DNA of 35,157 bases from Arthrobacter sp. SDTb3-6 (lineage in GTDB: Bacteria; Actinomycetota; Actinomycetes; Actinomycetales; Micrococcaceae). The stretch lies in assembly GCF_013376095.1 (NCBI RefSeq), contig NZ_JAAMFN010000039.1, positions 1-35,157 on the forward strand, given 5' to 3'. The first letter of the stretch is position 1, and the number at the start of each line of letters is the position of its first letter. Shown here piece by piece: positions 1 to 35,157 of the stretch. The notes under the pieces were generated by a model, which did not search any database, had not been told where the DNA came from, and saw only the letters and a program-made list of their open reading frames with translations. A program made the translations under genes and the position numbers.

Positions 1-765
1 CCAGCCCGGGACCGCCCGCCCCGTCGCAACGCCGCCTTCACCCCGACCGTCTTGCCACGGAGTTCGGAGCTAAGAACCCGGGTGGCCAACAACCTCAGCG
101 ACGGACGCTTCCGGATCGTGCTCGCCGTGGATGCCATCAACCCGGACTTGAAGCGAATGGTCGAATACCTCAACGCCATGTCGGGGCCGGCCACGTCCAT
201 CATTGCCGTTGCCTACGCGCGCCTGAGCGACCAAGAAACCGACATCCTCATGCCCCGGATCTACGGCGAGGAACTTGCCGAAGCCAAATCCGCCGCGGAC
301 GCCGGCCGAAAACCCACCTGGACCATCGAGAGCTTCCGGTCCTGGCTGGGCACCAATTCGCCCTCCAACCTCGAGAAATTCAACCACTTCACCGCCCAAG
401 CCGCGGCCTCAGGATTGACCTTCCACGGCTCGACCAGCATCAGCCCCACAGCCACCTTTGCCATCCTCGCCCCGGACAACACCCGGCTGGGCACCCTGTC
501 ATTGATCGCCTACACCGGCCAAAACACCAGCGTCGAGCTGGACTTCTACAGGGTCTCCCGCATGGAGCCGCAACAACGTGCAACCATTGCCGGCCTGTCA
601 GAGCTGCCGGCCACCATCGCCGGCATACCCGGAATGGAACGCGTCGGAGAACGTTTGTCCGCCACCGGGTTCGCCAACCGCAAGAACACCCCGCTCACAG
701 AACTCCCCGACGAATCAATCCAGCAACTCATCGGTGTCCTGGCTGCCCTCCAAACCCAAACCTGA
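1..765 (+). CDS. C-terminal part of an unrecognised protein, cut by window edge
   Basis: The frame is open from base 1, so this is the last 254 codons of a longer gene; a TTG at 52 is possible as a start but has no convincing ribosome site. The stretch beginning RFRIVLAVDAINPDLKRMVEYLN (read from about residue 37) and the later predicted strands resemble conserved actinobacterial proteins of unknown function that carry a similar 'FRLV..LD.AP.EL.R...YL' block. I cannot name a domain with confidence. No signal peptide or membrane segment is visible. Gene density on the downstream side is low, so the end of this gene borders a poorly coding stretch. The call as a real gene rests on long open frame, codon bias typical of the region and coherent amino-acid composition. 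Confidence 0.6.
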   Translation, partial: PARDRPPRRNAAFTPTVLPRSSELRTRVANNLSDGRFRIVLAVDAINPDLKRMVEYLNAMSGPATSIIAVAYARLSDQETDILMPRIYGEELAEAKSAADAGRKPTWTIESFRSWLGTNSPSNLEKFNHFTAQAAASGLTFHGSTSISPTATFAILAPDNTRLGTLSLIAYTGQNTSVELDFYRVSRMEPQQRATIAGLSELPATIAGIPGMERVGERLSATGFANRKNTPLTELPDESIQQLIGVLAALQTQT

Positions 766-1483
766 CCCCGCAAGCCAAGGCGCAAACCCACCCGGCCACC
801 TCCCATCCACGCGCTCAAGTCCGGGTTCCCACGCAGCGTCATGTCAACACTAATGCAGCGCATGGGACGAAGCCGGCGCCTGACGAAAGTGGATGAAGCC
901 GCCATGTATAGCAGCCGGTCCCGAATCAAAAGACGGGTTCCGCGCGGGCCGGTCCATGTCAAAGTCTTCTCGGGTGACACCCCGGGCAAGCAACGCATTT
1001 TTCTGTGCTGTGAGGCCCTGGCCGTTGGTGGATACGCGAGCCTGTCCGATCAGCAGTCCGGTCGTGGTACTCGAATGTACCGGTTAGCGCCGTGACCCGG
1101 CTTTTTGCGGGCTTTCTTACGGAATCTTGCGACCGCGGTAGCGGTCCATTTTTGATCCGGGAAACTTCGGTGACTCTTGCGCCGCTGGCCGACCGCTTTA
1201 CGGGATGATTTTGGAGGAGCCTTTCGCTGCCACCCAGCCTGAGGATTGATGCTTCGACGTCTCGTCTCGATTCCATTGCCCTCTGTTGAGTGTCTCCCTC
1301 AAATCCATATCCCGGAACTTGCTTGAGTATCGGTCACGGTTCTTCGGCGCGCGGGCGAAGACCAGTAGCCCTTCGTCGGTGACACGGGCCCCGGCCGCCG
1401 TCGTTGCCCGTCGCGGCGGCGGTCGATTCCGATTTCTTCGGCCGGTTCACGTCGCGTCGCCACCAGAGGCGTCTCAGCGCCGG
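766..1483. other. 718-bp stretch with no supportable gene
   Basis: Several short open frames exist on both strands but none has a ribosome site or recognisable protein. The translations are rich in Arg, Ser and Pro, as expected from out-of-frame high-G+C DNA. It could be a decayed gene or mobile-element scar; I see no inverted repeats or tRNA. Confidence 0.5.
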
Positions 1484-2398
1484 TCAGAGCGAGTCGGCAG
1501 GGGCGGGTGAGAGCCGGTAGCCGCCGTCATGGCGGATGACATGGCCGGCTGTGGGCGGGGCGAAATGGGTGCCCAGGAGTAGGGTTTCAGTGTCGGCGAG
1601 TGAGGCGAGCAGTGTTCGGCGCGAGCTCTCGGACTGGTGCGGGTCGATGTCGACGCAGGCGCCGATGGCGGGGTGGGCAAGTTGGATGGGGTGGTGGATG
1701 CAGTCGCCGGTGATTAGGGCAGTCCGGCCGCGGCTCGTCAGCTCGACGGCGACGTGGCCGGGGGTGTGGCCGGGAGTGGGGAGCAGGCGCAGGCCCTCGG
1801 TGACGGGGACGCCCTCTGCGGGGACGTCGATGAGGTCGAGCAGCCCTGCCTTCTCCACCGGGATCACGGAGTCTCGGAACATCTGCTCGCGTGCTTCCTC
1901 CATGTCGTATCCAGCCCAAAACTCCCGCTCAGTGCGGGTGGTCACGTAACGGGCGTTGGGGAAGGTGGGCACCCAGCCGCCGTTTACCTTGCGGGTGTTC
2001 CAGCCCACGTGGTCGGCGTGCAGATGGGTGAGGATCACGAGGTCAACCGAGTCCGCGGGGAATCCGGCGGCGGCGAGGTCCCTCAGGTAGTCGGTGTTCA
2101 GATTGTGCCAAGCGGGATTCGCCCGTTCCTTGCCGTTGCCGATGCCGGTGTCGACCAGGATCCGCAGGCCCCCTAGGGCGAAAGCAAAGCTGTGGCTGTC
2201 GATGCGGAGGATGCCCTCGTCGTCGGCAAAGTGGGGATGCAGCCAGCCCTGCGAGGCGACAAGGTCCGGGGTGGCGTCGGGCAGTAGCCACGGTCCGGTG
2301 GCGGGGGGCAGGAGGACCTCGTCGATGCGGTGAACGGTGACCTCGCCCACGGTCCAGGAAACTGCGGCGCTAGACACGAAGCCGGGGGCAGTGCTCAT
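1484..2398 (-). CDS. Metallo-beta-lactamase-fold hydrolase
   Basis: A 304-residue MBL-fold enzyme. The metal-binding HLHADH motif is at 125-130, D84 lies in the preceding LVDTGIGN strand, TPGHTPGH is at 208-215, D232 in TGDCIHHP and H278 in GTHFAPP; together they form a complete dinuclear metal site. The layout matches the lactonase/methyl-parathion-hydrolase-like branch of the superfamily, which opens lactones or cleaves esters of small molecules; the substrate here is unknown. No signal peptide, so it is probably cytoplasmic. It is transcribed away from the TetR gene starting at 2835, the usual arrangement for a regulator that controls its divergent neighbour. The start is the ATG at 2398, which matches the normal N-terminal length of the family. 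Confidence 0.85.
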   Translation of the reverse strand: MSTAPGFVSSAAVSWTVGEVTVHRIDEVLLPPATGPWLLPDATPDLVASQGWLHPHFADDEGILRIDSHSFAFALGGLRILVDTGIGNGKERANPAWHNLNTDYLRDLAAAGFPADSVDLVILTHLHADHVGWNTRKVNGGWVPTFPNARYVTTRTEREFWAGYDMEEAREQMFRDSVIPVEKAGLLDLIDVPAEGVPVTEGLRLLPTPGHTPGHVAVELTSRGRTALITGDCIHHPIQLAHPAIGACVDIDPHQSESSRRTLLASLADTETLLLGTHFAPPTAGHVIRHDGGYRLSPAPADSL

Positions 2399-2834
2399 GA
2401 TCGTTCAGTCCTTTGAATCTCGTTACGGAAGATCGTTGTGTGCGCGGCGCGAGGACTAGTGGTGTGAGGGTGGACATCGGCCCTTGGCACTAAACGCTAC
2501 GGAATTGCCTTAAGACACTTTAGGCCCCACGGAAGACTAAGTAAAGCCTTAGCCTTGAGCTGGGGGACGCCACTTCAGCCGAACAGGGATAAGCCCATGA
2601 CCGCAGGTCTCGCACCGCAAGCGGACGACCGGCCCAGGTCCCCCACGTCGCCTTTTGCGGCAGGCGCGGGTAAGTCGTCAGCGCCATGAAGATCTCTTCT
2701 CGCGCGGGGGCACACTGCGGCGGCGCTAAAGTTCACGAAGGGCCGGCGAGGAGGCGGTCGAACGGCGGCCAGTTGCACGCACCGGGGAGTGCGTGGATCA
2801 TAGACGCAATGATTTTGCTTTAAGATGGGTTTCT
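2399..2834. promoter_or_regulatory. Divergent promoter region between MBL hydrolase and TetR genes
   Basis: This 436-bp interval separates two divergent genes and holds no convincing gene. The 11-mer TTGCCTTAAGA at 2505-2515 recurs with one mismatch as TTGCTTTAAGA at 2815-2825, just ahead of the TetR start. Such paired elements could be operator sites for the TetR protein; this is inference from position and similarity only. Confidence 0.35.
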
Positions 2835-3398
2835 ATGAGCAGGCAGATGGTGCGCCCGGGCGGACGCAGCGCCCAGGTCCAGGCATCGGTGCACGCCGCC
2901 GTGCACGAACTCGCCTCGGAGTTCGGCCGGGATGCCCTGACTGTGCCGCTGGTCGCCCAGCGCGCGGGGGTGACACCTTCGACGATCTACCGGCGCTGGG
3001 GGGACCTGCAGGAGCTGTTGTCGGATGTAGCGGTCGAGCGCCTGCGGCCCGAGACCGCACCCGGGGATTATGGGACCCTGCACTCCGACCTGACGGCGTG
3101 GGTCGAGCAGTTCCTCGACGAGATGTCCTCCCCCGCCGGCCGCGCCTACATCCGCGACGCCCTGCTCGGCAATCCGGACGGCAGCAACGCCGGGCAGTGC
3201 TCTGCCTACGCCGCCGAACAGATCAACGTGATCCTCACCCGCGCGACCGAACGCGGGGAGAAGGCCCCGGGCGTTGAGACGATAATCGACCACGTCGTCG
3301 CTCCCCTAATGTACCGTATCCTCTTCCGCCCGGCCGGGCTTGACGCCCCGTACGCCCGCCGGCTCGTGGGATCAATCCTCGGCCCCGCCGGCCCGTAA
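2835..3398 (+). CDS. TetR/AcrR-family transcriptional regulator
   Basis: A 187-residue TetR-type repressor. The N-terminal helix-turn-helix spans about residues 34-56, including VAQRAGVTPSTIYRRWG, followed by an all-helical ligand-binding half of the TetR_C_11-like type. I chose the ATG at 2835, which gives an N-terminus (MSRQMVRPGG) of normal length; a GTG at 2793 in the same frame would add 14 residues and the ATG at 2847 would remove four. It lies divergent from the MBL hydrolase gene and probably represses it and itself in response to a small hydrophobic ligand. That role is inferred from the divergent arrangement. Cytoplasmic DNA-binding protein. Confidence 0.85.
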   Translation: MSRQMVRPGGRSAQVQASVHAAVHELASEFGRDALTVPLVAQRAGVTPSTIYRRWGDLQELLSDVAVERLRPETAPGDYGTLHSDLTAWVEQFLDEMSSPAGRAYIRDALLGNPDGSNAGQCSAYAAEQINVILTRATERGEKAPGVETIIDHVVAPLMYRILFRPAGLDAPYARRLVGSILGPAGP

Positions 3399-3559
3399 CC
3401 TGGAGCGGACTGGATTTCTTCGCGTTCGCCGGTCCCAGGGTCTTGTGGAGGGGTGTGCTCTGCCGTGCCGGGCCGCTGTCATGGCATCCGTCTTCTCCCG
3501 CGCCGCGTTTGGCTGGCAGCGCGGGACAGCTCGGTCGCGCAGGATCCCACCCCATGGTT

Positions 3560-3842
3560 CCCGGTGAGGCCCTTGAGGCTGTGGTGCGCCAGTCGATGAG
3601 CGACCGGGTGCCCAGGAGGACCACAACGAAGAACCGGTCGGCGTCTTCGGTGCCCGGTTGGGCTGTGAATAGACCATGATCCCCAGCTCCTCGCCCGCGA
3701 CGGTGAGGATGTCGCAGGCGAGTGGGATGAGTCCGGCCTTTGGGCTGTCGATGGTCTTGAGCCTGGACTGTTCCTGGGGCGATTCGAAATGGCCCGACTT
3801 ACACAACTTAGCCAAGCGCGGCAGACCCTTGACGTCAACCAG
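3560..3842 (-). pseudogene. Remnant of MmyB-like helix-turn-helix regulator (C-terminal part)
   Basis: On the minus strand a short reading frame includes LKTIDSPKAGLIPL and then GEELGIMVY. Continuing in another frame, it reads TAQPGTEDADRFF and VVLLGTRSL. Read across the frame change near 3660, this follows the end of the MmyB-like ligand-binding domain of actinobacterial XRE-family regulators, whose typical pattern is 'HPEVGEL.L....L.V.G..L...VYTAEPG..DA..L.LL..LGTQSL'. The DNA-binding half is missing and the frame is broken, so it is a relic. Its 5' side runs into the promoter of the MFS gene. The family assignment is from memory of the motif and moderately sure. Confidence 0.45.
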
Positions 3843-3848
3843 TTTTGT

Positions 3849-3863
3849 ACTTTACTGTAAAGT
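3849..3863. promoter_or_regulatory. Perfect 15-bp palindrome, candidate TetR operator for the MFS gene
   Basis: ACTTTACTGTAAAGT is a perfect 7-1-7 inverted repeat about 60 bp ahead of the MFS start. A TTGACG element lies shortly upstream, around 3830, so the palindrome sits in the position of a -10 region or just after it. The TetR encoded at 5310-5954 is the natural candidate to bind it; this is inference. Confidence 0.5.
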
Positions 3864-3923
3864 CTAATTCTGGCCATTCTTCTTCCTCTCGGCCAGAGCC
3901 GCCGATCGTCAGGAGAGCCCAGA

Positions 3924-5315
3924 ATGTCCCCTAAAGTCCACGCGAGCCTCGCGGGATCATCCATTTCCGCCCGCCTCAACAGGCTGCCCGTGACGAGGGC
4001 CCACAAGCGCATCATCGTGATCATCGCCCTCGGTACGTTCTTCGAGATCTACGAGCTGTTCCTTTCCGGGGTGTTGGCCACGACGCTAAGCTCCGAGTTT
4101 AGGCTGGGAGGGACGGGCCTCTCCCTGGTTCTGGCCTCACCGTTCCTCGGGGCCTTCCTTGGGGCGGTAGTGATCGGCCCGGTCGCCGACAGGTTCGGCA
4201 GGCGGAAGGCGTACATGATCACTCTCGCCCTGTATTCCGCCGCGACCCTCGCGGCCGCGTTCTCCTCGGATCTGTGGATGCTCGTGGCGTGCCGGTTCAT
4301 TGCGGGCGTGGGTCTGGGAGGCGAGCTCCCGGTGACGGATTCATTCCTAGGGGAGATCCTGCCCGCGAAGCGTCGGGGGTACTTTGCGGCGTGGGCCTTC
4401 ACCGTCGCCTACACGGCGGTACCCGTGGTCGGTTTCCTCGGTCTGGGAATGACTGCCGCTGCCCCGTGGGGAATCGCCGGCTGGCGGTGGATGTTCGCGT
4501 TCGGGGCGGCGGGGGCGATCATCACGTTCCTGGTCCGCCGCCAACTGCCCGAGTCACCAAGGTGGCTGCAGACGGTCGGACGTGCGGCCGAGGCCGAGGA
4601 GGTCACCCATCGGTTGGAGGAGGCGAGCCGGTCCGAAGGGTGGGACGGTGCCGAGGCCGTGGAGCCCGCGGACAGCACCCTGCCCCAAGCGACGCCCCTG
4701 CCGGCGTCGGCACTGCTGCGCAGACCGCTGGTGCAGCGGACGGTCCTGATGGCCTTGGTCTGGATCCTGGCGGTGATCGGCTACCACGGGTTCAGCTCTG
4801 TTGCGACGCTCGCGCTCACCGAACGCGGCTTCACCGTGACCAGCTCGCTGCTCTACACCTCCCTGGCGTTCATCGGGTACCCGGTCGGGTCGGCGGTGTC
4901 GATGTGGCTGATGGAGCGCATGGAGCGCAAGCTGCTGCTGGGTGGATCTCTGGCGCTGATGGCCGTGCTGGGAATAGTCTTCGGCAACGCCCAGGACCCT
5001 ACGGTGATCGTGGTCTTCGGGTTCTGCTTCACCGTCGTCGCGAATGTCATGTCAAACGCCACTCACGTCTACCAGCTCGAGCAGTTCCCCACCGGCATCC
5101 GCACAACGGCGACCGGATGGCTGTACTCCCTCGGCCGCCTCTCGACTGCCGTGGCGCCCTTCTACCTCGTTCCTCTCCTGCAGCACGCCGGATCAGGCGC
5201 CGTCTTCACGCTGGTCGGAGCGGCCTGCCTCGTGGCCGCGTTGGCCGTCGTGGTCGCCGGAGTGCGGACGACTGGGCTGAGCGTCGAGGAGATCTCCCCT
5301 GAACTTAGGTCATGA
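3924..5315 (+). CDS. MFS transporter (sugar-porter / aromatic-acid symporter-like)
   Basis: A 463-residue major facilitator with about 12 hydrophobic segments. Motif A (GPVADRFGRRKA) lies at about 85-96 between helices 2 and 3, and the helix 4-5 region carries GVGLGGELPVTDSFLGEILPAKRRG-like sequence typical of proton symporters for organic acids and sugars. A good ribosome site (AGGAGA) precedes the ATG. The gene ends in a 6-bp convergent overlap with the TetR gene, the two stop codons abutting as TCATGA. With the creatininase-family gene at 5976 it forms a likely transport-and-hydrolysis module for a cyclic amide or related compound. Inner-membrane protein; the substrate is not determinable from sequence. 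Confidence 0.85.
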   Translation: MSPKVHASLAGSSISARLNRLPVTRAHKRIIVIIALGTFFEIYELFLSGVLATTLSSEFRLGGTGLSLVLASPFLGAFLGAVVIGPVADRFGRRKAYMITLALYSAATLAAAFSSDLWMLVACRFIAGVGLGGELPVTDSFLGEILPAKRRGYFAAWAFTVAYTAVPVVGFLGLGMTAAAPWGIAGWRWMFAFGAAGAIITFLVRRQLPESPRWLQTVGRAAEAEEVTHRLEEASRSEGWDGAEAVEPADSTLPQATPLPASALLRRPLVQRTVLMALVWILAVIGYHGFSSVATLALTERGFTVTSSLLYTSLAFIGYPVGSAVSMWLMERMERKLLLGGSLALMAVLGIVFGNAQDPTVIVVFGFCFTVVANVMSNATHVYQLEQFPTGIRTTATGWLYSLGRLSTAVAPFYLVPLLQHAGSGAVFTLVGAACLVAALAVVVAGVRTTGLSVEEISPELRS

Positions 5316-5954
5316 AGCATAGCGGCTGAGGAATGTCAGGATCGCTTCGTCGATCACCCGCTCTTCCGCCGGCAAGTGGTCCCGTGCTGCAGGGGCTGCC
5401 ATGACCGCGGGCCAGAGGGTCATCTCCTGAACGAGCCCGAAGAACTGATGTGCGGCCACGAAGGCGTCGGGGCACTGGAGCCGGCCCAGCCCGCTGAGCC
5501 GGTCCAGGGCGGCGGCGAGGGCATCCAGGAGGGGCGCCTTCCCCACCCTGTAGAAGTCCTCCGCGATCCAGCTCAGCCGCCGTGATTCGGCAATGACGAG
5601 CCTGATGACGTCAACCTGGTCATTTTCCCGGACGAAGCGCAGAAGCAGCTGCGCGAAGGCCCGCAGCACCTCGGAGGCCTCCGGAACACCTCCGGGCCCA
5701 TTGAGCTCCTCGAGGAATGCAGATACGTTGAGCTGATCCCAATGACGCTGTAACATCGCCCGGAAGACAGCCTCCTTGCTGCCGAACCTGTTGTAGAGAG
5801 TCTGCCTCGACACTCCTGCTTCCTTGGCAATCCGCTCGAGGTTGACTCTGTCGTAGCCATGGGCGAGGAAAAGCCTGCGGGCCGCGTCCAGCAACTTTGA
5901 AGAAGCCGCCTCACTCAAATCAAGAACCTCTCCCATTTCGACTGTACCGTCCAA
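5310..5954 (-). CDS. TetR/AcrR-family transcriptional regulator
   Basis: A 214-residue TetR protein with a textbook helix-turn-helix at about residues 38-57 (ERIAKEAGVSRQTLYNRFGS) and a helical C-terminal half of the kind that ends in a dimerisation bundle (TetR_C AefR-like by general appearance). The start at 5954 leaves only 21 bp to the divergent creatininase gene at 5976; the in-frame ATG at 5936 is an alternative. The tight divergent spacing implies that it controls the amidohydrolase promoter, and the 15-bp palindrome at 3849-3863 suggests that it may also control the convergent MFS gene. Cytoplasmic; ligand unknown. Confidence 0.85.
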   Translation of the reverse strand: MDGTVEMGEVLDLSEAASSKLLDAARRLFLAHGYDRVNLERIAKEAGVSRQTLYNRFGSKEAVFRAMLQRHWDQLNVSAFLEELNGPGGVPEASEVLRAFAQLLLRFVRENDQVDVIRLVIAESRRLSWIAEDFYRVGKAPLLDALAAALDRLSGLGRLQCPDAFVAAHQFFGLVQEMTLWPAVMAAPAARDHLPAEERVIDEAILTFLSRYAS

Positions 5955-5975
5955 TCCATCTTAGGAGCGTATCGC

Positions 5976-6770
5976 ATGACCGAATACCAGTGGAACCGAC
6001 TCAGTGCCCCGGCGCTGCAATACCACGCAGAGCACGATGCTGTGGTCATGCTCCCCGTGGGTTCCACCGAACAGCACGGGGAACACCTCCCCACAGGAGT
6101 CGACCTGTTCCTAGCGGCAGAAGCCTGCCTGAGGGCGGCCGCCATCCTCGAGGAAGCCGGAATGCCCGTCGTGTGCGCTCCCGGGCTGCCTTGGGGCCTC
6201 TCCGAGCACCATATGGCGTTCGGGGGCACGCTCACACTGCCGCTCACCACGTACTATGCGCTCATCCGGGACGTGTGTGCGAGCATCCAGAGGTCCGGCT
6301 TCCAGCGGATCGTCGTCGTCAACGGGCACGGCGGGAACATCTCCGCCCTGAATGCCATCGTCGACCAGCTGTCCCTCGACCTGCCGGGAGCGGACATCTC
6401 CGTGGCCACCTACGTGACCGTCGCCCGCGACCAGATTGAGGAGATCCTCGAGACACAGGACAGCATCATGCACGCCTGCGAGGGAGAGACATCCATGATG
6501 CTCGCCGCGTTCCCCGAACTCGTGGCCACTGGCATGCTCTCCCGCGCCACAGGCCCCGTCTCGGGCCTCCGGTCAGATGCCGTGCCCCTGTACCGATGGC
6601 GGTCCTTCCGCGACGTCACGGCGAACGGCGTCTCGGGGGACGCCCGCGGCGCCACCGCCGACAAGGGCGCCCGGCTCCTGGACGTCTGCGCCGAGGCCCT
6701 GGCGCACCAGATCATGGTCGACGGCGGACACGAACCGGGCACTGCGCCGCCGAACCCGAAACTAACCTAA
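5976..6770 (+). CDS. Creatininase-family metal-dependent amidohydrolase
   Basis: A 264-residue member of the creatininase family, close to the usual length. Visible metal-site motifs are GSTEQHGEHLPTGVD at 29-43 (E32, H34, D43), GLSEHHMAFGGT at 74-85, NGHGGN at 116-121 and HACEGETS at 166-173. True creatininase opens creatinine to creatine, but this family also includes enzymes acting on other cyclic amides, formamides and pterin/mycofactocin precursors, so 'creatininase' is a family name only. No creatinase or sarcosine oxidase gene is nearby, which argues against a creatinine pathway. A GGAG ribosome site precedes the ATG. It is followed at once by a strong terminator, so it is the last gene of its transcript. 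Regulation is probably by the divergent TetR. Confidence 0.88.
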   Translation: MTEYQWNRLSAPALQYHAEHDAVVMLPVGSTEQHGEHLPTGVDLFLAAEACLRAAAILEEAGMPVVCAPGLPWGLSEHHMAFGGTLTLPLTTYYALIRDVCASIQRSGFQRIVVVNGHGGNISALNAIVDQLSLDLPGADISVATYVTVARDQIEEILETQDSIMHACEGETSMMLAAFPELVATGMLSRATGPVSGLRSDAVPLYRWRSFRDVTANGVSGDARGATADKGARLLDVCAEALAHQIMVDGGHEPGTAPPNPKLT

Positions 6771-6778
6771 GCAGAAAT

Positions 6779-6843
6779 GGGGCTCAGAGTACGCCAACAG
6801 GCCGCATGGAAGCGCCTTGGCTTTACTCTGAGCCCCGTTTTCT
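6779..6843 (+). terminator. Intrinsic terminator after creatininase-family gene, with large loop
   Basis: A perfect 13-bp inverted repeat, GGGGCTCAGAGTA at 6779-6791 and TACTCTGAGCCCC at 6824-6836, is followed by GTTTTCT. The 32-base loop is unusually long. It starts 9 bases after the stop codon. Confidence 0.8.
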
Positions 6844-7524
6844 CAGACTCCCGAGCGCCCTGATCTGGCTGAAGCTCAAAAGGGACCCACCCGTTACATA
6901 GTTTGGACCGTCATCGTAGGGCGCATAGATCTTACGCTGGACATCCTTGCCGCCCCTCTCCTGGTCGGGAGCTGCGGATCGCGGCCATGTCTCTACGATC
7001 GCGGCCGACAGCTGCGAGGCCTCGCCAACTGGCTCATTGCGCCCTGCCTGAACTTCCCAGGCCATCCAGGCTTCCTGGGACGGCCTTGGACCGGCTCATC
7101 CAAGATGCTACACATGGGTCATTGGCCTTTATCGAGCGGATCGTTGTTGAAGTTTCCAACGACGCCGTCCAGCCAGTCGGGACTGTCCGCTCCGACTCAA
7201 AATCGGGCCATTTAGGCCAAGTAAAAAGAGGACTATGGTGTTTTGACCTATTGTGCGGGAGCCAGTTTGTAGCTTGAGGTAGCCTTGGGGCCGGGATGGC
7301 GTACTGCAAAATGATGTCCATAACGGGCCCGCTTGTGGCTGCTCAAGCGCCGAAGGGGATGAGGGTGAAGTCGTCGCGTTTGCGTTGCGGGTCTTGATGC
7401 TTAGCCTCGATTCACCGATCCGAGCGGGTGGCCCTACGGCGTTTTAAGCACGAAATCCCGTCTTTTAGAGGAAAATAGGCTTACGACAGTCAAATTTCCA
7501 TACCCAAAAGAGATCATCTCGTAA
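6844..7524. other. 681-bp stretch with no supportable gene, flanking an IS relic
   Basis: Short frames on both strands lack ribosome sites and recognisable products. The right part (from about 7440) is likely the untranslated left margin of the decayed IS1380-type element, but I could not identify a terminal inverted repeat. Confidence 0.4.
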
Positions 7525-8916
7525 ATGCACGTTTCCAATACCCCGGCGGCAGGGTCCGTTTTCCTTGCCGAGGAGTACCTTATGTCGCCGGCCGGGCTGG
7601 TGCCGGTGCTATGCCTGGCCCGGGAGGCGCCGCTACACGCACCGACCGATGCATGGTTGTCCGTGCCCACGGACATGGGCGCGAACCCTGGGTTTAGACT
7701 CGCATTGCTAGCGGGCATCGTCGCCGGGGCTGACGGCATTGATGACATGGCACTATTGCGCCTTGGAGGGATGAAGAAGCCCTTAACCGGCAGCTTCGCC
7801 CCGTCCACTTTGGGCTCCTTCCTGCGGTCCTTCACGTTCGGGCACGAACGCCAACTCGACGCAGTCACTTCCGGCGGCCGGCCAGCCTGGCCCGCAAGGC
7901 GCCCCTGTTCGGCACACAGTCCGGGGCGGACTTCGTCTTAGTCGACGCCGATTACACCATCATCGAAGTGCACTGGTATCAGAAGCAGGGCTCCGAATGC
8001 AGGTACTGGCGGGGGCCACGGCCTCAATGCCGTCCTCGCCGCTGCCACCCTGTAGGGCACGGCGCTGACGATCAAGGGCAAGCGCGTGCGCAAGGGAGCG
8101 GCGAACTCAGCCCGCCAGGCCAGGAAATCCGTTACGCAAGCATCGGGCACGCTCAAGCGCACCGGAGTGCAGCCGCCGGTGGTGTGCCGGTTTGATTTGG
8201 CCTAGTCCGGCTGCCCCGCGGTCAGTCCCGCACTGGCCGGCGGCACCGATGTCACGGTCACGGGACGCATGGACCCTGCCGTCAAACGCGCCATCGCCAC
8301 CATTGCGGAGTCCGCGTGGGTGCCCATCCAGTACGCCAACGCCGTCTATTACGAGGCCACGAAGGGTGGGTCTCGGCCGCGGAAGTCAAGGAAGTGCCGT
8401 TCACGACGTTGTCGGGCAGGAAGAAGAGCGGGCGGGTCACCGGCCGGATGGTCGTGCCCCGCATCGGGCGAGCTGAGCGCCAAAGCCGGTGACGGGCAAC
8501 CCGCCCTCTTTGACACGCACCGCTTCCATGCGTTCTTCCCCACCGTCCAAGTGGAGACGTTGGGAGCAGTCGCTGCCGATAAGATCCATCGGAAGCACAC
8601 CGCTATTGAGCAGGTCGACGCCGATTCTGTTGGACAGCGCCTTGGCACACCTGCCCTCGGGGCATTCGACGCGAACCCTGCCAGGCTGGCCGCCGCGGTC
8701 ATAGCCTACAACCTCACCCGCACCGCTGGGATTCTTGCCGAGTGCTTGTTCGCCAGATCCAGAACGGGAACGATCCGGGCCAGGCTGATCAACGTCCCTG
8801 CTCGGATCGTGTCCACGGCCCGAGGAATACGGGACCACCTGCCCGAGAAATGGCCTTGGCAAATTGCCGGGGAACAGCTCGTCGCTGTCACCCATGCACC
8901 ACCGCAAGCAACATAA
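7525..8916 (+). pseudogene. IS1380-family transposase, multiply frameshifted
   Basis: The translation follows the IS1380-family transposase of actinobacteria from start to near its end but in several frames. The first part (MHVSNTPAAGSVFL, then GFRLALLAGIVAGADGIDDM and LGSFLRSFTFGHERQLDA) runs from 7525 to about 7875. It shifts frame to LARKAPLFGTQSGADFVLVDADYT around 7885-7960, hits an in-frame stop near 8052 and another near 8200, then resumes at 8269 with MDPAVKRAIATIAESAW. It shifts again near 8360-8400, and DTHRFHAFF, IAYNLTRTAGI and LINVPARI lead to the end at 8916. At least three frame changes and two stops make it inactive. It separates the creatininase module from the VOC/MarR pair. 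Confidence 0.88.
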
Positions 8917-9070
8917 AACCTGCCCACCCGGCCGAGGCCGGCACGCTGCAGGAACCCAAACGTGGAACACCAACGGCAGCAAGGACGGTCATCTGTCCAT
9001 CCCCAAAAACGAAACGGCCCCCGCGATCCGAAATCAAACAGACCGCGAAGACGGCTCGGTGGATCGAAGC

Positions 9071-9439
9071 TTAGGCGCGGTCGTGGAGGGTGACGTGGTA
9101 GCCGTCGGGGTCGGCAAAGGTGAACGTGCGACCGAATGGGCCGTCGACCGGGGCGGAGACGATCTTGTGGCCGTCGGCGACGAGGGCGTCGTAAATGGCC
9201 TGGACGTCGGTGGCATGGAGCCAGATCGCGGCACCGATGCCTGGCTGGGCAACGGTCGCAAGATCGGTCCCCGGAACCAGGTCCCGCAGCGCGAACGCAA
9301 TGGGCGTGGTCTCGAAGACGACGGCATGGGGCGGGCCCGCCGGGGAGCGAACGAGGCCGAGGTACTGTTCGTAAAACGCCTGCGACGCGTGGAGATCGCG
9401 TGCCTGGAGTGAGATGAAGTCGGGGCCGGTTGCGGGCAT
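9071..9439 (-). CDS. VOC-family (glyoxalase/bleomycin-resistance-fold) protein
   Basis: A 122-residue single vicinal-oxygen-chelate domain, with paired beta-alpha-beta modules at about 6-50 (FISLQARDLHASQAFYEQYLGL) and 70-120, ending FTFADPDGYHVTLHD. The first metal-ligand position carries Gln12 rather than His, so it may be a binding-type (bleomycin-resistance-like) member rather than an extradiol dioxygenase. It is transcribed divergently from the MarR gene at 9503 across a 63-bp region with two palindromes, so it is almost certainly the regulated target of that repressor. A likely role is sequestration or detoxification of a small molecule; the ligand is unknown. Confidence 0.85.
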   Translation of the reverse strand: MPATGPDFISLQARDLHASQAFYEQYLGLVRSPAGPPHAVVFETTPIAFALRDLVPGTDLATVAQPGIGAAIWLHATDVQAIYDALVADGHKIVSAPVDGPFGRTFTFADPDGYHVTLHDRA

Positions 9440-9458
9440 GTTGACGCTCCTTTTCTAT

Positions 9459-9476
9459 ATGTCAGTTTTCTGACAT
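9459..9476. promoter_or_regulatory. MarR operator 1 (perfect 7-4-7 palindrome)
   Basis: ATGTCAGTTTTCTGACAT is a perfect inverted repeat between the VOC and MarR genes. The size and shape fit MarR-family operators. It lies about 20 bp upstream of the VOC start, where it would block the VOC promoter. Confidence 0.75.
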
Positions 9477-9486
9477 GGGCTAATCT

Positions 9487-9504
9487 ATGTCAGAATGTTG
9501 ACAT
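9487..9504. promoter_or_regulatory. MarR operator 2, overlapping the marR start codon
   Basis: ATGTCAGAATGTTGACAT has the same outer half-sites (ATGTCA/TGACAT) as the palindrome at 9459-9476 and overlaps the ATG of the MarR gene. Centres are 28 bp apart, so two dimers could bind on nearby faces and give autorepression. Confidence 0.72.
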
Positions 9505-9961
9505 GAGTCAAGATTTTATCGGCGTCGATCTCGAGACGTCCCTGGGCTACCTGTTGAAAGAGGCGTCGAGCGCCCTTCGCGCTGCCATGGAGGCAGTGCT
9601 GCGGCCGCTCGGGATGACGGTGACGCATTACTCCTGCCTTGAGTTGCTGGCACAGCGCCCGGGCCTGTCGAACTCGGAGCTGGCACGCGGAGCGTTCGTG
9701 ACCCGACAGTCGATGAACGTGCTGCTGCAAGGCTTGGAACGGGACGGCTACGTGACCCGGCCGGCCCAGGCCCCGGTCGGGAAAGTTCTTCCCACGCGGC
9801 TCACGCCACGGGGTCGGCGCAGCCTGGAGAAGGCGACCGTAGCAGTCCGATCCGTCGAGGACAGAATGCTCGGCGGCCTGTCGAAAGACGAGCATGCGGA
9901 GGCGTTTCGGATCCTGCAAGGCATGATCCAGTCCCTGCGCGACGATAACGAGGATGCATAA
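9503..9961 (+). CDS. MarR-family transcriptional regulator
   Basis: A 152-residue winged-helix regulator. The recognition helix region is about residues 56-80 (SNSELARGAFVTRQSMNVLLQGL) and the wing 82-102 (GYVTRPAQAP...LPTRLT), flanked by N- and C-terminal dimerisation helices; the length is normal for MarR. It faces the VOC-fold gene across two matching palindromes, one covering its own start codon, which supports autorepression plus control of the VOC gene. Ligand unknown. No Cys cluster suggests redox sensing (only C45 in YSCLEL), so it is more likely a phenolic/xenobiotic-responsive repressor. Confidence 0.88.
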   Translation: MSQDFIGVDLETSLGYLLKEASSALRAAMEAVLRPLGMTVTHYSCLELLAQRPGLSNSELARGAFVTRQSMNVLLQGLERDGYVTRPAQAPVGKVLPTRLTPRGRRSLEKATVAVRSVEDRMLGGLSKDEHAEAFRILQGMIQSLRDDNEDA

Positions 9962-10197
9962 ATCGTTCCCGCGGAACCGTCCGCCACCGCGAACGCACAA
10001 GGATCCCCAACCGGGCTGCACCCACCACCAATTAGCGGTGCGAAAACGCCATCATTCACGGGACTGTGGAAAGAACTGCCGTTGCTTGAATGGTTCTCTG
10101 TGTTTTAGTCAAGCGCCTGTGCGCTGATCGAACAGATCCGTGCTGCTGCATCGACGTAGACAATGCTGGTCGGGATTTCACGCCGCAAGGGCATAGG

Positions 10198-10998
10198 CTA
10201 GCCGCGCCTGCCCAATTGGCGGGCCAGCTGGGTGGTGACGCGCACCAAAGTCGCCCCGTGGTTCGCCAGGTCGTAGGAGTTTGTTGCACCGGAGAAACTG
10301 ATGGCACCGATTGCCGCCCCATTTCGAAGGATCGGGGCCGCTATGCAGGTCTGTCCCAAGGTGGCTTCCTCGCGGTCATAGGCCAGCCGGGTGTTCCTTA
10401 TCTGTGCCAGCTCCTGAAGGAGGGCTGATGGATGTGTCAAGGTAAAACGAGTGCGCCGCGGCATGCCCGCGGCGATGACCGCCTGAACGGCATCTTCGGA
10501 CGCAAAGGCGAGCATTGCCTTGCCCAGCGAGGTACAAACGGCCGGGTAGCGTCCGCCGACTACAGTCCGGGCTGGATGAGTGCTCAATCCCACCACCTTG
10601 TCGACGAGCACAACCTGAGGACCGTCAAGGACCGCGAGATGGGTCGTAAGCCTTGTGGCGCCGAAGAGCTCACCCAAAAACGGTGCGGCAAGGTCCCTTA
10701 ACCCCATGGGTCGGCTGTGAGCCACTTGGTTGCCCAACTCGAAGAGTTTCCCAGAGAGCCGGTAGTTGGAACCGTCCTTGGCCACAAAGCCGCCTTTGAC
10801 CAAATGTGAAAGCAACCTGTGGACAGTCGATGTGGGAATTCCCGCCCTCCGTCCGATCTCACTCACGCCAAGAACGGGCTGGTCTCCCATGAAAACGTCC
10901 AAAAGCTGGAGCGCACGTACAACCGAAGCCGTGCCACCGGATTCCTGCTGGCGTGCATCGCATTCTTTTGTGCGCTGGTGTTCAACGGTGATCGACAT
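10198..10998 (-). CDS. IclR-family transcriptional regulator
   Basis: A 266-residue IclR protein. The N-terminal winged helix spans about 25-85, with recognition motif GVSEIGRRAGIPTSTVHRLLS at 44-64, and the C-terminal effector-binding GAF-like domain includes GKAMLAF and the conserved YDREEATLGQTCIAAPI block. IclR proteins in actinobacteria commonly control aromatic-acid catabolism, as activators or repressors. It is divergent from the tandem TetR gene and only 2.3 kb from the flavin monooxygenase genes, so it is a plausible controller of the catabolic cluster; this is inference. The start at 10998 gives a typical N-terminal extension. Confidence 0.9.
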   Translation of the reverse strand: MSITVEHQRTKECDARQQESGGTASVVRALQLLDVFMGDQPVLGVSEIGRRAGIPTSTVHRLLSHLVKGGFVAKDGSNYRLSGKLFELGNQVAHSRPMGLRDLAAPFLGELFGATRLTTHLAVLDGPQVVLVDKVVGLSTHPARTVVGGRYPAVCTSLGKAMLAFASEDAVQAVIAAGMPRRTRFTLTHPSALLQELAQIRNTRLAYDREEATLGQTCIAAPILRNGAAIGAISFSGATNSYDLANHGATLVRVTTQLARQLGRRG

Positions 10999-11240
10999 GC
11001 GGACTCCCTGCCATCAGCGCGTAATACTTTGCGTACCGCGCTGTAAGTGCCTCTAAGTACTAACTTCTGTAGTGCTTGGTACACTAAAGTGTAGTGACCG
11101 GTCCAGGGATGGTCAAGGTCACATGCGAGGACGCTCTCTGCAACAGAATTGGCGCCCGCTCGGTACTTGCACATCGTCAATCTTCACCGGCCATTACGAT
11201 GTAACCCAGATGGCAACAGTGAAAAATCAAAGGAGGGTCA
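10999..11240. promoter_or_regulatory. Divergent promoter region, IclR / tandem TetR
   Basis: This 242-bp intergenic region contains the perfect palindrome TACACTAAAGTGTA (6-2-6) at 11080-11093 and a looser TAC...GTA-rich block around 11020-11040. The palindrome is a candidate operator for the IclR or the double TetR protein. A very strong ribosome site (AAAGGAGG) ends the region before 11241. Confidence 0.5.
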
Positions 11241-12527
11241 ATGAACACGAGCCGCAGGAACGCGCGTGGAGAACTCTCCCTGCAAACAATTCTTGAGCAA
11301 ACGGTTAGCTTGGTCAGCAGTTACGGATATGACGGGACCACAATTGCCCGTATCAGCAAGTCCACCGGGCGGCCTGCAAGCTCCATCTACTGGTACTTCG
11401 ATACCAAGGACGACCTCGTAGCTGCTGCTCTTGAAAGCACCTACAGCCGCAGGCCGGGTGACCTGCCGAGGTGGCCTGAATACACGCCGGACCTGCCGCT
11501 GGAGGCTCAGCTTTATCGTGCCCTTGGACATGAATTTACCCCGGCCGAAACCGAGGCGCCCGTGCGCCTGGGAATCATGGTGGCACTCGAGGGAATTGCG
11601 GCGAATTCACCTGCACAAAAGCCATTTCAAGAGCGCCGGCGCTTGACCAGCCTGCATGTGCAGACTTGGTGGATTGCTGCCACCGTAGACCGTGTGGGCC
11701 TCGATCGCGGCGACGTGGCTGAATGGATGACGCTGCTGACCTTGGCGTTCCTGGACGGGCACTACATTTCCGATGTGACGGCTGATGCAATGCCTTCGTA
11801 CGATCGCGGCGGGCAAATGGTTGCCTCAGCGTTGACAAGCGTTTTTGAATACTTGGCATCCCGGCCCGCACCCTTACCCCCGGCCCGGGTCACCATCTCG
11901 AGTCCGGTCATCAAGCCCCCATCGATAGAAGACGGTGCTGGAGATCCGCTCCTCGCCACCACCCGATCCTTGGTCGCCGAAAGGGGCTATGAAGGTGCGA
12001 CACTCAGCCGCATCTGCGCGAGATCGGGGGTTCAGCGCAGCTCAATCTACTGGCGTTACAAGGGCAAAGACGAACTCATCCATGCCGCCGTCACCTCTGA
12101 GTTTCTCGATCTTGGCGCGACCTCCAAGCTCCCCCCGCCAGACGGAGCAGCGTGGCTGAATATGATTGCTGCAAACCTCCAGGAAAGTGTTGAAGTCGCG
12201 TGGAAGTCGCCCGACACAGTCAGGGCCGGGCTGCTGTTAAAACTGCAGCGCCGCGATCCCTCCCCTCTTGGAAGTCAGGCCATTCAGCAAGGAGTTGCGC
12301 AGGAAGCCGCTGCACTTGAACAATGGATAACCTCCGCGGTGGAACTTGAAGGACAGCACGTCGATGTCAATGAAATAGGCTGGATCCTCAATATCCTGCG
12401 CGAGGGACTCTTTCTCGGGGTCGCTTTTGGATACGAATACCCCGCTCGTGCGTTGTCGGGCCAGATTTTGGCCATGGTCCAAGGGATCGTTGCCGCGTCG
12501 CAACAGGCCACGGGCAGCCGCGGTTAG
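11241..12527 (+). CDS. Tandem TetR protein: two TetR repressor units in one chain
   Basis: A 428-residue protein, twice the size of a normal TetR. The first helix-turn-helix is at about 33-52 (TTIARISKSTGRPASSIYWYF), followed by a helical domain to about 207. A Pro-rich linker (208-232) leads to a second complete DNA-binding unit at about 236-285 (ATLSRICARSGVQRSSIYWRYKGK), then a second helical domain to the end. The two halves share the SSIYW.Y pattern, so they arose by duplication or fusion. TetR proteins work as dimers, so this chain could act as a covalent pseudo-dimer and bind a non-symmetric operator. It is divergent from the IclR gene and overlaps the CMD gene by 4 bp tail to tail. 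It probably regulates the neighbouring aromatic pathway. Confidence 0.88.
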   Translation: MNTSRRNARGELSLQTILEQTVSLVSSYGYDGTTIARISKSTGRPASSIYWYFDTKDDLVAAALESTYSRRPGDLPRWPEYTPDLPLEAQLYRALGHEFTPAETEAPVRLGIMVALEGIAANSPAQKPFQERRRLTSLHVQTWWIAATVDRVGLDRGDVAEWMTLLTLAFLDGHYISDVTADAMPSYDRGGQMVASALTSVFEYLASRPAPLPPARVTISSPVIKPPSIEDGAGDPLLATTRSLVAERGYEGATLSRICARSGVQRSSIYWRYKGKDELIHAAVTSEFLDLGATSKLPPPDGAAWLNMIAANLQESVEVAWKSPDTVRAGLLLKLQRRDPSPLGSQAIQQGVAQEAAALEQWITSAVELEGQHVDVNEIGWILNILREGLFLGVAFGYEYPARALSGQILAMVQGIVAASQQATGSRG

Positions 12528-13069
12528 GACGCCTGGAACGTGCCCACCGGTCCAGACTCCAATTCAATGTTGAAGGTGTTCATGACCCGGCCCACCATCA
12601 TGTAAAAGCCGATAATCAAAACAAGCTCTACCATCCTGGAATTGTCATAGACCGTCGCTATGCACTCGAACAGCTCATCCGGTGCAGATGTCTCCCGAAC
12701 CACCGCGTCAGTGAAGTCGATCAGGGACCTCTCAAAGTCCGTCAGGTGTTCATGGCTGTCCATCGCCGGGTACTCGGCCACCGCGCGGATCTTATCCTCC
12801 GAAAACCCGTGCCGCAGGGCCACGGCGTGATGCTCATGGGCTTGGTACTGCGCCTTGCTTAGCTCTGCGACGCGGAGGATCACCACCTCGCGATCCACGG
12901 GCGGAAGGGAACTTCCTCGACTCAAAACCTGTCCCAACGCCAAGACTTCTGGGGCAGCGTTCTCGGACTGCGCGATGAGCCTGAAGATGTTGATCTTCCG
13001 CTTTCCCGCCAGTGCGCTGAGCGTCCGATTGGAAGCAGTCTGTTCGTCTAGATACGGTATGCGTGCCAT
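12524..13069 (-). CDS. Carboxymuconolactone decarboxylase (CMD/AhpD-fold) family protein
   Basis: A 181-residue CMD-family protein. The core pattern REVVILRVAELSKAQYQAHEHHAVALRHGFS matches the family helix pair. The CxxC redox pair of AhpD peroxidases is absent, pointing to a CMD-like or unknown role rather than peroxidase activity. I chose the ATG at 13069, preceded by AAGGGG on the minus strand; an in-frame start at 13102 would add 11 residues. Its stop overlaps the tandem TetR stop by 4 bp. It is divergent from the flavin reductase gene, and such proteins often accompany aromatic-degradation operons as lactone decarboxylases or with no known step. Its exact step here is unclear. Confidence 0.82.
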   Translation of the reverse strand: MARIPYLDEQTASNRTLSALAGKRKINIFRLIAQSENAAPEVLALGQVLSRGSSLPPVDREVVILRVAELSKAQYQAHEHHAVALRHGFSEDKIRAVAEYPAMDSHEHLTDFERSLIDFTDAVVRETSAPDELFECIATVYDNSRMVELVLIIGFYMMVGRVMNTFNIELESGPVGTFQAS

Positions 13070-13348
13070 GTGGGCCCCTTCACTCAAAGTTGGTGGACAC
13101 ATTGGAAGTTGTCCTCCGCCGACCCTATCCCCGCTCTGTTCGGGATGCGTTGCCCCTTCCGCGGAATGGAATCCAAGACTGCCAAAGGAACTTTATCCCG
13201 GCATTCGGAACGGGCGGTGCAATCGGCCGTTCCGGCGGAGAATACTTTGAGGGGAGGGCAACGGTCCGGGGATGCGCGAACTCGTTTCAACCGGCCCTGT
13301 AGCATCAGGGTCCCCGAACTGACCACCACCGCCACTGAGGAGACCAAA
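13070..13348. promoter_or_regulatory. Divergent promoter region, CMD gene / monooxygenase operon
   Basis: This 279-bp region contains a 10-bp palindrome TTCCGCGGAA at 13157-13166 and an 8-bp inverted repeat CGGAACGG / CCGTTCCG at 13206-13213 and 13227-13234. These are candidate operators for the IclR or TetR regulators next door. Open frames through it lack a ribosome site, while GAGGAG precedes the chosen start at 13349. Confidence 0.45.
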
Positions 13349-14323
13349 ATGATGACCGCCACTACTTCCCGGCAGGCCTCTGCTGGCGTGACTGAGCAAG
13401 TCGACCCTGCCGATGACCCTCGGGCGTTCCGACGCGCGCTCGGTCAATTCGCAACAGGGGTCACCGTCGTCTCAACTTCCGACGGGGATGCACACGTGGC
13501 CATGGCCGTAAACTCGTTTGCAGCCGTCTCACTTGACCCTCCCCTTGTCTCGTGGTCGATCCGAAACGAATCAAGGAACCGTGACGCGTTTGTGCGCAAC
13601 GCGCACTTTGCCGTAAGCGTGTTGGCCGAAGACCAGGTGGAAACCTCCGGCCTCTTCGGCCGGCCCCACGATGGTCAGTTTGACAGGGTCGCCTGGACCG
13701 CCGGCGTCCATGGCGACCGGCTCCTGGACCAGGCAATCGCCCACTTCGAATGCACGCTGGAGGCCAGCCACGACGGCGGAGATCATCTGATCCTGATTGG
13801 ACGCGTCACGCGATGCACCCGGTTGGAGGGTACTCCCCTTCTATTCTCCCAAGGTCAATACGGAATTGCCCAGGCACATCCGCAGGTCGCCCTAACCTCC
13901 GCCAGTCCGTCGGCCGCTCCGGCCGCAGGCGATGGCAACCATCCCTTGTTTATGTCCTTGCTGAAGGCGACCGAACAACACATGTCCAGGCTCTTTGACG
14001 AGTACAGGGAACGTTTGGAGATCAGCGCCTTCGGCACCAGAATCATCAATTTGCTCGACGAAGCCCCCGCTCGTGATGGAGAACTGGCCGAACGCGCCCT
14101 GCTGGGCGATGCAGCCGTCGAAGACACCTTGAACGAGTTCAAGGCCAAAGGCTGGGTCGTTGAATCCCCCGCCCACATCTTTGAGCTGACCGACTCCGGA
14201 CGCATCCTTCGCCGGGAACTCCTGCGCGGCGCCGAAGAATTCACCGCAGCACAACTGAAAGGTATCGACCCGCGAGATCTTGAGGCCACCCGTCGAGTCT
14301 TGATCAAGCTGCTCACGGCGTAG
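13349..14323 (+). CDS. Flavin reductase of two-component phenol hydroxylase, with C-terminal MarR-like domain
   Basis: 324 residues. Residues about 25-180 are a flavin-reductase (HpaC/HsaB-like, split-barrel FMN-binding) domain with FRRALGQFATGVTVV, NSFAAVSLDPPLVSWS and the closing GQYGIA. After a Ala/Pro-rich linker (181-198), residues 199-324 form a winged-helix MarR-like domain. This architecture matches the reductase component C1 of Acinetobacter baumannii 4-hydroxyphenylacetate hydroxylase, where the C-terminal domain senses the aromatic substrate and relieves autoinhibition of NADH oxidation. It would supply reduced flavin to the oxygenase encoded 81 bp downstream. The frame is open back to 13070, but GAGGAG before the ATG at 13349 and family length support this start; the ATG at 13352 is equally possible. 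Substrate is inferred only as phenolic. Confidence 0.87.
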   Translation: MMTATTSRQASAGVTEQVDPADDPRAFRRALGQFATGVTVVSTSDGDAHVAMAVNSFAAVSLDPPLVSWSIRNESRNRDAFVRNAHFAVSVLAEDQVETSGLFGRPHDGQFDRVAWTAGVHGDRLLDQAIAHFECTLEASHDGGDHLILIGRVTRCTRLEGTPLLFSQGQYGIAQAHPQVALTSASPSAAPAAGDGNHPLFMSLLKATEQHMSRLFDEYRERLEISAFGTRIINLLDEAPARDGELAERALLGDAAVEDTLNEFKAKGWVVESPAHIFELTDSGRILRRELLRGAEEFTAAQLKGIDPRDLEATRRVLIKLLTA

Positions 14324-14404
14324 AGCCAGCACCTCAAAACAACCTGCAATGATGCCGCCAACCATATTGGCGGACCCCACGACCCCACAGCCAAAGGAGG
14401 GGAA

Positions 14405-15664
14405 ATGCCTACAACATCCGATTCCCTGAAAATACTTCCCATTGCCAATGATCCTGCCCGCCGGCAGGACTGGAGCGACTACCGGGAACGCGCACTCGCA
14501 GAGGGCCATACATTCCTCACTGCCGTCGAGGGCATCCTCGAAAGTGTGGCATCCAGGCGAACCCTGTCCGAAGCCGAGGGCCGGGTAACTGACGCCACGG
14601 TGAAAGACATGATCAGCACCGGACTCTTCCGGGCCTTTACCCCACTGCGCTACGGCGGTCTCGAGATGAATCCGGCCTCGCTTTTTGCCGGCGTCATGCG
14701 CATCGCGGAAGCCGACGCCTCCGCTGCCTGGATTGCCGGCCAACTCCACATTCACTCCTTCGAGATTGCGCTCATGAGCGAAAAAATGCAGGACGAGTTT
14801 TGGGCCACCGGCCCGGACACCAGGGCCTCCAGTTCCTATGCACCCATCGGGAAGGTGACAGAGGTCGACGGCGGACACCTCCTCAACGGTACCTGGACGT
14901 TCTCCAGCGGCGTCGATCATGCCCAATGGGTCATCCTCGGTGACGGCGACAAGGCCCACGTCGTGCCCATCGACGACGTGGTCATTGACCATTCCAGCTG
15001 GCAGGTCGAGGGCCTGAAGGGTACCGGCAGCAAATCTGTGACGCTGACGGACGTTTTTGTCCCGGACTACCGCACGCACCACTTCGTGGATACGTACAAC
15101 GATGAGAATCCGGGTTGGGCTGTGAACAACGTACCGCTCTATTGGGTATCGTTCCTTGCCCTCTTCAATTCCACGCCCACCAACACCGTGATCGGCACCG
15201 CACTGGGCGGTTTCAACACCTTCATCGAGCAGTCGCGGCAGCGACTCAGCCGCCAGGGAACGGGCTCGCCGATCGCCCAGAACCCTTTCCTGCATCTGAA
15301 GGTTGCCGAGGGGCTCACCCGCATCGGCGCCGCCCGGGACCGTCACATGAACAACTGGGCCACCCTCTTTGACACTGCGTGCCGGGGCGAGGAAGCTACT
15401 CCGCTGGAGCGCATGCGCGTGCGATTTGAATCCGCCTACGCAAATGCCACAAGCTTTGAGTCCTTTGCCGAAATCTGGCCCATCGCCGGCGCTGCCGCCG
15501 CAGCATCATCGAACCCGCTCCAGCAGACGTTCCGAGACCTGATGGCCGCCCGAAACCACGGCTCGGCGGGCAGGGAACTTGCAGCCGGGAGCTACATCAA
15601 GACGCTATTTGGGCTGCCACCGGCACCGTTCAAGGACTTCGGAACCTTGGCCTACTACAAGTAG
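14405..15664 (+). CDS. Flavin-dependent monooxygenase, oxygenase component (HsaA / HPAH-C2 type)
   Basis: A 419-residue protein with the acyl-CoA-dehydrogenase fold used by group D flavin monooxygenases such as HsaA and the C2 component of 4-hydroxyphenylacetate hydroxylase. The visible core is TGLFRAFTPLRYGGLEM (about 80), the ADASAAWIAGQL helix, GTWTFSSGVDHAQW in the beta domain and the C-terminal helical bundle ending AARNHGSAGRE. It uses reduced FMN/FAD from the preceding reductase and oxygen to ortho-hydroxylate a phenol to a catechol. A very strong ribosome site (AAAGGAGGGG) precedes the ATG. The pair forms a short operon ended by the terminator at 15676. The catechol product fits the extradiol dioxygenase at 17208. 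The exact phenol is unknown; 4-hydroxyphenylacetate-like or alkylphenolic acids are possible. Confidence 0.87.
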   Translation: MPTTSDSLKILPIANDPARRQDWSDYRERALAEGHTFLTAVEGILESVASRRTLSEAEGRVTDATVKDMISTGLFRAFTPLRYGGLEMNPASLFAGVMRIAEADASAAWIAGQLHIHSFEIALMSEKMQDEFWATGPDTRASSSYAPIGKVTEVDGGHLLNGTWTFSSGVDHAQWVILGDGDKAHVVPIDDVVIDHSSWQVEGLKGTGSKSVTLTDVFVPDYRTHHFVDTYNDENPGWAVNNVPLYWVSFLALFNSTPTNTVIGTALGGFNTFIEQSRQRLSRQGTGSPIAQNPFLHLKVAEGLTRIGAARDRHMNNWATLFDTACRGEEATPLERMRVRFESAYANATSFESFAEIWPIAGAAAAASSNPLQQTFRDLMAARNHGSAGRELAAGSYIKTLFGLPPAPFKDFGTLAYYK

Positions 15665-15675
15665 AAAACTGCAGC

Positions 15676-15710
15676 AGGCCCGGGCCCGAGATTTCGGGCC
15701 CAGGCCTTTT
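15676..15710 (+). terminator. Intrinsic terminator after the monooxygenase operon
   Basis: Nested hairpin: AGGCC at 15676-15680 pairs with GGCCT at 15703-15707, and GGGCCCGA / TCGGGCCC form the inner 8-bp stem around a GATT loop, followed by TTTT. It begins 12 bp after the stop codon. Confidence 0.85.
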
Positions 15711-15875
15711 GCACGTCCGCTGTTGTGAGAAGCCCGATAATAGCCCGGTAATGGCACTTTCAGGACAACGCTGCTGGTAGCGGGTGGGACGATCTGGGAC
15801 GATCTGGTGGCAGCGGCTCGGATTCCGGGAGCGCCGGGCCCCGGGTCTTGGCGTTTTTGGGTGACGACGCCTTCC

Positions 15876-16100
15876 TTACTGGTAGGCATGTCGGCGCATG
15901 TTGGACCCGTCGGGCTGGATGAGCGCGGTGGTCGAGACGATCCAGTTGAGGATTGATTCTGCCAGGGCGGAGGCGTGACGGGGCTCGTACCAGTCCTCGG
16001 GGTCGAACTGCGAGGTTACGACGATCGCGCCGCGGTTTTCCCTTCCGGCAAGGATGTCGGGCAGTTTACCGGCCACGTCCGTGGTTATCGGAGTGCTCAA
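15876..16100 (-). pseudogene. istB remnant (IS21-family ATP-binding protein, C-terminal fragment)
   Basis: The minus-strand translation includes KLPDILAGRENRGAIVVTSQ, DPEDWYEP and LAESILNWIVSTTALIQ, then GSNMRRH. This follows the end of IS21-family IstB helper ATPases (strand with '.S...', W..., LA.AILDR..H.A.....G.S.R). The Walker A and B parts and istA are absent, so only a scar of an IS21-type insertion remains. It lies between two convergent operons, a typical tolerated landing site. Confidence 0.65.
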
Positions 16101-16233
16101 GAAGTCCTCAACCGGGGGAACTAAAACCGCTGCCCGTCACCACACGGCTGCCCCCGCTTTGCCCCGTGTCCGCCCTCACAAGCCTCGTCCCTACAATGTG
16201 ACCCCGGGGCAAGATGGATTGATGGCATCAAAA

Positions 16234-16282
16234 AACTCCCCGGAAGCGTGGACCTGAAGTTCAGTCCACCTTCCGGGGAGTT
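16234..16282 (-). terminator. Strong terminator of the minus-strand catabolic operon
   Basis: AACTCCCCGGAAG at 16234-16246 pairs perfectly with CTTCCGGGGAGTT at 16270-16282, extended inside by TGGAC/GTCCA. On the minus strand it is followed by a T run (A-rich at 16230-16235 on plus). The GATTTTT at 16283-16289 could also make it work for plus-strand transcripts. Confidence 0.88.
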
Positions 16283-16305
16283 GATTTTTCCCATTTGACA
16301 GGGCA

Positions 16306-17211
16306 TCACACAGCAGCGGTCAACGCTTTCCCCCTGGAATGCTTGGCGAGAAACTCCAAGGCAATCTGGTGGAACGCTTCGGACTGCTCGAACTGCGGCC
16401 AGTGGTCACAGCCGCGCATCTCACGCAATTCGGCCGATTGAACCACCCTGGCGATCTCGTAGGCATTGTCCAAAAACATGTTGGGAGCATCCACGGAGGC
16501 CACCACCAGCAAGGGAAGTTTGAGTTTCGCCCACTCTTCCTTGCTCAATTGTTCCTGGCCCCGGGTAAAGGCCATGACATGGCCCATGGCGGCCTTCATG
16601 GCTTCCTGGCGGTAGACGCCCAACCGGACAGCGACCAGGTCGTCAATCAAATCATCCTGGTTAAGCATGAGCCGGCCCATTGCTGTGGTGACAGATTCCC
16701 AGGTTGGATCGGCCACGGCCGAGCTGCGCCGCTTGCGAACATCCGCTGCGAAAGCTGCTTCTTCCTCCGCGTCCACCACTATCCCGGCAGGAGCCAGGGC
16801 AATGAGGGAGTCCACCCGCTCGGGGAAATCATGAGCCAGCCGTGCAGCCACCCACGAACCGAGTGAGACGCCTATCAGTGCGGCGGTTTCCAGCCCGAGG
16901 GCATCCATGAAGTCACGCACATGCTCGGCATAATCGGCAATGCGGTAGTCGAAATCAGGTTTGTCCGTGTATCCGCAACCAAGCAAGTCCAGGCCCAGAA
17001 CGTGGTAGTTCTGGGACAACGCATCATAGTTGGCACAGAAGTTTTCCAGGCTGCCAGCCGTGCCGTGCAGCAATATCACAGAGGGGTTGGAACGATCACC
17101 GGCTTCCAGGTACCTGGTCCGCACGCCGCCGGCCTCCACATAGCGGAGGGAGTGCGGCGCGCGGTTCAGAAACGTCCAGATGCTTCTATGATCGGTTGCT
17201 GCGGAGCTCAC
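16306..17211 (-). CDS. Alpha/beta hydrolase, meta-cleavage product C-C hydrolase (BphD/MhpC/HsaD-like)
   Basis: A 301-residue alpha/beta hydrolase. Visible features are the oxyanion HGTAGS at 49-54, nucleophile S116 in GVSLGSW, D241 in VVASVDAP, H270 in GCDHWPQFEQSEAF, and a cap domain between about 140 and 215. The residue set and the 'CDHWPQFEQ' block are characteristic of hydrolases that split ring-fission products of extradiol dioxygenases into a carboxylic acid and a 2-hydroxydienoate. The start is the GTG at 17211, which overlaps the dioxygenase stop as GTGA, indicating translational coupling; an open frame further upstream is a shadow. It is the last gene of the operon, before the terminator at 16234. 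Cytoplasmic. Confidence 0.85.
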   Translation of the reverse strand: MSSAATDHRSIWTFLNRAPHSLRYVEAGGVRTRYLEAGDRSNPSVILLHGTAGSLENFCANYDALSQNYHVLGLDLLGCGYTDKPDFDYRIADYAEHVRDFMDALGLETAALIGVSLGSWVAARLAHDFPERVDSLIALAPAGIVVDAEEEAAFAADVRKRRSSAVADPTWESVTTAMGRLMLNQDDLIDDLVAVRLGVYRQEAMKAAMGHVMAFTRGQEQLSKEEWAKLKLPLLVVASVDAPNMFLDNAYEIARVVQSAELREMRGCDHWPQFEQSEAFHQIALEFLAKHSRGKALTAAV

Positions 17212-17813
17212 GACGCCAATGCGACGCGGGCGGCCTTGATTTTGGCCGCCTGCTCCGCCATCCACTCGGTACGCGGACGCGCCTTGGGATCGGCCTGGAC
17301 CAGTGCCTCCGTCTGGCGCAGGATTTCCTCTTCGCTGTCTTCGAGGTTCAGCGGCTCGCCGAGAGGCTGCTGCGTGTACCACTGCGAGTGCGTGTAAACC
17401 TCGATCATATTGCCGTCGGGATCGTCGATGTAGATGCTCCACGCGGTCCCATGGTTCTTGACCACCTGGACGGGGATGCCCGTGGCCACAACATGGCGCC
17501 AGAAGGCGCGCAGTTCGGTGAGGTTCGGGACCAAAAAGGAGATCTGGGCCGTGGTGGGAGGTGTCTCGGGGGCGCGGCCCTCGATCAACGCCAGCTGGTG
17601 GTGCTCGCTGGGGTCCCCTGTCAGGAACGCCCCGCGGCGCTTGGTGGCAGCCTTTCCGGACTTGCCCAGTCCGGAGTCGCTGACGATCATGCCGAATTCA
17701 CGGCAGTAGAACTCGACCATGGCGTCGAGGTCCTTGCAAAAGATTCCGAGATGGGCCAGGCGCGGATTGAATTCCGTCAGTATCTGGGCGTCGTTGCTGG
17801 TGGTCAGTGTCAT
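17208..17813 (-). CDS. Extradiol catechol dioxygenase-like VOC protein
   Basis: 201 residues with a VOC fold. The likely Fe(II) ligands are H21 in RLAHLGIFCKDLD, H71 or H72 in DPSEHHQLAL, and E138 in DPDGNMIEVY, giving the 2-His-1-carboxylate triad of extradiol dioxygenases. The core is followed by a C-terminal helical extension (about 150-201). It is shorter than two-domain type I enzymes (about 290-310), so it belongs to single-module catechol dioxygenases. The context (coupled to a C-C hydrolase, hydratase and aldolase) makes ring cleavage of the catechol made by the flavin monooxygenase the natural role. GAAGGAAA precedes the ATG at 17813; an open frame extending to 18071 overlaps the upstream gene and is not used. 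Confidence 0.82.
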   Translation of the reverse strand: MTLTTSNDAQILTEFNPRLAHLGIFCKDLDAMVEFYCREFGMIVSDSGLGKSGKAATKRRGAFLTGDPSEHHQLALIEGRAPETPPTTAQISFLVPNLTELRAFWRHVVATGIPVQVVKNHGTAWSIYIDDPDGNMIEVYTHSQWYTQQPLGEPLNLEDSEEEILRQTEALVQADPKARPRTEWMAEQAAKIKAARVALAS

Positions 17814-17883
17814 GTTGTTTCCTTCTCTATTCTTCGGGTGAATGCGGTTGTGACACGCTGGCCGGCATGCGCCAGCCGTTTCG

Positions 17884-19269
17884 TCATGGGAGTGAAAGTT
17901 CGTTGGCAAGATCGGCCACGTCCGTGACGTCCTCGAGTTTGCGGATAAGATCCAAAGCACGTTCTGCCTGAGGTTGCGGCAGCGTGCCGTTGAACTTGAT
18001 GTTGCGCCAGTACTTGTCGACGACGTCGTCAAAGCCCACCGGATCTTCCAGCCAACCGATCGGGGTTTCACGGAAGAATTCGAGCTGACGACCGTCCTTG
18101 AGAAGAATGTTCAAGCGAATGGCGTGCGTCTTCCCGGATGGAAGGTTGGGGCGCAAGGTCACCCGGGATGCCAGATCGAGCACCATGGGATCGTAAATGG
18201 CCGGCTCGGAGTAGTGTTCCAACTCGGGACGGCCCCGGTACAACGCATTGGCCACACCGTACGGGATGCTGAAGAGGAATTTTGGCTGCAGGTCATCTGC
18301 TGTGGGCACCTGGTTCAGGAAGTGGTCGATGCGCTTGGGCAGCACGTCAAGGTAGACATGCTCGACGTCGTCGCCGTCGAACTTGTGCTCTCGGCGCACC
18401 TCCAAGGCGCAATCGATCGGGTTGTGGTTTCCGTAGCAGGAGGGGTGCAGCTTGTGTTGGCCGCGCACATAGAAGGTACTGCCCAGGTCAGCGGTCATGT
18501 CCGAAGGGTGCGGGTCCTTGGTGTACAGGCTGAAGTAGCCCAATCGGCTCTCCAAGGCATCCCGGACACCGTCAAAGCCGGCCACCGACAGCTGGCAGCT
18601 GAGGATGCCGTTGAAGGCGGCCATGGCACCGGGCAACTTGAAAGAGGGAACACCATCCCAAATGCCCTGGTAAGAGCCGGCCATGAGATTTAGCAGGATG
18701 CCAAAGGCGTTGCGCAGCTGATCACGGGTCAAGCCCATCAGCCGGCCTGCAACGGCGACCGCACCGAAGGCGTTGGAGGTGCCACAGACTTCGAAGTCCG
18801 CATCGAAATTGAAGGTGTTGCCGACAGAAACCCGGGCCGCGACGTCACCGCCGAGAACGACAGCCGCCAAGACCTCTTCGCCGCTGGAATGCAGGAACTC
18901 ACCGACATTCAAGGCCACAGCCTCGGTCGTGCTGGCTACGTGGCCGACCATTTTGCCGGCGTTTATGCCTTCCGGTTCCGGCCCGCAGACCTCAAAATCG
19001 AAGGACCTGATCTGCAGGGAGTTGACCATGGCGGCATAGGGAAGAGCCAGCTTTTCCGCACTTCCCACCACGGATGCCTGGGGCGCGCCGCCCAGGGCGC
19101 GGATGACCTCGAGGAGCGCGTCGTTGCCTGCCGCTCCCGCGCCCGAGACGGCGCAGCTCAGGGCGTCGATAAGGCGCATCTTGGCGGCGGTGAGGACGTC
19201 CTCGTCAAAAGCCCCAAAAGGCGTGAGGAGGATATGATCAACCAGCTGGTCGATGATGCGTGGAGCCAT
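17884..19269 (-). CDS. MmgE/PrpD-family protein
   Basis: A 461-residue MmgE/PrpD-fold protein, near the usual 450-480. The all-helical domain carries MRLIDALSCAVSG and AVALNVGEFLHSSGEEVLAAVVLG-type helices, and the C-terminal lid includes YGNHNPIDCALEVR and the FSIPYGVANAL block. Known members are 2-methylcitrate dehydratase (PrpD) and cis-aconitate decarboxylase; many are unassigned. No prpB/prpC gene is near, so a methylcitrate cycle role is unlikely. Sitting between the aldolase and the dioxygenase, it probably dehydrates, isomerises or decarboxylates an unsaturated di- or tricarboxylic intermediate. I chose the ATG at 19269, preceded by a weak GGAAAGGG site; an upstream ATG at 19308 would add 13 residues. 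Confidence 0.8.
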   Translation of the reverse strand: MAPRIIDQLVDHILLTPFGAFDEDVLTAAKMRLIDALSCAVSGAGAAGNDALLEVIRALGGAPQASVVGSAEKLALPYAAMVNSLQIRSFDFEVCGPEPEGINAGKMVGHVASTTEAVALNVGEFLHSSGEEVLAAVVLGGDVAARVSVGNTFNFDADFEVCGTSNAFGAVAVAGRLMGLTRDQLRNAFGILLNLMAGSYQGIWDGVPSFKLPGAMAAFNGILSCQLSVAGFDGVRDALESRLGYFSLYTKDPHPSDMTADLGSTFYVRGQHKLHPSCYGNHNPIDCALEVRREHKFDGDDVEHVYLDVLPKRIDHFLNQVPTADDLQPKFLFSIPYGVANALYRGRPELEHYSEPAIYDPMVLDLASRVTLRPNLPSGKTHAIRLNILLKDGRQLEFFRETPIGWLEDPVGFDDVVDKYWRNIKFNGTLPQPQAERALDLIRKLEDVTDVADLANELSLP

Positions 19270-19452
19270 AATGAGCCTGCCCTTTCCTAAAATTGGAAAA
19301 TGTCCCAAGACCGCTGCCGGCGCGTGGGTACCTTCGTGTTTATGACGATATGCCCCGGCCTGGAGCCGGGTAAGACGCCTTCCCGGTATCCGGCAAGTCC
19401 GTCACGGTTGTCACGGAAAGACACCGCAGCCCGCCCCCACCTGATGGATTTG
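19270..19452 (-). promoter_or_regulatory. 183-bp gap inside the operon with a small hairpin
   Basis: All other gaps in this operon are shorter than 75 bp or are overlaps. Here a perfect 6-bp stem (CCCGGC at 19354-19359, GCCGGG at 19365-19370, loop of 5) lies between the aldolase stop and the MmgE/PrpD start, without a T-tail. It may mark an internal promoter, a processing site or an old deletion. Confidence 0.35.
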
Positions 19453-20265
19453 CTAGTAACTTTGCGCAGGTGTAGGAACTGAGGAGTGCACATCCTTGAT
19501 GTACCGTGTTGCCAGCGCCTCCGATCCTCGAGCCAGAAGCGAAACGTCCGCCCCCACGTTGATGAAGTCGGCGCCGGCTTCTTCGTAGAGGCGTGCCTGC
19601 CGTTCGACGAACGCGTTGACCCCGACAATCTTTCCAGCTTCCTTGACCTCCCGGATGGAACGCAGGACTGCGGCGATGACGTCGGGGTGGTCCTGTTGGC
19701 CCAGCAGTCCCATGGTTGCGGCGAGGTCGGCCGGCCCAATGAAAACGCCGTCGATCCCGTCCACGCGGGCGATGTCGCCAGCATTTGCCACGGCTTGCGC
19801 CGATTCGAGCTGGACCAGCAAGGTGAGCCCTTCCTCTGCGTTTTCCAGGTAACGGGGGATCCTGTTCCAGCGCGCGGAACGCGCCAAGGAAGCACCCACA
19901 CCGCGGATGCCCCTCGGTGCGTAGCGGATCGCGGCCACAGCGTGCCGGCCCTGGTCGGCGGTGTTGACCATGGGCACGATCAAGGACTGCGCGCCGAGAT
20001 CCAACACCTGCTTGATGACGACAGGATCGTTGTCGGGCACCCGCACCACGGAGACGCACGGATACCCGGCAACCGCGCGAAGCTGGGCCAGGATCGTTTC
20101 CAGGCCCGAGGGTCCGTGCTCACCATCGATCAGCACATAGTCCAGCCCGGATCCGGCACAGATCTCCGCCACACCGGCGTCGCCGGTGCAAAGGAACATG
20201 CCCACGACACTCCGCCCGTTGACGGCGAAGAGGTCCTTGAAGGAAGGTGTCATTCGAATCTGCAT
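19453..20265 (-). CDS. HpaI-type class II pyruvate aldolase
   Basis: 270 residues, HpcH/HpaI family. Residues known to matter in E. coli HpaI (D42, H45, R70, E149, D175) all find counterparts at a constant offset of five: D47 and H50 in LIDGEHG, R75 in VVRVP, E154 in VQLES and D180 in IGPADL. It should be an active metal-dependent aldolase that splits a 4-hydroxy-2-oxo acid into pyruvate and an aldehyde. HpaI acts on 4-hydroxy-2-oxoheptanedioate in homoprotocatechuate degradation, but the enzyme class accepts many aldehydes. It overlaps the hydratase gene by 16 bp, indicating coupling. The ATG at 20253 is an alternative start. Confidence 0.9.
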   Translation of the reverse strand: MQIRMTPSFKDLFAVNGRSVVGMFLCTGDAGVAEICAGSGLDYVLIDGEHGPSGLETILAQLRAVAGYPCVSVVRVPDNDPVVIKQVLDLGAQSLIVPMVNTADQGRHAVAAIRYAPRGIRGVGASLARSARWNRIPRYLENAEEGLTLLVQLESAQAVANAGDIARVDGIDGVFIGPADLAATMGLLGQQDHPDVIAAVLRSIREVKEAGKIVGVNAFVERQARLYEEAGADFINVGADVSLLARGSEALATRYIKDVHSSVPTPAQSY

Positions 20266-21035
20266 GTGATGGTCCCCAACTTTCCGTAGTCAGCGAAAAC
20301 CGTGTCTCCCCGATCAACGGGGACCGGGCGAGTGAAGGAACCGGCCAAAATGATCTGCCCCGCTTTCAATACGTCCCCGTGAGCGGCAATCTTGTTGGCA
20401 AGCCAGTAAACACCGGCCGCGGGATGGCCCAAAACGCCGGCGGCGACCCCCGTCTCCTCCACCACCTGGTTTTTGTACAGCACCGCCGCAATCCATGGCA
20501 AGTCAACGTCCTGTATCCGGACGGGGGTTCCACCCAGCACCATGACGCCCATCGCGGCATTGTCTGAAATGGTGTCAACGATGGTCCGGTCCGGCATTTC
20601 GATGCGTGAATCAAGGATTTCCAGGGCCGGAACCACGTATTCGGTGGCGTTCATGACGTCCAGGATTGTCGCGCCTGGCCCTACAATCTCGTGTTTGAGA
20701 ACAAACGCCAATTCCACCTCGACCCGGGGATTGGTGTACCCGTCCCATGGTAGAGAGCAGCCACTGGGCAGCACCATGTCCTCAAAGATCACCCCGTAAT
20801 CGGGTTCTGTGATGCCGCTGGAGAGCTGCATGGCACGGGAGGTCAGACCGATCTTACGGCCGGAGAGCTTGCGCCCGGCGGCTTCCCCACATTGCTGCCA
20901 CAGCTTTTGGACCCTGTAGGAATCCTCCACTGTCATGTCAGGGTAGCGCGCCGTCAAGCGCTCGATCGGTATCCGTGTCCTGCCCGCCTCGAACAGTTCC
21001 TCGGCCACAAAGGCGATGGTTTGTTCATCGAGCAT
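20250..21035 (-). CDS. 2-oxo-hept-4-ene-1,7-dioate / 2-hydroxypentadienoate hydratase (HpaH type)
   Basis: 261 residues of the fumarylacetoacetate-hydrolase-fold hydratase family, closest by eye to HpaH/HpcG: GRKIGLTSRAMQ at 59-70, SGITEPDYGVIFEDM at 73-87. The metal-site carboxylates E106 and E108 lie in RVEVELAFVL and E139 in VPALEILDSRI. It adds water to the double bond of a 2-hydroxy-2,4-dienoate (or its oxo form) to give a 4-hydroxy-2-oxo acid for the adjacent aldolase. It sits 48 bp downstream of the ABC ATPase gene in the same operon. HpaH-like sequence suggests a dicarboxylic substrate, but MhpD-type monocarboxylic substrates cannot be ruled out. Confidence 0.88.
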   Translation of the reverse strand: MLDEQTIAFVAEELFEAGRTRIPIERLTARYPDMTVEDSYRVQKLWQQCGEAAGRKLSGRKIGLTSRAMQLSSGITEPDYGVIFEDMVLPSGCSLPWDGYTNPRVEVELAFVLKHEIVGPGATILDVMNATEYVVPALEILDSRIEMPDRTIVDTISDNAAMGVMVLGGTPVRIQDVDLPWIAAVLYKNQVVEETGVAAGVLGHPAAGVYWLANKIAAHGDVLKAGQIILAGSFTRPVPVDRGDTVFADYGKLGTITCRFE

Positions 21036-21083
21036 GGAAGCGCCTTCCTGTCCCGCCGTGCGCCATTGGGCCCGCGGGGGCCC

Positions 21084-21905
21084 TCACGGCTGGCCGGGTG
21101 CGGCTTGGCTGCGGATTTCCTGGTAGACCCTCGCCCGCAGTTTCGCGAATTCGGGAGTCGACTTCGTGGAGATTTGGTCCCGATGGCCGCCCAGATTGGT
21201 CTCGATCAAGTCGACCACCTGTGTTGGCCTCCCGCCCAGCACCAGCACCCGGTCGGACAAGTAGACTGCCTCGTCAATGTCATGCGTGACCAGGACGATC
21301 GTGATGCCCAGGTGTTCCTTCACCCTCAGCGTCAGATCCTCCAGGTCTGAGCGTGTCTGGGCGTCCACGGAGGCGAAGGGCTCATCCATCAGCACGACGG
21401 CCGGTTCGAAGGCAAGGGCCCTGGCAATGGCCACCCTTTGCTGCATGCCGCCGGAAAGCTGCCATGGATACTTGTGAAGATGCCCCTTGAGGCCCACCTC
21501 TTCAAGGGCCGCCGTCGCCTTGTTCCCCATCTCATCCTTGGACATCTTGGACGAACGCAAGGGCAGCACGACATTGTCAAGAATTGACAGCCAGGGCATG
21601 AGCGAACGCGAATAGTCCTGGAAAACAATCGCCATTTCGGCCGGGGGCTCGGTGACCTCCACGCCTCGCAAGGCGACGTTCCCGGCAGTCGGGGCCAACA
21701 AACCGGAAAGACATTGGAGCAGCGTTGTCTTGCCGGCGCCGGACGGGCCCACAATGCACATGAACTCCCCGGCCCGGACGTCGACAGTGATGTCGCCCAA
21801 AATCTCAAACTTGCCGTAGTTCTTGGCCAGGTTCTTCACGGCGAGGAGGGTCTCGACGGCGGCGGGAGGGTTAGTGGGCTTCTGGGAGGTGAGAGAGTCA
21901 GTCAT
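21084..21905 (-). CDS. ABC transporter ATPase (nitrate/sulfonate/taurine-type, NitT/TauT)
   Basis: 273 residues. Walker A GPSGAGKT is at 53-60, the Q-loop in VFQDYSRSLMPW at 94-105, signature LSGGMQQR at 150-157, Walker B VVLMDEPF at 170-177 and the H-loop in VLVTHDIDEAV. The short Q-loop wording and C-terminal tail match the SsuB/TauB group. It powers the two permeases encoded just upstream in the same operon, on the cytoplasmic face of the membrane. In aromatic-catabolic clusters this transporter group often imports aromatic acids such as phthalate. It is separated from the permease gene by 10 bp. Confidence 0.92.
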   Translation of the reverse strand: MTDSLTSQKPTNPPAAVETLLAVKNLAKNYGKFEILGDITVDVRAGEFMCIVGPSGAGKTTLLQCLSGLLAPTAGNVALRGVEVTEPPAEMAIVFQDYSRSLMPWLSILDNVVLPLRSSKMSKDEMGNKATAALEEVGLKGHLHKYPWQLSGGMQQRVAIARALAFEPAVVLMDEPFASVDAQTRSDLEDLTLRVKEHLGITIVLVTHDIDEAVYLSDRVLVLGGRPTQVVDLIETNLGGHRDQISTKSTPEFAKLRARVYQEIRSQAAPGQP

Positions 21906-21915
21906 GGTCGTTTTC

Positions 21916-22674
21916 CTAAGCGTTCTTCAGATGGTGCCAGCGGAGGATTCGGTTCTCAGCCAAACGGAAGGCCAAATTCAGCAGGTAGCCGAGGAGGCCG
22001 AGCATGATGATGCCCGTCCACATGCCGAGCAGATCAAAGTTCCTTTGAGTGCTGAGCACGAAGTAGCCGACGCCGCCGGGCGAACCGATCATTTCCGTCA
22101 CAACCATCACTACGGTTGCGATGGCGAGTGCGAGCCGGCCACCTGCAAAGATCTGCGGTGACGCGTTGGGGATATAGATGAAACGGATGCGCTGCCACAG
22201 GGTGAGCCTGTAGCTCCTGGCCACCTGCAGCAATACGGGCTCCACGGATCGAACGCCGTCAATGGTGTTCAACAAGACAGGCCATGAACAAGCCAGGGCA
22301 ATCATGAAGACCTTCATTTCCTGACCGAGGCCAAGGAACAAGGTGGCAATGGGGAGCAACGCGACCCCCGGGGTGGAACGAAGAAGTTCCAAAACCGGGC
22401 GGAGTGCTTCCTCGATGCGTCGCAAGAGTCCCAGCAGGATTCCGCCAATTATTCCGACCAGCAGGGCAATGACGAATCCGAGCAGGATCCGGCCCAGGCT
22501 TGGCAGGAGGTCTTGGACGATTCCGTTGAAGAACCACACTTTCCCAAAATCGTGCATGATATCAGCCAGGGGCGGGAAGTAAAACGAAGAGCTTCCGGCG
22601 GAGAGGACCAGCCAGATAATGACCAGCACAATGGGGAGCCACAGCTCCCACGCCAGGTTCTTTAGGGTTTTCAT
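21916..22674 (-). CDS. ABC transporter permease (NitT/TauT type), second
   Basis: 252 residues with about six hydrophobic segments and the inner-membrane component signature around the EAA loop (LLQVARSYRLTLWQRIRFIYIP), matching SsuC/TauC-type permeases. The ATG at 22674 shares its A with the TGA stop of the preceding permease (TGATG), so the two are translationally coupled; an upstream in-frame ATG at 22710 would overlap that gene further and is less likely. It forms the membrane channel as a heterodimer with the other permease. Confidence 0.9.
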   Translation of the reverse strand: MKTLKNLAWELWLPIVLVIIWLVLSAGSSSFYFPPLADIMHDFGKVWFFNGIVQDLLPSLGRILLGFVIALLVGIIGGILLGLLRRIEEALRPVLELLRSTPGVALLPIATLFLGLGQEMKVFMIALACSWPVLLNTIDGVRSVEPVLLQVARSYRLTLWQRIRFIYIPNASPQIFAGGRLALAIATVVMVVTEMIGSPGGVGYFVLSTQRNFDLLGMWTGIIMLGLLGYLLNLAFRLAENRILRWHHLKNA

Positions 22675-23582
22675 CAGGCGCGGGCCCCTCTCGTAATCGG
22701 GTGCCACCACAGCATGCGCCGCTGCAGGAAGAGGATGACCAGGTTGATGGCCAAGCCGAGAAGTCCGGCAGTCAGTGCGTAGGCGAACACGTCCGCCCGC
22801 TGAAAGGTGTTCTCTGAATGGGACAATTGCTCACCCAGGCCGTGGGCGCCGCCAATGTACTCGGCGCTAACGGTCATCAAGAGGGCAATGGTCGCGGCCA
22901 ACCGCATGCCTGTGGTGACCAACAGTGTCACGCTGGGAGCCCACAAGTAGCGCATCCGATCCAGCCACGAGATCCTAAAGACCTTCACCACCCACTTTAG
23001 GACAGGCTCCACCTGGCCAACCGCGTACATTGACTGGATGACCAAGGGCCAAACGGCTGAAAGAATGATCAGGGTCAGCTCCATGGAGATGCTGGGGCCA
23101 AAGAGCAGCAGCACCAGCGGAAGCAGTGCGATCGTGGGGATGGTGCGAAAGAAATCGATGACCCAACGCGTGCTGCGTGTGGCACCCCGTGAGACCCCAA
23201 TGGCCAGTCCCAAGGGAATGCCGACAACTGAACAGATGGCCAGCCCAATGAACCACACTTTGACCGTGGTCGCGATCGCCACCCAGTAAACGGCGGTCCC
23301 CCACAGTCTGATCAATGCGCCCACCACCGCGAACGGTCCGGGGAGGGATCCAGCGTCCATCAGGGGGCTCAATGAGGCCAGCTGCCAGATCAGGAGGACG
23401 ATCGCGATGGCGACGACTTTCCAGCCGAGCGAACGTACCCAGTGGACGCCGGCCCCATCGTTGGCATTGCCTGAATTGGTTCCACCCGGCTTGCCCAGGT
23501 TCGGCTTGTCGCTGATCCTGCGCCCTTTGGGGCCCGGGGACCCCAAAGATTTCGGCGCGGTCACTGCCGGGGAGTTGCTCAT
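22674..23582 (-). CDS. ABC transporter permease (NitT/TauT type), first
   Basis: 302 residues. A cytoplasmic Pro/Gly/Asn-rich N-terminal tail of about 50 residues precedes six or so transmembrane segments, with the coupling loop KWVVKVFRISWLDRMRYLWAPS. The extended tail is longer than in the partner permease. The start overlaps the lipoprotein stop by 4 bp (ATGA). Two different permease genes in tandem suggest a heterodimeric channel, which is less common than the single SsuC-type gene. Substrate as for the binding protein. Confidence 0.9.
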   Translation of the reverse strand: MSNSPAVTAPKSLGSPGPKGRRISDKPNLGKPGGTNSGNANDGAGVHWVRSLGWKVVAIAIVLLIWQLASLSPLMDAGSLPGPFAVVGALIRLWGTAVYWVAIATTVKVWFIGLAICSVVGIPLGLAIGVSRGATRSTRWVIDFFRTIPTIALLPLVLLLFGPSISMELTLIILSAVWPLVIQSMYAVGQVEPVLKWVVKVFRISWLDRMRYLWAPSVTLLVTTGMRLAATIALLMTVSAEYIGGAHGLGEQLSHSENTFQRADVFAYALTAGLLGLAINLVILFLQRRMLWWHPITRGARA

Positions 23583-24580
23583 TTGATGGTGGCCAACAAC
23601 GAGGCCGTGTCGGGAACGCTGGACAGGATTCCGTACTTGACGGCATTCTTGGCGACGGCGTCAATCTCCGCCGGCTGGATGGCCCGGGTGCCGTAATCCA
23701 GAATGAAGGCGTGCGTGAGCTGTGCTGCCTTGTACCCAAGCTGGTCCACGGCAACCTTCTTGCCCAATTCCTTGTCCTTGTTCACTTCGCCCTGGCCCTT
23801 GTAGACGTCGGCGATGAACTTTTTCATGGTACCGGGGTTTTTGTTGATGAAGTCGTTGGTTGCGACATAGACGGAGCTGGGCTGATCCTTGCCGTTGGGA
23901 ATGTCGGTGCTGTGAATCAGACGAACCTTGCCGGCTGCGACAGATGATGAGGCAAGCGGTTCGGAGGCGGTGGTGGCTTGGATGTCGCCCTTGACCAGCA
24001 GGTCAATGGCCTGCGCTCCGGGCACTTCAACGAACTTGACCTTAGAGGAGTCGCCGCCTGCATCATCAATGGCAATGCGGATGTTCATCCAGATCTGGTT
24101 GTTGATGGCCGGCACGCCGAGAGTCTTCCCGGCCAAGTCAGCAGGGGTTTTGATGCTGCTGTTCGGGAGCACCAAGACGCTGCCCGTGGAGGGTTCGCCG
24201 TCGCCGCCGTTGGTGGATTGGACCCCCGCGGCAGCGACGATCTTGATGGGAATGCCCTTGGCAATGGCCTGCATGGCGGTCGTCGTGTCGATCTGCGCGA
24301 CCTGAAGTCCGCCGCTGACCAGTTGGGGGATGGCGTCGTTGCCGGATTTGATCGCGGAGGCCGCAACGCTCAGCCCATCGGCTTTGAAGATGCCGCTTGA
24401 AATGGTGTTGCGGATGCCCACGCCAGCCAGGCTGGTGGTGGCGCCAACCTTGAGGGTGGTGACTTCCGAGGCAGCCGTCGATGCGCCTCCACAGGCGGTG
24501 AGGGACAGTCCCAGGGCCAGAACGGTGGCTGCTGCGTATGCGCTTCGGCGCTGGCGCGTGCCTCTGATGGGAGCTCGCAT
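23579..24580 (-). CDS. ABC transporter solute-binding lipoprotein (NMT1/SsuA-like)
   Basis: 333 residues. The N-terminus is a lipoprotein signal: charged MRAPIRGTRQRR, a hydrophobic stretch, then the lipobox LTAC with the lipidated Cys near residue 31. The mature part shows the two-lobed NMT1/SsuA pattern: TLKVGATTSLAG, GGLQVAQIDTTTAMQAIAKG, and the AGKTLGVPAINNQ and VKGDIQATTASEP blocks. It captures the substrate outside the membrane and hands it to the two permeases. I chose the ATG at 24580; upstream open frame to 24661 lacks signal-peptide logic. As first gene of the catabolic operon its ligand is probably the aromatic acid degraded by the downstream enzymes (inference). Confidence 0.9.
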   Translation of the reverse strand: MRAPIRGTRQRRSAYAAATVLALGLSLTACGGASTAASEVTTLKVGATTSLAGVGIRNTISSGIFKADGLSVAASAIKSGNDAIPQLVSGGLQVAQIDTTTAMQAIAKGIPIKIVAAAGVQSTNGGDGEPSTGSVLVLPNSSIKTPADLAGKTLGVPAINNQIWMNIRIAIDDAGGDSSKVKFVEVPGAQAIDLLVKGDIQATTASEPLASSSVAAGKVRLIHSTDIPNGKDQPSSVYVATNDFINKNPGTMKKFIADVYKGQGEVNKDKELGKKVAVDQLGYKAAQLTHAFILDYGTRAIQPAEIDAVAKNAVKYGILSSVPDTASLLATIK

Positions 24581-24923
24581 TGGGGGTACCGACTTCCTTC
24601 GAGATGGATGGGGACAGCCGCTGTAGCTGGGAAGAGGTCCGAAAAGTCTGGAACAAACCATTTCTGTAGCGACTGGTTCAGTAAACGGTAATTTCCGTCA
24701 CACCGGCTGTTCAACCGGTCATCCCGGATAGTGAAAAGTTGTGCCGAAAAGTTATGAACCTGCCCTCCGAAACCCGTACGCCGGCGTGAGGACAAGCGCA
24801 CTCGGTAAAAAGTTGACGTGCCGCATAGCGGGATGCACCCGTGCCGAACCCGTCGCCGACGTGTGGAATGGTGCCAAGAGCCGGTGCCGCTTCAGGACGC
24901 CGGGCAAACCGAAGGAGCCTCTG
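24581..24923. promoter_or_regulatory. Divergent promoter region, transport/ring-cleavage operon versus CoA operon
   Basis: 343 bp between the two main operons. It contains the near-palindrome ACGGTAATTTCCGT (24683-24696, two central mismatches), an inverted repeat ACCGG / CCGGT around 24701-24718, and a direct repeat GAAAAGTT at 24733-24740 and 24746-24753 (13-bp period). These make a plausible shared control region for the IclR or TetR regulators. No gene is supported here. Confidence 0.5.
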
Positions 24924-26117
24924 ATGCGGGAACGCCCACTGGAGGGCATCTTGGTGGCCGATTTCTCCCGCGTTCTGGCGGGCCCCCTTGCCACCATGAC
25001 GTTGGCAGACCTGGGTGCGCGGGTCATCAAGGTCGAGCGCCCTGGAAGTGGCGACGACACCCGACACTGGGGACCGCCCTATTCCGAAACAGGAACCACC
25101 TACTTTGATTCGGTCAACCGAAACAAGGAATCCCTTTGTCTGGATCTCACCGATCCCCACGGCCGCAAGCTGGCCTTGGAACTGGCGGATCGGGCAGATG
25201 TTGTGGTGGAAAATTTCAAGCCCGGCGGCATGGACAAGCTGGGGCTCGGATACCCGGAATTGTCGGCCAGCAACCCCGGCCTGGTCTACGCATCGATCTC
25301 CGGCTTCGGTGACCGCAAAGGGGCTGAGCTGCCCGGCTACGACTTTATTGTCCAGGCCCTCGGGGGCCTTATGAGCATTACCGGAGAGCCAGAGCATGAT
25401 CCCACCAAGGTGGGCGTTGCCGTGGTCGACGTACTCACGGCCAAGGACACAACCATTGGCATCTTGGCAGCCCTGACCGCCCGGCAGCACAGCGGCCTCG
25501 GCGCACACCTGAAAATGAACCTGCTCTCCAGCTTGCAAGGCAGCCTGGCCAATCAGGTGCAGGCGTTCCTGGGTTCAGGGGCGGTACCAGTCCGGATGGG
25601 CAACGAGCATCCATCCATCGTTCCCTACCAGCTTCTGGAAGCAGGCGACGGCCCACTCGCCGTCGCGTGCGGAAACGATTCCCAGTTCGTGAAACTATGC
25701 AGCGTGCTGGGCAGCCCGGAACTCACAGCCGATCCGCGTTTTGCCACCAACGCCGCCCGGGTGGCGCACCGCACTGAACTGATCCCGCTCCTGGAGAGTG
25801 CTCTGGCCGTTGCACCGGCGGCGCACTGGCAATTGCAATTGTCGGCCGCCGGGGTTCCCTCCGGAAAAGTGGGCGGCATTGACGACGGCCTGGCCTACGC
25901 CGAGGAACTGGATCTGAACCCCACCATCGACGTGCTGGACCCGGCCGGAGCGGTCGCGGGCCGGCAAGTGCGCCACCCGATCACCTGGGAACCGGAGTTT
26001 AGCGTCCGACGCGACGCGCCGCCCCAGCTGGGGCAAGACAGCGAAGCCATCATCTCCTGGCTGAGCAAACCCAACCACCCCTCACCCATAAGCCAGAAGG
26101 CAGGACCAGCACAATGA
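24924..26117 (+). CDS. Class III CoA-transferase (CaiB/BaiF family; glutarate/succinate-type)
   Basis: 397 residues of the formyl-CoA transferase family. Hallmarks are LEGILVADFSRVLAGPLATMTLADLGARVIKVE at the N-terminus (in pieces MRERPLEGILVADFSRVLAG), RNKESLCLDL, VVVENFKPGGMDKLGL, and the catalytic aspartate D169 in VAVVDVLTA. Beside a glutaryl-CoA dehydrogenase gene it most likely loads CoA onto glutarate, as the mammalian succinate-hydroxymethylglutarate CoA-transferase (SUGCT) does; this specificity is inferred from context and resemblance. GAAGGAG precedes the ATG at 24924; an open frame from 24741 has no ribosome site. Its stop overlaps the next start (ATGA). Confidence 0.88.
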   Translation: MRERPLEGILVADFSRVLAGPLATMTLADLGARVIKVERPGSGDDTRHWGPPYSETGTTYFDSVNRNKESLCLDLTDPHGRKLALELADRADVVVENFKPGGMDKLGLGYPELSASNPGLVYASISGFGDRKGAELPGYDFIVQALGGLMSITGEPEHDPTKVGVAVVDVLTAKDTTIGILAALTARQHSGLGAHLKMNLLSSLQGSLANQVQAFLGSGAVPVRMGNEHPSIVPYQLLEAGDGPLAVACGNDSQFVKLCSVLGSPELTADPRFATNAARVAHRTELIPLLESALAVAPAAHWQLQLSAAGVPSGKVGGIDDGLAYAEELDLNPTIDVLDPAGAVAGRQVRHPITWEPEFSVRRDAPPQLGQDSEAIISWLSKPNHPSPISQKAGPAQ

Positions 26118-27298
26118 AAACCCAGGACCCGAGTGTGACCCTTGACCCGGCAGATCTGATCGACTTCGACTCCCTGCTGAGCCCTGAAGAGCTCAGCCTT
26201 CGCAGCACCGTGCGGGAGTTTGTCCAGCGCGAAATCAAGCCCAACATTGCCAAGTGGTACGAATGCGCCGAGTTCCCCTTGAAATTAGTGCCAGAACTGG
26301 CCAAGCTGGGGCTGCTTGGAATGCATCTGCACGGCTACGGTTGCGCCGGACGTTCGGCCGTTGACTACGGCATTGCCGGTGCGGAACTGGAAGCCGGTGA
26401 TTCCGGCCTGCGCACCTTCGTGTCGGTGCAAGGCTCCCTGGCCATGTCCGCCATTCACAAGCACGGCTCGGAGGAGCAAAAGCAGGAATGGCTGCCGCAG
26501 ATGGCCGCCGGCACGGCCATCGGCTGCTTCGGCCTCACCGAAGCCACCGCCGGCTCGGACCCCTCCAGCATGAAAACCTTCGCCCGCAGGGACGGGGACG
26601 ACTGGGTGATCAACGGCTCCAAACGCTGGATCGGCCTGGCCAACGTGGCCGCAGTCGCAATCATCTGGGCACAGACGGAGGACGGCGTCCGAGGCTTCGT
26701 CGTCCCCACCAACAGCCCCGGCTTTGTGGCCACGGTGATTGAGCCAAAGCTCTCCATGCGCGCCTCCATCCAGTGCGAAATAGAGCTCACCGACGTCCGG
26801 CTGCCAGCCTCCGCCGTGTTTTCCGACGTCGTGGGGTTGCGGGGTCCGTTCTCCTGCCTGAACGAGGCCCGCTACGGCATCATCTGGGGTGCCATGGGCG
26901 CTGCGCGAGACGCCTTCGAAGACGCACTGGCCTATGCACAGCAGCGCCTGCAGTTCGGCAAGCCCCTGGCCGGATACCAACTCACGCAACAAAAACTGGT
27001 GGACATGGCGCTGGAAATCAACAAGGGATTCCTCCTGGCGCTGCATTTGGGTCGCCTCAAGGACAAGGGCGCCCTGCAACCACACCAGATCAGCGTTGGC
27101 AAACTCAACAATTGTCGCGAAGCCATCGCCATCTGCCGCGAGGCCAGGACCATTCTGGGCGGCAACGGAATCACCTTGGACTACTCCCCGCTCCGCCATG
27201 CCAACAACCTGGAATCAGTGCGTACCTACGAGGGCACCGATGAGGTCCACACGCTGATCCTGGGCAACAAACTCACCGGCGTTCCGGCGTTCCGCTGA
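26114..27298 (+). CDS. gcdH: Glutaryl-CoA dehydrogenase
   Basis: 394 residues, acyl-CoA dehydrogenase fold. Strong match by eye to glutaryl-CoA dehydrogenases: DSGLRTFVSVQGSLAMSAIH, GCFGLTEATAGSDPSSM, GPFSCLNEARYGIIWGAMGAAR and ILGGNGI near the C-terminus. R100, in the position of human Arg94 that binds the distal carboxylate, and catalytic base E373 in TYEGTDEVH are both present. It oxidises and decarboxylates glutaryl-CoA to crotonyl-CoA with FAD, passing electrons to ETF. Translationally coupled to the CoA-transferase (ATGA overlap). This makes the plus-strand operon a glutarate-to-acetoacetyl-CoA route, lacking only an enoyl-CoA hydratase. Confidence 0.93.
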   Translation: MKTQDPSVTLDPADLIDFDSLLSPEELSLRSTVREFVQREIKPNIAKWYECAEFPLKLVPELAKLGLLGMHLHGYGCAGRSAVDYGIAGAELEAGDSGLRTFVSVQGSLAMSAIHKHGSEEQKQEWLPQMAAGTAIGCFGLTEATAGSDPSSMKTFARRDGDDWVINGSKRWIGLANVAAVAIIWAQTEDGVRGFVVPTNSPGFVATVIEPKLSMRASIQCEIELTDVRLPASAVFSDVVGLRGPFSCLNEARYGIIWGAMGAARDAFEDALAYAQQRLQFGKPLAGYQLTQQKLVDMALEINKGFLLALHLGRLKDKGALQPHQISVGKLNNCREAIAICREARTILGGNGITLDYSPLRHANNLESVRTYEGTDEVHTLILGNKLTGVPAFR

Positions 27299-27320
27299 TC
27301 TCGACGCAAGGAAAAAAACC

Positions 27321-28838
27321 ATGAAAGCAGCACCCGCACACACTCTGGAGATGCCAGCCACGGCCGAGCTCCGGCACTTCATCGCCGGCCAGTGGCGCCT
27401 AGGCACCGGCGCGCCCATCTCCTCCCTCAACCCGGCGCGGCCCGGGGAGGTCGTGGCCGCCGGCACCCAGGCAACCACGAACGACGTCGATGCCGCCATG
27501 ACAGCGGCCCTCGCCGCCGCGCGTGGCTGGGCACGCACCCCGATGCACGAGCGTGGTGAAGTGCTGCTCCGGGCCGCGGCCCACATCGAGACCAACGCCC
27601 AGGCGTGGGGGCTGGAGTTGGCCCGCGAAGAAGGAAAAGCGCTCGAAGAGGGCACCGGGGAAGTCACACGGGCTGCCGCGATCCTGCGCTACTACAGTGC
27701 AGAGGGCGACCGCCTCGCCGGTGAAGTGTTTTCCTCACCCCGGCGCGGCGAGCGAATCATCGTCACCCGCAAGCCGCTTGGCGTGGTGGGCGTGGTGACA
27801 CCGTTCAACTTCCCCATCGCCATCCCCGCCTGGAAAATTGCACCGGCGCTTGTCTACGGCAACACGGTGGTCTGGAAACCGGCGTCGACCGTGCCCCTGC
27901 TGGCCATGCGCCTGGCACAGGCGCTCGATGCGGCAGGCCTGCCCACGGGAGTCCTCAACCTCCTCATTGGGCCTGGCGCGCTGGGCAACCACCTGGTTGA
28001 GCACCCTGGCCTTGACGGGCTGACCTTTACCGGCTCCACCAGGGTTGGCCGGGCACTCAGCGCCAAGGCCGCCGGTTTGGGTGTGCCCATCCAGGCGGAG
28101 ATGGGTGGCAAGAACGCCGCCATCGTCCTGGCCGACGCCGATCTTGAACTGGCCGTTGACCAAGTTCTCCTTGGCGCTTTCCGCTCCTCCGGACAAAAAT
28201 GCACGGCGACCTCGCGACTGATTCTGCAGGATTCGATCGCCGATGCATTCTTGGAGCGGCTCAGCGACCGGCTGGACCAATGGCACATCGGCGACCCCAC
28301 AGATCCTTCAGTCACCATGGGTCCGGTGGTCTCCGACGCCGCCGCCGAAGACATCCGCACCGGTGTGCGGGCCGCCCAGGCACAGGGAGCCCGTTTGGTC
28401 TACGGCGGCGTTGATTCCCCAACACATGCCGGAACGGCGTTGCCTGCGGCGCGGAGTTTCCTGGCACCCACGGTGCTCGAAGTCCCCCGAACCGCAACAA
28501 CCACAGTGAACCCTGCGTGGCGCGAGGAATTCTTTGGCCCGGTCCTGAGTTTCGTCAGGGCCACCACCATGAAGGACGCCTTCGACCTTGCCAACGACAG
28601 CAAATTCGGCCTCTCCTGCGCGTTGTTCACCCAGGATGTCACGGCGGTGCTGGAAGGCATTGACGAGTTGGACGTGGGTATTCTTCACGTGAATTCCGAA
28701 TCTGCGGGCGCGGACCCCCACGTCCCCTTCGGCGGTGCCAAAAAATCCGGTTACGGCCCCAAGGAACAAGGCGGTGCTGCCAAGGAATTCTTCACCCACA
28801 CCACCACCGTGTATCTGCGCGGAGGTGCAACCTCATGA
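27321..28838 (+). CDS. NAD(P)-dependent aldehyde dehydrogenase (semialdehyde dehydrogenase type)
   Basis: 505 residues, ALDH superfamily. N163 in TPFNFP, the FTGSTRVG nucleotide-binding motif at 236-243, E260 in AEMGGKN and the catalytic C294 in SGQKCTATSR are all in place. The C-terminal YGPKEQGGAAKEFFTHTTTVY resembles 2-oxoglutarate-semialdehyde and succinate-semialdehyde dehydrogenase groups. In this operon it would oxidise the aldehyde released by the HpaI-type aldolase or a glutarate semialdehyde to the acid used by the CoA-transferase. Ribosome site AAGGA precedes the start. Its stop overlaps the next ATG (ATGA). Confidence 0.9.
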   Translation: MKAAPAHTLEMPATAELRHFIAGQWRLGTGAPISSLNPARPGEVVAAGTQATTNDVDAAMTAALAAARGWARTPMHERGEVLLRAAAHIETNAQAWGLELAREEGKALEEGTGEVTRAAAILRYYSAEGDRLAGEVFSSPRRGERIIVTRKPLGVVGVVTPFNFPIAIPAWKIAPALVYGNTVVWKPASTVPLLAMRLAQALDAAGLPTGVLNLLIGPGALGNHLVEHPGLDGLTFTGSTRVGRALSAKAAGLGVPIQAEMGGKNAAIVLADADLELAVDQVLLGAFRSSGQKCTATSRLILQDSIADAFLERLSDRLDQWHIGDPTDPSVTMGPVVSDAAAEDIRTGVRAAQAQGARLVYGGVDSPTHAGTALPAARSFLAPTVLEVPRTATTTVNPAWREEFFGPVLSFVRATTMKDAFDLANDSKFGLSCALFTQDVTAVLEGIDELDVGILHVNSESAGADPHVPFGGAKKSGYGPKEQGGAAKEFFTHTTTVYLRGGATS

Positions 28839-29722
28839 GCTCCCCGGACATCGAAGCCATTGAGCGCATCCTGGTGGTGGGCGCCGGCACCATGGGCCGG
28901 CAGATCGCCATGAGTGCCGCCCTGGCCGGCTACACGGCCACCGTTCAGGACATCAACGCCGACATGCTGGCAGCTGCCGGCGCCGACTTAGGCACCTGGG
29001 CCGCGACGCGGGTCGGCAAGGGAAAACTGGACAGTGACGCCGCATCGCAGGCCCTGTCCAGGCTCAGCTACACCACCAACCTGCAGGAAGCTGCGGGCAG
29101 CGCCGACTTTGTCATTGAGGCCGCCACCGAGCGGCTCGATATCAAGAAGGAAATCTTCGCCACCCTGGGCAGCTATACACCTGCGCATGCCGTACTGGCC
29201 TCAAATTCCTCAACCCTGGGCTCTTCCAAGGTGGCAGAGGCGTCGGGCCGGGCCGAACAGGTCTGCAACATGCACTTCTTCAACCCGGCGCTCGTCATGA
29301 AATGTGTTGAGGTGGTGCGCCACGACCTGACCTCCGACGCCACAGTGGCCGTAACACTGGAACTGGCCCGGCGGCTCGGCAAGCAGCCAGTGTTGATCAA
29401 CCATGAGATTCCCGGCTTTGTTGCCAACCGGCTGATGGGCGCAATCCAGCGCGAAGCCTTGGCGCTGGCCGACGCCGGGGCCGCCACCATCGAGGACATC
29501 GACACCACGGCCCGCACCGCGCTGGGCCACCCCATGGGCCCGTTCGAACTCATGGATCTGGTGGGCCTGGACGTCATCACCTTCATCGCCGAGGCCACCT
29601 ACGCCGAAACATCCGACCCCGCAGACGCGCCCCATCCCCGGGTCCAGGCCCTTGAGGCTACCGGCAGGTTGGGGCGCAAAAGCGGTTCAGGATTCTACGA
29701 CTACGGCCAAGGAGGGCACTAA
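28835..29722 (+). CDS. 3-hydroxyacyl-CoA (3-hydroxybutyryl-CoA) dehydrogenase
   Basis: 295 residues. N-terminal Rossmann motif GAGTMGRQ at 16-23, catalytic H147 in CNMHFFNPALVMKCVEVV with E159, and S124 in ASNSSTL match short 3-hydroxybutyryl-CoA dehydrogenases (PaaH/Hbd type). It oxidises (S)-3-hydroxyacyl-CoA with NAD, giving acetoacetyl-CoA if the substrate comes from glutaryl-CoA. Last intact gene of the plus-strand operon; its end carries AAGGAGGG, a ribosome site for a following gene that is truncated. The C-terminal domain (about 185-295) is complete (PMGPFELMDLVGLDV, KSGSGFYDY). Confidence 0.92.
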   Translation: MSSPDIEAIERILVVGAGTMGRQIAMSAALAGYTATVQDINADMLAAAGADLGTWAATRVGKGKLDSDAASQALSRLSYTTNLQEAAGSADFVIEAATERLDIKKEIFATLGSYTPAHAVLASNSSTLGSSKVAEASGRAEQVCNMHFFNPALVMKCVEVVRHDLTSDATVAVTLELARRLGKQPVLINHEIPGFVANRLMGAIQREALALADAGAATIEDIDTTARTALGHPMGPFELMDLVGLDVITFIAEATYAETSDPADAPHPRVQALEATGRLGRKSGSGFYDYGQGGH

Positions 29723-29723
29723 C

Positions 29724-29819
29724 GTGGCACAACACCAAGCGGGTGGAACCACCACCCCGGGAAAGCCCCTTACAAACACTGGATACCCACAGAAACTTGC
29801 AGAATCCGGACCAGTTTGA
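29724..29819 (+). pseudogene. Truncated start of a further operon gene
   Basis: A GTG at 29724, well spaced from AAGGAGGG inside the previous gene's end, opens a 31-codon frame (MAQHQAGGTTTPGK...) that stops at 29819. It is too short to assign. The break falls within a 48-bp repeat (29766-29813), so the original gene was probably cut by an insertion or deletion there. It could instead be a genuine small peptide, but nothing supports that. Confidence 0.4.
29766..29813 (+). repeat. Degenerate 48-bp direct repeat, copy A
   Basis: Begins CCCCTTACAA and ends GAATCCGGACCA. The copy at 34682-34729 begins with the same ten bases and ends GAATCCGGGCCA, with roughly three quarters identity between by eye. 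The preceding bases (GGTGGAACCACC) also loosely echo the tRNA TpsiC-arm complement seen next to copy B. Confidence 0.5.
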
Positions 29820-30153
29820 CGCCGCCCCGGCCATTCCGGCGGAAAATGTTTGGCGCTGTCGACACGGGCCCAACCGGCTGATCTTCAGGGAGTCTGGTCC
29901 CGCCAGAGCGGGACACCCGGTCCGATGACGGTTCCCATCCATAATGAAACCGCCCGACGACGTCACGGCACGACCCCAAGAATTCAGTGTCGCCAACGTG
30001 TACCTCAGGCAATGGGAGCACCGGTTTGGCGGTCATTTCGTGCCAGCCCGCCATCCACCACATTGACGTCACCTCAGAAGCGAAAGGCCCAGAGCGCCCC
30101 CTGCCCACACCTGCCGTTGAAATGGCCCGACAGGCCGCCCTTGACCGGCCTGG
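29820..30153. other. 334 bp without a supportable gene
   Basis: A perfect hairpin GTCCCGC-CAGA-GCGGGAC lies at 29897-29914 without a T-tail. A minus-strand open frame (start near 30108) has no ribosome site or recognisable product. The stretch separates the convergent CoA operon and the carboxylesterase gene. Confidence 0.4.
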
Positions 30154-31713
30154 TCAACTGACGAGTTCCTCCGACCAGGCCTGCCAAACGGGCCCGATCC
30201 GCATGCCCCGGCCCAGCCCGTCGTCGGGCGCCCACAGTGGAATGCCGTCATGGTTCGGGTTCCCGCTCAGGGCAAACGATGCCCATGCCAGGGCCATGTT
30301 GCGGGAGGTGTGATGCCGCGACGGCAACTCTCCGGCATAAACCGACCGGTCCACGTTATTGAACACGAAGGGCAGGTCCAGGCTGTGGGTGGTCCCGAGC
30401 AGACCGTCGAGAATGTCGGTGGTATGGGCAAATTCGTACAGGTACACCGGAGCGGACTGCTCTGATTTCGCCTCCACCATGGCTGTCGCAGCAGCCTTGA
30501 AGGTAAACGCATTGACGACCCGTGCGTATCTCAAGCGGACAGGCTCGTCGGCGAAATCGCCATTGAACGTCTCCATCATCGCAACACCCGCGTCGCCAAA
30601 GTTCGCTGCCGCAAGCGAACGGGCCTGCTCGGCACCCAGTGTGGGGAAACTGGCACTGCCCGCCATCAGCAGCGACGGATCATGGGAGGCATAGCCAATC
30701 ATCATCGGGATTTTGTCCACCATCGCGGGCGCGTCCTTGCCGAACGGATGGCGTACAACCACGGTCCCATCCAGGACCGGCCCCCAACCGGTGGACATGG
30801 CGGGGGCCGCCGGGTTCATGCCGAAGGCGGCCCCCAGCGCGGGCGAGAGCTTTCGTTGGACGTCAAGGAGGGCCCGCAGCGGCAGCTCGCGCATGGCCTC
30901 GGGATTGTTGGCGTCCACGCCGGCGGCCGCCAAGGCCTTCAGTGCCAGCTGGCGGGCTTCTGCAGGTTCGGTCACCGTCAGCATGGGACCACTCATGTTG
31001 ATGGCCTTGTGGAACAGGCCGCGTGCCGAGGGCATGGCCATGAGCACGTTGACCTTCCCGCCGCCGCCGGACTGTCCGAAGATGGTCACGTTGCCGGGAT
31101 CGCCGCCAAAGCCGGCAATGTTGTCCCGCACCCATTCCAGCGCGGCGACCAGGTCTAGGACTCCAGCGTTGGACGCGCTGGCAAAGTCCGGCCCGACCAG
31201 CTGGTCCAGCGGCAGGAACCCGGTCAACCCAAGCCGGGCGTTGACGGTCACAACGACGACGTCGCCCAGGGCCGCCAACTCGTCTCCATTGTAGAGACCG
31301 GAGCCGGCAGAGCCGTGGACGAACCCCCCGCCGTGGAACCACACCATCACAGGGCGCCGGCCGCCGTCGTCCGACGCCGGGGTCCACACATTGAGGTTCA
31401 GGCAGTCTTCACTCATCCTGGCACCGTCCAGGGGGTGGCCGCCCTTCACGTACATCAGGTTATGGACGGCCTGTGCGCTACCCTCCGATCCGAGCCGGGT
31501 GTCCACCTGCGGCGGTGCGTCACCGAAGTGCAGGGCCTCCCGGGCCCCACTCCAAGGTTCCGGCCGGGCTGGCGGGGTGAACCGGGCCCGGCCCGACGTG
31601 GGTGCCCCGTAGGGGATTCCCAGGAAGGATTCGATGCCGCGGAAGCGAATGCCGCGCAACGCGCCATACGTGGTTGCTGCCTCAACAAAGGCATTCCCCC
31701 GTGGCCCCGTCAT
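30154..31713 (-). CDS. Type-B carboxylesterase
   Basis: 519 residues, carboxylesterase/cholinesterase family. Oxyanion HGGG at 127-130, nucleophile S215 in FGQSGGGGKVN, and H443 in GTTHSLDLPFVF are present; SEDCLNLNVWTP at 101-112 is a family signature. The acidic triad member is probably around residue 330. There is no clear signal peptide, so it is likely cytoplasmic. Relatives in Arthrobacter hydrolyse phenylcarbamate herbicides and aromatic esters, so it may release the phenol that enters the pathway; this is only a possibility. Its ATG overlaps the stop of the transporter gene upstream (ATGA), so it was co-translated with it. Confidence 0.9.
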   Translation of the reverse strand: MTGPRGNAFVEAATTYGALRGIRFRGIESFLGIPYGAPTSGRARFTPPARPEPWSGAREALHFGDAPPQVDTRLGSEGSAQAVHNLMYVKGGHPLDGARMSEDCLNLNVWTPASDDGGRRPVMVWFHGGGFVHGSAGSGLYNGDELAALGDVVVVTVNARLGLTGFLPLDQLVGPDFASASNAGVLDLVAALEWVRDNIAGFGGDPGNVTIFGQSGGGGKVNVLMAMPSARGLFHKAINMSGPMLTVTEPAEARQLALKALAAAGVDANNPEAMRELPLRALLDVQRKLSPALGAAFGMNPAAPAMSTGWGPVLDGTVVVRHPFGKDAPAMVDKIPMMIGYASHDPSLLMAGSASFPTLGAEQARSLAAANFGDAGVAMMETFNGDFADEPVRLRYARVVNAFTFKAAATAMVEAKSEQSAPVYLYEFAHTTDILDGLLGTTHSLDLPFVFNNVDRSVYAGELPSRHHTSRNMALAWASFALSGNPNHDGIPLWAPDDGLGRGMRIGPVWQAWSEELVS

Positions 31714-33123
31714 GCCCGGGCACCTTCGTCGATGACAGCCAGCTCAACGCCCATGGTTTCGCGGCTGCTCCATGCCGATGCGGCGGCGATAAACATGCAC
31801 ACCGCGGCGAAGACAGCGACCGGGACCCAGCCTGTCGTGCCCTCCCCCTGGATGGCGCGCTCAATCGCGGGCGCAAAACCTGCAATCAGGAATCCCAGCT
31901 GGGTCCCAATGGCGACACCGGTGTAACGGACGTTGGTCGGGAACATCTCTGTATACATGGAGGCGCCGACACCGTTCGCTGCCGAGGCAACAACACCGAA
32001 TACACACGAAGCAACAACGATCAGAAGAAAATTGCCGCTTCCTACAATGATGAACAGCGGGACCCACAGAAGGCCTGTAACCACCATCGAGCCGGCAAAA
32101 ACGGGCCGGCGCCCAATCCTGTCGGAGAGCACAGCCCACAAGGGCAGGGCAACGAGTCCCACGACGCCGGACACCACGGAGGCGACGAGCATCTGGATCG
32201 CCGGAACCTTCACGGTGCCGGTGGCGTAACCCAGGATGAAGACACCCATCGTGCTGCCACTGACCGCAAGCAGGCTGCATCCGATCACCCGAAGCACGGC
32301 AGGCCAGTGGCCGCGAAGGACGGCAGCCACAGGGACTTTGGCGTCCTGGTTGGTCTTCTTGGTTTCAAGGAAGGCATCTGTCTCATGCACGCCATTGCGA
32401 ATGAACATGGCACCAGCATCAGAGGCCCTGCCACCAGGAACGGGATCCGCCAACCCCACGCCAACATGGCATCCTGCGGCATGCCGGCGATCACGATGAA
32501 CGCCATGGAAGCCAACAGCGTGCCCAAGCTGGTCCCCTGCATCGTCCAGCTCGTATACAGGCCGCGTTTGCCCGCGGGCGCATGCTCGAGAGACAACGAG
32601 TTCGACCCCGCCTGCTCTCCCCCGGCGGACAGCCCCTGCAGAAGCCGGAGCCCAACAAGAATGGCCGGTGCAGCGAATCCGATCGAGGCGTATCCGGGGA
32701 TCAGGCCCACCAGGAACGTGGCAACGCCCATCAGGTTCAGCGTCCACATGAGTGTGCGCTTACGGCCAAACTTATCCCCCAGGCTGCCAAAGATCAGGGC
32801 CCCAGCGGCCGGGCCACATAGGCGACGCCAAAAGTCGCGAAAGAGGCAAGCAACGCCCCGCTCGTGCCAAGCGGGGAGAAAAACACCTTATTGAAAACCA
32901 GGGCCGACGCAGTGGCAAACAGGGTGAAATCAAAATACTCAACGGTGCTGCCAAACATCGCACTCATGGCAGCCCGCTTGGCCATGCCGGCGGACTTGGT
33001 GTGCGGACGCCCCCGACCGCTCCCGCCGCTGGTGACTATGCCCGCCCGTACGCTTCCTGTGTCATCAGTTTCCCTTTCGAAACGCTGATCATAATGGCAA
33101 GCGATTGCCAAAATGTTGTCCAA
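31710..33123 (-). pseudogene. MHS-family MFS transporter, broken by two single-base frameshifts
   Basis: The protein reads in three frames. The N-terminal part (FGSTVEYFDFTLFATASALVF, then YVARPLG) runs to about 32803 where one base appears missing in GGGCCCC. It continues as ALIFGSLGDKFGRKRTLMW and ends in helices 3-6 near 32410, where a second base is missing around CATGGCACC. It resumes at MFIRNGVHETDAFLETKK to the stop at 31710, with motif WAVLSDRIGRRP. Joined, it is a normal-length metabolite:proton symporter (MHS family, ShiA/KgtP/aromatic acid type). The exact start is unclear; MTQEAYG near 33065 has a good ribosome site but a stop follows, so a third change is possible. Sequencing error at homopolymers is an alternative explanation. 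Confidence 0.8.
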
Positions 33124-33192
33124 ATCACCATCCCACCCGGGAGCCAGCAGCGTCCAATATCGTTTTCACCAATTAACGATAAGAAATTCTTA

Positions 33193-34086
33193 TTATTCGA
33201 GATTGAACGACGCTTCGGCGATGATGCCAAGCACCTTTAACTGGGCTGCGAACGGTTGCGCCGTCCGCCATGCGACCATGGTGCGCAGGCTGCGCCGGAC
33301 ATCAGACAACGGAACATAAACGACTCCACTGTGTGCCTCACGCGCCATGCGAGTCGGTGCGACCGCGACTCCGACACCGGCCGCCACGAGTGCAAGCATG
33401 GTCATCGTGTCCGGGGCATCATGAATCCGTTGCGGCCGGAACCCTGCATCCAAACACGCCTCCAACGCCTCATCGCGCAACCGCAATCCGGCCGCCACGG
33501 ACGTCAGGACGAACGGTTCCCCCGCCAGCTCCGCCAACGCTGTCTCTCCGGCGGATGACAGCGGATGATCGGTCGCCACCAGCAACCCCATCGGGTCATC
33601 CCCGAGCACCGTCGAGTCGATGCCCGGCAGCAGGCGCTGCTCGGCGGTGAAACCAATGTCGAGTTTCCCCGCGGCCAAAAAATCTATCACTTCAGAGGAG
33701 GTATGCGAGGCCGTAATCGCCAGCTCGATGGCCGGGAACCCTTGGCGCACAGTACGGGCCAGCAAAGAGACCGTTTCGACGGACAAGGCACCGGCAAATC
33801 CCAAGCGAACCACCCCGCTGTCCTCACTATGGGCGTTGCGTGCCATGCGGACGGACTTCGCGACGGACTCCAAGGTGGCGGCACATTCGGGCAGAAACGC
33901 CTCACCCGCCCGGGTCAGGCTAATCGCACGAAAGGACCGGTCCACCAATGGAACACCAAGTTCCCGTTCAAGCTGCTTGATTTGAAAGCTAAGAGCCGGC
34001 TGCGTCACGTGCAGCGCAGCCGCAGCACGCCCATAATTAAGCTCCTGCGCCAAGGCGACGAACGCGCGCATCCAACGTAGTTCCAT
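33193..34086 (-). CDS. LysR-family transcriptional regulator
   Basis: 297 residues. The N-terminal winged helix (MELRWMRAFVALAQELNYGR, then AAALHVTQPALSFQIKQLE) has its recognition helix at about 28-45, followed by the linker and a periplasmic-binding-like effector domain (VVRLGFAGALSVETV; LDIGFTAEQRLLPG; VAAGVGVAVAPT). LysR proteins usually activate nearby genes in response to a pathway compound. It is in the same orientation as, and 70-100 bp upstream of, the transporter and esterase genes, so it is likely co-transcribed with them or autoregulated. I chose the ATG at 34086, with AGGG at a proper distance; a GTG at 34092 is an alternative. Confidence 0.9.
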   Translation of the reverse strand: MELRWMRAFVALAQELNYGRAAAALHVTQPALSFQIKQLERELGVPLVDRSFRAISLTRAGEAFLPECAATLESVAKSVRMARNAHSEDSGVVRLGFAGALSVETVSLLARTVRQGFPAIELAITASHTSSEVIDFLAAGKLDIGFTAEQRLLPGIDSTVLGDDPMGLLVATDHPLSSAGETALAELAGEPFVLTSVAAGLRLRDEALEACLDAGFRPQRIHDAPDTMTMLALVAAGVGVAVAPTRMAREAHSGVVYVPLSDVRRSLRTMVAWRTAQPFAAQLKVLGIIAEASFNLE

Positions 34087-34650
34087 GCCCACACCCTAAA
34101 GCACTGGTGATCCATTCGATGGGCAGGGCCACACTGCAAAGTCGTTTAGCAGCTACCTGAGCCGGCGGCTGACCAGGCGAGGTGAGAGTGCTGGCGTGCG
34201 CCTCCGATGGCTTTGGACTTGTAGGTGGAGTGGAGCACTTTCTGGCCGGACAACAAATCCCGGAACCCCCGCACGGGACATCACCCCGCACCATTCCGAA
34301 CGAATCCAGGCTCCACGGACCCGCCGACCCTAGAGCCTGGAGCCTGGACCACCGCATGTCTTTACTCTCATGGTCCCGGGCTCCGCGCGTGGCCTCCGGG
34401 CTTCAAGAGGACAGCCCGCTCTCAAAATGAATTCCTACAAACATGCCGCCAACTCACGTCGTACAGCGTCTGAAGCACCATGAACAGGTGTAGGGAGAAA
34501 GCGTACCCGAACCGCAAAGGAGCAGCCACTGAGCGACTACTAAATCAGCACTGGATAGTCATCCAGATAGCTGCATAATGGTGTTGACAAATCCGTTGAC
34601 AAAATCAACGTCAGTTAAGCGCTTACACCGCCCTGACCTGCGGTTTTACT
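34087..34650. other. 564 bp with no supportable gene
   Basis: Upstream of LysR. Short plus-strand frames lack ribosome sites. A direct repeat GTTGACAAA occurs twice near 34581-34600 and contains a good -35-like TTGACA, so a plus-strand promoter feeding the terminator at 34762 is conceivable. Confidence 0.4.
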
Positions 34651-34673
34651 GTGCCCGAGGTGGGACTCGAACC
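34651..34673 (-). tRNA. tRNA 3'-end fragment (TpsiC arm and acceptor strand), attachment-site relic
   Basis: On the minus strand GGTTCGAGTCC, the universal TpsiC-arm core, is followed by CACCTCGGGCAC, an acceptor strand without an encoded full CCA. Further in the 5' direction the sequence no longer folds as a tRNA: no D arm and a mismatched T stem. It is therefore a fragment, as left by integrases that use tRNA 3' ends. Isotype cannot be told. Confidence 0.55.
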
Positions 34674-34681
34674 AGCCGACA

Positions 34682-34729
34682 CCCCTTACAAGCACAAGGA
34701 ACTTCAGAAAAGATGCCGAATCCGGGCCA
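34682..34729 (+). repeat. Degenerate 48-bp direct repeat, copy B
   Basis: Second copy of the repeat at 29766-29813 (both begin CCCCTTACAA and end GAATCCGG-CCA). It lies 8 bp to the right of the tRNA fragment. The two copies bracket the esterase, transporter and LysR genes. Confidence 0.5.
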
Positions 34730-34761
34730 AACGGAAGCAGTCCAACTCAGTCCGAAGACAA

Positions 34762-34793
34762 AGGGTGTGTACGTTGTACACACCCTCTTTTTT
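34762..34793 (+). terminator. Strong intrinsic terminator with no assigned gene
   Basis: AGGGTGTGTAC and GTACACACCCT form a perfect 11-bp stem with a 3-base loop (GTT), followed by CTTTTTT. It points to the right. No plus-strand gene is supported upstream in this window part. Confidence 0.85.
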
Positions 34794-34903
34794 GCCCTGA
34801 CAACTACTGCCATCAAACCTACATACGCCGAATCGTCGACATTTGGGACCATCGCTTCAGGACTGCCCCGCCCACACGCAGAGCCGGGGAAGCGAGCATA
34901 GTT

Positions 34904-35032
34904 CCTATACCTTCAGGATCGATCAACCATCGCAACCGGCGATCGGATACTCACGGAAATCGCGGTGCGAGTCGAGCAGAACAAAGTCATCGAAGCAAAG
35001 ACCGGTGACCAACTATCGCGGTTCGGCGTATA
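34904..35032 (+). pseudogene. Possible fragment of a decayed gene
   Basis: A short plus-strand frame reads DRSTIATGDRILTEIAVRV, then EQNKVIEAKTGDQ and a stop at 35032. The E...ExK pattern recalls PD-(D/E)xK nuclease-like C-terminal toxin domains but the family's Asp is not visible. No start or ribosome site. Very uncertain; the remaining bases to 35157 hold nothing I can support. Confidence 0.2.
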
Positions 35033-35157
35033 GGCGGGTGGCGTAATGCCCCGTCGAGCAAGGTTCGCCCAGTCGCGAGCGCCTCCTGCGGGCTGGATCG
35101 CCAAGAAGGTATGAGGCCGGTGCACCTTCCGGCGTGGACGGCCGCGGCGTGACGGTT

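Follow-up and report, generated by a model that had tools for sequence, protein, structure and literature searches.

The contig NZ_JAAMFN010000039.1 of Arthrobacter sp. SDTb3-6, analysed here over its whole 35,157 nucleotides (the window), carries meta-cleavage genes next to genes for glutaryl-CoA oxidation, and the question is which aromatic compound would call for both. Every enzyme that a first-pass annotation had named between 13349 and 29722 was present as a long open frame of the stated family, as judged from ORF calls with profile and PDB matches (Table 1). The importer genes start a long minus-strand gene row that ends at the hydrolase, and the CaiB/GCDH/ALDH/HCDH operon is divergent from the importer. 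Our reading, to which we give slightly better than even chances, is that phloretate, 3-(4-hydroxyphenyl)propionate, and dihydrocaffeate, 3-(3,4-dihydroxyphenyl)propionate, would be the substrates of a complete meta-cleavage pathway that the cluster encodes and that ends at acetoacetyl-CoA. The observations on which it draws are the identity of the genes, their conservation, linkage and paralogy, and a shared motif.

Table 1. Features of the cluster and its flank, in window coordinates.
Feature	Position	Strand	Basis or remark
IclR-family regulator	10198..10998	-	Pfam IclR_C
Operator-like site TTCTGTAGTGCTTGGT	11065..11080	+	between IclR and TetR genes; shared 16-mer
Double TetR-domain regulator	11241..12527	+	two TetR_N stretches; homologues 42-65%
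Carboxymuconolactone-decarboxylase-family (CMD) protein	12524..13102	-	Pfam CMD
Flavin reductase (reductase component), C-terminal extra domain as in HPAH C1	13349..14323	+	best PDB match HPAH reductase 5zc2
Two-component phenol hydroxylase, oxygenase component, HsaA/HPAH-C2-type	14405..15664	+	PDB matches
IS21 IstB-like remnant	15879-16136		E 0.0009, below Pfam cut-off; absent from first-pass annotation
Meta-cleavage-product C-C hydrolase	16306..~17187	-	PDB matches
One-domain VOC protein, proposed extradiol dioxygenase	17208..17813	-	Pfam Glyoxalase
MmgE/PrpD-family gene	17884..~19272	-	Pfam MmgE_PrpD N and C; absent from first-pass annotation
HpaI-type aldolase	19453..20265	-	TIGR02311
HpaH-type hydratase	20250..21035	-	TIGR02312
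ABC importer: ATPase, two permeases, NMT1-type binding protein	21084..~24580	-	profile matches
Operator-like site TTCTGTAGCGACTGGT	24662..24677	+	divergent importer/CoA-operon promoter region; shared 16-mer
CaiB class III CoA-transferase (succinate:glutarate type)	24927..26117	+	NCBIfam, PDB
Glutaryl-CoA dehydrogenase (GCDH)	26114..27298	+	PDB 3swo, 1sir
Aldehyde dehydrogenase (ALDH), proposed glutarate-semialdehyde dehydrogenase	27321..28838	+	clade with aminotransferase-linked ALDHs
3-Hydroxyacyl(butyryl)-CoA dehydrogenase (HCDH)	28835..29722	+	Pfam 3HCDH; NCBIfam scores below cut-offs

The flavin reductase and oxygenase genes are predicted to form a two-component flavin phenol hydroxylase of the HPAH C1-C2/HsaAB type, in which an oxygenase of acyl-CoA-dehydrogenase fold is paired with a separate reductase. 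The reductase matched 5zc2 best (residues 21-297, E 9.5e-35), C-terminal domain included, and the best PDB matches of the oxygenase were HsaA (2.3e-60) and HPAH C2 (7e-47). Residues H117, S143, H385 and S387 are present in the aligned oxygenase, and H120, S146 and H396 of HPAH C2 are kept in all 17 oxygenases aligned; we take these to be phenol-binding residues. The place of Tyr398 in C2 is Ser in all 12 core oxygenases, and that of HPAH Arg263 is held by Leu, Ser, Thr, Pro or Met in the cluster oxygenases, with Arg not kept. In one study, C2 with the Y398S change gave 50% trihydroxycinnamate from p-coumarate, compared with 26% before (PMC10816480).

Ring cleavage is assigned to the small VOC protein, in which H21, H71, H72, E138, H121 and Y128 are invariant among the 12 members aligned. 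If these residues have the roles that we assume for them, the protein has the 2-His-1-carboxylate set and the second-shell His and Tyr of an extradiol dioxygenase. Its structure model had a pLDDT of 87.1, and no NCBIfam model, HsaC included, matched it at E 1e-10. Relatives in Pseudomonas were no more than 37-42% alike; the Rhodoferax contig showed none, and a Burkholderia-type cluster has a two-domain extradiol-like enzyme in addition. By description, the L-DOPA 2,3-dioxygenases of lincomycin-type biosynthesis are comparable, being small VOC extradiol enzymes for a 3,4-dihydroxyphenyl ring with a C3 side chain that accept dihydrocaffeate (PMC12311729); however, their context is biosynthetic, and the window protein had two PDB sequence matches, neither of them named as such an enzyme. 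Cleavage of a catechol by the VOC enzyme is not certain, because the ipp pathway has a 211-residue dioxygenase next to an HsaA-like hydroxylase, and that dioxygenase cleaves a hydroquinone (PMC12442392).

The hydrolase matched HsaD and other meta-cleavage hydrolases best in the PDB, and its Ser108, Asp233 and His262 are identical in three distant members. HsaA and HsaD of steroid degradation (HsaABCD) are thus the closest solved relatives of oxygenase and hydrolase, but both window proteins fall below the equivalog cut-offs (276.9 versus 450 for HsaA and 125.1 versus 400 for HsaD). The hydratase exceeded the cut-off of TIGR02312, the dicarboxylate HpaH model (364 bits versus 351.5), and stayed below that of the 2-oxopent-4-enoate hydratase model (218.6 versus 408.8); the best model for the aldolase was TIGR02311, at 289.5 bits versus a cut-off of 368.8. 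These models were matched by all ten cluster hydratases and all nine cluster aldolases, respectively, although in each case three sister models matched too. By these profiles the two enzymes are HpaH/HpaI-like and of predicted dicarboxylate type.

HpaH and HpaI give pyruvate and an omega-semialdehyde in the homoprotocatechuate (4-hydroxyphenylacetate, hpa) pathway, which the cluster resembles in its two-component phenol hydroxylase, its proposed proximal extradiol cleavage of a 4-substituted catechol, and its HpaH- and HpaI-type enzymes. It differs in having a one-domain VOC dioxygenase and a C-C hydrolase in place of HpaE, HpaF and HpaG (no second FAA-hydrolase-type or HpaF-type match occurred among the window genes scanned), and its proposed C5 semialdehyde would lead to glutaryl-CoA, whereas the C4 semialdehyde of hpa leads to succinate. 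The tetralin (thn) pathway of Sphingopyxis granuli TFA and Rhodococcus TFB shares with the cluster a C-C hydrolase, HpaH- and HpaI-like enzymes, a semialdehyde dehydrogenase, CaiB and GCDH; there, the product of ThnE and ThnF is an omega-semialdehyde acid that passes to ALDH, CaiB and later GCDH (PMC6563040). The flavin hydroxylase start, PrpD and CMD set the cluster apart from thn, and no thn-type Rieske ring-hydroxylating dioxygenase or cis-dihydrodiol dehydrogenase was found among the window genes scanned. By analogy, the cluster appears to follow homoprotocatechuate/tetralin logic as a new variant.

The length of the semialdehyde is suggested by the CoA operon. The best NCBIfam model for CaiB was succinate--glutarate CoA-transferase, below its cut-off (333 bits versus 750), and succinate--hydroxymethylglutarate CoA-transferase was among the top PDB matches. 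GCDH matched 3swo (E 4.4e-160) and 1sir (E 1.5e-103); the Arg and catalytic Glu columns of human GCDH are kept, with Thr for the Ser beside Arg, where we take Arg/Ser to be the substrate pair and Glu to be catalytic. The ALDH scored 337.5 against the HpaE model (cut-off 638.35) and falls in a clade with aminotransferase-linked ALDHs. A paralogous operon on contig C87 of the same genome (identities of 72% for CaiB, 79% for GCDH, 69% for ALDH and 66% for HCDH) also holds a GABA-type aminotransferase and a thiolase, and one in Arthrobacter APC 3897 comprises CaiB, a PucR regulator, a GABA-type aminotransferase, GCDH, ALDH and an amino-acid permease. Both paralogues are read as putative 5-aminovalerate to glutarate semialdehyde modules, and since the window operon is a paralogue of such a GABA-type-aminotransferase operon, its starting compound would be glutarate semialdehyde. 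In Nocardia higoensis and N. farcinica, the ALDH next to the flavin reductase belongs to the clade of the window ALDH, those in the clusters of N. carnea, Nocardioides and Rhodoferax fall outside it, and the APC 3897 cluster has no ALDH within ~20 kb on either side. If glutarate semialdehyde is the aldolase product, the catechol would therefore carry propionate in position 4, that is, 3-(3,4-dihydroxyphenyl)propionate formed from 3-(4-hydroxyphenyl)propionate. Delivery of the C5 unit by the aldolase is a better reading than its release by the hydrolase.

A C6-C3 substrate is also pointed to by the mhp neighbourhood. Ten related neighbourhoods from two phyla were scanned, and in eight of them mhp genes lay at most ~21 kb from the oxygenase; MhpB exceeded the NF009910 cut-off in all seven tested; MhpB occurred in only 6 of 296 sampled genomes of the phylum. 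No adjacent mhp genes occur in the window, in APC 3897 or in Rhodoferax. The mhp pathway uses the single-component hydroxylase MhpA and the class III dioxygenase MhpB, releases succinate and forms acetaldehyde. It resembles the proposed pathway in its phenylpropanoid acid, meta-cleavage, C-C hydrolase, hydratase and aldolase but is a separate gene set in the same genome: neither MhpA nor class III MhpB is in the window cluster, and the genome's sole MhpB match lies with a complete mhp set on another contig (C35).

From these comparisons we infer the substrate, the regiochemistry, every reaction and the regulation. The acid would be taken up by the NMT1-type ABC importer and made into a catechol by the flavin hydroxylase, and the VOC dioxygenase would cut the 2,3 (proximal) bond to give 5-(2-carboxyethyl)-2-hydroxymuconate semialdehyde. 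The C-C hydrolase would yield formate and 2-hydroxyocta-2,4-dienedioate, from which hydratase and then aldolase would form pyruvate and glutarate semialdehyde, with the nine carbons divided as 1 + 3 + 5. ALDH would oxidize the semialdehyde to glutarate, CaiB would form glutaryl-CoA and GCDH crotonyl-CoA, and hydration by a general hydratase followed by HCDH would give acetoacetyl-CoA. Formate release is uncertain, because ThnD did not hydrolyze ring-fission products bearing a small C6 substituent (PMC6563040) and the window hydrolase is HsaD-like.

The proposed pathway has no needed step for the MmgE/PrpD-family or CMD protein. The former has both Pfam domains (PF03972, 2.1e-35; PF19305, 4.7e-23), its nearest PDB entry is IDS-epimerase, and its solved relatives are an epimerase and decarboxylases; 11 members were aligned. 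Its gene is present in all nine actinobacterial clusters whose oxygenase is at least 68% identical, among them the window and N. farcinica, as well as in the two Pseudomonas loci and the Rhodoferax locus. Every cluster seen with an oxygenase of at least 66% identity has it. The protein would probably tautomerise or isomerise one of the dienol/keto intermediates. Alternatively, the substrate could be a similar phenol, of C6-C3 type or derived from tyrosine, that bears one more carboxyl or hydroxyl group or an unsaturation (e.g. an acid of p-coumarate or aryl-succinate type) and that PrpD and CMD would dehydrate or decarboxylate on the way to glutarate or glutaconate. The constancy of PrpD, the activities of its solved relatives and the CMD homologues (55-73%) that travel with the actinobacterial clusters favor this alternative, but direct evidence for another substrate is lacking and PrpD had no match in the examined flanks of the Burkholderia-type loci; we consider it unlikely, though worth keeping in view.

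The same genes are found together again in Arthrobacter, Pseudarthrobacter, Nocardia, Micromonospora and Nocardioides, and partly in Pseudomonas and Rhodoferax; because of this recurrence the set is more than chance. The IclR, double-TetR and CMD genes, which lie just outside 13349-29722 and were absent from the first-pass annotation, travel with the cluster. The cluster, carried here by a soil bacterium, is rare and probably mobile. CaiB and GCDH were linked to the meta-cleavage genes in five of eight assessable actinobacterial clusters, with differing gene orders, which bears out the earlier claim that meta-cleavage is joined to a glutaryl-CoA module. They were not linked in APC 3897, N. higoensis or Nocardioides and were not seen near the oxygenase in the Pseudomonas, Rhodoferax and Burkholderia-type loci, and for HCDH, linkage was confined to the window, the LacPavin MAG and Pseudarthrobacter. 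An IclR homologue (50-77%) was in the cluster in all eight long actinobacterial neighbourhoods, window included. The operator-like 16-mer is common to the regulator and importer/CoA-operon promoter regions and recurs as a motif in four of five held-out clusters; through TTCTGTAGTGCTTGGT sites, a cluster regulator (IclR or the double TetR) would probably govern its own expression and that of two divergent operons, the importer/lower-pathway one and the CoA one. Could the CoA operon instead be a chance neighbour, a second copy of a 5-aminovalerate/glutarate operon beside an aromatic island? The close GCDH copy in the aminotransferase operon of the same genome, the GC content (64.3% for the CoA operon versus 60.5% for the aromatic part) and the three unlinked clusters would fit, but the linkage reappears with other gene orders in N. 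carnea and Micromonospora, N. higoensis, without linked CaiB/GCDH, has a same-clade ALDH next to its flavin reductase, and the shared promoter region contains an operator-like site. We therefore find a chance association improbable and conclude that the modules are physically, and probably functionally, joined.

The substrates favored by the first-pass annotation fared worse. HsaD-like hydrolases act on large acyl groups, and CaiB and GCDH suit free glutarate, as would be expected if an aryl-butyrate were cleaved to glutarate and 2-hydroxypenta-2,4-dienoate and the latter to pyruvate and acetaldehyde. The dicarboxylate HpaH-type score of the hydratase speaks against this C5 monocarboxylate route, and we regard a butyrate side chain as very unlikely: the ALDH groups with aminotransferase-linked modules, and the set expected for 2-hydroxypentadienoate, which the Pseudarthrobacter mhp cluster has (a hydratase with DmpE as best model, acetylating acetaldehyde dehydrogenase and 4-hydroxy-2-oxovalerate aldolase), lacks its last two members here. 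A bicyclic tetralin- or indane-like phenol, whose second ring the hydrolase would open and whose longer omega-oxo acid from the aldolase would be shortened to glutaryl-CoA, has in its favor the enzyme classes of ThnD, E, F, G, H and N and the resemblance of ThnE/F to homoprotocatechuate hydratases and aldolases (PMC6563040), but is just as hard to credit given the mhp association. A tetralin-like bicycle would give pimelate and require a beta-oxidation set, of which no pimeloyl-CoA dehydrogenase, enoyl-CoA hydratase or thiolase was found among the window genes scanned and nothing between the linked modules of four relatives, where all ORFs called between oxygenase and CaiB/GCDH match window genes.

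As the first-pass annotation had supposed, no described gene cluster with this exact set, and no gene set for ring cleavage of 4-hydroxyphenylpropionate via glutarate, was found in the open-access PMC literature as far as its texts were accessible. We suggest tentatively, and with less confidence than the pathway itself, that this is a complete and undescribed 4-hydroxyphenylpropionate/dihydrocaffeate pathway to glutaryl-CoA that moves between phyla beside mhp, relies on a new subfamily of one-domain extradiol dioxygenases, and requires a new MmgE/PrpD isomerase or tautomerase of a ring-fission intermediate. The breakdown of lignin, flavonoids and hydroxycinnamates commonly yields 4-hydroxyphenylpropionate and dihydrocaffeate. 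If the proposal is true, their conversion to pyruvate, formate and glutarate would take its place beside the well-known mhp route and would also offer a biological way to make glutarate, a building block of polymers, from plant phenolics. The cluster would give genome annotators a marker of the trait and a lead to the function of an MmgE/PrpD subfamily. Plant-derived 4-hydroxyphenylpropionate may thus be broken down by ring splitting, with its side chain entering central metabolism via glutarate.

Open reading frame analysis and family scans of the window, the complete 35157-base contig of a 4.3-Mb genome, recovered every gene that the first-pass annotation had named in the aromatic cluster and CoA operon, along with an MmgE/PrpD-family gene that it had overlooked. 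IclR and double TetR regulators and a CMD-family protein are encoded to the left of the cluster. Because the minus-strand genes from the importer's binding protein (about 24580) to the C-C hydrolase (16306) either overlap or are separated by no more than about 185 bases, the importer, hydratase (HpaH), aldolase (HpaI), PrpD, VOC and hydrolase genes could form a single transcript. The CoA operon, comprising genes for a CoA-transferase (CaiB), glutaryl-CoA dehydrogenase (GCDH), aldehyde dehydrogenase (ALDH) and 3-hydroxyacyl-CoA dehydrogenase (HCDH), begins divergently in the intergenic region common to it and the importer row. The IS21 IstB-like remnant (E 0.0009, under the Pfam cut-off) is perhaps a trace of earlier transposition. 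The carboxylesterase encoded immediately after the CoA operon could liberate phenolic acid from plant esters. Further downstream, an MFS transporter gene seems broken, its open frame matching in the second half only and MFS-like sequence upstream falling in other frames; it is either a pseudogene or a sequencing error. The creatininase-family gene has no evident tie to the cluster.

Positions of features in the window.
Feature	Position	Strand	Location
Genes named by the first-pass annotation	13349-29722		aromatic cluster and CoA operon
Weaker matrix site	2489		
Creatininase-family amidohydrolase	5976-6770	+	near MFS transporter and TetR regulator
Operator-like 16-mer, regulator promoter	11065-11080		IclR/TetR gap
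IS21 IstB ATPase-like remnant	15879-16136	-	between oxygenase and hydrolase genes
MmgE/PrpD-family gene	17884 to about 19272	-	importer-to-hydrolase row
Operator-like 16-mer, second site	24662-24677		divergent importer/CoA-operon promoter region
Type B carboxylesterase-family gene	30154-31713	-	after CoA operon
MFS transporter gene	31710-33190	-	downstream

The cluster's genes do not stand together by chance. When genome contigs were scanned with an alignment of three oxygenases, 16 loci emerged, and a recurring set (oxygenase, reductase, PrpD, VOC, hydrolase, HpaH, HpaI, CMD, double TetR, IclR and importer) was present in Arthrobacter sp. APC 3897, the Arthrobacter MAG LacPavin, Pseudarthrobacter sulfonivorans, Nocardia carnea, N. 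higoensis, Micromonospora sonchi and Nocardioides Iso805N; a 7.8-kb contig of N. farcinica has part of it. Pseudomonas 5P_3.1_Bac2 has the enzymes (VOC at just 39%) without the importer, CMD and both regulators, and a Rhodoferax contig carries oxygenase, reductase, PrpD, hydrolase, HpaI and an ALDH, with no VOC or HpaH match found on it. Synteny was taken from these more distant relatives because none of the 22 genomes searched in the same genus had a close oxygenase (one match, 23%). Oxygenases matching at E 1e-150 or better were present in 4 of 395 sampled family genomes, including the window's own and one (G677) of a different type, and oxygenase matches also occurred in 3 of 148 genomes of the N. 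carnea genus and, at E 1e-70, in 2 of 396 phylum genomes, the window's own counted. The rarity of carriers, their spread over two phyla and the lower GC content of the aromatic part (60.5%; the left flank and the CoA operon have 64.3%, the right flank 62.2%) suggest horizontal transfer. A near-DNA search of plasmids returned one record only, which matched 311 bases of a Kocuria HCDH gene and was uninformative.

The join of a meta-cleavage module with a glutaryl-CoA module, which the first-pass annotation had proposed, is real. Of the eight assessable actinobacterial clusters, five (the window, LacPavin, P. sulfonivorans, N. carnea and M. sonchi) have both GCDH and CaiB no farther than 15 kb from the oxygenase. 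This count omits N. farcinica, whose contigs are too short, and all Gram-negatives. The other three, APC 3897, N. higoensis and Nocardioides, carry the two genes elsewhere in the genome. Because gene orders vary among the linked clusters (CaiB-GCDH-ALDH-HCDH, GCDH-CaiB and GCDH-ALDH-CaiB), the link speaks for a retained association rather than plain shared descent. Mere presence says little, since some GCDH relative occurred in all 14 genomes searched. Aligned with human GCDH, the window enzyme keeps the active-site Arg and Glu, with Ser replaced by Thr beside the Arg.

Two sources had been suggested for the C5 unit, glutarate released by the hydrolase from an aryl-butyrate or a tetralin-like bicycle. 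The window's own genome encodes three further GCDHs (72-79%), one of them in a paralogous operon on contig C87 (L022, 1-14000) with CaiB (72%), ALDH (69%), HCDH (66%), a thiolase, an isopropylmalate/tartrate-dehydrogenase-like gene and a class III GABA-type aminotransferase. A paralogous APC 3897 locus encodes CaiB, PucR, a GABA-type aminotransferase, GCDH, ALDH and an amino-acid permease. The two aminotransferases score under the GABA-aminotransferase cut-offs (598.4 and 606.4 vs 639), and both loci probably serve 5-aminovalerate (lysine/cadaverine) catabolism, in which the aminotransferase would give glutarate semialdehyde and ALDH glutarate, followed by CaiB and GCDH. In a tree of 15 ALDHs, including a Caballeronia SSADH, the window ALDH grouped with seven others: these two paralogues, the GCDH-linked ALDHs of M. 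sonchi, LacPavin and P. sulfonivorans, and the ones that adjoin the flavin reductase in N. higoensis and N. farcinica. Outside this clade of eight (split support 1.00) fell six further neighbourhood ALDHs and the SSADH; branches within it were partly weak. As counter-evidence, the cluster ALDHs of N. carnea, Nocardioides and Rhodoferax are among those outside. Because the window ALDH clades with aminotransferase-linked ALDHs, the likeliest product of the window's aromatic pathway is glutarate semialdehyde rather than glutarate.

The hydratase and aldolase agree with glutarate semialdehyde as the product. The window hydratase exceeds the HpaH cut-off (364 vs 351.5), which also told against glutarate release, and is far under the cut-offs of monocarboxylate hydratase models; the window HpaI is under the HpaI-model cut-off. 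All ten cluster hydratases match the HpaH model and all nine aldolases the HpaI model, as they do three sister models each, with scores known for the window's members only. In tetralin breakdown, as described in passages of PMC6563040, HpaH/HpaI relatives yield pimelic semialdehyde; ALDH and CaiB act next, and GCDH once beta-oxidation has taken place. The simple catechol that would yield a C5 semialdehyde by HpaH/HpaI chemistry is one with CH2CH2COOH at position 4, 3-(3,4-dihydroxyphenyl)propionate (dihydrocaffeate), whose nine carbons would be divided among formate (1), pyruvate (3) and 5-oxopentanoate (5).

The solved proteins nearest to the oxygenase are HsaA and HPAH C2. All 17 oxygenases compared, the window's among them, retain the C2 residues H120, S146 and H396, and Arg263 is not conserved; at Tyr398 the 12 core sequences have Ser and the five Burkholderia-type sequences Thr. 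The C2 Y398S variant is described as converting p-coumarate to the trihydroxy acid in 50% yield instead of 26% (passage in PMC10816480). The reductase is nearest to HPAH C1, the match spanning both domains. The VOC protein has a single domain (predicted model pLDDT 87.1), invariant H21, H71, H72, H121, Y128 and E138 (12 of 12) and just two PDB matches, both weak. Cleavage of dihydrocaffeate appears feasible: L-DOPA 2,3-dioxygenases, which are small VOC proteins, accept it (PMC12311729), and with 3,4-dihydroxyphenylacetate dioxygenase cleavage of the propionate proceeds at 2.6% of the rate (PMC5291488). The solved protein nearest to PrpD is IDS-epimerase, and stretches such as DFEV.GP.PEG.N.GKMVGHV, FEVCGT.NAFGA, FKLPGA and HPSCYGNHNPI are (near-)invariant in 11 of 11 sequences.

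Genes of the 3-hydroxyphenylpropionate (mhp) pathway provide an independent pointer to a phenylpropanoid substrate. In 8 of the 10 neighbourhoods scanned, they are at most about 21 kb away from the oxygenase, measured between midpoints: LacPavin, P. sulfonivorans, M. sonchi, N. higoensis, Pseudomonas 5P, Caballeronia and, partially, Nocardioides (no MhpC) and N. carnea (MhpA, B and C only); in APC 3897 and Rhodoferax they are not near it. The count leaves out N. farcinica and a Paraburkholderia MAG (contigs too short), and Pseudomonas TTU2014-080ASC, P. lycopersici, Burkholderia WSM2230 and H160, and P. adhaesiva; loci were picked by oxygenase, not mhp, and related lineages among them are not independent. 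MhpB exceeded the NF009910 cut-off in all seven genomes tested, and MhpA best matched 3-HPP hydroxylase models in all seven, above a cut-off in four. The window's own contig has no mhp genes, and a full set with regulator is on contig C35 of the same genome (L096, contig coordinates 20696-27863), 66-90% identical to that of P. sulfonivorans. NF009910 matched at E 1e-60 in 6 of 296 sampled phylum genomes, its own and N. carnea included, a count that other MhpB types may escape.

The intergenic regions of the window, LacPavin and APC 3897 share a 16-mer, TTCTGTAGTGCTTGGT, which all three have both in the IclR/TetR gap and upstream of the binding-protein gene. A matrix built from these six sites found six further sites in four of five held-out actinobacterial clusters (P. 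sulfonivorans 2, N. carnea 1, M. sonchi 1, N. higoensis 2; none in Nocardioides), all in the IclR/TetR gap or immediately upstream of the binding protein. It gave one weaker extra site in the window and none in Pseudomonas 5P, four other stretches of the same genome or 10 shuffles of the window. At two mismatches or fewer the window has three matches, including the two from which the motif was defined, where 0.31 would be expected; an equal number arose in 1 of 100 shuffles. The predicted second site may serve the importer alone, because APC 3897 retains it without an adjoining CaiB. The motif is absent from the CMD/reductase promoter, and weak 16-mer pairs between the importer/CoA and CMD/reductase regions numbered 0 in the window, 3 in LacPavin and 0 in APC 3897 (0-2 in the shuffle control), so these regions have no common motif.

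The Micrococcaceae genome G677 (L092/L093) has an oxygenase relative (58%) alongside a pair of C-C-hydrolase-like proteins (26%) and a protein of 299 aa that looks, by eye, LigB-like, or class III extradiol-like; with such neighbours the locus was set aside as serving another substrate, perhaps as a sister pathway for another phenol. Flanks examined in Caballeronia and Paraburkholderia/Burkholderia loci (oxygenase 52-54%) had no PrpD, and the Caballeronia locus (L019, 17950-30452) has MhpD/F/E annotated adjoining the hydrolase in place of HpaH/HpaI. That locus also contains a 247-aa VOC gene followed by an IS3 element, and a Burkholderia-type locus (L037, 9950-17881) encodes a 52% oxygenase, 58% hydrolase, BphC-like two-domain protein and one-domain VOC protein. 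A further comparison candidate was hcdABC, reportedly a 7-hydroxycoumarin gene set (PMC6222606). The isoflavone (ifc) and naringenin (fde) clusters, considered for a glyoxalase-type dioxygenase, were rejected because passages of PMC11069340 describe an FAD-binding monooxygenase and cupins, with the words aldolase and hydratase absent from them. The ipp cluster counsels caution in reading the window's cluster: it has the same hydroxylase type, with no C-C hydrolase among the table rows examined (PMC12442392).

Older biochemistry on hydrocaffeate meta fission by pseudomonads may exist. Neither dihydrocaffeate nor "glutar" occurs in the text of a lignin review (PMC6486533), and searches of open-access PMC papers turned up no gene cluster for such a 4-hydroxyphenylpropionate/dihydrocaffeate route, in keeping with the first-pass statement that no described pathway is known to have this exact set. 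Judged from its genes, the join of the two modules is most simply explained by a 4-hydroxyphenylpropionate/dihydrocaffeate pathway that would run via glutarate semialdehyde.
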